Source: Terfezia claveryi (taxonomy: Eukaryota > Ascomycota > Pezizomycetes > Pezizales > Pezizaceae). Taken from it: 64,000 bases of DNA. Shown here one piece after another: positions 1 to 64,000 of the stretch. The position numbers and the translations under genes are program-made. Position 1 is the first letter of the stretch; the number at the start of each line of letters is the position of its first letter. The notes below the pieces were generated by a model that did not search any database, was not told the DNA's origin, and saw only the letters and a list, made by a program, of their open reading frames with translations. Location: NCBI GenBank assembly GCA_015179025.1, contig WHUX01000025.1, positions 1 to 64,000 on the forward strand. The letters are read 5' to 3'.

Positions 1-23
1 CAAAGACAAATGGCCTGAGGTAG

Positions 24-69
24 GTCCCTTGCTAGTGTCAGTAACTAGGCAAGGGACAGGGCTTTTCCC
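24..69 (-). promoter_or_regulatory. Predicted -1 frameshift signal, D1 gag/pol
   Basis: On the minus strand GGGAAAA (69-63) is followed by a 5-nt spacer and then a stem formed by GTCCCTTGCCTAG and CTAGCAAGGGAC with a 9-nt loop. The gag stop TAG lies in the 5' arm. The same arrangement is seen in B1, B2, B3 and C1. Confidence 0.6.
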
Positions 70-256
70 GACTCGTCAACCTCCTTGATCCGAGGTACTG
101 GAGTGTCGGAAATGGCATGGATGGCCAGGGTACGGGCTTTCCGAAGGGGACAGGCTGTGATAAAATGATCAGCCTTCCCACATACAATACACAAGCCTTT
201 ATCCCTGCGCCTGTCTCATTCCTCCTGCGTCAATCGAGGCCTTCACAAGGACAAAT
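45..256 (-). pseudogene. D1 gag C-terminus (zinc knuckle) and start of pol frame
   Basis: The minus-strand reading gives a CX2CX4HX4C zinc knuckle (CIVCGKADHFITAC) typical of nucleocapsid, then the sequence up to the gag stop at 45-47. Positions 1-44 begin the pol frame just upstream of protease. The N-terminal part of this gag continues at 9464-10450, on the other side of A1. Confidence 0.75.
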
Positions 257-261
257 CCATA

Positions 262-940
262 TGTAATGGAGAACATTATTTCATTGCTTATATAATTGAT
301 TATATACTTTTGTATTTCCTATATTACTACTATGTTATGTAACTAAGCCTCTCGGTTGAAGGACTAGCCTTTACCACCTCCTATTGCTTTATAAGCGTCC
401 ATAGCATGCGGAATTTGCCATGGGAAGTTCCATGGCACTTGCCATATGAAGACACCCTCATTATGGCAGCGTGACCTCTGTTTAAAGGCGTGTGAGTCAC
501 TACTATAGCCACATGACCATCGTTTATGGCGTGTGACTCATTACTATGGCCACATGACCCTTTTTATACAGCGCACCACCTTCTGGTGTGCCACCTTGTA
601 TTGTATTTATTTCCTTAGTCATCAGATCTCAGACAAGTATAAATAGGCCGCTGGATTCCCTCTGGAATCTACAGAAAGACAAGAAGCAACCAAGCAAGCA
701 TTCAGAGCAAGCAAGCCTATATTCCGATCAGATCAAGATCATATAGCTTAGATAGCACAAATCATATAAGATAGATTACACCAGTTAATTACTATTCCCT
801 TTGGGAACGTCCCATATAGTAGTCTCCCTACCCTTCTGAGGTCTTACCTCAGCAGAACTGAAATACACAAACGTCCGTACCTACGGATATAGATTGTACA
901 AATAGTACCAAATGAATACTGTCTAGTACCATTTATTACA
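262..940 (+). repeat. 5' LTR of A1
   Basis: This 679-bp LTR starts TGTAATGGAGAAC and ends ATTACA. A TATA-like GTATAAATAGG near 638 marks the likely promoter. Several short motifs (for example GTGTGACTCA and CATGACC) recur in the presumed U3 around 480-570. The sequence just downstream (TTTTTTTTAACTCACTTACC) does not begin with the TGG expected of a tRNA primer site. Confidence 0.93.
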
Positions 941-1233
941 TTTTTTTTAACTCACTTACCTAATCTTTACTCTTAAATCCAAGGCCTGATCAACCTTCAG
1001 ATACCTTTATTATACTCATGCAAGTGTATACAATTCGACACCCAAGTGCACATATAAAATCGATATTGTTATTCAACTAGCTAGCCAACAAAAATCCAAT
1101 AAACGAGACATCAGACTCTCAACTGCAGTATATCAACAAAAGACTTAGAAGCAAGCTAAGCAGAGCTCTAACGGGCAGTGGTATCCCACATTAAACAATC
1201 CCACCCTCGTTCACAACACTTTTCCCAATAAGA

Positions 1234-1983
1234 TCAATAACTCATCTTGCACTCCTGGCAACCGCCATTACATCTGTACCTATAAATCCAGTACACCATT
1301 GAAAAACCGGCCCCCCAGGTCCCAGGAATAATTGGTCTAAACAACCAAGCGTCATAATCCCAAGGCTCAAATCTCGCTGCCTCCACTGCAGCCATTTCCT
1401 CCAGAAAAGAATTACCTCCATCAGAACCTTCCTTAGGCCCAGACATCTCTACCAATACCTCTGCGCCCCCAACGTCTACCTCAACACACCAATCAGAAAA
1501 CGTGACACTCTTACTGGAAGAACTAGAACTAGATTCTAGACTAGTAGACGAAGTAAAACCAGGACTATAAGAAACATCAGGATCCTGACATCCAGCCTCA
1601 CCAGCCTTATGAGCCACCGAGCCAACAGAACCGTCAGTCGAACGGAGATCATAAGGATTATCAGCAACAACACCATTAGCACAGAAAGGTGCCAAAGAAG
1701 AAAAGTAACTCGATAATCGTATCGCATAACCAGCTGCATTTGGTTGCGGACAGATGACAAAATCAGATATAATGGCGTCTGAACTTAGTAAGAAGACTAA
1801 GAGGTCGAGACAGTTAACTATGTTACCCGAAGATATTAAGAAATTAGTAGAAGAAACTCCCAGAAAGACCAGATTTATAGTTCCTAACACAGAAGGGGAA
1901 ATAAATCTGCCCATCGATATAGAAATAGGAAAACCAGGTGGAGCAGGAACCAAACTATATTTTAGTATGGCTTTACCTCTCAC
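1234..1983 (-). CDS. Antisense open frame in A1 leader (uncertain)
   Basis: An open frame of 249 codons runs antisense to the element through the 5' leader and the start of gag. The part from about 1770 to 1234 has a counterpart in A2 at 32138-32739. The predicted product has a Ser-rich stretch, an acidic centre, a hydrophobic/aromatic segment and a Cys-rich end (CNGGCQEC). I do not recognise it. A1 stops earlier than A2 because of a CGA-to-TGA type change just after the Cys motif. About 4 of 15 A1/A2 differences are synonymous, which gives no sign of purifying selection, so it may be a chance frame in a leader short of antisense stops. Confidence 0.25.
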   Translation of the reverse strand: MRGKAILKYSLVPAPPGFPISISMGRFISPSVLGTINLVFLGVSSTNFLISSGNIVNCLDLLVFLLSSDAIISDFVICPQPNAAGYAIRLSSYFSSLAPFCANGVVADNPYDLRSTDGSVGSVAHKAGEAGCQDPDVSYSPGFTSSTSLESSSSSSSKSVTFSDWCVEVDVGGAEVLVEMSGPKEGSDGGNSFLEEMAAVEAARFEPWDYDAWLFRPIIPGTWGAGFSMVYWIYRYRCNGGCQECKMSY

Positions 1984-3474
1984 ACCAGAAGAATTTTGGG
2001 ACAGACATCTTCCAACAATTGAGGAGATTTTGAAATATACTCGCTCAATGGGACATTCCCAACAGTATCATCCTAATGATACTCGACTCTTAATGGAAGC
2101 CATCGCAAAACACTACTTATGGCTAACACCCTACCCATTCAAAGAAGAAGACTTAGAAATGAATGCATTTTTAAGTAAAGAATTTAGGAAACCTATTGTT
2201 CCACTTTTAAGGAAACCAAATTAGGTAATAAATAACTGGGAAGAAATAATGGCATTCATAATGAGCGGCACTCATCTAGAAGAATCAGCAGATACCGCGG
2301 AGGATTTTTTCAATCCTAGCAAAGAACTTCCAGGAGTGTTCCTGAGAACACCAAAAGATCAATCGAAAGGCAAAGGTCGAGCACTTGAGACACCAGAAAG
2401 GAGGACTGGGTCAGCCAAAGAACCAGACGACAAAGACCAACCACCAGAAGATATAGAATTACCAGAAGACGATGATGATCTAGATACAGGACTAGACCAA
2501 CTGAAGCAGAAAACACAAGGAGGAGGACGAGACCCCGATGATAGCGGAGATGATAGCTCGGACTCTGATAAGGCATCGTCAGTTGCAAGTCAAACTCTTA
2601 AAAGAAAACCCAAACGAGGAAAATCAGTTGAACACTAGCAATGGGAATCTACAACAGGAATGGTTACAATGGGTAACCATAAAGCAACGAATGCTTTAAA
2701 CATAATAAAGATTGATATGCCAGAAAAATTAAGAGAAGAAGACAAAAAATGGCAAAACTCACAATATTTTGACTCTTGGGCCACAGCAATGCAACATTGG
2801 TTTGTTCTCAAAAGAATAGATTTAGAAGGTGCTTCAGCTCTAGAAATTGTTGGATTCAGAATGGAAGGAAGCGCGCTTACTACTTATAATCAGTTCCTAA
2901 GAGAAAAAGGAAAGAATGCGACATTCTTTGGTTTCATACTAGCACTAAGGGATTTTCTGATACCCTCTACTAGTAAGGACATTTTGTGGAAACGATGGGA
3001 GACAGCCACACCATATAAGGACGGACGTCACATGGGAATCAAACAGTTTACCAACTGGCTTACTGAAATGCAAATCAAATTGATTGACCGTGATGGCAAA
3101 CAATCAATATCGCAGGAAGTAAAAAGAAGAAAGTTTCTTAATCACCTGCCGCCATATATGTCAGCTACATTAATTCCTTTAATTAAAGAAGAATGGTCAT
3201 ATAATCAGCTCGTACATCAAGCAGAATCATATGAAGCCTCCGAGAAGGATATTGCCCCACCATTTACAACAAATACATTCAGATGACAATACTCTCGGAA
3301 TGAAAATCGAAGTCACGGTCCATGCAGGGACCAGAATCAATGACAAAAAACAGGATTTAATCCTAGCAGCAATCCCAACACCAAACCCAATACAGAAAAT
3401 CGGAAGGACTCAGATTGGGACACCAGCACAAAAAAATTGGATCAAAAGACGAAGATGCAATTAATTAGAGACAA
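1754..3474 (+). pseudogene. A1 gag (broken)
   Basis: Gag packages the element RNA in virus-like particles. Reading starts at ATG 1754. Three fragments follow: 1754-2224 (stop at 2222-2224), 2249-2638 (an acidic, Ser/Asp/Lys-rich linker) and 2660-3286, which carries the capsid-like domain (motifs YFDSWATAMQHWF and WETATPYKDGRHMGIKQF). A2 reads with fewer breaks over the same parts, so the stops are secondary. A frame change follows near 3280, and then the 248-bp insertion at 3475. Family A has no sign of the GGGAAAA frameshift signal: in A2 gag and protease share one frame, so a single Gag-Pol polyprotein is likely. Confidence 0.85.
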
Positions 3475-3722
3475 CATCAGCAAGAAAAAAGTGGCATCGG
3501 GACGCCAGGTGGTGTCTCCAGGAGACAGGGTTGTCTCTGGTGTCTTTTGTGTCTTTTATGTCTCCTAGGTGTCTCCTGAGTGTCTCCTATGTGTCTCCCA
3601 GTGTCTCCCAGTGTCTCCTGGAGACACTGGGAGACATTCTGCCAATCGTGGAGACACACCTTGTCTCCAGTGGCAATACTGTCTCTAGAGACACTAGAGA
3701 CAAACTATTTTCTTTCCTGATG
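3475..3722. mobile_element. 248-bp MITE-like insertion rich in GTCTC repeats
   Basis: This segment is present in A1 and absent at the homologous place in A2. Its ends are imperfect inverted repeats (CATCAGCAAGAAAA at the left; the right end reads CATCAGGAAAGAAAA on the other strand), with AA on both sides as a possible 2-bp duplication. Inside are many GTGTCTCC units and a near-perfect hairpin around 3598-3634 (arms CTCCCAGTGTCTCC / GGAGACACTGGGAG). It contains no coding sequence and splits gag from its zinc knuckle. It is probably a small non-autonomous DNA element. Confidence 0.6.
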
Positions 3723-5830
3723 AAGAAATGTCTATGGTGTTGGAACCCTAGACACTTCTACAAAGACTGTAGGAAACGAAAAAATAAGGTACCCATGCAT
3801 ACAGCCGCACAAGATTTAGCTATGCCGATAGCCACTAAGGATAAAAACAACAAGAATAAAATCAAGGAACGACCCTTGTCAAGACAGGTACCAGATTTTA
3901 GCAAGGTATTCGTTAGAGCTAACGAACACCCCGCACTAGCTTTAATTGATCTCCAAACGAAGGGAGGAGACTTAATCAATTCTCAATTTGTACAACTATA
4001 CAAAATACCAACTAGAAGTATCGAGAAGAAATCATTAAGTACTGCAATTAAAGGCTCAAAAGAAACGATAGACAAAGCTTGTACTATCAAACTTGATTGG
4101 ATAGGTTATGTAGAAGAACGAACGTTCTATGTAGCTCATTTGACTGGATGGGACATGAAACTAGAAGAACCTGCTCTTAGCAAAGTGCGAGCAAGAATTC
4201 CTACCCATCAGGAACCGGTTACTATCCAACCGGAAAATATTCCTCGATTCCAGCTAAGTGTATGGAAAGGATCTAGAACTATAGCGAATGGTATAAGAAC
4301 AGTGTATACACAGGTCAGCTGTGAATCAGTCACAGATTATAGTGACCCAGATAATTGGGAAAATATTGTGATGCAGAAGAAACTGATTTAGAAAGAGAAC
4401 TCGTGACAGCCGTTTCTACGGTACAGAAACAATTCAACCCTGTAACGGAGTTTCCCTTATTATTTCCCAAGACAATTCCACGGGAATTACCGCCACTAAG
4501 AAAAATTAATCACTCTATCAAACCAAAAGCAGGAGCTACTTGGATACCAAAATGGCGACCCTCAGGACATCGATTTAGACAACAAATCCATAACAAATTA
4601 GTGAAGAAGAAGTATCAGGTCGCATATATAAGTAGAAAATAACACAAATGCTGTAGTCATGTTCACTATCCCTAAACGAGATAAACCAGAAGAAGCCCAA
4701 CATGTCAATGACTGTCGAGACTGCAATTTAGCCGTCGAACCGGATCACACCCTATTGCCAGATATTAATGAAGCAATTGAACTAGAAGCGGAGAATCCCA
4801 TTTAGACTAAGCTCGACTTAGCCGATGGATTTTTTAATATCAGGAACAATAAAGAATCTGAGCAACACTCTACCTTTTTATGTCACATGAAATATTTCAG
4901 AAGTAGAGTTATGCAACAAGGGGATCGTAATGCACCTGCTACCATAGTTCGCGTTATGCATGAAATTTTTAAGGACATGGTCTATAAAAATTTAATCATC
5001 TATATTGATGATATTATTATATTCTCCAAAACGTATGAAGCACATGTAGAATTATTGAAGAAAGTACTTCAATATCTACAGGACGAGAAATTTTATCTCA
5101 AAGAAAGCAAATGCCAGTTCTTTACTCCAAGATTGGAAATCTTAGGACACATTTTAACATCAGATGGATTACATGTAGACCTGAAGAAGAGGACTACTAT
5201 ATTAACATTTCCAACTCCTACAAAAAAAAGGATCTTAGAGGATTCCTTGGAATCATTAATTATCTCAGCAGATTTATTCCTGATTGGTATCGTATGCAAG
5301 CACCCTGTCAGAACTGCAAGGAGAAACAAAGAAATGGGAATGGACAGATACTCATAACGCAGCGTTTGAAAAACTCAAGGAACTCGTGAATTCCCCACAT
5401 GTTTTAAAACCCTGAAATAATGAATCTACTGAACCCAAATATTTAGTCTGTGATGCTAGTGATGTAGGACTAGGATCTTGGATAGGTCAAGGACCGTTAA
5501 CGCATATCAGACCATCATGCTTCCACTCTAGAAAGTTTAATCCAGCACAACTTAATTATCCTACCTTTCAAAAGAATTATTAGTGATTATTGACTCATTA
5601 AAATTTTTTGAAGCACAATTGAGAGGTCACAAGTTCACTATCCTTACCGACCACAAACCGTTAGTAACCTTCCATACTCAAATACCTGCAAGTCAAAAAT
5701 TGAGGCGATGGCAAGATTACCTAATGGAATTTGATACAGACATACAGTATGCCGCAGGAAAGGAAAATTTGATAGCAGATGCTCTATCAAGAAAGCATAA
5801 ATACTTGGACACTCCCACTACCGAGGACGA
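3723..5830 (+). pseudogene. A1 zinc knuckle, protease, RT and RNase H (broken)
   Basis: Domains in order: zinc knuckle (CLWCWNPRHFYKDC) at about 3730; a protease-like segment near 3940 reading ALIDLQTKGGDLINSQFV, with DLQT where DSG/DTG is usual; RT from about 4430, with YIDD in IIYIDDIIIFSK near 5010; and RNase H from about 5440 (VCDASDVGLGSW, TDHKPL, ADALSRKHK). Breaks include a TGG-to-TAG stop at 4803-4805 (motif IWTK in A2) and frameshifts near 4370, 4600 and 5220. The thumb/RNase H order is that of Ty3/gypsy elements. Confidence 0.88.
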
Positions 5831-7001
5831 TTATATTTCAACAGCATCGATTCTCCTAACCATACATACAACCGCAACATCTCTACCAATGCTTTAAGAA
5901 CTTTCCACTCACCGAAACCTCTACTCAGAACAATATGGTTTCTGCGGAGCTATCAATTTCAAGCATGTGACTGCGACTTCAACAAATGTCGTGGAAGAGC
6001 CAAGAACTTGGACACCATATCTTCTGTCCATATTTCGAAGGCATCCCAGATGAAGAAAGCAAATATGACATGATGAAGGAAGAAGAGTCCTCAGACGATG
6101 AGACTCTATCCACCATAGCAGAAGAAGTTTTCAGCGGGTATGATCGTATACCCAATATAAACAAGAACAAACCCTTAACAGTTCTTGGATTAAGATATAG
6201 GCCTCTATCTTCTGAAAACCCTCAACAAAATACCCTCGCTCCTGAAGAAGTGAAAGAAATTGCTATCGACCTGGCTCATAGCAATTGGCAACAATACAAA
6301 AGGATGCACTGGTCCTTTTGCCGTGATTTTTACTGTCCAGTTCATGGCAGCTCCCACGCCATGAACAACCACATGTTCACTGTCGAAACATGTGCAATCT
6401 GCAACCACCACGGACATGGCAGTTTGAACTGTGACCTGACAGCCTCAGTTCTTAAGAAGAGAAGGAATTCCTTACGACTCGTATTGGCATATCTTATCCG
6501 CAAATGAGCCTCAAAAGGAACTAGCACCAGTACAACAAATGCCAGCTTATCCACCTCCACCAGCTCTCAGCCGAGAAGAAGCTATCCAGGAAATCAGAGA
6601 ATGGGCAAAAAGATGGATTGCCAACAAGCCGACATAACCCACTCTCCAACCCAGCATTCAGTTCAGTAACCCTACCGAACAGATGACTAACCGACAAATA
6701 GAACAGGAGATCATGAATACTCCTGTTGCCCCACAACAACCATGGAATGCACTCAACAACCAGCTGCAACCGCTAGCAGCAGTAATGCGATTCCAATCAA
6801 CACCGCCGCCATCACCACTCGTTCAAAAAGCGAGTAGCAATTGACAAGATTTGCCCTCTTTCATTCAAGACACCAAGACCTCCAGACAGCGTTGTGATTT
6901 CTGTAAGTTTTCAGGACATAATGCTTCCACATGCAAGGAGAAGAAACCCACCATCAATGACTTCAAATAAGGATCGAACCGACCCTCAACAAGCTCATTG
7001 A
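5831..7001 (+). pseudogene. A1 Cys/His-rich linker between RNase H and integrase
   Basis: A stretch of roughly 350 codons lies between the RNase H end (SRKHK) and the integrase zinc finger. It contains an acidic segment (KEEESSDDETLS near 6085), a Cys/His cluster (HWSFCRDFYCPVH near 6310), a CX2CX4HX4C knuckle (CAICNHHGHGSLNC near 6390), a Pro-rich stretch, and a second knuckle (CDFCKFSGHNASTC near 6893). Gypsy elements normally have only a short linker here. Frameshifts interrupt the copy near 5905, 6480 and 6830. The function is unknown; nucleic-acid binding is an inference from the knuckles. Confidence 0.65.
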
Positions 7002-8600
7002 AGAGAAGCATATCAGCGACGGATGGGAAGATGACAAGGACTACTTCATCACACATGGCTTGACCAAGGAACAGGTATGAAAGCCGCATATCAATCGTGC
7101 ATAAGAGTATGTCCTATCTGGAAGAACTACTATGATACCTTTGTGAACCGTAAGGATCATAGAATAAAAGATGGATTTTTGTATGTCAAGAACCGACAAG
7201 GACAATAGAGACTAGTCTTGCCCTCTACCTTTAACATCGAAGGTAAGAACTATCTCGAATTGGTTATTAAAGATGCACATGAAGCAACCGCTCATGGTGC
7301 ATTGAAAAAACGATGAAATATCTTACTGACCGATATGATTGCCAGTCCTTTGCAGAACCAACTAAGGACTATATCAGAAGTTGTGATACTTGTCAACGGA
7401 CAAAGTATTCCAACAAGGCGCCACTTGGACTCGTAACCCCATTACATGTACCAAGTAGGCCATGGACTGACATATCGATGGATTTTCTTAAGTTAGCACC
7501 TGTGTTTACTAAGTGTTCATTTTGTACCCAATATTCCTGTTGAAGAAGATCATATAGTCTGTATTTCATGACTTTGGACGATTGTCGATAGACAATCAGG
7601 ATTCAAGTTTCTTATTCCTGTCTCAGATAATTTCACAGCAGAACAATGTACTGCTACCTTTGATACTCATGTAGTCCCAACTATGGGATACCCTTTCTGT
7701 ATTGTTTTTGACCGCGACACTCTTTTTATGTCAATGCACTTTCAAGATTGGGCTAGGAATAAAGGAATAAGTTGGAACCGTCACCGCATATCATCCAAGT
7801 GCAGACGGACAATCGGAAATTGTGAACAAAGAAATTCTACAAGTAGCAAGAGCCTGTAAAATCGAAGGATTTGATTGGCTACAGAAACTACCAGAGATAC
7901 AGTTGAAACTCAACTCTAGGTATAATGCCGCTAGACAGAATAGTCCCTTTTCCACACTATTTGGATTAATGCACATCTTGGCGTATGATACTTCCATACC
8001 CCATTAATGCATATGTACCAGCAAATGAACGTCATGAGGTAACGTCTAAAAACCTATATGACGCCAAGAAGACTCAAGCATCTCAAGCGAACAAACGACT
8101 ACCCAATACAGCCAAATTTTCAGTCGGACAACAAGTTATGCTTTCCTCAGAAAATATCAACCTATCGAAGTCTCACCCAAACTCAAACCAAAATGGCTAG
8201 GCCCATTTCCCATTATTTCTAGTAATCGGAAACGCAATAACTATAGCCTAGACCTATCCAGTCAACCTGACCTCCACCTCATATATAATACTTTTCATAT
8301 CAGCAAACTTAAACCCTACTATAAAAACGATCCTACCCAGTTCCCTCACAGACATTCTCAGGAACCAGGACCAATTCAAGAAGATCGTTATGAAGTTGAA
8401 AAGATATTAGAATTAGAACAGCTCCTCGAACTGGAGAAAGACAATATAAGGTCAGATGGCTAGGATACTCTCCTAAATATGATTCCTGGGTAAACGCCAA
8501 GGATATCACCACCGAAATTCTTCAAGACTTCTGGACGACCGGAAGTATGGAAGATACATTCAAGAGACGTCTAAGGACTAAAGGAAAATAAGACCACGAA
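7002..8600 (+). pseudogene. A1 integrase and chromodomain (broken)
   Basis: The integrase HHCC finger is near 7270-7410 (HEATAHG then CDTCQRTK). The core follows with D in ISMDFLK (about 7480), a second D in the region before the integrase ORF at 7822, and E in ADGQSEIVNKEI (about 7815). A GPF-like segment (about 8195) and a chromodomain beginning YEVEKILE (about 8390) end the polyprotein. Frameshifts occur near 7540, 7770, 7980 and 8410. The A2 copy shows the chromodomain core more cleanly (QYKVRWLGY). Confidence 0.85.
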
Positions 8601-8778
8601 CCAGAGATGAGACCCGAGCTCTCATCCAACAAGAACGAGATAGAATCATGAGTAAGGAAACACTAAGGATATTCATGTTAATGCTAATATATTAACAATG
8701 CATCAAATCTTAGGACGTATGGAAACCAATATGGCAGAACGAAAGAAGTAAGGATAGGAAATCCTTCTATATGGGAAG

Positions 8779-9458
8779 TGTAATGGAGAACGTTGTTTCA
8801 TTGCTTATATAATTGATTATATACTTTTGTATTTCCTATATTACTACTATATTATGTAACTAAGCCTCTCGGTTGAAGGACTAGCCTTCTACCACCTCCT
8901 ATTGCTTTATAAGCATCCATAGCACGCGGAATTTGCCATGGGAAGTTCCATGGCACTTGCCATATGAAGACACCCTCATTATGGCCGCGTGACCTCTGTT
9001 TAAAGGCGTGTGAGTCACTACTATGGCCACATGACCATCGTTTATGGCGTGTGACTTATTACTATGGCCACATGACCCTTTTTGTACAGCGCACCACCTT
9101 CTGGTGTGCCACCCTGTATTGTATTTATTTCCTTAGTTATCAGATCTCAGACGAGTATAAATAGGCTGCTGGATTCCCTCTGGAATCCACAGAAATACAA
9201 GAAGCAACCAAGCAAGCACTCAGAGCAAGCAAGCCTATATTCCGATCAGATCAAGATCATATAGCTTAGATAGCACAAATCATATAAGATAGATTACACC
9301 AGTTAATTACTGTTCCCTTTGGGAACGTCCCATATAGTAATCTCCCTACCCTTCTGAGGTCTTACCTCAGCAGAACCGAAATACACAAACGTCCATACCT
9401 ACGGATATAGATTGTATAAACGGTACCGAATGAATACTGTCTAGTACCATTCATTACA
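8779..9458 (+). repeat. 3' LTR of A1
   Basis: This 680-bp LTR matches 262-940 closely. It is preceded by a purine-rich ATGGGAAG tract at 8771-8778, the likely plus-strand primer. Differences from the 5' LTR are mainly transitions, so the insertion is moderately recent. Confidence 0.93.
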
Positions 9459-9463
9459 CCATA

Positions 9464-10450
9464 GAGGCGGGCCCTCCTGGCACCAGAGGAGGATGTGCCG
9501 GTTTGTTGGCCAAGGTCGTGGTTGTTGCGGAGGATTGGGCTGGCTTCGGCTGCTGTTGTTGGTGTTGCTGTAGTTGCTGAGGTGAGCGGGTGGCAGAGCA
9601 GAAGGTAAGGCAGTGTCTCAACCTAGCCATCCGTTGTTCCACCCTGGATACCTGGTCAATTAATTCGTCGAGACTCTTGGTCTCTGGGAGGGTGACCATG
9701 GCTTGTTGAAGCTCGTCATTCAGTCCCTCCTGGAACTGCTCGAGCTTTCACTAGTCGTTCCACAATACTTCTGCTGCCAGCCTGGAGAACTCTGCCACAT
9801 ATATGGACAGATCCGAATTACGTTGTTTCAGGGCTCGGAGGGCTCAGCTAGCTGTGCCCATGGCATCGGGGTACTCAAAAGCCCTGTCTAGAATAGCGAA
9901 GAGTGCCAGGATGCCGTCTAGCTTAATCCCAGTCTCAAGGATTTATGGCTAGATTTGATCTACTGCCTTACCCTCCAGCAGGGCAAAGACATAAGCCAAT
10001 CGGTGTTGCTCGAATGGGAATCTGGCTGAGTCCCTATTGAGTTTGAGGTTTACCGAGTTCTTCCAGGCTCAGAGGCGAGCCCTATCCCTATTGAATTTGG
10101 GGGGGGGTTGGAATACTTTCAGTTTTGGCGGTTGGTGCGGAGGGTGGGGTTGCCGACATAGGGGCCATAGCGCAGTTGAGGGTCTGGATTGTGGTTCGCT
10201 CGTTAGCCAGAGCGATGGTGGCATTGTCGAGGTCATTTTGGAGTACTGTGATTTCTTCATCGGCGGATCTCACTTTTCGTTCAGCCACGGCCAAGCTATT
10301 GCCGAGTTCGGCCCCAATGGCATCCATGGCCTCGAAGATGTCGATGATTTCTCGACGATAGGCCTTCAATTCGTTCAGGCCTAAGGGTATAGGGGAGCTT
10401 CTCCAGGTCTAGAACCTGACGGTGGGTGGTGGGAGAGCTGCTCCTGACAT
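9464..10450 (-). pseudogene. D1 gag, N-terminal and central part
   Basis: The start is the ATG at 10450, just downstream of the 5' LTR and primer-site hairpin. The N-terminus matches E1 gag (MSG..LPPPTVRF then REIIDIFEAMDAIGAELGN). A predicted coiled coil follows (heptads around ADEEITVLQNDLDN), then a TPP-rich spacer and the capsid-like region, ending in a Gln-rich linker (LQQHQQQQ) near 9570. In-frame stops include one soon after the start (TVRF followed by a stop) and one after TPPQIQ. The reading resumes at 256. Confidence 0.8.
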
Positions 10451-10486
10451 GACTGCATACCAGTTGGTCCAAAGGATCCAATATAA

Positions 10487-11027
10487 TGTAATAAGGGCTC
10501 TGGAGGACAAGGCGACTAAGGGGTACGCCGGGGGAGTGGCAAGGGGCAATCGCACACATAGGAGCGCTACGTGTATGATCTAGAGAAAGGCTAGGGTAAG
10601 ACACATGTAGGAACGCTACGTGTATGACCAGGGGAAGGCTGAGACGGGGGGCAAGGGCAAGAGGCAAGAGAGGCAGAGGGCAAGGGACATGAGACATGCG
10701 GAGGCAGTTGTATTGCAGAGTTGTTTGTACGAGACAAGGATGTGCACAAGGGAGGTGCACAAGCGCTAGGAGAAGCAAGGTCCTGTATTGGGTATACAAG
10801 ACGTTGGATAGGGATCCAACGAGAGGGCGGAGAAACGAAGATATATATACATGATTCCAGGCCAAGGCCGTGGAAGGAATAAGCTTTCCGAGATTCCTAT
10901 CTCGAAAGCTAAGATAACTATCACCTATCGACAATACCCGAACAAGCCTGTTCGAGTGTCAAAACAGCACGACACCCGAACAAGCCTGTTCGAGTATCAA
11001 ATCAAGACTAAGGATACGGTTATGACA
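10487..11027 (-). repeat. 5' LTR of D1
   Basis: This is 541 bp from TGTAATAAGG to TTATGACA. It carries two copies of the type II palindrome (arms CGAACA / TGTTCG) near 10935-11000 and a hairpin (GTTGGAT-CCCT-ATCCAAC) near 10805, shortly downstream of a TATA-like TATATATA on the minus strand. The primer-site hairpin lies just inside, at about 10461-10483. Confidence 0.85.
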
Positions 11028-11080
11028 GATGATATCACAGAGGGTAAGATATTCAGAAGGCAGAAGGTAGAATGAGATAC

Positions 11081-11440
11081 ACATAGGAATACTACGTGTA
11101 TGACTAGGGGAAGGCTAGGATGGGGTAAAGGCAGGAGGCCAGAAGCAAGGACAAAAAACATATAGAAGTAGTTGCTGCATATGTCGGAGAGAGGCAGTTA
11201 TGCTGCAGCGCTATTTATGAGACAAGAAGGTATACAAGGAAGATGCACAAGTACTGGGAGAAGTAAGGTCCTGTATTAGATATATAAGACGTTGGATGAG
11301 AATCTAATGATAGTATGAGGGACAGGGGCTATATATACATGATTCTGAGCCAGAGCAATGGAAGGAATAAGCTTCCTGAGGTCCCTATCTCGGAAGCTAA
11401 GTAAGGTAATTATAACCTATTACCTATAATTGCAGGTAAT
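11081..11440 (-). repeat. Degenerate LTR fragment next to D1
   Basis: The sequence follows the B/D-type LTR (motifs GTGCACAAG-like, GTCCTGTATTAGATATATAAGACG, AAGCTTCCTGAGG) but with many C-to-T and G-to-A changes. The palindrome survives only as TTACCTATAATTGCAGGTAA. It grades into the AT-rich block at about 11440. It looks like an old LTR eroded by RIP-type mutation. Confidence 0.6.
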
Positions 11441-14176
11441 GATAAAGATACCTATACATACCATTATGACAATATAAAGACCTTATTTCTTGGTCATATT
11501 GTCAATAGTCAACAAGTCTAAATAGATCCCTTTAAGCTTGAAACTATATCACAATAGTCTATCTCTATCAAAAAGAAAGAAGTATAAGCATTCTTAGGCT
11601 TTACTAACTATTATTATTAATTTATTACTAATTATAATACTAAGGCATGCTTTTTAATCAACTTGATAAAAAATATTCCCTTTAGTTGAGAGCATGAGCA
11701 ATGGCAAGTCTCTGAAGACCTCTGAGAACAATTTTTTATAGTACCTATTCTTATATAGGTTAACAGATAACTCAAAATAATTATGGAAAGTAATACTAGC
11801 AATCAGGCTATTGCTAGTATTCTTTCCTATTACCATATTATCAATAGAGGAAAGTAGCTTCACCCTATTGAATACTATATCAAAACCCTTTCTATAGATT
11901 AATGCAACTAGCCTATCTATAATACAGAATTGTTTGCAATTATAAATTATTTCTAGAAGTAGTAAGATTAGTTAGTAGGTATTCAAGTAAATATCTATAT
12001 AGACTATTAAGGGTTATAGTATTTCAATACAAAGTAAAAGCTTAACTTCTGTCAAGCTACCTGGTACCTCTATATGTTAAAGTTTATTTATAATATTCAC
12101 TATAGACTCAGATTAAAAATAGGCAAGCCTAATAGCCTATCTAGACATTCAGGGAAAGAGAAATCTAGAATAAATGCTAAATTTTTTGAAGATAGACAGC
12201 TTATAGTACTAGGAGAAGAGGATAAAGGGGAAGTAGAAAACATTAAAGTAGATGGTATAAATATAGTAAGATAGTAGAAGAAGGATTAACTATAGGTAGT
12301 ACCTTCTAAATACAAGTTAGAAGTACTGAAGTAGTACTATAATAAGTAAGTGGCTAGATATTAGAGAAGTTATTATACTTAAGAGCTAGTGTCAAGGAAC
12401 TTCATATGGGATAAATGATAAAAAGATATTGTGAACTATATGGTACCATATACTAAGTGTTAAAAAGTAAAAGCAGATAAATATAGTAGGCAAATAAAGT
12501 GGGTACTAATAGTAACTAAAGAATAACCATTTAAGGAAATAGTAATAGACTTTGTTAGTAAGTTATTAGAGTCAGGAGGCTTCAATACAATACTTATTAT
12601 TATAGACTAGTTTACAAAAGTACAAGATTATATTCTAATAAAAACTATATAGATAGTATCTGATATTGCAGATATCTATATCAATAAAATATAAAGACTC
12701 TATAGCCTTACTAGATATATCACCTCTAAGTGTAGTCCATAATTTACTTTTAAATTCCTTAAAGAGCTTAATCAAAACCTCAATAGTATCTTCTACCTAT
12801 TAACTGCTTACTACCCTCAGACTGATAGACTTGTAGAACAAGTAGTCCAAATATTCAAATAATACTTTTATATATACTAATATAATAAACAAGCTAGAGA
12901 GAAATGATAACTACCTTTAGCTAAATTTGTTAATAATACTGCTACTTATTCTACTAACAAATACTCTCCTTACTGAAGTCTTTATAGCTATAATTTATAT
13001 ACTATTTACTTCTCTAATAATTATGAATTCTCCTCTTCTGCTACTGAAAAATGGCTAAACTAAATAATAACTATATATAACCAAATTTATAATACCCTTA
13101 GGAGGATTAATCATAAAAGAAGTACTATTAACCTCAAAAAAGCATATAGCTATACTATCAATAATTGGATATTAGTTAACTATTGGAACCTATAAATATA
13201 AGCTGGAAAAAACTATTTCCTTACCAGCAAATGAATAAGATCTTATAAGGTTATTGAAACTATCAGTTTATATGTATATAGACTTGAAGTTCTATAAGGT
13301 ACATAATAGTATAATATTATTTATATCACCCTCCTTTAGCTATTCAAATAATAAAATGAGCTATAAAATATAGATAAAAATAAACTAGATATCTTTAAAG
13401 TCGAATTCATAGTAGACTATTAAAAAAATAGAGAAGTAGTTAAGTACCAAGTATAGTAGGTAGGGTATATAAAGTTTGAATATACTTAAAAAACCTTTAA
13501 CAAGTTGAATAACTATCTAGAAAAGCTTTAAGAAGTATCATGAGAAGTTTCCTAATAAGCTATAAGACAAAAAGGATATATAAAGCTGGCTCTACATTAA
13601 GATAATTAGTAGGTAAAGACATAGTACCTTTTACTCTTCTACTCATTGCTTTTTTTCTATAGGTTTTTTGGTGAGATGTCTGGTTTTTAATAGCTATAGT
13701 ATATATATATAGGCCTACTAGTCTTTTGGTACCCTAACCTATAAAGATAGAGGTATTAATCTATATGGTTTGTATCTACTAGCAAGAGTTACCTAAGTCA
13801 TTACTAATACTTGTCTTATTGAGGGTCAGAAGGACTTGTATTTAGCTTAGGTTAGCTGCTTTAAAATAGGAAGTCATCTTATAGCTCAAGTAAGAGACCT
13901 ATACTTCTAGTACAACTAATACTCTACTATAGATGCTAACTGTAATAGACTAATTACCTATACAGACACAGGTAGTACACTTGGGAATAAAGTATTAAAG
14001 AGATTAGCTATTGAAGTGTATACTTCTAGTATTGGCTCTTATATATATATTCTCTTTAATGTATTTCTATTATGTTTAGTTAGTTGATACTCCTAAATCA
14101 TTATTTATTATATCTAGGTTTAGCTTCTATAAGTTAGCCCAACTATAATATATTAAATTTCAGGCTACCTAATTAA
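11441..14176. other. AT-rich block, RIP-like, holding a gypsy relic
   Basis: Base composition changes sharply: TpA is abundant and CpG nearly absent. The readable part is listed separately (12020-13530). From about 13640 to 14176 there is no recognisable gene; it may be an eroded LTR. The block ends at ATTAA (14172-14176), the target duplication of the element that became B1/B3. Confidence 0.6.
12020..13530 (+). pseudogene. Ancient gypsy pol relic: RNase H, integrase, chromodomain
   Basis: Translation with many stops shows a gypsy order. The RNase H end appears as YNIHYRLRLKIGKPNSLSRH (about 12080-12150). The integrase core gives FVSKLLESGGFNTILIII (about 12550) and YYPQTDRLVEQVVQIFK (about 12810). 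A chromodomain-like KYQV.WVGYIKFEYT lies near 13440. The stops are mostly TAG/TAA where Trp or Gln is expected, as RIP would produce. It cannot be functional. Confidence 0.6.
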
Positions 14177-14681
14177 TGTAACAACCGTGTGTTCAATTGT
14201 CATCACCTGCGATCGCAGGTGATGGGTCATTGCCATTATTGTCTTTGTCATCACCTGCGATTGCAGGTGATGGGTTATTGTGTTATCGTTACCTTGCTTG
14301 GCTTCCGAGATAGGGAAGCTTATTTTCCCCATTGCCCTGACCGAGTTATGTATATATAGAGCCTGTCCCTCGTACTGTCGTTGGATCCCTATCCAATGTC
14401 TTGTATATCCAATACAGGGCCTTGCTTCTCTCCACGTTGGTGCATCTTCCTTGTGCACCTTCTTGTCTCGCCTCGTCTCTGTAGCCCAGCTGCCTCCCTT
14501 GACACACGCGGCAACTGCTTCCGCATGTCTCGTGTCTCTTGCCCTCTGCCTCTCTTGCCTCTTGCCCTTGCCTCCCGTCTCAGCCTCCCCTGGTCACACA
14601 CGTAGCGTTCCTATGTGTGTGTTATCCTAGCCTTGCCGCAGCGTACCCCTTGGTCGCCTTGCCTCCAGAGCCGTCGTTACA
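14177..14681 (+). repeat. 5' LTR of B1
   Basis: U3 begins with two tandem palindromes (CACCTGCGATCGCAGGTG near 14206, and a copy with one change near 14252). TATATATA lies near 14351. The RNA start is probably near the hairpin GTTGGAT-CCCT-ATCCAA at 14380-14396. Diagnostic variants are CCCTATCC in the hairpin and GCCTCC near the end, both shared with the B3 left LTR, not with B1's own 3' LTR. Confidence 0.93.
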
Positions 14682-14683
14682 CT

Positions 14684-14705
14684 ACGTTGGATCACCCTGA
14701 CCAAC
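14684..14705 (+). promoter_or_regulatory. Primer-site hairpin of B1
   Basis: Two bases after the LTR comes ACGTTGGAT, complementary to ATCCAACGT in the R region of sister LTRs (B1 itself has one change, ATCCAATGT at 14391-14399). It lies in a hairpin GTTGG-A-TCA-CCC-TGA-CCAAC. It does not resemble a tRNA 3' end. I infer self-priming; an alternative is a packaging signal. Confidence 0.5.
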
Positions 14706-14720
14706 TGGTACGTCCACATT

Positions 14721-15892
14721 ATGGCAAGTCAAGAAACCACTCCTACGCTCCCAGGAGCTAGGTTCCAAGCCTGGCAAGCACTGCCAATCCCAAAAAATCA
14801 GACCGACTTCAACAACTATCGTAACACCATCATCGACATTTACCTTACTGCGGACACCATGGGGTTGCAACTAGAAGCAGCCATGCGTGAAGCCCAACAG
14901 AAACTGGCCAGAGCCGAAGATAAAATCACAATACTCACAGAGGACCTTACATCCTGCCAGAAGGACTTGGCCAATGAAAAGAGGACTGTCCAAACCCTAA
15001 CCAGGGCCCTAGACACCATAAAACCTGGGAATCAGGCACCTCAGGCCCCCAAAACACAGGACCTCCCCACTCCACCGAAATTCAAGGGCGAAAGGTCCCG
15101 CCTCAAACCTTGGAAGAACTCGATCAATATCAAGCTAAATGGGGATGCCGCAAAGTTCCCCACCATCCAACACCGCTTGGCCTACGTGTATGGCCTACTG
15201 GAGGATAAAGCCTTGGACCAAGTCCAACCATATGTCCAGGACTCTGGTATCAAGTTAGCAGACATTCCTGCACTATTCGCTATCCTCGATCGGGCGTTTG
15301 GAGATCCAGACCTGGCAGGAACAGCAACCAGAGCCCTTCAGGCCCTAAGAAAACGAGGCAATGACCTCTCAACATATGTAGCCGAATTCTCGAGGCTAGC
15401 GGCAGAGGTACCATGGAACAACCAGGTAAAACTGGAACAGTTCGAAGAGGGCCTTAGTGTCGAGATCAAAAAGCACCTTATTCTGTCTCCAGCAAAAACT
15501 CTTGAGGAACTCATCGACCTGGCCTCGCAGGTGGAACAAAGAACAGCCAGATTAGGGATGCAACAGGCCTGGAATCAACACCCCTAGCATCCATCACAGC
15601 CCTGCCCCCAGAATCAGAATACCTAAAACACACCTAACCCAGGTAAGGTAGCACACCCTTCCATGGTAGCTGGGGAGCCACCCCAATAGACCTATCCTCA
15701 GGAAGACCCCGACTCACTCAGGGGGAAAGGGATTGCCGCCGCAACAATGGATTGTGCATTACATGTGGCAAGGGGGACCACTTCATCACAGCATGTCCCT
15801 TCCGCAAGAACCGATCCCTGGCCGCCCACACCATATCCGAATCAAGGATTGAAGAGGTTGAAGAATCGGGAAAAGGGGAGTCCCTTGCCTAG
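14721..15892 (+). pseudogene. B1 gag (broken near C-terminus)
   Basis: ATG at 14721, 39 bp after the LTR. The N-terminal region (GARFQAWQALPIP, then NTIIDIYL) is followed by a coiled coil at about residues 50-95, a TPPKFKGERSRL motif before the capsid-like domain, and a region ending ARLGMQQA. The ORF stops at 15585-15587 (TAG). Beyond lies a zinc knuckle (CITCGKGDHFITAC) in another frame, because of a 1-nt shift near 15690 also seen in B3. The gag frame ends at TAG 15890-15892, inside the frameshift stem. Confidence 0.85.
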
Positions 15893-15913
15893 TTACTGAC
15901 ACTAGCAAGGGAC
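15868..15913 (+). promoter_or_regulatory. Predicted -1 frameshift signal, B1 gag/pol
   Basis: GGGAAAA (15868-15874) is in phase with gag as G GGA AAA. A 5-nt spacer leads to a stem, 15880-15892 with 15902-15913, with one bulged C and a 9-nt loop. The pol frame is -1 relative to gag and is open through the signal into protease. Confidence 0.65.
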
Positions 15914-18020
15914 CTGCCCAGGGCCATTTATCTTTGTCTGTGTTTTCTTTACCTGCACCTATGTCTGTTGATGAATCTCGCTTGTTTGGCGAGCATTTTG
16001 TAGTACCAATAACTGTTAAATTCAATGGTAAAACAGTGGTAACATCAGCTCTCATCGATTGTGGTGCTTCGGGAATTGCATTCATTAATCAGGCCTTTGT
16101 CAGTAAAAATTCCATACCAACCTCGAAGTTAAAAACCCCCCACCTTCTCGACGTCATTGATGGCCGCTCCATCTCTTCTGGGGCTATTACCGACCTCGCA
16201 TGTCTGCCCAGTGCCATTGGAGACCATTCGGAGGATCTCCCAATGTTTGTGACCAAACTTAAATATCCAATTGTACTTGGGATCCCCTGGCTCAGAATGC
16301 ACGATGTGTCAGTCAGCTTCGGCTCGTACTCCTTGCAATTCAACAGCCATTATTGCAGAAAAACCTGTGGAGGTCCAAAAATCACTGTCACGGGGCTATG
16401 CGCATTACCACCCCCAATAATCCACCTAGCCCAGATGGTACACCAGCCCGCGCACATCAATGCTGTCTACTCCCTAGTTACCCCTATCCCCCCTGTTCCC
16501 TTGGCGACCCCAAAACCCTGAACGTTAGCTTTATCGGGGCAGGGGCTTTTGCTTACCTCACCAGGAGGCACAAGCTGAAGGCTCATGCCCTATCTATACA
16601 CGAGGTTAACCTGGAAATTAACAAGATGCGGCCTAAGGAGGAGTGGAAGGCTATGGTCCCAGATGAATATCACGAGTTCATTGATCTGTTCTCGGAAAAG
16701 GCCGCAGAGAAACTCATACCACACCGACTATACGACCACACTATCCCGCTGGTAGAAGGTAAAACCCCCCCTATGGGCCTCTCTATGGAATGTCCCAGGT
16801 TGAGCTGGAAGCCCTGAAGAAATACTTGGAAGAAAACCTCAACAAGAGCTTCATTCGCCACAGCTCCTCACCAGCGGGTGCCCCGGTCCTGTTCGTGAAG
16901 AAATCAGACGGCTCCCTTCGGTTGTGTGTTGATTATCGTGGCCTGAACGAGATAACGGTCAAAAACAGGTACCCCCTACCCCTAATCCAGGAGACATTAG
17001 CCAGGCTCTCCAAGGCCAAGTGGTTCACCAAACTGGATTTGAGAGGGCATACAACCTGGTACGGATCGCCAGGGGAGGAGTGGAAAACTGCCTTCCGAAC
17101 TCGTTATGGCCACTTTGAGTATAATGTTATGCCTTTTGGGTTGACTAATGCCCCGCCTCTTTCCAGCACTTTATTAATGACACCCTCGAGACTTTCTGGA
17201 TGTGTTCTGCACAGCCTACCTTGACGATATCCTGATCTATTGGATACCCTGGCAGAGCACAAAATCCATGTTCATCAAGTGTTGGAAAGCTGGAGCAAGC
17301 CGGATTGTACCTCAAGTCCGAGAAATGCGAGTTTCATGTGCAAGAGGTCAAGTATCTGGGGTTGATTATCACTACCGAAGGTATCAGGATGGATCCCACC
17401 AAGGTTACCGCTGTCCAGGAATGGCAAATCCCAGCAAATCTCAAGGATGTCTAAGCCTTCCTGGGTTCGCTAACTTTTACCGGCGGTTCATTCTAGGGTA
17501 TTCGAAGATCGTAGCCCCCCTCACCGCCCTGACAAGAAAGACCGGCTTCACTGGAATCCAGAAGCCCAATCTGCCTTCCAGAACCTCAAGGAAGCTTTCT
17601 GCTCAGCACCGATCCTGGCCCATTTCGATCCGGACAGCGAATGTATCGTGGAGACTGACGCCTCCGACTATGTCTCCGTGGGAATCTTGTCTCAGTATGT
17701 CAATGGGATCCTCCACCCAGTGGCATACTTCTCAAAAAAGCACTCTCCGGCTGAGTGTAATTATGAAATCTATGATAAAGAGTTAATGGCCATTGTGCGA
17801 GCATTCGAGAAGTGGAGGCCACACCTGGAGTCAGCCAAGGGGATCATCGAGGTGCTATCCGATCATAAGAATCTTGAGTACTTCACCACCACTAAGCTGC
17901 TGAACCGACGGCAGGCTAGGTGGTCGGAGTTCTTATCTCGATTCAACTTCAAGATCAAGTATCGGCCTGGAAAAGCTGGGGTAAGCGGATGCACTGACCA
18001 GGAGATCAGGAGATCTCCCT
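15893..18020 (+). pseudogene. B1 protease, RT and RNase H (broken)
   Basis: Protease shows [17 protein letters not shown] near 16054 (DCG in place of DSG). A spacer with PxPP repeats follows. RT starts near 16800 ([20 protein letters not shown] at about 16890; FTKLDLRG at 17025; AYLDDILIY at about 17214). RNase H has ETDASDYVS (about 17650) and SDHKNLEYF (about 17860). Frameshifts occur near 16520, 16780, 17050, 17150, 17250 and 17990. Sister copies B3 and C1 read through most of these, so they are copy-specific. Confidence 0.88.
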
Positions 18021-18097
18021 AAAGGGGGGATGAAAGGTTGAAGTACCAAAATCAGGTGGTACTGAAACCTGAAAATCTCGACCTGGTGGCCACTAGC

Positions 18098-18177
18098 CAT
18101 GCTGATGCTGATGCTGATGCTGATGCTGATGCTGATGCTGATACTGATGCTGATGCTATACTGATGCTGATGCTAAA
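18098..18177 (+). repeat. (GCTGAT)n tract in the B1 RNase H-integrase linker
   Basis: A GCTGAT hexamer tract encodes alternating Ala-Asp in the pol frame, with a phase slip near 18152. B3 has a matching Ala-Asp tract and B2 an Ala-Glu/Ala-Asp tract at the same place. C1 has only a few such residues. Confidence 0.85.
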
Positions 18178-19770
18178 GCTGAAGCGAACCCAGGAGCAGA
18201 TCTCCTTCTGCGGATACAACGGGCATATGCGGAGGACGACTGGTTAAGGATATAATCGCTGCAGTGGAGTCTGGATAGCGCCATCACACAAGATTTCCTA
18301 GCCGAGTGCACCACTCAGGACGGCCTCCTATACCACCTAGATCGGCTCTATATACCTGAAGGAGAGCTGCGGATGCAGCTGATCAAGGAACACCATGATA
18401 CCCTGGCTGCGGGTCATCCTGGGGTAGCTAAAACGTTAGAGCTACTAGCTAGGCAATATACATGGATTGACCAACGGAAGAGGTGGAGCGGTACATACGG
18501 AATTGCCATGTCTGCAAGCATGCCAAACCACCCACCATGCTCCGTATGGTACCTGAAGCCCCTGGAAGTCCCAGAACAACCCTGGCAACACCTGACTATG
18601 GACTTCGTTACCGGATTGCGGAAGACTCGGATTCAACGCCATCTTGATGGTAGTGGATCGGTTAATGAAAATGAGGCATGTGATACCCTGTCGAGACACC
18701 TGCTCGGCCCCCGAATTGGCATCCCTCTACCTGGATAATGTCTTCTGTTACCATGGCCTCCCAGCGTCGATTGTCTCAGACCGTGGCCCTCAGTTCGTCG
18801 CCGATTCTAGAAAACATTCTGTGAGCTGTTGGGTATTGAAGTACACTGTCTACGGATACCACCCTCAGACTGATGGCCAGTCAGAACGTATGAACACCAT
18901 CATGGAGCAATATCTGAGGGCGTACATCAATTACCAGCAGAATAATGGGTTTCATTGCTGGCCACCTGCGAATTCTCCGCCAACAACCACTTCTCTGAGA
19001 CCTGAAGACCTCCCATTCCTGGCCAATTATGGCTGGCACCCTCGGTTCGTAGACTCCCTGGCACCTCTGCGCAAGGCCAGGGAGAATGCCCCAGCTAAGG
19101 AGTTCGCCACGCAGATTTCTGAACTTCACTCTACCTGAAAGCCGAGCTGGGATATGCGCAAGCCAGGCAAGCTGAATATGCCAACGGATCACGACTGCCA
19201 GCCCCCAGATACCAGCCAGGAGACAAGGTGTGGCTCTCTAGTCGGCACTTCCGGACAGAACGACCTTCTCGTAAGCTGGATCATAAGTTCTGGGCCATAT
19301 GAGGTATTAGGGAATGTGGGCACTCACGCCTACCGGTTGAAGTTCCCTAAAGATATCAAATGCCACCCGGTCGTTCACATCTCGGAGATCGAACCAGCGC
19401 CAATGATCCCCTCCCCGGGCAAAAGCACCCCCCACCCCCTCCTGTAGTGATTGCAGGTGAAGAGGAGTGGGAGGTTGAGGAGGTACTGGACTCCAGAAAA
19501 CGCTATGGGCGAGTTCAGTATAAGGTCAAGTGGGTAGGGGACGAGGAGACTACCTGGCAACCCGCAGAGGACTTGGAGAATGCGCAGGATTTGGTTACCC
19601 TGTTCTACCAGCAATACGCCAGGAAGCCTCGCCCAGTCGACAGATGTCGCGACTTTGCATCCTGGTTGTTTTTTCTGTTCTTGTTGTTCGGAGTTGGGGT
19701 TCTTGTCCTTGCTCTTGTTATTGTTGTTTTCTGTGTTGATTTTGCCAGTTATCGTGCCCAGGCCTCCTAG
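18178..19770 (+). pseudogene. B1 integrase and chromodomain (broken)
   Basis: The HHCC finger is near 18380-18530 (IKEHHDTLAAGHPG; the first Cys of the CHVC pair reads as CHV in another frame). The core has MDFVTGL (18598), SDRGPQFV (18778) and the Glu region QTDGQSERMN (18868). The GPYEVLG motif lies near 19290, and the chromodomain near 19465-19600 (EEVLDSRKRYGRVQYKVKWV, ending DLVTLFYQQY). Chromodomains of this class bind histone marks and steer integration. Frameshifts occur near 18475, 18630, 18810, 18960, 19135 and 19290. Confidence 0.87.
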
Positions 19771-19801
19771 TCGCTAGAGCTCCAGCCTAAGGGGGGGATA
19801 G

Positions 19802-20306
19802 TGTAACAACCGTGTGTTCAGTTGTCATCATCTGCGATCGCAGGTGATGGGTCATTGCCATTATTGTCTTTGTCATCACCTGCGATCGCAGGTGATGGGT
19901 TATTGTGTTATCATTACCTTGCTTGGCTTCCAAGATAGGGAAGCTTATTTCCCCATTGCCCTGACCGAGTTATGTATATATAGAGCCTGTCCCTCGTACT
20001 GTCGTTGGATCCCCATCCAACATCTTGTATATCGAATACAGGGCCTTGCTTCTCTCTACGTTGGTGCATCTTCCTTGTGCACCTTCTTGTCTCACCTCGT
20101 ATCTGTAGCCCAGCTGCCTCACTTGACACACGCGGCAACTGCTTCCACGTGTCTCGTGTCTCTTGTCCTCTGCCTCTCTTGCCTCTTGCCCTTGCCTCCC
20201 GTCTCAGCCTCCCCCTGGTCACACACGTAGTGTACCTACCTGTGTGTTATCCTAGCCTTGCCGCGGCGTACCCCTTGGTCGCCTTGCCCCCAGAGCCGTC
20301 GTTACA
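19802..20306 (+). repeat. 3' LTR of B1
   Basis: 505 bp, preceded by a purine tract (AAGGGGGGATAG) that is the likely plus-strand primer. It carries the variants CCCCATCC and GCCCCC, shared with the right LTR of B3. The right flank CTGCG (20307-20311) is the target duplication whose partner is at 55869-55873. Confidence 0.93.
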
Positions 20307-20616
20307 CTGCGCTGCAGAGTTGTTTTTATAGGATAGGGGTGTGCACAAGAGAGGTGCACAAGCGCTAGGAGAAGCAAGGTCCTGTATTGGGTATACAAGA
20401 CGTTGGATGGGGATCCAACCACAGTACGAGGGACAGGCTCTATATATACATAACTCGGTCAGGGCAATGGGGGAAATAAGCTTCCCTATCTCGGAAGCCA
20501 AGCAAGGTAACGATAACACAATAACCCATTACCTGTGATCGCAGGTAATGACAAAGACAACAATAGCAATGACCCATCACCTGCGATCGCAGGTGACTGA
20601 ACACAAGGTTGTTACA
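20307..20616 (-). repeat. 3' LTR of B2, proximal 310 bp
   Basis: The fragment starts at CTGCGCTGCAGAG and ends GGTTGTTACA. It contains both palindromes (the inner one changed to TTACCTGTGATCGCAGGTAA) and the hairpin with CCCC loop. It is cut exactly at the B1 junction. Confidence 0.9.
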
Positions 20617-20799
20617 CTATCCCCCCCTTAGGCTGGAGCTCCAGCGATTAGGAGGCCTGGGCACGATAACCGGCAAAATCAACACAGAAAACAACAACAA
20701 CAACAAGAGCAAGGACAAGAACCCCAACTCCGAACAACAAGAATAGAAATAACAACAAGGATGCAAAGTCACGACCTCAGTCGACTGGGCGAGGCTTCC

Positions 20800-22222
20800 T
20801 GAGGTACTGCTGGTGGAACAGGGTAACCAAATCCTGCGCATTCTCCAAGTCCTCTGCGGGTTGCCAGGTAGTCTCCTCGTCCCCTACCCACTTGACCTTT
20901 TATTGAACTCGCCCATAGCGTTTTCTGGAGTCCTGTACCTCCTCAACCTCCCACTCCTCTTCACCTGCAATCAATACGGGAGGGAGTGGGGGGTGCTTTT
21001 GCCCGGGGAGGAGATCGTTGGCGGCTGGTTCGATCTCTGAGACGTGAACGACCGGGTGGTGTTTGATATCTTTAGGGAACTTCAACCGGTTGGCGTGAGT
21101 GCCCACATTCCCTAATACCTCATAAGGCACCAGGAACTTATGATCCAGTTTACGAGAAGGTCGTTCTGTCCAGAAGTGCCTACTAGAGAGCCACACCTTG
21201 TCTTCTGGCTAGTATCTAGGGGCTGGTAACCGTGATCCATTGGCATACTCCACTTGCCTGGCCTGCGCATATCCCAGCTCGGCTTTCAGAATACAGTGGA
21301 GTTCAGCGATTCCAACCGCGAACTCCTTAGCTGGGGGGTGGGCTTTTTGCAGGGGTGCTAGGGCCTCCATGAACCAAGGGTGCCAACTATAGTTAGCCAA
21401 GAAAGGCGAGGTTTTGGAGGATTCTGAGAACTGGTTGTTCGTGCCGAATTCGCAGGTGGCCAGCAATGAAACCCAGTTATCCTGCTGGTAATCAATGAAG
21501 GCCCGCAGATATTGCTCCATAATGGCATTCATCCTCTCCGATTGACTGTCCGTCTGGGGGTGATATGCCATTGACAAACGCACTTTGATCCCCAGAAGCT
21601 CGCAGAAGGCTCTCCAAAAGTCCGAGGTGAACTGAGGGCCATGGTCAGACATGATGGATTCGGGGAGCCCGTGATACTGGAACACATTGTTGAGGTAGAG
21701 GTTGGCCAACTCCGGAGTAGAACAGGTGTCCCGACAAGGTATGACATACCTCATCTTCGTCAGCCGATCCACCACTATCAAGATGGCGTTGAATCCCGAG
21801 TCTTCCGGCAATCCCATTATGAAATCCATGGTCAGGTGTAGCCACGGCCGATCCGGGATATCCAGGGGCTTCAGAGTGCCATATGGGGCATGGCAGGTGG
21901 GCTTAGCATGTTTACAAACATGGCAGTTCCGTACGTACCGCTCCATGTCCTTCCACTGGTCAATCCAGGTGTATTCCCTGGCCAAGAGCTCTAACGTCTT
22001 AGCCACTCCAGGGTGACCCGCCACTAAGGTATCATGGTGTTCCTTGATTAGCCTCAGGCGTAACCCTCCTCCTTCCGGTACAGAGAGCCATTCGAGGTGA
22101 TAGAGGAGGCCCTCCTGTACTATACACTCGGCCAGGGAAATCTTAGGGTAGCAGTGCTGGCCGGAATCCACTGCAGTGATGATTTTCTTGGCCAGGGGGT
22201 CGTCCTCATAGGCCTGTCTCAC
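20800..22222 (-). pseudogene. B2 integrase and chromodomain (near intact)
   Basis: A 337-codon frame (21209-22222) holds the HHCC finger (HHDTLVAGHPG; CHVCKHAK), the catalytic core (MDFIMGLPEDSGFN, SDHGPQFT, QTDSQSERMN with the conserved Glu) and the flank GPQ/GPY region. The second D lies in SDHGP where SDRGP is usual. A second frame (20900-21196) covers the GPY/F segment and chromodomain start. A TAT-to-TAA stop within RVQ-KVKW cuts the chromodomain. This is one of the best-preserved integrases in the window. Confidence 0.88.
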
Positions 22223-22235
22223 CAGTTGTCAGAGG

Positions 22236-22352
22236 TTGGCTCCTGCATCAGTCTCCGCATCAGCTTCCGCATCAGCCTCAGCTTCAGCTTCCGCATCAGC
22301 CTCAGCTTCAGCTTCCGCATCAGCCTCAGCTTCAGCTTCTGCATCAGCCAGA
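22236..22352 (-). repeat. Ala-Glu/Ala-Asp coding repeat in the B2 linker
   Basis: On the minus strand (GCTGAAGCTGAGGCTGATGCGGAA)-like units encode AEAEADAE repeats, about 35 residues. It is the B2 counterpart of the GCTGAT tracts in B1 and B3, so the tract changes length and codon between copies while staying acidic. Confidence 0.85.
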
Positions 22353-24533
22353 ACATTGGCAGCCAGGTCAAGATTTTCCGGCTTCAGTACCACCTGGTTC
22401 TGGTATTGTAGCCTTTCATCCCCCCCCTTAGAAAGATCTCCTGATCTCCTGGTCAGTGCGTCTGGTTTCCCACCAGCCTTTCCTGGCCAGTACTTGATCT
22501 TGAAGTTGAACCGGGACAGGAATTCCAACTACCTAGCCTGCCGGCGATTCAGCAATTTGGTAGTTGTGAAGTATTCCAGGTTCTTGTAGTTGGAAAGGAC
22601 CTCGATAACCCCTTTCGCTGACTCCAGGTGTGGCCTCCATTCCTCAAAAGCCTGCATAATGGCCATTAATTCCTTATCATAGATCTCGTAATTACACTCC
22701 GTCGGGGAGTGCTTTTTGGAGAAATAGGCCACTGGGTGGAGAACCCATTGACATACTGGGACAGGATTCCGGCGGAGACATAGTCAGAGGCATCCGTTTC
22801 CACGATGCACTCGCTATCGGGGTCAAAATGGGCTAGGATTTGGGTTGAGCAGCAGGCTTCCTTGAGCTTCTCGAAGGCAGATTGGGCTTCTAAACCCCAC
22901 TGGAAGTGCTGGCTTTTGTCCATACCCTTTGTCCTTGTCAACGCTGTCAAGGGTGCCACGATTTTCGAGTATCCCAGGATAAACCAACGGTAGAAGTTGG
23001 CGAATCCCAGGAAGGCCTGTACATCCTTGAGATTGGCTGGAGTTTCCCACTCCTGGATCGCAGCAACCTTCGCAGGGTCTATCTGGATGCCCTCCGTAGT
23101 GATAATTAGCCCCAAATACTTGACCTTCTGCACATGGAACTCGCATTTTTCCGGCTTCAGATATAACCCAGCTCCCTCCAGCTTCTCCAGCACTTGTCGG
23201 ACGTGGATCTTGTGTTCTGCTAGGGTATCCGAGTAAATGAGGATATCATCCAGGTAGGCGGTGCAGAATACGTCCAGAAAGTCCCGCAGAGTGTCATTGA
23301 TAAAGTGCTGAAAAGAGGCGGGGGCATTGGTTAAGCCGAAAGGCATCACATTATACTCAAAATGGCCATATCGCATCCGGAAGGCAGTTTTCCACTCCTC
23401 CCCCTCAGCAATTCGTACCAAGTTGTATGCCCCTCTCAGATCCAATTTGGTGAACCATTTTGCCTTAGAAAGCCTGGCTAATGTCTCCTAGATCAGGGGC
23501 AAGAGGTATCTGTTCTTGACCGTTATCTCGTTCAGGCCACGATAATCAACACACAACCGAAGAGAGCCGTCCGACTTCTTCACGAACAGCACCGGGGTAC
23601 CTGCTGGAGAGGAGCTATGGTGAATGAAGCACTTGTTGAGGTTTTCCTCCAGATACTTTTTTAGAGCTTCCAGTTCCATCCGGGACATCCCATAGAGAGG
23701 TCCATAAGGGGGGGTCTTACCTTCTACCAGTGGGATTGTGTGGTCGTATGGTCGATGGGGGGCAAGCTTCTCCGCGGCTTTCTCAGAGAACAAGTCAATG
23801 AATTCGTAGTATTCACCTGGCACTATGGACTTCTATTCTTCCTTGGACTGTAGCTTATTGATTTCCAGGTTAACTTCCCAGATTGATAGAGTATGGGCTT
23901 TCAGCTTATGCCTTCTGGTAAGGTAAGCAAAGGCCCCTGCTCTAATGAAGTTGATATCGAGGGGTTTTAGTGGGGGGGTTTCTGCCATCACCTGGCTAGG
24001 ATCCTCTATCGGGGGTGGTAGGGCACATATTCCTTTAACGGCAGTCTGTGGGGCACCGCAGTGCTTCTCGCAATACCCACTGTTAAAGTTCAAGGTGTAA
24101 GAGCCAAAGTTAACGGAGACATCATGCATTCGGAGCCAGGGGATCCCCAGGACAATGGGGTATTTGAGCTTGGTTACAAACATGGGGAGGCTTTCCGAAT
24201 GGTCTCCAATGGCACTAGGTAGGTTTGCGAGGTCGGTAATAGCCCCGGAAGAGATAGGTCAGCCATTAATGACATCAAGAAGGCGGGGGGTCTTTAGCTT
24301 GGCTGTTGGTATCGAATTTTTACTGACAAAGGTCTGATCGATGAAGGCTATTCCTGAAGCACCACAACCTATGAGAGCTGATGTTACCACTGTTTTACTA
24401 TTGAATTTAACAGTTATTGGTACTACAAAATGCTCGCCAAACAAGCGAGATTCGTCAACAGACATAAATGCAGGAACAGAGAAAGACGACAAAGACAAAT
24501 GACCTAGGATAGGTCCCTTGCTAGTGTCAGTAA
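22353..24533 (-). pseudogene. B2 RNase H, RT and protease (broken)
   Basis: Reading on the minus strand, protease begins near 24480 ([24 protein letters not shown], so the catalytic Asp is replaced by Gly). RT follows from about 23700 ([45 protein letters not shown]), then RNase H ([29 protein letters not shown]). Stops or shifts lie near 23487, 23833, 24180 and 22740. The LID-to-LIG change alone would inactivate the protease. Confidence 0.87.
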
Positions 24534-24558
24534 CTAGGTAAGGGACTCCACTTTTCCC
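24513..24558 (-). promoter_or_regulatory. Predicted -1 frameshift signal, B2 gag/pol
   Basis: GGGAAAA (24558-24552) is followed by spacer GTGGA and the stem GTCCCTTACCTAG / CTAGCAAGGGAC. One pair is disturbed relative to the other copies (TTA for TTG). Confidence 0.55.
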
Positions 24559-24833
24559 GACTCTTCTAGGGTCTCGGATATCACATGTACGGCCAAGGAG
24601 CGGTTTTTGCAGAGGGGACAGGCCGCGATGAAATAGTCCGCTTTTCCACATGCAATGCATAACCCATTAGTGCGGCGGCAGTCCCTTTCCTCCTGGGTTA
24701 GCCGAGGTCTTCTCGAGGACAAATCCATAGGGGCGGGCCCTTCTGGCACCAGCGAAGGATGTGCCGGTTTGTTGGCTAGGGTCGTGGTTGTTGCGGAGGA
24801 TTGGGCTGGCTTCGGCTGCTGCTGCTGCTGTTG
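24534..24833 (-). pseudogene. B2 gag C-terminus
   Basis: This part holds MDLSSRRPRLTQEERD, then the zinc knuckle CIACGKADYFIAAC. The His of CX2CX4HX4C reads as Tyr (CAC/CAT to TAT), a RIP-type loss. The upstream end is a Gln-rich run interrupted by A2. Confidence 0.8.
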
Positions 24834-25512
24834 TGTAATGAATGGTACTAGACAGTATTCATTCGGTACCGTTTATACAATCTATATCCGTAGGCACGGA
24901 CGTTTGTGTATTTCGGTTCTGCTGAGATGAGACCTCAGAAGGGTAGGGAGATTACTATGTGGGACGTTCCTGAAGGGAACAGTAATTAACTGGTGTAATC
25001 TATATTATATGATTTGTGCTATCTAAGCTATATGATCTTGATCTGATCGGAATATAGGCTTGCTTGCTCTGAAGACTTGCTTGGTTGCTTCTTGTCTTTC
25101 TGTGGATTCCAGAGGGAATCCAGCGGCCTATTTATACTCCTCTGAGATCTGATGACTAAGGAAATAAATACAATAAAGGGTGACACACCAGAAGGTAGTG
25201 CGCTGTACAAAAGGGGTCATGTGGCCATGGTAATGAGTCACACGCCTTAAACGATGGTCATGTGGCCATAGTAATGAGTCACACGCCTTAAACAGAGGTC
25301 ACGCAGCCATAATGAGGGTGTCTTCATATAGCAGGTGCCATGGAACTTCCCATGGCAGATTCCGTGTGCTATGGACGCTTATAAAGCAATAGGAGGTGGT
25401 AGAAGGCTAGTCCTTCAACCGAGAGCTTAGTTATATAAACATAGTAGTAATATAGGAAATACAAAAGTATATAATCAATTATATAAGCAATGAAACAACG
25501 TTCTCCATTACA
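24834..25512 (-). repeat. 3' LTR of A2
   Basis: 679 bp, preceded in element orientation by the purine tract CTATGTGGGGAAG (25525-25513). TATA-like TATAAATAGG lies on the minus strand near 25137-25128. Confidence 0.93.
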
Positions 25513-25589
25513 CTTCCCCACATAGAAGGATTTCCTGTCCTTACTTCCTTCGCTCTGCCATATTGGTTTCCATACGTCCTAAGATTTGA

Positions 25590-27303
25590 TGCATTGTTAA
25601 TACATTAGCATTAACATGAATATCCTTAGTGTTTCCTTGACTCATGATTCTATCTCGTTCTTGTTGGATGAGAGCTCGGGTCTCATCTCTAGTTCGTGGT
25701 CCTTATTTTCCTTTAGTCCTTCGACGTCTCTTGAATGTATCTTCCATACTTCCGGTCATCCAGAAGTCTTGAAGAATTTCGGTGGTGATATCCTTGGTGT
25801 TTACTCAGGAATCATATTTAGGAGTGTATCCTAGCCATCTGACCTTATATTGTCTTTCTCCAGTTCGAGGAGCTGTTCTGAATTCTAATACCTTTTCAAC
25901 TTCATAACGATCTTCTTGAATTGGTCCTGGTTCCTGAGATTGTCTGTGAGGGAACTGGGTGGGATCGTTTTTGTAGGATGGTTTGAGTTTGCTAATATGA
26001 AAAGTATTATATATGAGGTGGAGGTCAGGTTGACTGGATAGGTCTAGGCTATAGTTATTGCGTTTCCGATTACTAGAAATAATGTGAAAAGGGCCTAGCC
26101 ATTTTGGTTTGAGTTTGGGTGAGACGTTCGATAGGTTGACGTTTTCTGAAGAAAGCATAACTTGTTGTCTGACTGAAAATTTGGCTGTATTGGGTAGTCG
26201 TTTGTTCGCTTGAGATGCTTGAGTCTTCTTGGCGTCATATAGGTTTTTAGACGTTACCTCATGACGTTCATTTGCTGGTACATATGCATTAATGGGGTAT
26301 GGAAGTATCTATACGCTAAGATGTGCATTAAATCCAAATAGTGTGGAAAAGGGACTATTCTGTCTAGCGGCATTATATTTAGAGTTAAGTTTCAACTGTA
26401 TCTCTGGTAGTTTCTGTAGCCAATCAAATTCTTCGATTTTACAGGCTCTTGCTACTTGTAGAATTTCTTTGTTCACAATTTCCGATTGTCCGTCTGCATG
26501 TGGATGATATGCAGGGGACGGTTCCAACTTGATTCCTTTATTCCTAGCCCAATCTTGAAAGTGCGTTGACATAAAAAGAGTGTCGCAGTCAAAAACAATA
26601 CAGAAAGGGTATCCCATTGTCGGGACTACATGAGTATCAAAGGTAGCAGTACATTGTTCTGCTGTGAAATTATCTGAGACAGGAATAAGAAACTTGAATC
26701 CTGATTGTCTATCGACAATCGTCTAAAGTCGTGAAATACAAACTACATGATCTTCTTCAACAGGAATATTCGGGTACAAAATTGAACACTTAGTAAATAC
26801 AGGTGCTACTTTAAGAAAATCCATCGATATGTCAGTCCATGGCCTGCTTGGTACATGTAATGGGGTTACGAGTCCAAGTGGCGCCTTGTTGGAATACTTT
26901 GTCCGTTGACAAGTATCATAACTTCTGATATAGTCCTTAGTTGGTTCTGCAAAGGACTGGCAATCATATCGGTCAGTAAGATATTTCATCGTTTTTTCAA
27001 TGCCACCATGAGCGGTTGCTTCATGTGCATCTTTAATAACCAATTCGAGATAGTTCTTACCTTCGATGTTAAAGGCAGAGGGCAAGACTAGTCTCCATTG
27101 TCCTTGTCGGTTCTTGATATACAAAAATCCATCTTTTATTCTATGATCCTTACGGTTCACAAAGGTATCATAGTAGTTCTTCCAGATAGGACATACTCTC
27201 ATGCATGATTGATACGCGGCTTTCATACCTGTTCCTTGGTCAAGCCAGTGTGTGATGAAGTAGTCCTTGTCGTCTTCCCATCCGTCGCTGATGTGCTTCT
27301 CTT
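25590..27303 (-). pseudogene. A2 integrase and chromodomain (broken)
   Basis: The frame at 26723-27466 covers the linker end and the HHCC finger (HEATAHGG; the first Cys is Tyr in SYDTCQRTK), followed by ISMDFLKVAP. The frame at 26309-26617 has VFDCDTLFMS and ADGQSEIVNKE. The frame at 25805-26158 has the C-terminal SSENVNLS region, WLGPFHIIS and the chromodomain (YEVEKVLEF, QYKVRWLGY), ending in a stop where Trp is expected (YDS then TAA/TGA region near 25805). The tail to about 25590 is Arg/Glu-rich. Confidence 0.87.
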
Positions 27304-28310
27304 CAATGGCTACTCGCTTTTTAGAACGAGTGGTGACGGCGGCAGTGTTGATTGGAATTGCGTTGCTGCTGCTAGCAGTTGCAGCTGGTTGTTGAGGTGC
27401 ATTCCATGGTTGTTGTGGGGCAACAGGAGTATTCATGATCTCCTGTTCCATTTGTCGGTTAGTCATCTGTTCGGTAGGGTTACTGAACTGAATGCTGGGT
27501 TGGAGAATGGGTTGTGTCCGCTTGTTGGCAATCTATCTTTTTGCCCATTCTCCGATTTCCTGGATAGCTTCTTCACAGCTGAGAGCTGGTGGAGGTGGAT
27601 AAGCTGGCGTTTGTTGTACTGGTGCTAGTTCCTTTTGAGGCTCATTTGCGGATAGGATATGTGCAATACGAGTCGTAAGGAATTCCTTCTCCTTCGTAAG
27701 AACTGAGGCTGTCAGGTTACAGTTCAAACTGCCATGTCCGTGGTGGTTGCAGATTGCACATGTTTCGATGGTGAACATGCGGTTGTTCATGGCGTGGGAG
27801 CTGCTATGAACTGGACAGTAAAAATCGCGGCAAAAGGACTAGTGCATCCTTTTGTATTGTTGCCAATTGCTATGAGCCAGGTCGATAGCAATTTCTTTCG
27901 CTTCTTCAGGAGCGAGGGTATTTTGTTGTGCGTTTTCAGAAGATGAAGGCCTATATCTTAGTCCAAGAACTGTTAAGGGTTTGTTCTAGTTTATATTGGG
28001 TACACAATCATACCGGCTGAAAACTTCTTCTGGTATAGTAGATAGAGTCTCGTCATCTGAGGACTCTTCTTCCTTCATCATGTCATATTCGCTTTCTTCA
28101 TCCTGGATGCCCTCGAAGTATGGACAGAAGATATGGTGTCCAAGTTCTTTGGCTCTTCCACAACATTTGTTGAAGTCGCAGTTGACATGCTTGAAATTAA
28201 TAGCTCCGCGAGAAACCATATTGTTCTGAGTAGAGGTTTCTGGTAATTGGAAAGTTCTTAAAGCGTTGGTAGAGATGTTGCGGTTGTAGATGTGGTTAGG
28301 AGGATCGATG
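27304..28310 (-). pseudogene. A2 Cys/His-rich linker between RNase H and integrase
   Basis: The homologue of 5831-7001 in A1. It has a CDFNKCCGRAKELGHHIFC cluster (about 28180-28125), the acidic KEEESSDDETLS, the CAICNHHGHGSLNC knuckle (about 27750) and a Pro-rich tail. The second knuckle found in A1 (CDFCKFSGHNASTC) is missing because of a 157-bp deletion at ATTGA near 27305. The two copies agree in the remaining Cys/His residues. Confidence 0.65.
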
Positions 28311-30230
28311 CTGTTGGAGATATAATCGTCCTCGGTGGTGGGAGTATCCAAGTATTTATGCTTTCTTGATAGAGTGTCTGCTATCAAATTTTCCTTTCCT
28401 GTGGTATGCTGTATGTCTGTATCAAATTCCATTAGGTAATCTTGCCATCGCCTCAATTTTTGACTTACGGGCGTTTGAGTATGGAAGGTTACTAACGGTT
28501 TGTGGTCGGTAAGGATAGTGAACTTGTGACCTCTCAATTGTGCTTCAAAAAATTTTAATGAGTTAATAATCGCTAATAATTCCTTTTGAAAGGTAGGATA
28601 ATTGAGTTGTGCTGGATTAAATTTTCTAGAGTGGAAGCATGATGGTTTGATGTGCGTCAATGGTCCTTGACCTATCCAAGATCCTAGTCCTACATCACTA
28701 GCATCACAGACTAAATATTTGGGTTCAGTAGATTCATTATTCCAGGGTTTTAAAACATGTGGGGAATTCACGAGTTCCTTGAGTTTTTCAAACGCTGCGT
28801 TATGAGTATCTGTCCATTCCCATTTCTTTGTTTCTCCTTGCAGTTCTGACAGGGTGCTTGCATACGATGCCAAGTCAGGAATAAATCTGCTGAGATAATT
28901 AACTATTCCAAGGAATCCTCTAAGATCCTTTTTTCTTGTAAGAGTCGGAAATGTTAATATAGTAGTCCTCTTCTTCGGGTCTACATGTAATCCATCTGAT
29001 GTCAAAACGTGTCCTAAGATTTTCAATCTTGGAGTAAAGAACTGGCATTTGCTTTCTTTGAGATAGAATTTCTGATCCTGTAGACATTGAAGTACTTTCT
29101 TCAATAATTCTATATGTTCTTCATACGTTTTAGAGAATATAATAATATCATCAATATAGATGATTAAATTTTTATAGACCATGTCTTTGAAAATTTCATG
29201 CATAACGCGAACCATGGTGGCTGGTGAGTTACGATCCCCTTGTTGCATAACTCTACTTCTGCAATATCCCATGTGACATAAAAAGGTAGAGTATTGCTCA
29301 GATTCTTCATCATTCCTGATATTAAAAAATCCGTCGGCTAAGTCGACCTTAGTCCAAATGGGATTCTCCGCTACTAGTTCAATTGCTTCATTAATATCTG
29401 GCAATGGGGTGTGATTCGGTTCGACGGCTAAATTGCAGTCTCGACAGTCATTGACATGTCGAGCTTCTTCCGATTTATCTCATTTAGGAATAGTGAACAT
29501 GACTACAGCATTTGTGTCATTTTCTACTCTATATATGTGACCTGATGCTTCTTCTTCGACTAATTTGTCATGGATTTGTTGTCTAAATCGATGTCCTGAG
29601 GGTCGCCATTTTGGTATCCAAGTAGCTCCTGCTTTTGGTTTGATAGAGTGATTAATTTTTCTTAGTGGCGGTAATTCCCGTGGAATTGTCTTGGGAAATA
29701 ATAAGGGAAACTCCGTTACAGGGTTGAATTGTTTCTGTACCGTAGAAACAACTGTCACGAGTTCTCTTTCTGAATCGGTTTCATCTGCATCACTAATATT
29801 TTCCCAATTATCCGGTTCACTATAATCTGCGACTGATTTACAGCTGACCTGTGTATACGCTGATCTTATACCATTCGCCATAGTTCTAGATCCCTTCCAT
29901 ACACTTAGCTGGAATCGTGGAATGTTTCCCAGTTGGATAGTAACTGGTTCCTGATGGGCAGGAATTATTGCTCGCACTTTACTGAGAGCAGGTTCTCCTA
30001 GTATCATGTCCCATCCAGTCAAATGAGCTACATAGAACGTTCGTTCTTCTACATAACCTATCCAATCAAGTTTGATAGTACAAGCTTTGTCTATCATTCC
30101 TTTTGAGCTTTAATTGCAGTACTTAATGATTTCTTCTCGATACTTCTAGTTGGTATTTTGTATAGGTGTATAAATTGAGAATTGATTAAGTCTCCTCCTT
30201 CGTTTGGAGATCAATTAAAGCTAGTGCGGG
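28311..30230 (-). pseudogene. A2 RNase H, RT and protease
   Basis: One frame (27986-29404) covers most of RT from the WTKVDLADGFFNIRN motif through YIDD (IIYIDDIIIFSK) and the whole RNase H (VCDASDVGLGSWIG, ELLAIINSLKFFEAQLRG, TDHKPL). Another (29480-30097) covers the protease end and RT fingers (ELPPLRKINHSIKPKAGATW). The protease segment ALIDLQTKEE shifts frame at 30186. As in A1, DLQT stands where DSG or DTG is usual. Confidence 0.9.
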
Positions 30231-32150
30231 GTGTTCGTTAGCTCTAATGAATACCTTGCTAAAATCTGGTACCTGTCTTGACAAGGGTCGTTCCTTGATT
30301 TTATCCTTGTTGTTTTTATCCTTGGTGGCTATCGGCATAGCTAAATCTTGTGCGGCTGTATGCATGGGTACCTTATTTTTTCGTTTCCTATAGTCCTTGT
30401 AGGAGTGTCCAGGGTTCCAACACCATAGACATTTCTTGTCTTTAATTAATTGCATCTTCGTCTTCTGATCCAATTTTTTTGTGATGTTGTCCCAATCTGA
30501 GTCCTTCCGATTTTCTGTGTTGGGTTTGGTGTTGGGATTGCTGCTAGGATTAAATCCTGTTTTTTGTCGTTGATTCTGGTCCCTGCATGGACCATGACTT
30601 CTGTTTTCATTCCGAGGGTATTGTCGTCGGGATGTATTTGTTGTGGGTGGTGGGGCAATATCCTTTTTGGAAGCTTCATATGACTCCGCTTGATGTACGA
30701 GCTGATCATATGACCATTCTTCTTTGATTAAAGGAATTAATGTAGCTGACATATATGGCGGCAGGTGATTAAGAAACTTTCTTCTTTTTACTTCCTGCGA
30801 TATTGATTGTTTGCCATCCTTGTCAATCAATTTGATTTGCATTTCAGTAAGCCAGTTGGCAAACTGTTTGATTCCCATGTGACGTCCGTCCTTGTATGGT
30901 GTGACTGTCTCTTATCGTTTCCACAAAATATCCTTACTAGTAGAGGGTATCAGAAAATCCCTTAGCGCTAGTATGAATCCAAAGAATGTCATATTCTTTC
31001 CTTTTTCTCTTAGGAATTGATTATAAGTAGTGAGCGCGCTTCCTTCCATTCTGAATCCAACAATTTCCAGAGCTGAAGTGCCTTCTAAATCTATTCTTTT
31101 GAGAACAAACCAACGTTGCATTGCGGTGGCCCAAGAGTCAAAATATTGTGAGTCTTGCCATTTTTTGTCTTCTCCTCTTAATTTTTCTGGCATATCAATC
31201 TTTATTCCTTTTAAAGCATTCGTTGCTTTATGGTTACCCGTTGTAACCATTCCTGTTGTAGATTCCTATTGTTGGTGTTCAACTGATTTTCCTCGTTTGG
31301 GTTTTCTTTTAAAGTTTGACTTGCAACTGACGATGCCTTATCAGAGTCCGAGCTATCATCTCCGCTATCATCGGGGTCTCGTCCTCCTCCTTGTGTTTTC
31401 TGCTGCTGTTGGTCTAGTCCTGTATCTAGATCATCATCGTCTTCTGGTAATTCTATATCTTCTGGTGGTTGGTCTTTGTCGTCTGGTTCTTTGGCTCACC
31501 CAGTCCTCCTTTCTGGTGTCTCAGGTGCTCGACCTTTGCCTTTCGATTGATCTTTTGGTGTTCTCAGGAACGCTCCTGGAAGTTCTTTGCTAGGATTGAA
31601 AAAATCCTCCGAGGTATGTGCTGATTCTTCTAGATGAGTACCACTCATCATGAATGCCATTATTTCTTCCCAGTTATTTATTACCCAATTCGGTTTCCTT
31701 AAAAGTGGAACAACAGGTTTCCTTAATTCTTTACTTAAAAATGCGTTCATTTCTAAGTCTTCTTCTTTGAATGGGTAAGGTGTTAGCCATAAGTAGTGTT
31801 TTGCTACGGCTTCTATTAAGAGTCGAGTATCATCAGGATGATACTGTTGGGCATGTCCCATTGAGCGAGTATATTTCAAAATCTCCTCAATTGTTGGAAG
31901 ATGTCTATCCCAAAATTCTTCTGGTGCGAGAGGTAAAGCCATACTAAAATATAGTTTGGTTCCTGCTCCACCTAGTTCTCCTATTTCTATATTGATGGGC
32001 AGATTTATTTCCCCTTCTGTGTTAGGAATTATAAATCTGGTCTTTCTGGAGTTTCTTCTACTAATTTCTTAATATCTTCGGGTAACATAGTTAACCGTCT
32101 CGACCTCTTAGTCTTCTTACTAAGTTCGGACGCCATTATGTCTGATTTCG
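30231..32150 (-). pseudogene. A2 gag (broken)
   Basis: Fragments on the minus strand: N-terminus from about 32146 (MTKSDIMASELSKKTKRSR) with a 1-nt shift near 32050; 31496-31942 with the acidic linker start; 30912-31250 with the capsid-like domain; and 30186-30878 with its end plus the zinc knuckle CLWCWNPGHSYKDY, where the last Cys is Tyr. The knuckle frame runs on into the protease, so gag and pol are in one frame. Confidence 0.85.
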
Positions 32151-32739
32151 TCATCTGTCCGCAACCAAATACAGCTGGTTATGCATATGATCGTCGAGTT
32201 ACTTTTCTTCTTTGGCACCTTTCTGTGCTGATGGTGTGGTGGCTGATGATCCTTATGATCTCCGTTCGACTGAAGGTTCTGTTGGCTCGGTGGCTCACGA
32301 GGCTAGTGAGGCTGGATGTCAGGATCCTGATGTTTCTTATGGTCCTGGTTTTTCTTCGTCTACTGGTCTAGAATCTAGTTCTAGTTCTTCCGGCAAGAGT
32401 GTCACGTTTTCTGATTGGTGTGTTGAGGTAGACGTTGGGGGCGCAGAGGTATTGGTAGAGATGTCTGGGCCTAAGGAAGGTTCTGATGGAGGTAATTCTT
32501 TTCTGGAGGAAATGGCTACAGTGGAGGCAGCGAGATTTGAGCCTTGGGATTGTGACGCTTGGTTGTTTAGACCAATTATTCCTGGGACCTGGGGGGCCGG
32601 TTTTTCAATGGTGTACTGGATTTACAGGTACAGATGTAATGGCGGTTGCCAGGAGTGCAAGATGAGTTGTCGATCTTATTGGGAAAAGTGTTGTGAACGA
32701 GGGTGGGATTGTTTAATGTGGGATACCACTGCCCGTTAG
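32138..32739 (+). CDS. Antisense open frame in A2 leader (uncertain)
   Basis: Antisense to A2. An ATG at 32138 opens MSDFVICPQPN, a 1-nt difference from A1 near 32190 shifts the frame, and 32212-32739 continues as a 175-codon frame. It ends with a Cys-rich tail (CNGGCQECKMSCRSYWEKCC). It is homologous to 1234-1770 in A1. I recognise no family. It may be an accessory antisense gene or a passive consequence of leader composition. Confidence 0.25.
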
Positions 32740-32967
32740 AGCTCTGCTTAGCTTGCTTCTAAGTCTTTTGTTGATGTACTGCAGTTGAGAGTCTGATGTC
32801 TGTTTGTTGGATATTTTGTTGGCTAGCTAGTTGAATAATGATATCGATTTTATATGTGCACTTGGGTGTCGAATTGTATACACTTGCGTGAGTGTAATAA
32901 AAGTATCCGAAGGTTGATCAGGCCTTGGATTTAAGAGTAAAGATTAGGTAAGTGAGTTAAAAAAAAT

Positions 32968-33643
32968 GTAATGAATGGTACTAGACAGTATTCATTCAGT
33001 ACCGTTTATACAATCTATATCCGTAGGCACGGACGTTTGTGTATTTCGGTTCTGCTGAGGTGAGACCTCAGAAGGGTAGGGAGATTACTATGTGGGACGT
33101 TCCCGAAGGGAACAGTAATTAACTGGTGTAATCTATCTTATATGATTTGTGCTATCTAAGCTATATGATCTTGATCTGATCGGAATATAGGCTTGCTTGC
33201 TCTGAAGGCTTGCTTGGTTGCTTCTTGTCTTTCTGTGGATTCCAGAGGGAATCCAGCGGCCTATTTATACTCCTCTGAGATCTGATGACTAAGGAAATAA
33301 ATACAATAAAGGGTGGCACACCAGAAGGTGGTGCGCTGTACAAAAGGGGTCATGTAGCCATAGTAATGAGTCACACGCCTTAAACGATGGTCATGTGGCC
33401 ATAGTAATGAGTCACACGCCTTAAACAGAGGTCACGCGGCCATAATGAGGGTGTCTTCATATGGCAGTGCCATGGAACTTCCCATGGCAGATTCCGCATG
33501 CTATGGATGCTTATAAAGCATTAGGAGGTGGTAGAAGGCTAGTCCTTCAACCTAGAGCTTAGTTACATAACATAGTAGTAATATAGGAAATACAAAAGTA
33601 TATAATCAATTATATAAGCAATGAAACAACATTCTCCATTACA
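32968..33643 (-). repeat. 5' LTR of A2
   Basis: 676 bp from TGTAATGAATGG to CCATTACA on the plus strand. It agrees with 24834-25512 except for scattered transitions and small indels. Confidence 0.93.
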
Positions 33644-34509
33644 TGTTGTGCCTGGTGGGTGGTTGGTCGGAAGGCCAGTCGGTGGCATAACCTGGCCATT
33701 CGTTGCTCTACCATGGAGGCCTGGTCGATCAATTCCTCGAGGGTATCAACCGCAGGGAGGGTAACCATGGCTTGTTGGAGCTTATCGCTGAGCCCCTCCT
33801 GGAATTACTTGAACTTAGCCTGGTCGTTCTACCTTACCTCTGCGGCCAGCCTCGAGAACTCTGCAATATAAGTAGACAGCTCTGAGTTGCGCTATCTCAG
33901 TGCCCGGAGCACTCGACTGGCCGTCCCCACTGCATCAGGATCTCCGAACGACCTATCCAGGATTGTGAAAAGGGCCGAGATATCGTTGAGCTTGATCTCA
34001 GTTTCAAGGACGTATGGCTGGATCTAGTCACAAGCTTTCCCCTCTAGCAAGGCGAAAAAGTATGCCAGTCGATGTTGTTCTGACGGGAACCTAGCAGAAT
34101 CTCTGTTGAGCTTGAGGTTGACTGCATTCTTCCAGGCTCGTAGACGAGCCTAGTCCCCATTGAACTTGGGGGGTGTTGGAATGCTTTCGATCTTGTTGCT
34201 ATTGGCTGCTGTTGGTATTGCAAGGTTCCCTAGGGCGCGGCTGAGGTTTTGGACCGTAGTCCGTTCGTTGGCTAGGGCAAGGTTCACATGGTCAAGATCC
34301 GTCTGGAGGACTGTGATCTCTTCGTCGGCAGATCTCAGCTTTCGTTTGGCCACGGCCAGGCTGTTGCCGAGTTCGGCCCCGATAGCATCCATGGCCTCGA
34401 AGATGTCAATGATTTCTCGATGATAGGCACTCAATTCGTTTGGGCCTGAGGGTATAGGGGAGCTTCTCTAGGTCTGGAACCTGACAGCGGGTGGTGGGGT
34501 TCTGGACAT
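33644..34509 (-). pseudogene. B2 gag, N-terminal and central part
   Basis: The start is the ATG at 34509. It matches D1 and E1 gag (REIIDIFEAMDAIGAELGNSLAVA; coiled coil ADEEITVLQTDLDH; TPPKFNGD), with stops near 34470 and 34150. The capsid-like part has several stops. The reading continues past A2 at 24833. Confidence 0.8.
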
Positions 34510-34520
34510 GACAGCGTACC

Positions 34521-34545
34521 AGTTGGTCGAGAAGATCCAACATAG
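34521..34545 (-). promoter_or_regulatory. Primer-site hairpin of B2
   Basis: On the minus strand CTATGTTGGATC lies next to the LTR. The hairpin is GTTGG-A-TCT-TCT-CGA-CCAAC, with the third inner pair broken. Confidence 0.4.
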
Positions 34546-35061
34546 TGTAATGATGGCTCTGGGGACAAGGCGACCAAGAGGTACACCGGGGCAAGGGCAA
34601 GGCTAGGGTAACACATACACATGTAGGAACACTACATGTGTGACTAGGGGGAAAGGCTAGGACGGGGGCAAGGGCGAGGGCAAGGGAGGCAAAGGGTAGG
34701 GGACACGAGACATGCGGAGGCAGTTGCCACGTATGTTAGGGGAGGCAGCTGCTGTGCTGCAGAGTTGTTTGTATGGGATTGGGGTGTGCACAAGGGAGGT
34801 GCACAAGTGCTGGGAGAAGAAAGGTCCTGTATTGGGTATACAAGACGTTGGATAGGGATCCAACCACAGTACGAGAGACAGGCTCTATATATACATAACT
34901 CGGTTAGGGCAATGGGGGAAATAAGCTTCCCTATCTTGGAAGCCAAGCAAGGTAATGATAACACAATAACCCATCACCTGCAATCGCAGGTGATGACAAA
35001 GACAACAATAGTAATGACCCATCACCTACAATCGCAGGTGACTGAACATACGGTTGTTACA
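34546..35061 (-). repeat. 5' LTR of B2
   Basis: 516 bp with type I palindromes near 34975-35040 and the hairpin with CCCT loop near 34850. The flank CAGAT (35062-35066) is the 5-bp duplication whose other copy (ATCTG) is at 56080. Confidence 0.92.
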
Positions 35062-35415
35062 CAGATGGCCAAAGAAAATCTTGCTTCGAGAGCAAATTGC
35101 TACTCCAAGAAGAACATAGTTGATATCCTATGTATTAGTGCTTATGACCCACCCCACCCCCACTCCCCTCCAACTATCATATATATACACCTGAACTCCG
35201 GAATAGCTTGCTAGCTCCCTAGTTCACATGTTAAAAAGAATAGCTAAAGAAAATCCTGCTCTAGGAGCAAATCACTGCTCCAAGAGTATAATATAGTGGT
35301 AGTTGAATCCACGGAGCAATATAAGCTCGAGGCAATATAAGCTCACTCGCAGCAATATAGGCTCGTTTGTTTGGTAGTTATAGAGCTCATTCAGCTTGCT
35401 CTAAGGATCTAGAAG
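35062..35415 (+). repeat. Remnant of the 170-bp satellite
   Basis: The sequence matches the units at 58440-58945 (AGCCAAAGAAAATC, GCTGCTCCAAGAAG, GATATCCTATGTATTAG, CCTCCAACTATCATA). Because of the inversion it once adjoined 56080. The last 120 bp resemble the GCAATATAAGCTCG-type repeats at 56430-56520. Confidence 0.7.
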
Positions 35416-35429
35416 CAAGCATCCAGACT

Positions 35430-36788
35430 ATATTGGACAGAATCTAGCCCAAGTATGAATACGCATGCTGGAGATATCTGAATTCACATGTTCAAGATTT
35501 GTGAATACTCATACTGGAAATGTTTGAATTCGCAAGTTGGAGATATCTAAATACACATGCCGGAGATGTATGAATACTCATGCTGGAGATGTCTGAATAC
35601 TTATGCCAGAGATGTCTGAATTCTCATGCTGAAGATGTATGAATGCTTATGCCAGAGATATTCTGAATACTTATATTGGAAATATCTGAATACTCATGCC
35701 AGAGATGTGTGAATGCTCAAGCCAGAGATGTCTGAATTCTCATGCCGGAGATGTCTGAATACTTATACCAGAGATGTGTGAATGCTCATGCCGGAGATGT
35801 CTGAATTCTTATACTGGAGATGCCTGAATACTCATGTCGGAAATGTCAGAATTGTCATGCCGAAGATGTGTGAATACTCATGTCAAAGATGTATGAATTC
35901 GCATGTTCAAGATATCTAAATGCACATGCCGGAGATGTCTGAATACTTATACCAGAGATATCTGAATTCGTATGTTTGAGATGTTGGAATGCTCATGCCG
36001 GAGATGTCTGAATGCACATGCCAGAGATGTCTGAATACTCATGCCGGAGATATCTGAATTTTCAAGCCAAAGATATGTAAATGCTAATGCTGAAGATGTT
36101 CTGAATACTCATATTGGAGATATTTGAATACTCATGCCAGAGATGTGTGAATGCGCATGCCGGATATGTCTGAATTCTCATGCTGGAGATGTCTGAATAC
36201 TCTTGCTGGACATATGTGAATGCTTATGCTGGATATGTCTGAATTCATATGCCGAAGATGTCAGAATACTCATGCCGGAGATGTCGGAATTGTTATGCCA
36301 GAGATGTTTGAATGCTTATACCAAAGATATGTGAATTCGCATGTTTGAGATATTTTAATGCTCATGCCAGAGATGTCTAAATGCTAATGCCAGAGATATC
36401 TGAATTCTCATGTTTGAGATGTCTGAATGCTTATGCTGGAGATATCTGAATGCTCATGCCAGAGATGTCTAAATTCTCATGCCAGAGATATCTGAATTCG
36501 CATGTTCGAGATGTCTGAATGCTCATGTCGGAGATGTCTGAATGCTCATACTGGAGATGTCTGAATGCTTATGCTGGAGATGTGTGAATTCTCATGCTAG
36601 AGATGTCTGAATGCTCATACCAGAGGTGTCTGAATACTCATGCCAGAAATGTCTGAATATTCATGCTGGAAATGTCTGAATTCTCATGCCAGAGATATGT
36701 GAATTCTCATGGTGGAGATGTCTGAATGCTCATGCCGGAGGTGTCTGAAAACACATACTAGAGATGTCTGAATATTCATGCTGGAAAT
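35430..36788 (+). repeat. 23-bp minisatellite, about 59 units
   Basis: Units of 23 bp follow the pattern GAGATGTCTGAAT then CTCATGCCG with many variants. C1 is inserted in it and the array resumes at 43211. A 23-bp period cannot stay in frame, so it is not coding. Confidence 0.92.
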
Positions 36789-37426
36789 TGTAACGAGGGC
36801 TCTGGGGGACAAGGCGACCAAGGGGTATGCCGGGGAAGTGGCAAGGGGCAATCGCATACGTAGGAGCGCTATGTGTGTGATCTGGGGAAAGGCTAGGGTA
36901 AGACACACGTAGGAACGCTATATGTGTGACCAGGGGGAGGCTGAGATGGGAGGCAAGGGCAAGGGGCAAGAGGGGCAGAGGGCAAGGGACATGAGACACG
37001 CGGAAGCAGTTGCCGCGTGTGTCAAGGGAGGCAGCTGGGCTGCAGAGACAAGGCGAGACAAGGAGGTGCACAAGGGAGATGCACCAACGTGGAGAAAGGC
37101 AAGGCCCTGTATTGGATATACAAGACGTTAGATGGGGATCCAACGAGAAGGCGGAGGGACGAAGATATATATACATGATTCCAGGCCAAGGCCGTGGAAG
37201 GAATAAGCTTCCCGAGATTGGTATTTCGGAAGCTAAGATAACAATCACCCATCGACGACACCTGAACAAGCCTGTTCAAGTGTCAAAACAGTACGACACT
37301 CGAACAAGCCTGTTCGAGTGTCAAATCAAGACTAAGAACATAGTTGTGACATCAATCAACAATAACGAGAGTCGGACGGAATCCCGTCTGACTCTCAAAC
37401 CCGGCTAGGAAAGGACGGTTGTGACA
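36789..37426 (-). repeat. 3' LTR of C1
   Basis: 638 bp, with a purine tract (TAAAGGGGGGATAC on the minus strand) beside it. Two CGAACA / TGTTCG palindromes lie at about 37258-37322. Confidence 0.92.
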
Positions 37427-37634
37427 GTATCCCCCCTTTAGGCTCGGAGCCCCAGCGACGAAAGACAAGGCGAAAGGCAAGACAAAAACAAACAAATAAA
37501 ACAGGCGACTAAAACCAATAACCCATAACACAACCCCAACGCCGGAAGTACGTACCAACAAAAATCCCAACAACAACGACAATAACAACAGCGATAAAAC
37601 AACCCTAATAACCAATTCCAGGACAACAAGAACA

Positions 37635-39230
37635 TCATTGGGCAGAGCGAGGCTTCCGGGGGTAATGCTGGTGGAACAGGGTGACCAAGTCCTGTGCGTT
37701 TTCCAGGTCCTCCGCTGGTTGCCAGGTCGTCTCCTCATCTCCCAGCCATTTGACCTTATATTGCAGGTGCCCATACCTTCTTCGGGAGTTCAGCACTTCC
37801 TCTACCTCCCATTCCTCCTCACCTTCGATAACCACGGGGGAAGGTGGAGGGTGTTTCTGGCCGGGGAGAGAGTCGCTAGCAGCAGGATTGATCTCGGAGA
37901 CATGGACGACTGGATGTCGTTTGATGTCTTTGGGGAATCTCAATCGATAGGCATGAGTGCCCACAGCGGCCACCACCTCGAATGGACCCAGGAACTTATG
38001 GTCGAGCTTACGAGATGGCCGTTCCGTCCGGAAGTGCCTGCTGGAGAGCCACACCTTATCTCCTGGCTGATACCTGGGGGCTGGCAACCGTGATCCGTTG
38101 GCATGCTCCGCTTGCCTAGCTTGAGCATATACCAGTTCGGCTCTTAGGGTGGAGTGCAACTCAGCAATCTCCGTAGCAAACTCCTTAGCTGGGGTGTTCT
38201 CCCTAGCCTTGTGCAGAGGTGCTAAAGAGTCCACGAAACGAGGGTGCCAGCTATAATTGGCCAGGAACGGAGAGGTTTTTAGAGACTCCGAGAAATGGTT
38301 GTTAGTGGCGAACTCACAGGTTGCCAGCAGCGAAACCCAGTTGTTTTGCTGGTAATTGACGTATGCTCTCAGGTACTGCTCTATGATTGCATTCATTTGC
38401 TCGGACTGACCATCTGTTTGGGGGTGATACGCCGTAGAGAAGTGTACATTGATTCCCAAAAGCTTGCAGAATACCTTCCAGAAGTCCGAGACGAATTGGG
38501 GGCCGCGGTCCGAGACGACAGACTTGGGGAGACCATGGTAGCGGAATACATGGTTGAGGTAGAGGCCGGCGAGGTCCCGGGCAGAACAGGTATCATGGCA
38601 AGGTATAACATGCCTCATTTTGGTCAATCGGTCTACTACTATAAGAATAGCGTTAAACCCTGAATCCTCTGGCAACCCAGTCACAAAGTCCATGGTTAGG
38701 TGTTGCTAAGGCTGGTCTGGGATTTCCAGGGGCTTCAGAGTCCCATAAGGAGCGTGGCGGACAGGCTTAGCACGCTTGCAAATGTGGCAGTTCTGTACGT
38801 ACCGCTCTACGTCCTTCCGTTGGTCAATCCATATGTATTCCCTGGCCAGAAGCTCTAATGTTTTGGCCACCTCAGGGTGACCTGCAGCCAGGCTGTCATG
38901 GTGTTCCTTGATCAATCTAAGGTGCAGCTCTCCTTCCGGCACATACAGCCGTTCGAGGTGGTAGAGGAGGCCTTCCTGGACGGTACACTCGGCTAGGGAG
39001 ATCTTGGGGTGGCGGTGCTGGCCAGAATCCACTGCGGTGATAATTTCCTTGGCCAGGAGGTCGTCCATATATGCCTGTCTCACTAGTTGTCGGAGGTCAG
39101 CCTCAGCCTCAGCTAGGACATTGGCCGCCAGATCAAGCTTTTCGGGCTTCAATACCACCTGATTTTGGTATTTCAGCCTTTCATCCCCCCCCTTAGGGAG
39201 ATCTCCTGATCTCCGGGTTAACGCATCAGG
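37635..39230 (-). pseudogene. C1 integrase and chromodomain
   Basis: The frame 37635-38693 (352 codons) begins at MDFVTGLPEDSGFN and carries SDRGPQFVS, QTDGQSEQMNAIIEQ, GPFEVV and a full chromodomain (EEWEVEEVLNSRRRYGHLQY, WLGDEETTW, DLVTLFHQHY). The HHCC finger is in 38706-39365 (EHHDSLAAGHPE; CHICKRAK). A single stop TAG at 38703-38705 separates them, where sister copies have Trp. The linker has only a short AEAEAD run. Confidence 0.92.
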
Positions 39231-40208
39231 CTTGCCACCAGCTTTTCCAAGTCGGTACTTGATCTTAAAGTTGAACCGAGAGAGGAATTCCGACCACCTA
39301 GCTTGCCTTCGGTTAAGCAGCTTGGTGGTGGTGAAATACGCAAGGTTCTTATGATCGGACAACACCTCGATAATTCCCTTAGCTGACTTCAGGTGTGGCC
39401 TCTACTCGTCGAATGCCCGCACAATGGCCATTAGCTCTTTATCATAAATCTCGTAGTTGCACTCAACCGGGGAGTGCTTTTTTGAGAAGTATGCCACTGG
39501 GTGGAGGATGCCGTTGTCGTCGTTCTGGGACAGGATTCCCGTGGAGACATAGTCGGAAGTATCGGTTTCGACAACACACTCCTGGTCAGGGTTGAAATGG
39601 GCGAGGATCGGTGCTGAGCAGAAGGCTTCCTTAAGGTTCTGGAAGGCAGATTGGGCTTCTGGATTCCAGTCGAAACGCCGATCTTTTTTGGTCAGGGCGG
39701 TGAGGGGGGCTACGATCTTCGAATATCCCAGGATAAAACGCCGGTAAAAGTTGGCGAACCCCAGGAATGCCTGGACATCCTTGAGATTCGCTGAGATTTG
39801 CCATTCCTGGACAGCGGTAACCTTGGCAGGGTCCATCCTGATGCCCTCCGTAGTGATGATTAACTCTAGATACTTGACCTCCTGCACATGAAACTCGCAT
39901 TTTTCTGGTTTTAGGTATAACCCAGCCTTCTCCAGCTTATCTAGCACCTGCCTCACATGGACTTTGTGTTCCCCTAGGGAGTCCGAGTATATGAGGATAT
40001 CATCCAGGTAGGCGGTGCAGAATACATCTAGAAAGTCCCGCAGAGTGTCGTTGATAAAGTGCTGAAAAGAGGCGGGGGCGTTTGTTAGGCCGAAAGGCAT
40101 CACGTTATACTCAAAATGGCCAAATCGTATCCAGAAGGCAGTTTTCCACTCCTCTCCCTCAGCAATTCGTACCAAGTTGTATGCCCCTCTCAGATCCAAT
40201 TTGGTGAA
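39231..40208 (-). pseudogene. C1 RT palm/thumb and RNase H
   Basis: The frame 39402-40199 holds [37 protein letters not shown], the thumb, and RNase H ([11 protein letters not shown]). It ends at TAG 39399-39401 where sisters read EEWRPH. RNase H continues as [22 protein letters not shown]. The upstream stop at 40206-40208 lies at KAKWFTK in sisters. Confidence 0.9.
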
Positions 40209-41377
40209 CTATTTTGCCTTGGAAAGTCTGGCTAATGGCTCCTGGATCAGGGGCAAGGGGTATCTGTTCTTGACCGTTATCTCGTTTAGGCCACGATAAT
40301 CAATACACAACCGAAGAGAGCTGTCCGACTTCTTCACGAACAGCACAGGGGCACCCGCTAGGGAGGAGCTGTGGCGAATGAAGCTCTTGTTGAGGTTTTC
40401 TTCCAGATATTTTTTTAGAGCTTCCAGTTCCACTCGGGACATCCCATAAAGAGGTCCATAAGAGGGGGTCTTTCCTTCCACCAGTGGGATTGTGTGGTCG
40501 TATGGGCGATGGGGGGCAAGCTTTTCTGCTGCTTTTTCCGAGAACAGGTCAATAAATTCATGGTATTCCCCCGGAACCATGGATTTCCACTCCTCCTTGG
40601 ATCTCATCTTGTTAATCTCTAGGTTCACTTCATGTATGGAGAGAGCGTATGCCTTCAGCTTGTGCCTCCTAGTGAGGTAAGGGAAAGCCCCTGCCCCGAT
40701 AAAGCTAACGTTCAGGGGTTTTGTGGTCGCCAGGGGGACAGAGGGGACAGGGGAAACAGGGGGAACAGGGGAAACAGGGGGAACAGGGGGAACAGGGGTA
40801 ACAGGGGAATTGGCATCGAGGTGCGCAGGCAGGTGCACCACTTGGGTTGGGTAGGTTACCGGGGGTGGCAAGGCACACAGCCTAGTAATGGTGGCCTTCG
40901 GATTCCCGCAGTGTTTTTTGCAAAACTGGCTGTTGAACTGCAGGGTATAAGAGCCGAAGCTGACCGATACATCGTGCATTTTTAGCCACGGGATTCTGAG
41001 CACAATCGGGTATTTGAGCTTAGTCACAAACATCGGGAGGGCTTTGGAGTGATCCCCGACCAGGGCAGGTACGCACGCGATATCGGTGATATCCCCAGAG
41101 AAGATGGGTCGACCATCGATAACATCTAGAATACGGGGGGTTTTCAGCTTTGACGTAGGTATGGAGAATATACTGACAAAGGCCTGGTCAATGAAGGCAA
41201 TTCCTGAAGCTCCGCAATCTATAAGGGCTGACGTGGTGATTGTTCTATCATTGATATTAAGGGAGATAGATACAACAAAATGCTCGCTGAACAAGCGAGA
41301 TTCGTCAACAGCGGAAGAAACAGAAAATGCAGACAAAGACAAATGGCCTGGGGCAGGTCCCTTGCTAGTGTCAGTAA
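40209..41377 (-). pseudogene. C1 protease and RT fingers
   Basis: The 377-codon frame 40209-41342 starts with [13 protein letters not shown], the protease site [12 protein letters not shown], a (PVPPVS)n spacer near 40740-40810, then RT ([18 protein letters not shown]). It is in the -1 frame relative to gag and runs to the frameshift signal. Confidence 0.9.
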
Positions 41378-41402
41378 CTAGGCAAAGGACAGGGCTTTTC
41401 CC
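41357..41402 (-). promoter_or_regulatory. Predicted -1 frameshift signal, C1 gag/pol
   Basis: GGGAAAA (41402-41396), spacer GCCCT, stem GTCCTTTGCCTAG / CTAGCAAGGGAC with a G-U wobble replacing a G-C pair. The stop TAG (41380-41378) is in the stem. Confidence 0.65.
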
Positions 41403-42541
41403 GACTCGTCAAGCTCCTCAATCCTAAGCACTGGGGTATCGGAGATAGCGTGGATGTCGAGAGAGCGATTCTTTCGAAGGGGGCAAGCCGCGATGAAGTG
41501 GTCGGCCTTCCCACAGGCTATGCATAGCCCATTATTCCGGCGGCGTTCCCTCTCTTCTTGGGTCAGGCGGGGTCTGCCCGCGGATAAGTCCATAGGGGCC
41601 GGTCCACCCGCTACGAGAGAAGGGTGGGCTGGCTTGTTCGGGGGGGTTACAGGGGCCTGTGGCTGGGGGCGAGGTGCTGAAAAGGTCGATCGTGGGGGTG
41701 CTGTTGTAGGGGAGGCCTTAAGGCTGTTTCTAAACCTGGCCATCCTTTGCTCCAATCGGCTGGCCTGATCAATGAATTCTTCAAGAGTGTGGACGTCTGG
41801 GAAGTTGATAAGTGCCTGTCTCAGTTCCACACTTAAGCCTTTCTGGAATTGATCCAGTTTGATCTTGTTGCTCCATTCGACCTCCGCAGCTAGCCTAGAG
41901 AATTCAGCCACATAGGTGGCCAGGTCGGTGTTTCTTTGTTGGAGGGCCCGGAGGGCTAGGGTGGCCGTTCCCTTTGGGTCCGGGTCTCCAAATGCTCGGT
42001 CGAGAATCACGAATAGGGCCGGGATATCCGCTAGTTTGAAACCTGTTTCCAAAACATAGGGCTGGACTTGGTCCAGAGCCTTCCCCTCCAGTAGGCCGTA
42101 AACGTAAGCGAGTTTGTGCTGGGTGGTTGGAAACTTAGCAGCGTCTCCGTTGAGCTTAATATTGATGGTGTTTTTCCAGGCCTTGAGGCGGGCCCGTTCG
42201 CCGTTAAATTTGGGTGGGGTGGGAAGGTCTTGGGTTTTAGTGGGCATGGCAGTCACAGGTGCCTGTGTGGTTGCAGTGGCAAGGGCATGGTTGAGATTGC
42301 GCATGGTTACTCGGCCGTCTGCGAGGTCTTCTCGGAGAAGGAGGATTTCATCTTCGGCTTCTTTCAGCCTTCGTTGGGTGTCCTGGAGCTCCGCTCCTTA
42401 TTTTTCGCCAATCTTATAGGTGGCGGTGAAGATATCGATGGCTATTCGGCAGTATTCCAACAGCTGGGCTGGGTCTGAGGGTATTGGGGTTTCCCGCCAT
42501 GCTTGGAACCTGTCGGTAGGTAACAGGGTTGGTTCGGACAT
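41378..42541 (-). pseudogene. C1 gag
   Basis: ATG at 42541, 31 bp after the LTR. One in-frame stop lies near 42400 (after YKIGEK). The rest is open: coiled coil, TPPKFNGERARLKAWKN, capsid-like domain, a Thr/Pro-rich linker, and the knuckle CIACGKADHFIAAC. It ends ESGKALSFA then TAG, inside the frameshift signal. Confidence 0.9.
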
Positions 42542-42550
42542 TGTACCAGT

Positions 42551-42572
42551 TGGTCAGAGCGATCCAACGTAG
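42551..42572 (-). promoter_or_regulatory. Primer-site hairpin of C1
   Basis: Minus strand: CTACGTTGGATC next to the LTR, folding as GTTGG-A-TCG-CTC-TGA-CCAAC with a G-U pair. Confidence 0.45.
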
Positions 42573-43210
42573 TGTAACGAGGGCTCTGGGGGACAAGGCG
42601 ACCAAGGGGTACACCGGAGAAGTGGCAAGGGGCAATCGCACACGTAGGAGCGCTACGTGTGTGATCTAGGGAAAGGCTAGGGTAAGACACATGTAGGAAC
42701 GCTATGGGTGTGACCAGGGGGAGGCTGAGATGGGAGGCAAGGGCAAGGGGCAAGAGGGGCAGAGTGCAAGGGACACGAGATACGCGGAAGCAGTTGCCGC
42801 GTGTGTCAAGGGAGGCAGCTGGGCTGCAGAGACAAGGCGAGACAAGGAGGTGCACAAGGTAGATGCACCAACGTGGAGAGAAGCAAGGCCCTGTATTGGA
42901 TATACAAGATGTTGGATGGGGATCCAACGAGAGGGCGGAGGGACGAAGATATATATACATGATTCCAGGCCAAGGCCGTAGAAGGAATAAGCTTCCCGAG
43001 ATTCCTATCTCGGAAGCTAAGATAACAATCACCTATCGACGACACCCGAACAAGCCTGTTCGATTGTCAAAACAGCACGACACCCGAACAAGCCTGTTCG
43101 AGTGTCAAATCAAGACTAAGAACATGGTTGTGATATCAATCAACAATAACGAGAGTCGGATGGAATCCCGTCTGACTCTCAAACCCGGCTAGGAAAGGAT
43201 GGTTGTGACA
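42573..43210 (-). repeat. 5' LTR of C1
   Basis: 638 bp, the same length as the 3' LTR. It has type II palindromes near 43040-43107 and a hairpin GTTGGAT-CCCC-ATCCAAC near 42913. Confidence 0.92.
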
Positions 43211-43525
43211 AAAATGTCTGAATTCTTATGCCGGAGATGTGTGAATGCTCATGCTGGAGATGTCTAAATTCTCATGCCGGTTCGAGATATGTGAATGCTT
43301 ATGCTGGAGATGTCTGAATTCTCATTTAGGAGATGTGTGAATGCTCATGCCGGAGATGTATGAATACTTATACTAGAGATATCTAAATACTCATGCTAGA
43401 GATGTTTGAATGCTCATGCCGGAGATATCTGAATGCTCATGCCGGAGATGTTTGAATGTTCATGCTAGAGATATATGAATGCTCATGCTGGAGATGTCTG
43501 AATTCGCATGTTCGAGATGTCTGAT
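43211..43525 (+). repeat. 23-bp minisatellite, continuation
   Basis: About 14 further units of the array interrupted by C1. A few more degenerate units are at 44166-44240. Confidence 0.88.
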
Positions 43526-44165
43526 TCTGTCCATCATGTCCTGTATCTAGTTACTTTAGGCAATAAATACCTCTTTCCCGAATATCTGCTCTAGTGTAGC
43601 TCAGACTGCCTCGCAACTGTATTTGGATATGTCGCCTCCCCTTAGACTCTGGTTTCGCCCAAGTCCCTGTCACCCCATCTAGACTCTGGTATCGTCCAAG
43701 TCACCTACTCACCTCACTTACCTTGCTCGCTTTGCTTGCCCTGCTCGCTTTGCTTGCCTTGCTTGCCTTACTTGCCTTGCTTACCTTGCTTACCTTGCCT
43801 GCCTTGCCTGCCCTGCTTGCCTTGCTTGCCTTGCCTGCCTCACTTGCCCTGCTCGCTTTGCTTGCCATACTCGCTTTACTTGCCCTGCTTACTATACTTG
43901 CCCTGCTCACCTTGCTTGCCTTGCCTGCTTTGCTCACCTCGCTTACTCACCTCGCTTGCCCTGCTTGCTTTGCTCGTGCCTGCCTTGCCCTGCTCGCTCC
44001 TACCTCCTCTCCCATCGGTAGTTTGGATATGTCGTCCCACTCGACACTGGCCTTGTTGGAGCTCTGGTCTCGCCCCTAGCTCATAGCCCTCCTAGCTTAC
44101 CCCTGACACCCGTGTAAGCCCACTTACGCGAGTGCTTGCCTTGCCCAGCCACCGATTCATAACAA
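43526..44165. repeat. Spacer with a 9-bp GCTTGCCTT tandem repeat (43726-43985)
   Basis: Between the minisatellite pieces lies a C/T-rich block. Its middle is made of 9-bp units GCTTGCCTT and variants, giving Leu-rich or Ser-Lys-Ala frames on either strand that are by-products of the 9-bp period. The rest (GACTCTGG..TCGCCCAAGTC motifs) shows no gene. Confidence 0.75.
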
Positions 44166-44240
44166 TACTCATGTTTGTGATATCTGAATACTTATGTTGG
44201 AGACGTGTGAATTCACATGCTAGAGATATCTGAATACTTG

Positions 44241-44740
44241 GCTATCAATATTCAATCCTATAGTGTATGTTCTCTCTCCTAGGAGTGGAATACCTCTATA
44301 CCCGAGTAGGATTGTATAACCTGGAGCAGGACTAGAACAGGAGTATATGAGCTAGAGCAAGATTATATCACCTTGAGCAGGATTTTATGAGCCAGAAAAA
44401 CATTTTATAGCTCTGAAAGGTCTGCTCTGGGTATTGTGGAGCTGGGCGGAGCAAAGCAAAGGTATGGCTAAACAAAGTGCTGTTATTCTATATCAGTATT
44501 TGCTCCATTATTATAGAAAAAAAAAAAAAAATAAAAAAAAATAAAATGCAGCTCATAACAACGCTAGTACCTCTGAAACAGGCTATACACACACTAATAT
44601 CTCCGGGAATCTTGGCACCGGAGATGATTTCGGAGATGATTTCAGAGGTGTATAGTCCCAGACTCTCTTCTGATTAAATCGCAGAAGTGAATGCCAAGAT
44701 CAGGCTAGAGTCTGGGTACGAGAACACATAGCCTCCTAAT
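44241..44740. other. Unassigned spacer
   Basis: This part contains an A-rich run (44518-44544) and a CTCCGGAATCTTGGCACCGG-like segment similar in style to 56600-56700 (both hold AGACTCT..; TTGGCAC..GAG motifs). I see no gene. Confidence 0.4.
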
Positions 44741-47700
44741 ATTAACTTTATACCTATTTTATATTTAATACTTTATATTCTTTATGTTTCTTCTCCTAAC
44801 TATTATTTTAAGTTTATTATTTTCTAATCATAAATTATATTTTATATCTTTAATTATAAATTATATTTTATATCTCTAAATTTATTATATTATTTTCTAA
44901 CTAACTTTTCTCTAGCTCTAATAGTATCAAATATACAATCTTTTATATTTGTGATATTTTAACTATAACCTTTTCCTTACTTATTAGCAATTTAATATAA
45001 ACTATCTCTTCTATACTCTATATATTAATAGTATTTTCTCTAATACATTAAAGCAAATTTATATATATCAACTAGTATACTATTTCTGCTATAGTTATTA
45101 CTTTAAATAATATATTAATTTATTCTAGTATTTATTTATTTAGTATTCCTACTAGTACTTCATGTAATGTATACTGTCTTCTTATCTATATCTAATTATA
45201 TCTTTCCTTCCTATAAAACTTCTTAGTACATCTAGTATTATGTAAAATGAACCTTTCTTCATTGAACTTTAGTACTAGAATTTAAAGTATCATATATAAA
45301 TGAATTTTCTAAACTAATAGTCCCATAGAGTTGGAATCTATACTTCTAACTTTTTGCTATAAAAATACTTGCATTATTAGTACTAGATCTAGTAAGCTAG
45401 TTATAAACTTCCTATCCTCAAGGCTAGATATTAATTTCTACTTAATTTTTGCCTACAACTTCAAGTAGACTTATCTAATAATGAGTATTATATTTTTATT
45501 TTATTTAACTTAGTTTTATAGATTAAGTTTTAAGTCTTTTATAATAAAAGTATAATCTCTCATATAAATAGTAACTATTTGTAGCATTATATTAACCTTA
45601 TTACTTTGATGGTAAGTATTCTTAAGGCCTTTATATATGACTTTACTAATATCTATAGCATATTTAGCTAGAGCTCCAAACTTTAAAATCTATTTAGTAT
45701 AATGAGAGATTAAATAGACTTTTAGGAAATTGAAGTACACTTCTTCTTAAAAAATATTATTTACTAATTCCTAATAGTACAAGGTATTCTTTTAATATAT
45801 CCTAACTTTTTCTAATACTATAAGATCCTCAACTAATAACCATATTTATTCCTTTAACAAATCCTTATATAGATTTGTAGTAGCCTTTTTTGTTTTCTTA
45901 TCAGTACTAAACTTTAAAAATATAGCTTTAGTTTAAATACATACAAATATTCTTATAAATAAAAAACTATCCTATCTAAATAACTAGTATACTAAAATAT
46001 AAGATAGAAGTTATTGATACTATATATATAGTAAATTATTTAATTGAACTTCTATATCTGACCTCTAGTAGGCTGTAGTTAGTTAGCTTTCTAATACAAT
46101 ACTGTAGTAAATGTTCCAAGAATAACTTTACAAAGCTCTATATTTCCTTTCCTAACTATTATAAAATAACTTTATATCTTTTAGTTAGAACTAAAAATCT
46201 AGTATAAGGAGACAACTAATATCAAACATAGTCAAATACATTATTCTACTTATAGTATTCAAGAAAACCTTGAATGTAATCTATTAAATAATTTAATACT
46301 TTTAGAAGGATATTATATAAAATATTTGCTTAAATAAGCTCAGGCAGAATTTATATTTGGAACTGACTACAAGATATTTTTAATATTTTTAATACTATTT
46401 ACTTTCAAACTAATAGTATTGGAATTATTATATACTGTAGTATAACTTTGATATAAGTAAGCTAAATAACTACTTTCTGAATACTTATTAAGCTTTTTGA
46501 TAGTAATTATATAAGAAAAGTAATAGTTATTTATAATACCTTAAATTGTAGTATTTTTTATATAGTTACTGAGTAAACAAAAAAGCTTAAGAAAGTATAA
46601 GTATATATTTTTATTAGTATAAACTATCTTATAGACTTTCTAATGTCTCACATCAAATAGTAGTTTCAGAAAATATACCAAAATATTATATATAGTTTGT
46701 AATACCTAAATTTTTTGTATTTCTACTAAATATGCAAGTATTTTATTAATTTGTTTTAGCTTTATTGGTAGTAATGCAATTGGTATCTAGCTATATATTA
46801 TATATATATTATATATAGAGCTTTAAATATTACTAATACTTATATAAATAGGCTATAACTTTTTTTTTATAGAGAAATTTATTTAGTAAGTTTCCACTAA
46901 TACTAGTAAAATTAGAATAAGTATTCTACTTTTAGGTAGTAAAGTCTATCCATGTTAGTTAGTTAGATATTTAATATAGTATATAGAAATTACTTACTTA
47001 AGTGTTTTCTTACAACTTTAAAGTATAGATTTTACTATATACTCTATTTCTTTTATTGTTATATTCTTGCTATAAGCTTTAGGCCATCTCACTAGTATAA
47101 ACCTTTTGGTATAGAAGGTACTTTACTACTACAATAATATTATGATAATAAAAAGCTACCCTCTTAAATAATAAGTAGTTCACTATTTCTAAATACTAAA
47201 AAGGTTTATTTGCTGCCCTATTAATAAGCTTATATATTATATATACTAACTAAAATTAAATCTTATACATTAAATTGAAGCCTTTTAAGAAGTTATTTAA
47301 GAAAAACTAGTAGATCTTTAAGTATGAAGTCTTTATAGAATTGAAGAAGTATACTAGTTAATAATCAATTCAAGTATAGAATAGAGTAAACAAATTGAAG
47401 TTTCAGTCTTTCTCCAAAAATATATGTTAATATATTAGGTTGCCTATATATAGATAGGTAATTGCATTAATATGCTAACTTCACTTATTAGCTTTTAGTT
47501 CTATATAAAAAGTTCAAGCCTCTCTATCAAATTCTTTATTATAGTATAAATCAAAGTAGTAATCAATATTAGTAGATATAATATCTATGAAATTAACTTC
47601 ATCTATATCATATACTATATCTGCAGAATTTCTAGTATTCAAAAACTAATACTTTTGAGATAATAGTAATAGCCAATAAAGATCATTTAAATTTTTTTCA

Positions 47701-49719
47701 GAATAAACCTTTGTCAGATGATTTGAATATATTCTAGCTAAAGTATAGAATTATAGGTACTATTAGTATAGAGTTTTGTATTTGTTTATTTTATTATAGG
47801 GGTTATAAAATATTGTAAGAGACAGATTTATGATATAATATTTTTATTAATAGAATCTTAAGGCATAAACTTTATAAGTGTTTAGGTTCTAATAACATTA
47901 AATAAGAAATTGTATCTAATATGATATATTTGATCTTACTAAGAAAATATATATACTTAAAGTTAGCTTAACTTATATTTTGGTACAAGCCTCTATAAAG
48001 GTCTAACTAAAATTAGGTATAAGAGAATCTTATAAGTTAGATGACTAGCTACTTATAGTTTTTTAGCACTCTTACTAAGCTACAAATCCTACTGCAAATA
48101 TAATAGGATAAAATAGAATAGATAAAATATAAGTTCTAACTCTACTAGTTGGAATACTCTTGTAGTTTATTAAAACTCTTCCTTTAAAATAAAACTACAA
48201 TTTTCAATCTAAATGAAACAATTACTTTCTATATAAACCTTAATATTGACTCTTCTTTACCCCAAATTATTAATTCTTTCTTGCCTTATCCTTCCTATTT
48301 TGCTTATTTTTCTATAGATATTTATAATAGATATATTATTATCTTATCTACTACCTCTAATTTAACTTTACAGATAGTGAAAGTATTAGATTTAGAGAAT
48401 TCTCTAGAGTTAAGGAAGAGATTAGAGTTAGTAGAGGTATAGAAGAGAATAGAAATAGGACTATAAGTAGGATATGTTCTTAGTTCTCTAATTTATTACT
48501 AGTTATAGATAATCCTAAATAATGTAACTCTAAATATTTCTTTGCTTATTAACTATATAGTAATAGTAATATAGGTAGTACTTTTATATCCTCCTATAGA
48601 TCCTTAATATTAGTAGTTAATTTTAATAGGGTATTTAAAGAAGAGCTATCTACTTATATTAACTTTATATTCTATATAATATCTTCATTAAGTCTTTATT
48701 AATACTAATAAAATATTAGCTAAAACTAAGACTTTTGCTTTAATTATAGGAGGGCTCTATTATAGGTGAGCTAGAACTATGGAAATACTTCAGAGAAGAA
48801 GATAGAAAATTATAAAGTGAAGTATAAGTATAGCTATAACTTGGATATATTATATAAGGAAGTCACATTCTATTTCCCAATGAAATATAACTCCTATTAT
48901 ATACAAACTTTTAACCTAGTAGAATAAGCTATTATTAGGCTAATAGTATTAGATAGTAGATAATAATAATAGGTATAGTAACTTATGTATTTCATTATAG
49001 TAATAAGTATAACTCATTTAAAGAGTTATATGCTACTTGCAGTTATATTTTCTAGTAGTTTTGGAAGTTTCTATCATATTGATTTCAAATTATGTAATGG
49101 ATTAGATAATGCCATACTGCCCTAATACTGCCCCAACACTACCCCAATACTACTCTAATCCATGCAATATATAGTCTCCTAAATTTCTCTCAGTTAAAGA
49201 AGCATTCAAGTTAGATAGAATCTAGAGACTAAGATATAATTTATATATCAATAATTTAAGTATTAAGCTACTATATTTTGGGCCTATTATGAGCCTATCT
49301 CCCTTTATATTCCAATAACAAGTTATAGGCCCAATGGGCTTATTTTCTACAACTAGAGTAATAATAAAATATGTATGAGCAAGAAATACTTAAACAGAAG
49401 CTATTGGTTCCATAGATCTATAGTTTGCTGTAGTAAACTCTAGTACTACCACCAGTAGTAGAGAGTTGTTTATGAAGCATACTACTTTACTTTACATATT
49501 ATAAACTCGATAAGAGTAAAGCTATATAATACCTAAAATACTGTTTGAGTCTTATTATATTAACTATATAAAAGTAGTAGATTATATTAAAGCTTAGATC
49601 TAATAATATATAATCAAATTTAGATAGTACTTCCTATAATAGCTTAAAAGTATTGATATTAGGTGGTTGCCTAAATAGAAAACCACTTTCTAATTCGAAA
49701 CATTATAGTCTAAAATATA
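44741..49719. other. 5-kb AT-rich block without readable genes
   Basis: TpA-rich, CpG-poor DNA full of stops in all frames. A few short GC-richer islands occur (for example 49105-49170, with CTGCCCCAACAC repeats). It resembles 11441-14176 in composition and is probably RIP-eroded transposon DNA, but I could not identify a family. It ends at TTAAT (49720-49724), the reverse complement of the ATTAA duplication left of B1. Confidence 0.5.
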
Positions 49720-49724
49720 TTAAT

Positions 49725-50230
49725 GGTAACGACAGCTCTGGAGGCAAGGCGACCAAGGGGTACGCCGCGGCAAGGCTAGGATAACACACACGTAGGAACG
49801 CTACATATGTGACCAGGGGGAGGCTGAGACGGGAGGCAAGGGCAAGAGGCAAGAGAGGTAGAGGGTAAGAGACATGAGACACGCGGAAGCAGTTGCCGCG
49901 TGTGTCAAGGGAGGCAGCTGGGCTACAGAGACGAGGCGAGACAAGAAGGTGCACAAGGAAGATGCACCAACGTGGAGAGAAGCAAGGCCTTGTATTGGAT
50001 ATACAAGACGTTGGATAGGGATCCAACGACAGTACGAGGGACAGGCTCTATATATACATAACTCGGTCAGGGCAATGGGGAAAATAAGCTTCCCTATCTC
50101 GGAAGCCAAGCAAGGTAATGATAACACAATAACCCATCACCTGCGATCGCAGGTGATGACAAAAACAACAATGGCAATGACCCATCACCTGCGATCGTAG
50201 GTGATAACAACTGAACACACGGTTGTTACA
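49725..50230 (-). repeat. 3' LTR of B3
   Basis: 506 bp. It carries CCCTATCC in the hairpin and GCCTCC near the end, as in the 5' LTR of B1, not as in B3's own 5' LTR. Type I palindromes lie at about 50135-50205. Confidence 0.92.
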
Positions 50231-50390
50231 CTATCCCCCCCTTAGGCTGGAGCTCCAGCGACTAGGAGGCCTGGGCATGATAACCGGCAAAATCAACACA
50301 GAAAACAATAACAACAAGAGCAAGGACAAGAACCCCAACTCCGAACAACAACAAGAACAGAAAAAACAACAAGGATGCAAAGGCGCGACC

Positions 50391-51850
50391 TCAGTCGACT
50401 GGGCGAGGCTTCCTGAAGTATTGCTGGTGGAACAGGGTAACCAAATCCTGCGCATTCTCCAAGTCCTCCGTGGGTTGCCAGGTAGTCTCCTCATCCCCTA
50501 CCCACTTGACCTTATACTGAACTCGCCCATAGCGTTTTCTGGAGTCCAGTTCCTCCTCAACCTCCCACTCCTCTTCACCTGCAATCACTACAGGAGGGGG
50601 TGGGGGGTGCTTTTGCCCGGGGAGGGGATCGTTAGCGGCTGGTTCGATCTCCAAGACGTGAACGACCGGGTGGCGTTTGATATCTTTAGGGAACTTCAAC
50701 CGGTAGGCGTGAGTGCTCACATTCCCTAATACCTCATATGGCTCCAGGAACTTATGATCCAGCTTACGAGAAGGTCGTTCTGTCCGGAAGTGCCGACTAG
50801 AGAGCCACACCTTGTCTCCTGGCTGGTATCTGGGGGCTGGCAGTCGTGATCCATTGGCATATTCAGCTTGCCTGGCTTGCACATATCCCAGCTCGGCTTT
50901 CAGGTAGAGTGAAGGTCAGAAATCTGCGTGGTGAACTCCTTAGCTGGGGCATTCTCCCTGGCCTTGCGCAGAGTTGCCAGGGAGTCTACGAACCGAGGGT
51001 GCCAGCCATAATTGGCCAGGAATGGGGAGGTCTTTAGGGTCTCAGAGAAGTGGTTGTTGGCGGAGAATTCGCAGGTAGCCAGCATTGAAACCCAGTTATT
51101 CTGCTGGTAATTGATGTATGCCCTCAGATATTACTCTATGATGGCGTTTATACATTCTGACTGGCCATCAGTCTGAGGGTGGTATGCCGTAAACAGGTGT
51201 ACTTCAATACCCAACAGCTCACAGAATGTTTTCCAGAAGTTGGCGACGAACTGAGGGCCACGGTCTGAGACAATCGACGCTGGGAGGCCATGGTAATGGA
51301 AGACATTATCCAGGTAGAGGGATGCTAATTCGGGGGCCGAGCAGGTGTCTCGACAGGGTATCACATGCCTCATTTTCATTAACCGATCCACTACCATCAA
51401 GATGGCGTTGAATCCCGAGTCTTCCGGCAATCCGGTGACGAAGTCCATAGTCAGGTGTTGCCAGGGTTGTTCTGGGACTTCCAGGGGCTTCAGGGTACCA
51501 TACGGAGCGTGGCGGGTGGGTTTGGTACGCTTGCAGACATGGCAATTCCGTATGTACTACTCCACCTCCTTCTGTTGTTCAATCCACGTATATTGCCTAG
51601 CTAGTAGCTCTAACGTTTTAGCTACTACAGGATGACCTGCAGCCAGGGTATCATGGTGTTCCTTGATCAGCTGCATCCGCAGCTCTCCTTCAGGTATATA
51701 GAGCCAATCTAGGTGGTATAGGAGGCCGTCCTGAGTGGTGCACTTGGCTAGGGAAATCTTGGTGTGACAATGCTGTCCAGACTCTACTGCAGCGATTATA
51801 TCCTTAACCAGGTCGTCCCCTGCATATGCCCGTTGTATCCGCAGAAGGAG
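50391..51850 (-). pseudogene. B3 integrase and chromodomain (broken)
   Basis: Frames: 51557-52003 (linker and HHCC finger, EHHDTLAAGHPV), 51131-51448 (MDFVTGLPEDSGFN, SDRGPQFVAN, QTDGQSECIN, stop where EQYLRA is expected), 50900-51085, and 50391-50882 (C-terminal GPY-like segment, then chromodomain EEELDSRKRYGRVQYKVKWV). The stop after NAIIE is CAA-to-TAA, a CpA-to-TpA change. Confidence 0.88.
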
Positions 51851-51874
51851 ATCTGCTCCTGGGTTCGCTTCAGC

Positions 51875-51945
51875 TTTAGCATCAGCATCAGCATCAGCAT
51901 CAGCATCAGCATCAGCATCAGCATCAGTATCAGCATCAGTATGGC
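51875..51945 (-). repeat. (GCTGAT)n tract in the B3 linker
   Basis: Minus-strand GCTGAT units encode about ten Ala-Asp pairs between RNase H and integrase, as in B1. Confidence 0.85.
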
Positions 51946-54141
51946 TAGTGGCCACCAGGTCGAGATTTTCAGGTTTCAGTACCACCTGATTTTGGTACTT
52001 CAACCTTTCATCCCCCCCTTTAGGGAGATCTCCTGATCTCCTAGTCAGTGTATCTGGCTTACCCCCAGCTTTTCCAGGCCGATACTTGATCTTGAAGTTG
52101 AATCGAGATAAGAACTCTAACCACCTAGCCTGCCGTCAGTTCAGCAGCTTAGTGGTGGTGAAGTACTCAAGATTCTTGTGATCGGATAGCACCTCGATGA
52201 TCCCCTTGGCTGACTCCAGGTGTGGCCTCCACTCCTCGAATGCTCGCACAATGGCCATTAACTCTTTATTATAGATTTCATAATTACACTCAGCCGGAGA
52301 GTGCTTTTTTGAGAAGTATGCCACTGGGTGGAGGATCCCATTGACATACTGAGACAAGATTCCCATGGAGACATAGTCGGAGGCATCAGTTTTCACGATA
52401 CATTCGCTGTCCGGATCGAAATGGGCCAGGATCGGTGCTGAGCAGAAAGCTTCCTTAAGGTTCTGGAAGGCAGATTGGGCTTCTGGATTCCAGTCAAAGC
52501 ACCGGTCTTTCTTGGTCAGGGCGGTGAGGGGGGCTACGATCTTCGAATACCCTAGAATGAACCGCCGGTAAAAGTTAGCGAACCTCAGGCAGGCTTGGAC
52601 ATCCTTGAGATTTGCTGGGATTTGCCATTCCTGGATAGTGGTAACCTTGGTGGGATCCATCCTGATACCTTCGGTAGTGATAATCAACCCCAGATACTTG
52701 ACCTCTTGCACATGAAACTCGCATTTCTCGGGCTTGAGGTACAATCTGGCTTGCTCCAGCTTCTCCAACACTTGACGAACATGGATTTTGTGCTCTGCCA
52801 GGGTATCCGAATAGATCAGGATATCGTCAAGGTAGGCTATGCAGAACAATCCAGAAAGTCTCGCAGGGTGTCATTAATAAAGTGCTGGAAAGAGGTTGGG
52901 GCATTAGTCAACCCAAAAGGCATAACATTATACTCAAAGTGGCCATAACGAGTTTGGAAGGCAGTTTTCCACTCCTTCCCCTCAGCGATCCGTACCAGGT
53001 TGTATGCCCCTCTCAAATCCAGTTTGGTGAACCACTTGGCCTTGGAGAGCCTGGCTAATGTCTCCTGGATTAGGGGTAGGGGGTACCTGTTTTTGACCAT
53101 TATCTCATTCAGGCAACGATAATCAACACACAACCGAAGGGAGCCGTCTGATTTCTTCACGAACAGTACCAGGGCACCCGCTGGTGAGGAGCTGTAGCGA
53201 ATGAAGCTCTTGTTGAGGTTTTCTTCCAAGTATTTCTTCAGGGCTTCCAGCTCAACCCGGGACATTCTATAGAGAGACCCATAGGGGGGGTTTTACCTTC
53301 TACCAGCGGGATAGTGTAGTCGTATGGTCGGTGTGGTGCGAGTTTCTCTGCGGCCTTTTCCGAGAACAGATCAATAAACTCGTGATATTCATCCGGGACC
53401 ATAGCCTTCCACTCCTCCTTAGGCCGCATCTTGTTGATTTCCAGGTTAACCTCATGTATAGATAGGGCATGAGCCTTCAGCTTGTGCCTCCTGGTGAGGT
53501 AAGCAAAAGCCCCTGCCCCGATAAAGCTAACGTTCAGGGGTTTTAGGGTCGCCAGGGGAACAGGGGGACAGGGGTAACTGGGGAGTGGACAGCATTGATG
53601 TGCGCGGGCTGGTGTACCACCTGGGCTGGGTGGATTATCGGGGGTGGTAATGCGCATAGCCCCATGATGGTGATTTTTGGACCTCCACAGTTTTTTCTGC
53701 AATAATGGCTGTTGAATTGCAAGGAGTACGAGCCGAAGCTGACTGACACATCGTGCATTCTGAGCCAGGGGATCCCAAGCACAATTGGATATTTTAGTTT
53801 GGTCACAAACATTGGGAGGTCCTCCGAATGGTCTCCAATGGCACTGGGCAGACACGCGAGGTCGGTAATAGCCCCAGAAGAGATGGGGCGGCCATCAATG
53901 ACGTCGAGAAGGCGGGGGGTTTTTAACTTCGAGGTTGGTATGGAATTTTTACTGACGAAGGCCTGATCAATGAATGCAATTCCCGAAGCACCACAATCGA
54001 TGAGAGCTGATGTTACCACTGTTTTACCATTGAATTTAACAGTTATTGGTACTACAAAATGCTCGCCAAACAAGCGAGATTCATCAACAGACATAGGTGC
54101 AGGCAAAGAAAATGCAGACAAAGATAAATGGCCCTGGGCAG
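51946..54141 (-). pseudogene. B3 RNase H, RT and protease (broken)
   Basis: Frames: 52136-52849 ([11 protein letters not shown], thumb, RNase [12 protein letters not shown]), 52837-53265 ([33 protein letters not shown]), 53238-53855 and 53543-54121 (SVDESRLFGEHF, protease [12 protein letters not shown]). Shifts lie near 52845, 53260 and 53560. ETD has become KTD at the RNase H start, which removes the Glu but keeps the Asp. Confidence 0.88.
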
Positions 54142-54187
54142 GTCCCTTGCTAGTGTCAGTAACTAGGCAAGGGACTCCCCTTTTCCC
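54142..54187 (-). promoter_or_regulatory. Predicted -1 frameshift signal, B3 gag/pol
   Basis: GGGAAAA (54187-54181), spacer GGGGA, stem arms 54175-54163 and 54153-54142. It is identical to B1 in this stretch. Confidence 0.65.
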
Positions 54188-55329
54188 GATTCTTCAACCT
54201 CTTCAATCCTTGATTCGGATATGGCATGGGCGGCCAGGGATCGGTTCTTGCGGAGGGGACATGCCACGATGAAGTGGTCCCCCTTGCCGCATGCGATGCA
54301 CAATCCATTGTTGCGGCGGCGATCCCTTTCCCCCTGAGTGAGTCGGGGTCTTCCTGAGGATAGGTCCATTGGGGTGGCTCCCCAGCTACCATGGAAGGGT
54401 GTGCTGCCTTACCTGGGTCAGGTGGGTTCTGGGTATTCTGATTCTGGGGGCGGGGCTGTGATGGATGCTGGGGGTGTTGATTCCGGGCCTGTTGCATCCC
54501 TAATCTGGCTGTTCTTTGTTCCACCTGCGAGGCCAGGTCGATGAGTTCCTCAAGAGTTTTTGCTGGAGACAGAATAAGGTGCTTTTTGATCTCGACACTA
54601 AGGCCCTCTTCGAACTGTTCCAGTTTTACCTGGTTGTTCCATGGTACCTCTGCCGCTAGCCTCGAGAATTCGGCCACATATGTCGAGAGGTCATTGCCTC
54701 GTTGTCTTAGGGCCCGAAGGGCTCTGGTTGCTGTTCCTGCCGGGTCTGGATCTCCAAACCCCGATCGAGGATAGTGAATAGTGCAGGAACGTCTACTAAC
54801 TTATACCAGAGTCTTGGACATATGGTTGGACTTGGTCCAAGGCTTTATCCTCCAGTAGGCCGTACACGTAGGCCAAGCGGTGTTGGACAGTGGGGAACTT
54901 TGCGGCGTCCCCATTTAGCTTGATATTGATCGAGTTCTTCCAAGGTTTGAGGCAGGACCTTTTGCCCTTGAATTTCGGAGGAGTGGGGAGGTCCTGTGTT
55001 TTGGGGGCCTGAGGTGCCTGATTCCAGGGTTTATGGTGTCCAGGGCCCTGGTTAGGGTTTGGACAGTCCTCTTTTCATTGGCCAAGTCCTTCTGGCAGGA
55101 TGTAAGGTCCTCTGTAAGTATTGTGATTTCATCTTCGGCTCTGGCCAGTTTCTGTTGGGCTTCACGCATGCTGCTTCTAGTTGCAACCCCATGGTGTCCG
55201 CAGCGAGGTAAATGTCGATGATGGTGTTGCGATAGTTGTCGAAGTCGGTCTGATTTTTTGGGATTGGCAGTGCTTGCCAGGCTTGGAACCTAGCTCCTGG
55301 GAGCGTAGGAGTGGTTTCTGACTTGCCAT
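54163..55329 (-). pseudogene. B3 gag (broken)
   Basis: ATG at 55329. It is the same gag type as B1 (GARFQAWQALPIP; coiled coil; capsid-like part with SVEIKKHLILSPAKTLEEL), with frameshifts near 55170, 55010 and 54800. The knuckle CIACGKGDHFIVAC (54163-54369) is out of frame with the upstream part by the same 1-nt shift as in B1, so that defect predates both copies. Confidence 0.85.
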
Positions 55330-55345
55330 AATGTGGACGTACCAG

Positions 55346-55368
55346 TTGGTCAGGGTGATCCAACGTAG
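55346..55368 (-). promoter_or_regulatory. Primer-site hairpin of B3
   Basis: Same hairpin as B1 (GTTGG-A-TCA-CCC-TGA-CCAAC). The R region of this LTR has a perfect ATCCAACGT, complementary to ACGTTGGAT here. Confidence 0.5.
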
Positions 55369-55868
55369 TGTAACGACGGCTCTGGGGGCAAGGCGACCAA
55401 GGGGTACCGCTGGGCAAGGCTAGGATAACACACACATAGGAACGCTACGTGTGTGACCAGGGGGAGGCTGAGACGGGAGCAAGGCAAGAGGCAAGAGAGG
55501 CAGAGGGCAAGGAACGAGACACGCGGAAGCAGTTGCCGCGTGTGTCAAGGGAGGCAGCTGGGCTGCAGAGACGAGGCGAGACAAGAGGTGCACAAGGGAG
55601 ATGCACCAACATGGAGAGAAGCAAGGCCTGTATTGGATATACAAGACGTTGGATGGGGATCCAACGACAGTACAAGGGACAGGCTCTATATTTACATAAC
55701 TCGGTCAGGGCAATGGGGAAAATAAGCTTCCCTATCTCGGAAGCCAAGTAAGGTAACGATAACACAATAACCCATCACCTGTGATCGCAGGTAATGACAA
55801 AGACAACAATGGCAATGACCCATCACCTGCGATCGCAGGTGATGACAACTGAACACACGGTTGTTACA
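55369..55868 (-). repeat. 5' LTR of B3
   Basis: 500 bp with CCCCATCC and GCCCCC variants, as in the 3' LTR of B1. The flank CGCAG (55869-55873) is the reverse complement of the CTGCG next to B1. Confidence 0.92.
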
Positions 55869-56079
55869 CGCAGCAGCTGCCTCCCCTAACATACGCGGCA
55901 ACTGCCTCCGGGTGTCTCGTGTCCCCTGCCCTCTGCCTCCCTCGCCCTTGCCCCTACCCCCATCCTAGCCTTTCCCCTTAGTCACACACGTAGCATTCCT
56001 ACGTGTGTGTGTGTTACCCTAGCCTTGCCCTTGCCCTGGCGTACCCCTTGGTTGCCTTGTCCCCAGAGCCATCGTTACA
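55869..56079 (+). repeat. 3' LTR of B2, distal 211 bp, displaced by inversion
   Basis: The sequence (CAGCAGCTGCCTCCCC to ATCGTTACA) is the part missing from 20307-20616. Minus the 5-bp duplication, the two pieces give 516 bp, the length of B2's intact LTR. The flank ATCTG (56080-56084) matches CAGAT at 35062 in reverse. Confidence 0.92.
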
Positions 56080-56400
56080 ATCTGATTAACCTATAAATTA
56101 GGGAACTAGCAAGCTATTCCGGAGTTCAGGTGTATATTTATGATAGTTGGAGGGGAGTGGGGGGTAGGTCATAAGCGCTAATATATAGGATATCAACTAT
56201 TTACTTCTTGGAGCAGCGATTTGCTCTCGGAGCAAGATTTTCTTTGGCTATCTGATTAACCTATGAATTAGGGAGCTAGCAAGCTATTCTAGAGTTCAGG
56301 TGTACATTTATGATAGTTGGAGAGGGGGGCAAGAGGGGAGATTATAAGCGCCTATATATAGTATATCAACTATATAATGTTACAGTCTTGAAGCAGTGAT
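56080..56400 (-). repeat. 170-bp satellite, left inverted arm
   Basis: About two units in reverse orientation relative to 58290-58945. They include GAGTTCAGGTGTA, ATTTATGATAGTTGG and the TTCTTTGGCTATCTGATTAACC junction, the B2 target. Confidence 0.8.
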
Positions 56401-56725
56401 TTGATCAGCAATTAGGCACAAGTGGATCTATTTCTAAAGGAATAGGGCAGTATGGGCTCGCTCAAGGCAGTATGGGCTTGCTAGTAGCAGTATAAGCTCG
56501 CTTATAGCAGTCTAGGCTTGTATTCAGTAGAGGAATGTATTACATATTCTGCTCTGAAGCCACTAGCCTATTGCATAGCGTGTTGGCATGTGCTCCGAAC
56601 TCAAAGCTGAATTAAAGTCAATTTCGGAGGTGTTTACTACCAGACTCTTAGCTGGCGCAGCAGAAATAATTATTTCATGACAAATACCTAGAGTCTTGGC
56701 ACGAGAACAAGTATTTATTATATAG
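56400..56725. repeat. Left inner inverted repeat
   Basis: About 325 bp (from GATTTGATCAGCAATTAGG to TACCTAGAGTCTTGG) are repeated in reverse at about 57955-58270. They contain short GCAGTATGGGCTCGCT-type repeats. Confidence 0.8.
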
Positions 56726-57954
56726 GATATATATAAAATATAACTATTCTATAACTACTTTATAAAAGTTAATATTTTAATATACTAATATAATTTAAAT
56801 TAAATATTAAAAAAAATAAAAGTATTATATATTTAGAATAAAACTTAACTTATTATATTATAAAAAATTAGTATTGTATATATTCTATAATTAAATAATA
56901 ATTATATTTTCATTATATATAAAAGAAGTAAAAATAAAATAGTTAATTATAACTATTTAAATCTATCTATTTTTTTCTAAAAAATTAATATTATAGTTAA
57001 GATTATATAGATCAAGCTAGTACTACTTGATAGTAGGTAGCCTAAAGTCAACTCTACTTTTCTATATATATATTGACTTCTTATATCTAGTTTTTTCTCT
57101 CTAAAACTAAAAAAAGTTTTATATTACTAGGTTACTTTACTTTATTAAATAAAAGTATTATTCTTTATTTATTATATATCTAGTTAGGCTTAAGTAAGTA
57201 ATTATATCTTTATACACTCTATATATTGATCTTTTAATAGATATTACTATAATTACTAACTTACCTCTAATATTACTTTCTTTTAATTAAAAGAACTAGC
57301 AATTCTAGCTAATTATCTCTCTTTCCTTAACTATATAATTAGATAGCTAGAATATAGCTAAAGAAATATTATTTAATTATTTACTAATATAAATAATATT
57401 GGAAATAATTTTTACTTCTTTCTATACACTTATTAGTTTATTCTAAATGACTTACTAATCCTATATTGAGATCTCTAGATTTACTAAGTCTTAGATCTTA
57501 AGTGATATACTTCTAGCTAAGCTTTTGAGGCCCTAAATAAGCCTATAAGATCTCAAACAAGCCTGTAAGGCCCTAAATGAGTCTATGAGACCCCAAATGA
57601 GACTTTAAGGCTCTAAATGAGTTTATAAGGCCCTATTTGAACTCAAAGCTTAAAAACCCTAATCTAGTTCATAAGCTTAAAGACTACTGCCTTTAGTGAA
57701 GACTCAAGCTAGCACTATAAGTACTAAAGACCTAAATAATATTAGCAGAAAAAATTCTATATCAAGATATACTATCTATATTTTCTCTGTTCTATATATT
57801 ATAATTACTATTTTACTTTCTTTGTATCTAAGATATGTTTTAATTTAACTATAAAAATAAATCTGTATTAGAATATATTGACTATTTTTATACTATTATA
57901 TATATTATAATTTTCTGCTTACCTCTATATGCTTTTATACAGAGCCTCTATTCT
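56726..57954. other. AT-rich core between the inverted repeats
   Basis: About 1.2 kb of TpA-rich sequence with no gene. A short tandem of about 22 bp (GGCCCTAAATGAGTCTATGA type) lies at 57528-57650. Confidence 0.6.
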
Positions 57955-58289
57955 TATACTAAGACTCTAGGTATCTGTCGCGAAATAATTATTTCTGCTG
58001 TGCCAGCTAAGAGTCTGGTAGTAAACACCTCCGAAATTGACTCTAATTCAGCTCCGAGTACGGAGCACATGCCAACACACTATGCAATAGGCTAGTGGTT
58101 TCGGAGCAGAATATATAATACATTTCTCTACTGAATACAAGCCTAGACTGCTGCGAGCGAGCTTATACTGCTCCCAGCAAGCCCATACTGCCCCGAGCGA
58201 GCCAATACTGCCCTATTCCTCTAGAAATAGATCCACTTGTGCCCAATTACAGATCAAATCACTGCTTTAAGACTGTAATACTGTATAGT
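57955..58289. repeat. Right inner inverted repeat
   Basis: Reverse complement of 56400-56725 with roughly 10% differences, mostly transitions. Its outer edge (TTGTGCCCAATTACAGATC) is tandemly duplicated once (at about 58231 and 58340). Confidence 0.8.
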
Positions 58290-58945
58290 TGATATCCTAT
58301 ATATAGGCGCTTATGACCTCCCCTCTTGCCCCCCTTGTGCCCAATTACAGATCAAATTACTGCTTTAAGACTGTAACACTGTATAGTTGATATTCTATGT
58401 ATAGGCGCTTATGACCTCCCCTCTTGCCCCCCTTCCCAACTATCATAAATGTATACCTGAACTCCAGAATAGCTTGCTAGCTCTCTAATTCCCAGGTTAA
58501 TCAGATAGCCAAAGAAAATCTTGCTCCGGGAGCAAATCGCTGCTCCAAGAAGTAGATAGTTAATATCCTATGTATTAGCGTTCATAACCCACCCTCCACT
58601 CCCCTCCAACTATCATAAATGTATACCTGAACTCCGGAATAGCTTGCTAGCTCCCTAATTCACAGGTTAATCAAATAGCCAAAGAAAATCTTGCTCCGGA
58701 AGCAAATCGCTGCTCCAAGAAGTAGATAGTTAATATCCTATGTATTAGCGTTTATAACCTACCCTCCACTTCCCTCCAACTATCATAAATGTACACCTAA
58801 ACTCTGGAATAGCTTACTAGCTCCCTAATTCACAGGTTAATCAGATAGCTAAAGAAAATCCTACTCTAGGAGCAAATTACTGCTCCAAAAAGTGGATAGT
58901 TGATATCCTATGTATTAGCGCTCATGACCCAGCCCCCCCCACTAT
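58290..58945 (+). repeat. 170-bp satellite, right arm
   Basis: The markers TCAGATAGCC, TCAAATAGCC and TCAGATAGCT at 58501, 58671 and 58841 are exactly 170 bp apart. The array stops at about 58945, where K1 sequence begins. Confidence 0.85.
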
Positions 58946-59450
58946 TAAAGTGGATAAAATAGGTAGCGGGACAGCATAAGAAGTAGTGTGGTAACCAGTG
59001 GAGATTATGGAGGGATAGCGAGGATCACAGAAGAAGCGAGTACAATATGTAGAGAGTGCAAGTGCAGTATGAGTTGTTTAATTAACTATCTAGAGGAGCG
59101 GGTAAACACCAGTCTTAAATACATAAATATAGAGTGTAAATGAAACATATAATAGCCTTACTTAAGTAGGAAGTAATGAAGAGATATCTATAAGTAGAAA
59201 GGTTATATGCATATAATATTCAGGTAAGACAGTATGGGAAGTAATGAGCATGAATATATAAATATGTGAGTATGACAGTACAGAGTAAGCTACATGTAAG
59301 ATGTGATATAGATACTCGTAATAGAACTAGATAGAAATAGATAGAAGTAGATATTGTAATAGAGAAACATATGACGATATAGTAGAAAATATATATGCCG
59401 AAATAGGAAAGAATAATGACATGAGAGGGCACAGAATGTATGCCGCAACA
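58946..59450 (-). repeat. Probable 3' LTR of K1
   Basis: About 500 bp, bounded on the right by the TGTTGCGGC start and purine tract and on the left by the end of the satellite. A second copy is not in the window, so the left limit is inferred. Confidence 0.55.
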
Positions 59451-59696
59451 CTCTCTCTCATTCTGTAAGGCCGAGACTATTAGTATAATAGTGATGGAGT
59501 ACTAGAAGGAGACCTTTAGTTATAAGGTCAGCGTGGTTTTTATTAGTGGAGACATGACTAAGGGTAAAAGTCTTGAGGATATGTTGTTCTCTTGTGAAAT
59601 GATATGCAACGTCAATGTACTTCGTTTGAGGATTGTTGACAAGGGTTTCTGTAACGTTGATAGAGGTAGTGCTATCTGCATGAAGGTGGATTGGTA

Positions 59697-60952
59697 TTAT
59701 ATGTCCAAGTTAGGAGAATACATAAATGTACCAAAGTGCCTGATGAGCGGTTGTTGAGAGTGCCATATATTCGGATTCAGTTGTAGAGGCAGAGACAGAG
59801 TTCTGATTCTTTGACAACCAGGATATAGCATAACTGTTAAGGAGAAAGACATAACCAGTAACAAACCGATGGGTATTACGACAAGCAGCATAATCAGTAT
59901 CAGAATAACCAACAAGCAATAGAGGAGATGTAGAAGGAGAACGTTGATATGAAAGAGAGAGATTATGTATTCTAATAAGATAACGAAAAACCCTTTTAAT
60001 AGCTGAATGATAATACTTAAGAGGATGAGAAGAGAAGCATGAAAGAAAAGAAATAGAGAAAGAAGATTAAGACATATACAAGTAATGAGATACATAAGAG
60101 AACCAATCATCTGTTGATATAAGGTACGTTCATGAGGAGGTTCTGAACCATCAGCCTTAACCAGTTGTACTTTGGGATCGATAGGAGTAAGTACTGATTG
60201 ACAGTTGTTAAGTCCAAAGCATTTGAGGATATTGGTAATGTATTGACGTTGAGAGAGTTGTAGTCCTTTCTCTGTTGATATGACTTCGATTCCGAGTATG
60301 TATTTGAGACCGCCTTTGATAGTAACTATAAAGTAGGACTTAAGATGTTCGATAACAATCTTGATTTGGAGAGTTTTGCCTATGGCAGTAATGTCATCAA
60401 TATAAACAACAAGTATTATCTTGAGTTCCATATTAATAAATACACATGAATCAAAGGGAAGAGAGATGAAGCCAGGTTCAGCAAGTGCAGAGGAGAGTCT
60501 TTCGAACCACTGGAGAGGTGCTTGCTTTAATCCATATAAGGCTTTGTTAAGTCGAAGAATCTTACCATCTAGACCAATACCAGGAGGAGGTAACATCCAG
60601 ATTTCTTCGATAAGATCACTATTCAAGAAAGCTGATTTGATGTCGAGTTGATCCATGTCCAAAGAGAAGTGATTTGCTAGGGCAATGATGATTCGTAAGG
60701 AGTCGTACCGTGTCACTGGTGCGAATGTTTCATCATAATCAAGGCCTTCTTGTTGTGAATAGCCCTTAGCAACAATTTTTGCTTTGTGACGTTCAACGGA
60801 TCTATCTGCATTATACTTGACCTTAAATACCCACCTAGAGCCAACAGGTTGTCTACCTGAGGGTAATTCTGATATATCATGGATCGTCCATGTATGAGCA
60901 TCGATAATTGACTGGTGTTCCTCAAGCATAGCTCGTTGCCATGCATCTGCAT
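59697..60952 (-). pseudogene. K1 RT and RNase H (broken)
   Basis: The 410-codon frame has the copia RT start (GSRWVFKVKYNADRSVERHKA cut short here to its core WVFKVKYN), KGYSQQEGLDYDETFAPV, LDIKSAFLN, KALYGLKQAP and VVYIDDI. It then shifts frame near 60060 after YQQMIGSLMYL. RNase H is in 59710-59919 (GYSDTDYAACRN; STTESEYMALS). Confidence 0.9.
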
Positions 60953-62600
60953 AAAGGGAGGCTATAGCTTCTTTATAGCTATTAGTTTCTGCTACAACTC
61001 GAGCCCAACCAGAGTCAGTATAATGATCAGGTTGTTTCCTAGAACGTTTAGGGTATGACTTGTAATCGAGCTTAGGAGTTTCTAGAGGTTCGGTGAACTC
61101 TTTAGAATAACTTGACTTTGGTGTAGCAGGTGTAGTGGCTCTTGTTCGTTGAGGAGGAGTTGAGGGACCAGCAACTGGAGATTCGGTAACTGTCTCTGAC
61201 TCAGAATCCTCATCAGAGTATTGGTTGTACCCTTGTAGATTTGATGGAGGAGGAGGTAGAGGAATAGATGGAATTATAGTATCAGGAGTAGTAGTAGTAG
61301 GTATTGGAGTAGAAGGTCAAAGAGATACAGGTGGTATTGATAGTGTATCAGCGGTATTAGGAGGTAGAGGAAGAAAGTGAACATCGACAGAGGTATAAGA
61401 TGATGACAGTTCAAACTTGACTTGTCGATAAGTGTCTACCTTACGTTGAGATGGGATATAGATACGAAACATATAACCTGATTCCGTATAACCAACAAGA
61501 TGTCCTTCAAGTGTTCTGGCTTTGAGTTTTAAACCAGCCAGTCGTTTTTCTTCAGGAATATAAATGAAACACTTGGAGTAGAAAGGATGAAGGTATGAGA
61601 GTGTTGGTTTGATGTTAAAGAGAACCTCAAATGGGGTTTTTCCGTTTAGTGCAGAGTGAGGCAATCTATTTTTGATATAGGCAGCCTAGTTAAAGGCTTT
61701 AGCCCAAAGGTAGAGGGGTACATTATTGAGAGAAGGTCGAACCATACTTGTGAGAGTTTGGTTATAGCATTCTGCAATGCCATTAGATTCATGGGAATAG
61801 GCAGCAGTAGTCTAGTGCTTGATACCTTTTTCTTCAAAGTAAGCTTCTAGTTCCTTGTTGACATACTCACCACCTTGATCAGTTCTGAACAATCGAGGGT
61901 ATTGTTCAATTGTTGTATTAACCTTTTTACAAAAAGCTTTGATGAAGCGAGTAGTATCACTATTTTTGTAGAGGAAGTTCACTTCAGAGTAATGAGATGT
62001 ATCTTCAATGAGAGTTAACATATACTTCCATTTCCCAAGAGATTCGACTTTAAAGGGACCCATGAGATCAGAATGAACTAGATCAAAGGGTTTTATTCCT
62101 TTTGGTTTCTCGATTGATGTAGGTATTGACTGCTTCGAGTTGTATTTGGTATATGATTCATAGAAGTATGAGGTTGGTCGTTTGGGAAGGAGATTGCCAT
62201 CTTTGTAGATTTGACTGGCTTCTGACCAGAACCGAGTTGAAGAGTGACCAAGGGCATGATGCCAATAGTCTGTAGCTGTCATATAGATCTTTCCATGGTG
62301 AACAATAGGATATACTTGGTAGAAACCATGATCAAGTGATGCAGAAATAACAACTAAATTATCCAATTTTCTCTTAACTTCCAAAATTCCATCTTCACCC
62401 AATAAACGAAAGCATCCCAATTCATCAATCTTCCTCCAAGAAATCAAACAAGCCTGATTCCAATCCAGTACATATAAAACATCAGAGAGAGTAACACAGA
62501 TCACACTTCCAGCAACTTCAATATTCAATAAAACTTTCTCTTAATGTATAGCCCACATCATTCTTCCTCCACCAATAGTTAGGCCTGTTCGGTACTGTGT
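60953..62600 (-). pseudogene. K1 integrase and GAG-pre-integrase (broken)
   Basis: The frame 61812-62528 has YWHHALGHSS (His pair), then YESYTKYNSKQ, where both zinc Cys appear as Tyr. Core motifs are HSDLMGPF and FRTDQGGEYVN. The Glu region lies across 61646-61837 (interrupted by TGG-to-TAG type stops), then 61317-61664 (LNGKTPFEVLFNIKPTLSYL). The part to 60953 is Pro/Ser/Thr-rich. Confidence 0.85.
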
Positions 62601-63002
62601 GGGTTCCTGAAGATGAGAGAAATCAGCGGTGATATGATAAGAAGCACCTGTATCAAGGATCCATACCTCATATGTAGTGTAGTTAGTTGGTACACCAGAG
62701 TGTTTGGAGGAGGGAGAGATCTGAAGAGAAGATGTGGCAACTTAGACCATCATAGCAATGCCATTGTCTGAATCGTCAAAAAGTTGTTGAGCTGTTGCTG
62801 CTCGATATGGGACTATCTCCTTTCCAGAAAGAAGAGGGTTTTGGGTACTGAGTTTTGAGGAGTTGTGCTCTTTGAGAGCTCGACAGGTCTTGAAGGTATG
62901 ACCTTGGTACGGCTTGCATTTTGAATGACACTAGCTGCAGTTGTTTCCTGTGATAGGAGCCGATTTACCCTGTCAAGAAGGGTTTGGCTTCTTGTTGACC
63001 TT

Positions 63003-63034
<32 letters not shown>

Positions 63035-63060
63035 CCTGTTTTGTGAAGAGAGCTTTGTTT
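62601..63060 (-). pseudogene. K1 protease and zinc-knuckle region
   Basis: The protease site reads WILDTGASYHIT near 62660. Upstream are a Cys/His knuckle-like stretch (CHSKCKPYQGHTFKTC, about 62940-62890) and a CAA-repeat coding Gln or Asn run (63005-63035). E1 interrupts the frame at 63065. Confidence 0.75.
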
Positions 63061-63065
63061 GAGAC

Positions 63066-63639
63066 TGTCACAACCGTGTTCTTAGTCTTGATTTGACACT
63101 CGAACAGGCTTGTTCGGGTGTCGTGCTGTTTTGACACTCAAACAGGCTTGTTCGGGTGTCGTCGATGGGTGATTGTTATCTTAGCTTCTGAGATAGGAAT
63201 CTCGGGAAGCTTATTCCTTCCACGGCCTTGGCCTAGAATCATGTATATATATCTTCGTCCCTCCGCCCTCTCGTTGGATTCCCATCCAACGTCTTGTATA
63301 TCCAATACAGGGCCTTGCTTCTCTCCACGCTGGTGCATCTCCCTTGTGCACCTCTTTGTCTCACCTCGACTCTGCAGCCCTGCTGCCCACCCCACGAACC
63401 TCCTGTCCTTGCCTTGCCTAGCCTTGTGTTTGCAGCCCAGCTGCCTCCCTTGACATACGCGGCAACTGCTTCCGTATATCTCGTGTCCCCTGCCCTCTGC
63501 CCCTCTTGCCTCTTGCCCTTGCCTCCCATCTCAGCCTCCCCCTAGTCACACACGTAGCATTCCTACGTGTGTGTTATCCTAGCCTTGCCCTTGCCCCGGC
63601 GTACCCCTTGGTCGCCTTGCCTCCAGAGCCGTTGTTACA
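63066..63639 (+). repeat. 5' LTR of E1
   Basis: 574 bp, starting TGTCACAACC. Two palindromes (CTCGAACAGGCTTGTTCG and a variant) lie near 63094-63163. TATATATA is near 63243, and the hairpin GTTGGAT-TCCC-ATCCAAC at 63273-63290 includes ATCCAACGT (63284-63292). Confidence 0.9.
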
Positions 63640-63641
63640 CT

Positions 63642-63663
63642 ACGTTGGATCCTTTGGACCAAC
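63642..63663 (+). promoter_or_regulatory. Primer-site hairpin of E1
   Basis: ACGTTGGAT (63642-63650) is the exact complement of 63284-63292. The hairpin GTTGG-A-TCC-TTT-GGA-CCAAC has all eight pairs. Confidence 0.55.
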
Positions 63664-63675
63664 TGGTACACAGTC

Positions 63676-64000
63676 ATGTCAGGAGTAGCTCTCCCACCAC
63701 CCACTGTCAGGTTTCAAACCTGGAGGAGCTCCTCCATACCCTCAGGCTTGAACGAGTTGAATGCCTACCGTCGAGAAATCATTGACATCTTCGAGGCCAT
63801 GGATGCCATCGGGGCCGAACTCGGCAACAGCCTGGCCGTGGCTGAAAACAGCCTGGCCGTGGCTGAACAAAAATTGAGATCCGCCGACGAAGAGATCACG
63901 GTCCTCCAGACCGATCTCGACCATCTGAACCTTGCCCTGGCCAACGAACGGACTACGGTCCAAAACCTCAGCTGCACCTTAGGGAACCTTGCAATACTAA
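63676..64000 (+). CDS. E1 gag, N-terminal part (cut by window end)
   Basis: ATG at 63676. The frame is open to the window end: MSGVALPPPTVRFQTWRSS, REIIDIFEAMDAIGAELGN, then a 21-bp in-frame duplication (NSLAVAE twice) and the coiled coil (ADEEITVLQTDLDH). No stop is seen in about 108 codons, unlike D1 and B2, so E1 may be the youngest copy of this gag type. Confidence 0.8.
   Translation, partial: MSGVALPPPTVRFQTWRSSSIPSGLNELNAYRREIIDIFEAMDAIGAELGNSLAVAENSLAVAEQKLRSADEEITVLQTDLDHLNLALANERTTVQNLSCTLGNLAIL

Follow-up and report, generated by a model that had tools for sequence, protein, structure and literature searches.

Exchanged and split target duplications record a probable retrotransposon-mediated inversion in Terfezia claveryi

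It has been reported that inversion 2z3 of Drosophila buzzatii arose by ectopic recombination between copies of Galileo, and the part of that paper drawn on here gives three criteria for such an event: opposite orientation of the copies, exchanged target duplications and chimeric copies (PMC2775673). In addition, unequal homologous recombination is known to produce LTR retrotransposon copies whose duplications do not match (PMC7251063). In the relevant part of a third report, a retrotransposon-mediated translocation was suggested only, without exchanged duplications (PMC12510652).

The locus described here resembles 2z3 in the opposite orientation of the copies, the exchanged duplications and the chimerism, the last being less firm in our case, and the switch between parental copies falls in an interval of 385 bp here compared with 141 bp in 2z3 (PMC2775673). 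Galileo, as described for 2z3, is a DNA transposon, whereas the elements here are LTR retrotransposons; non-inverted chromosomes were sequenced for 2z3, whereas a single assembly is used here; and, unlike in 2z3, a third, nested element adds a further record (PMC2775673). As in PMC7251063, intact elements with differing flanks are left behind when copies recombine. However, that paper, in the part considered, deals with element removal and solo LTRs and does not use the term inversion, whereas the present case is an inversion, and both reciprocal products lie on one contig. The mechanism is already known, and the present case is a good new example of it.

The window (the whole stretch of DNA analyzed) covers the first 64 kb of a contig 487,872 bp long, in an assembly of 72.6 Mb and 794 contigs, and contains no N bases. 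We consider it highly probable (about 0.87) that an inversion occurred in this window via ectopic recombination between two inverted Ty3-type LTR retrotransposons, designated P and Q, whose recombined products would be the present elements B1 and B3. The features are as follows.

14172..14176, plus strand: left copy of the P target duplication, ATTAA, read from the sequence, standing before TGTAAC
14177..20306, plus strand: B1, Ty3-type LTR retrotransposon, with LTRs at 14177-14681 and 19802-20306
14721-15587: B1 gag ORF, matching Retrotrans_gag
16475..16859, plus strand: candidate crossover support interval in B1, best at 16729/16737, from the flip in private substitutions
20307..20311, plus strand: one copy of the Q target duplication, CTGCG, after TTACA and also within the B2 3' LTR
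20307..20616, minus strand: first 310 bp of the B2 3' LTR, cut by Q, 93% identical to the other B2 LTR
20307..35061, minus strand: B2, an older LTR retrotransposon that A2 interrupts and insertion Q cuts
21209-22222: B2 integrase ORF
22666-23445: B2 RT ORF
24834..33643, minus strand: A2, LTR retrotransposon inside B2, with a TGTTG duplication on each side
34546..35061, minus strand: B2 5' LTR, intact, 516 bp
35062..35066, plus strand: B2 target duplication, CAGAT (ATCTG on the B2 strand)
49720..49724, plus strand: second copy of the P duplication ATTAA, inverted (TTAAT)
49725..55868, minus strand: B3, LTR retrotransposon, with LTRs at about 49725-50230 and 55369-55868, the putative reciprocal P/Q chimera
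53196..53580, minus strand: candidate crossover support interval in B3, best at 53318/53326
55869..55873, plus strand: second copy of the Q duplication, CGCAG
55869..56079, plus strand: remainder of the B2 3' LTR, 211 bp including the duplicated 5 bp
56080..56084, plus strand: B2 target duplication ATCTG, other side
58331..58888, minus strand: repeat of the kind that B2 entered, with the site empty; 498/563 identical to the joined B2 flanks through the join

Assignment to the Ty3 type (Metaviridae) is based on TG...CA LTRs, 5-bp duplications, gag, and RT followed by integrase. The RT and integrase domains were scanned in B2, whose ORFs match RVT_1 and RNase H and then H2C2/rve; B1 and B3 are homologous to B2 over that part.

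B1 (plus strand) and B3 (minus strand) are inverted copies that are 95.4% identical over 6168 aligned columns. B1 is flanked by ATTAA on the left and CTGCG on the right, and B3, read on its own strand, by CTGCG and ATTAA; the two 5-mers pair crosswise only, between B1 and B3. These letters are present as the first-pass annotation had given them at the boundaries of both elements. The B3 boundary itself is shifted slightly: the last LTR base is at 49725, and we start B3 there because this last base of its 3' LTR is C instead of A on the element strand. B2 provides a separate record. Its ATCTG duplication is split between 35066-35062 (read on the B2 strand) and 56080-56084, and its 3' LTR lies in pieces of 310 and 211 bp with 5 duplicated bases common to both, which bears out the earlier claim that the pieces add up to the intact length of 516 bp. 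Aligned with the intact B2 LTR, the first piece differs at 22/310 sites and the second at 21/205, and there is one gap column. The 3' LTR and the duplication of B2 rejoin only with the middle turned back, and a single inversion makes all three discordant duplications concordant. The crosswise pairing is more than chance, given the two 5-mers, the third independent pair and the homologues that run over two of the joins.

Both empty-site comparisons draw on alignments of hundreds of bases and are independent of the 5-bp duplications. The DNA upstream of 14176 belongs to a dispersed AT-rich repeat. In the search with the P site, the best 40 of 271 candidates were scored, and at least 20 non-self matches reached 14176; all 20 listed matches reaching this position were extended and compared with the joined flanks (the sequence to 14176 followed by the reverse complement of that ending at 49719). 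All 20 fetched repeat copies align over the P join; beyond it the alignment goes on for 175 bp or more in 19 copies and for just 13 bp in the other (L026), and the best homologue covers 521 bp at 81% identity, gapless. For B2, the joined flanks are matched through the join by the repeat at 58331-58888, which also lies in the window. We also looked for a second allele of either flank, scoring the best 40 candidates for each flank query; none was present among the matches listed, the best non-self match being 78% identical for both queries. A pattern search with the Q flank and LTR start returned B3 itself as the sole match.

Control loci of the same family were collected by gag matches (20) and LTR matches (7). 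Of these 27, four with one recognizable LTR each (L036, L051, L052 and L053) were excluded, leaving 23 two-LTR copies; L061-L064, added for crossover mapping, stand outside this count. An exact 5-bp duplication was detected in 18/23 other two-LTR copies and a one-mismatch duplication in 3/23 (L043, L048 and L054), while 2/23 (L059 and L060) had no matching duplication. Duplications with at most one mismatch in 21/23 copies indicate that duplication loss is uncommon. The elements within the window gave similar results: A1 has CCATA on both sides, A2 has TGTTG on both sides, and C has GAAAT and AAAAT. Reciprocal exchange of duplications was found for B1/B3 alone among the copies examined. A pattern search for a reciprocal partner of L059 gave one match, C89, the far end of which is not clearly readable.

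The first-pass annotation had proposed aligning B1 with reverse-complemented B3 to map the switch point, and this analysis gave a candidate. Pairwise, B1 and B3 differ by 244 evenly spread substitutions, of which 208 are transitions. The differences were polarized with 10 related copies in a multiple alignment under a symmetric similarity filter (L054-L060, with similar LTRs but insides only about 76-82% alike, were of no help to mapping). This polarized 223 of 241 differences, 177 of them as C-to-T or G-to-A. Such changes affect 18% of CpG, 7% of CpA and fewer than 2% of CpC and CpT sites; this C-to-T decay in CpG and CpA contexts may be RIP-like or methylation-driven. Together with the chromodomain of the Ty3 element C, the C-to-T pattern points to a filamentous fungal host. 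Over 186 internal sites, private substitutions of B1 and B3 number 60:13 up to 16729 and 40:73 beyond, a flip that none of 1000 shuffles equaled (whole element: p = 5e-5, 0/20000 shuffles as extreme). The switch maps to 16729/16737, with a support interval of 16475-16859, corresponding to 53580-53196 in B3. With the caveats given below, this flip in load matches the pattern expected if a heavily mutated copy and a lightly mutated one had exchanged parts by a reciprocal crossover. BIC is 313.8 without breaks and 294.7, 293.2 and 294.4 with one, two and three; all three beat none, so that there may be one, two or three breaks, and every one- to three-break segmentation includes one break at 16.5-16.7 kb.

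The caveats come from the other copies of the family. Among the 66 pairs of 12 aligned copies, 32 with at least 80 polarized internal sites were tested and 34 were dropped; since B1 and B3 contribute to polarizing the other comparisons, the tested pairs are not independent. The smallest p was shared by B1/B3, B3/L063 and L062/L063. In pairs without B1 or B3, 4/15 were at p < 0.05, and one of these, L062/L063, resembled B1/B3 in having opposite signs and p < 0.01 on each side. These signals occur in control pairs with no known inversion, implying that mosaic history of the family can mimic a load flip. When B1 or B3 was compared with a third copy, p < 0.05 was obtained in 10/16 pairs, and 7 of these 10 broke at 16465-16888; relative to third copies, the load of B1 goes from high to low and that of B3 from low to roughly equal. 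A three-way count with L037, which alone among the first 20 relatives is close to B1 over nearly its whole length, is clear on the left (B1:B3, 46:9 over 15177-16676) and weaker to the right of the switch (29:47 over 16677-18676, then 35:34). Similarity to third copies in 400-bp windows revealed a strongly mosaic family, too mosaic for the switch to be read by eye in this way. The longest identical stretch of B1 and B3, 189 bp at 15381-15569, is not favored as a crossover or conversion tract: eight relatives that cover it fully, filtered on similarity to B1, differ from B1 at 0-5 of 189 positions, suggesting that the stretch is conserved across the family.

For the LTRs, it had been claimed that their variants support the predicted pairing; the variants quoted do exist, but they were selected. 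Five informative substitutions among the four LTRs, counted after omission of 11 columns from unequal LTR end trimming, divide into two for the predicted pairing and three against it (one for the present pairing and two for the third). Paired differences are 19/505 for P, 32/499 for Q, 22/504 for B1 with itself and 29/500 for B3 with itself. The four LTRs form a nearly star-like set and give no firm indication of the pairing. Singletons number 6 and 9 in the P LTRs and 14 and 20 in the Q LTRs (15 and 25 minus 1 and 5 end-trimming columns, with four gaps among those of the B3 5' LTR), opposite to the internal load; C-to-T and G-to-A singletons alone are alike across the four LTRs (5, 8, 8 and 7). 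Conversion of LTRs from other copies is possible. Chimerism of both copies is observed in the internal region, where the 4/15 control pairs show a risk of false positives, with LTR sites at 2:1:2, and is the weakest of the three inversion criteria.

The exchanged duplications, the inverted orientation and the empty-site homologues are direct observations, and other explanations have to account for them. An assembly misjoin, in which the assembler switched between the inverted 6-kb copies and the true chromosome is uninverted, would reproduce both the exchanged duplications and the chimeric pattern, and the 95% identity of B1 and B3 over 6.1 kb gives it an opportunity. However, the copies differ about every 20-25 bp, the switch lies outside the 189-bp identical stretch and the longest identical run within its interval is 85 bp, no N is present in the window and the contig extends to 487,872 bp. 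Moreover, the 21/23 other copies that keep their duplications (at most one mismatch) suggest that the assembly usually resolves this family. A misjoin is therefore quite unlikely, and we infer that the event took place in the organism itself and is no product of assembly. The flip of 20307-49724 plus parts of B1 and B3 had been called proven; an inversion is supported, but that word is too strong given the small probability of a misjoin. It is hardly credible that each B copy lost its duplication separately and that the crosswise match is coincidental. Although the 2/23 other two-LTR copies without matching duplications indicate that such loss occurs, chance 5-mers would be needed at two joins in addition to the split LTR and duplication of B2, and the homologues cross exactly the predicted joins, which strongly disfavors independent events.

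The position of the crossover is a separate matter. The load switch at 16.73 kb could reflect older mosaic ancestry, the inversion being real and the crossover lying elsewhere between the LTRs, a reading compatible with inversion and not exclusive of the best explanation. The strongly mosaic family, the change points at p < 0.05 in 4/15 control pairs and the disagreement between LTR and internal loads are in its favor. On the other side, B1 and B3 change oppositely at one place, and the polarized differences are mostly C-to-T/G-to-A (177/223), as expected of post-insertion decay. We regard older ancestry of the switch as unlikely.

Recombination between inverted copies remains the simplest history, as had been proposed, and it is now supported by the empty sites and by the reciprocal switch in private substitutions. 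According to this model, P and Q were closely related Ty3-type elements in opposite orientation; P would have inserted into the AT-rich repeat with duplication ATTAA, and Q into the B2 3' LTR with duplication CTGCG. A non-allelic crossover between them about 2.55 kb into the elements would then have inverted the intervening DNA, giving B1 (P left and Q right) and B3 (Q left and P right), and the same crossover would have swapped the target duplications and split B2. Placed at the candidate switch, the inversion would extend from ~16.73 to ~53.32 kb (~36.6 kb).

The proposed order of B2, then Q, then inversion is supported by our data. Nesting directly places B2 before both Q and A2, and LTR differences are 43/515 in B2 compared with 32/499 in Q and 19/505 in P, and 18/677 in A2. 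If the switch is the crossover, most of the load difference is older than the inversion, because the load flips there. Most C-to-T decay thus appears to predate the inversion, which probably occurred after most of the decay of the elements. If this is true, the load flip serves as a clock placing the inversion after most decay; the decay may not be clock-like, and we therefore give no date. Such decay of repeats is usually taken to prevent ectopic recombination. With odds slightly short of even, we tentatively suggest that the crossover took place between copies that C-to-T decay had already driven apart, within 385 bp where no identical run exceeds 85 bp. If confirmed with reads, this case would bear on whether C-to-T repeat decay stops recombination.

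Two exchanged duplications, one split duplication, two empty sites and a candidate crossover together form a single-genome record of an inversion, showing how, where no outgroup is used, an inversion can be recognized in a single assembly from its exchanged duplications. Among the other elements of the window, C is a Ty3 element with a chromodomain.

Among the copies of the B1/B3 Ty3-type family found elsewhere in the genome, L059 and L060 were flanked by non-matching 5-mers (ACTGC/CTTAT and TATAT/CTTGG, respectively), and it is possible that these copies are recombination products. A pattern search for a partner of L059 yielded a match at C89, which was ambiguous.

The window contains a second inverted pair, A1 and A2, in addition to several repeats and a Copia-type sequence:

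262-9458, A1, LTR element, 9.2 kb
12001-14176 and 45500-47944, AT-rich dispersed repeats, G+C 21-30% per counting window
24834-33643, A2, LTR element, 8.8 kb
35456-36785 (~58 copies) and 43214-43524 (~13 copies), minisatellite, 23-bp unit
36789-43210, element C, located inside the 23-bp minisatellite
58236-58931, tandem repeats, 98 and 170 bp
59697-60929, ORF of 410 aa for a Copia-type reverse transcriptase, matching the RVT_2 domain

A1 and A2 lie in opposite orientation and share ~94-96% identity across three long matching pieces. Because each retains its own duplication (CCATA at A1, TGTTG at A2), this pair carries no sign of an exchange of the type seen between B1 and B3.

C-to-T changes predominated among private substitutions in B1 (14177-20306) and B3 (49725-55868), occurring at 18% of CpG and 7% of CpA sites. 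This pattern suggests that RIP-like mutation or methylation decay affected both dinucleotides.

Element C is flanked by the 5-mers GAAAT and AAAAT. Each of the AT-rich repeats had at least ~40 other copies, at 71-78% identity, among the matches listed. The tandem repeats at 58236-58931 are akin to 56080-56480, in inverted orientation, and are matched by the repeat that received the insertion of the older retrotransposon B2.
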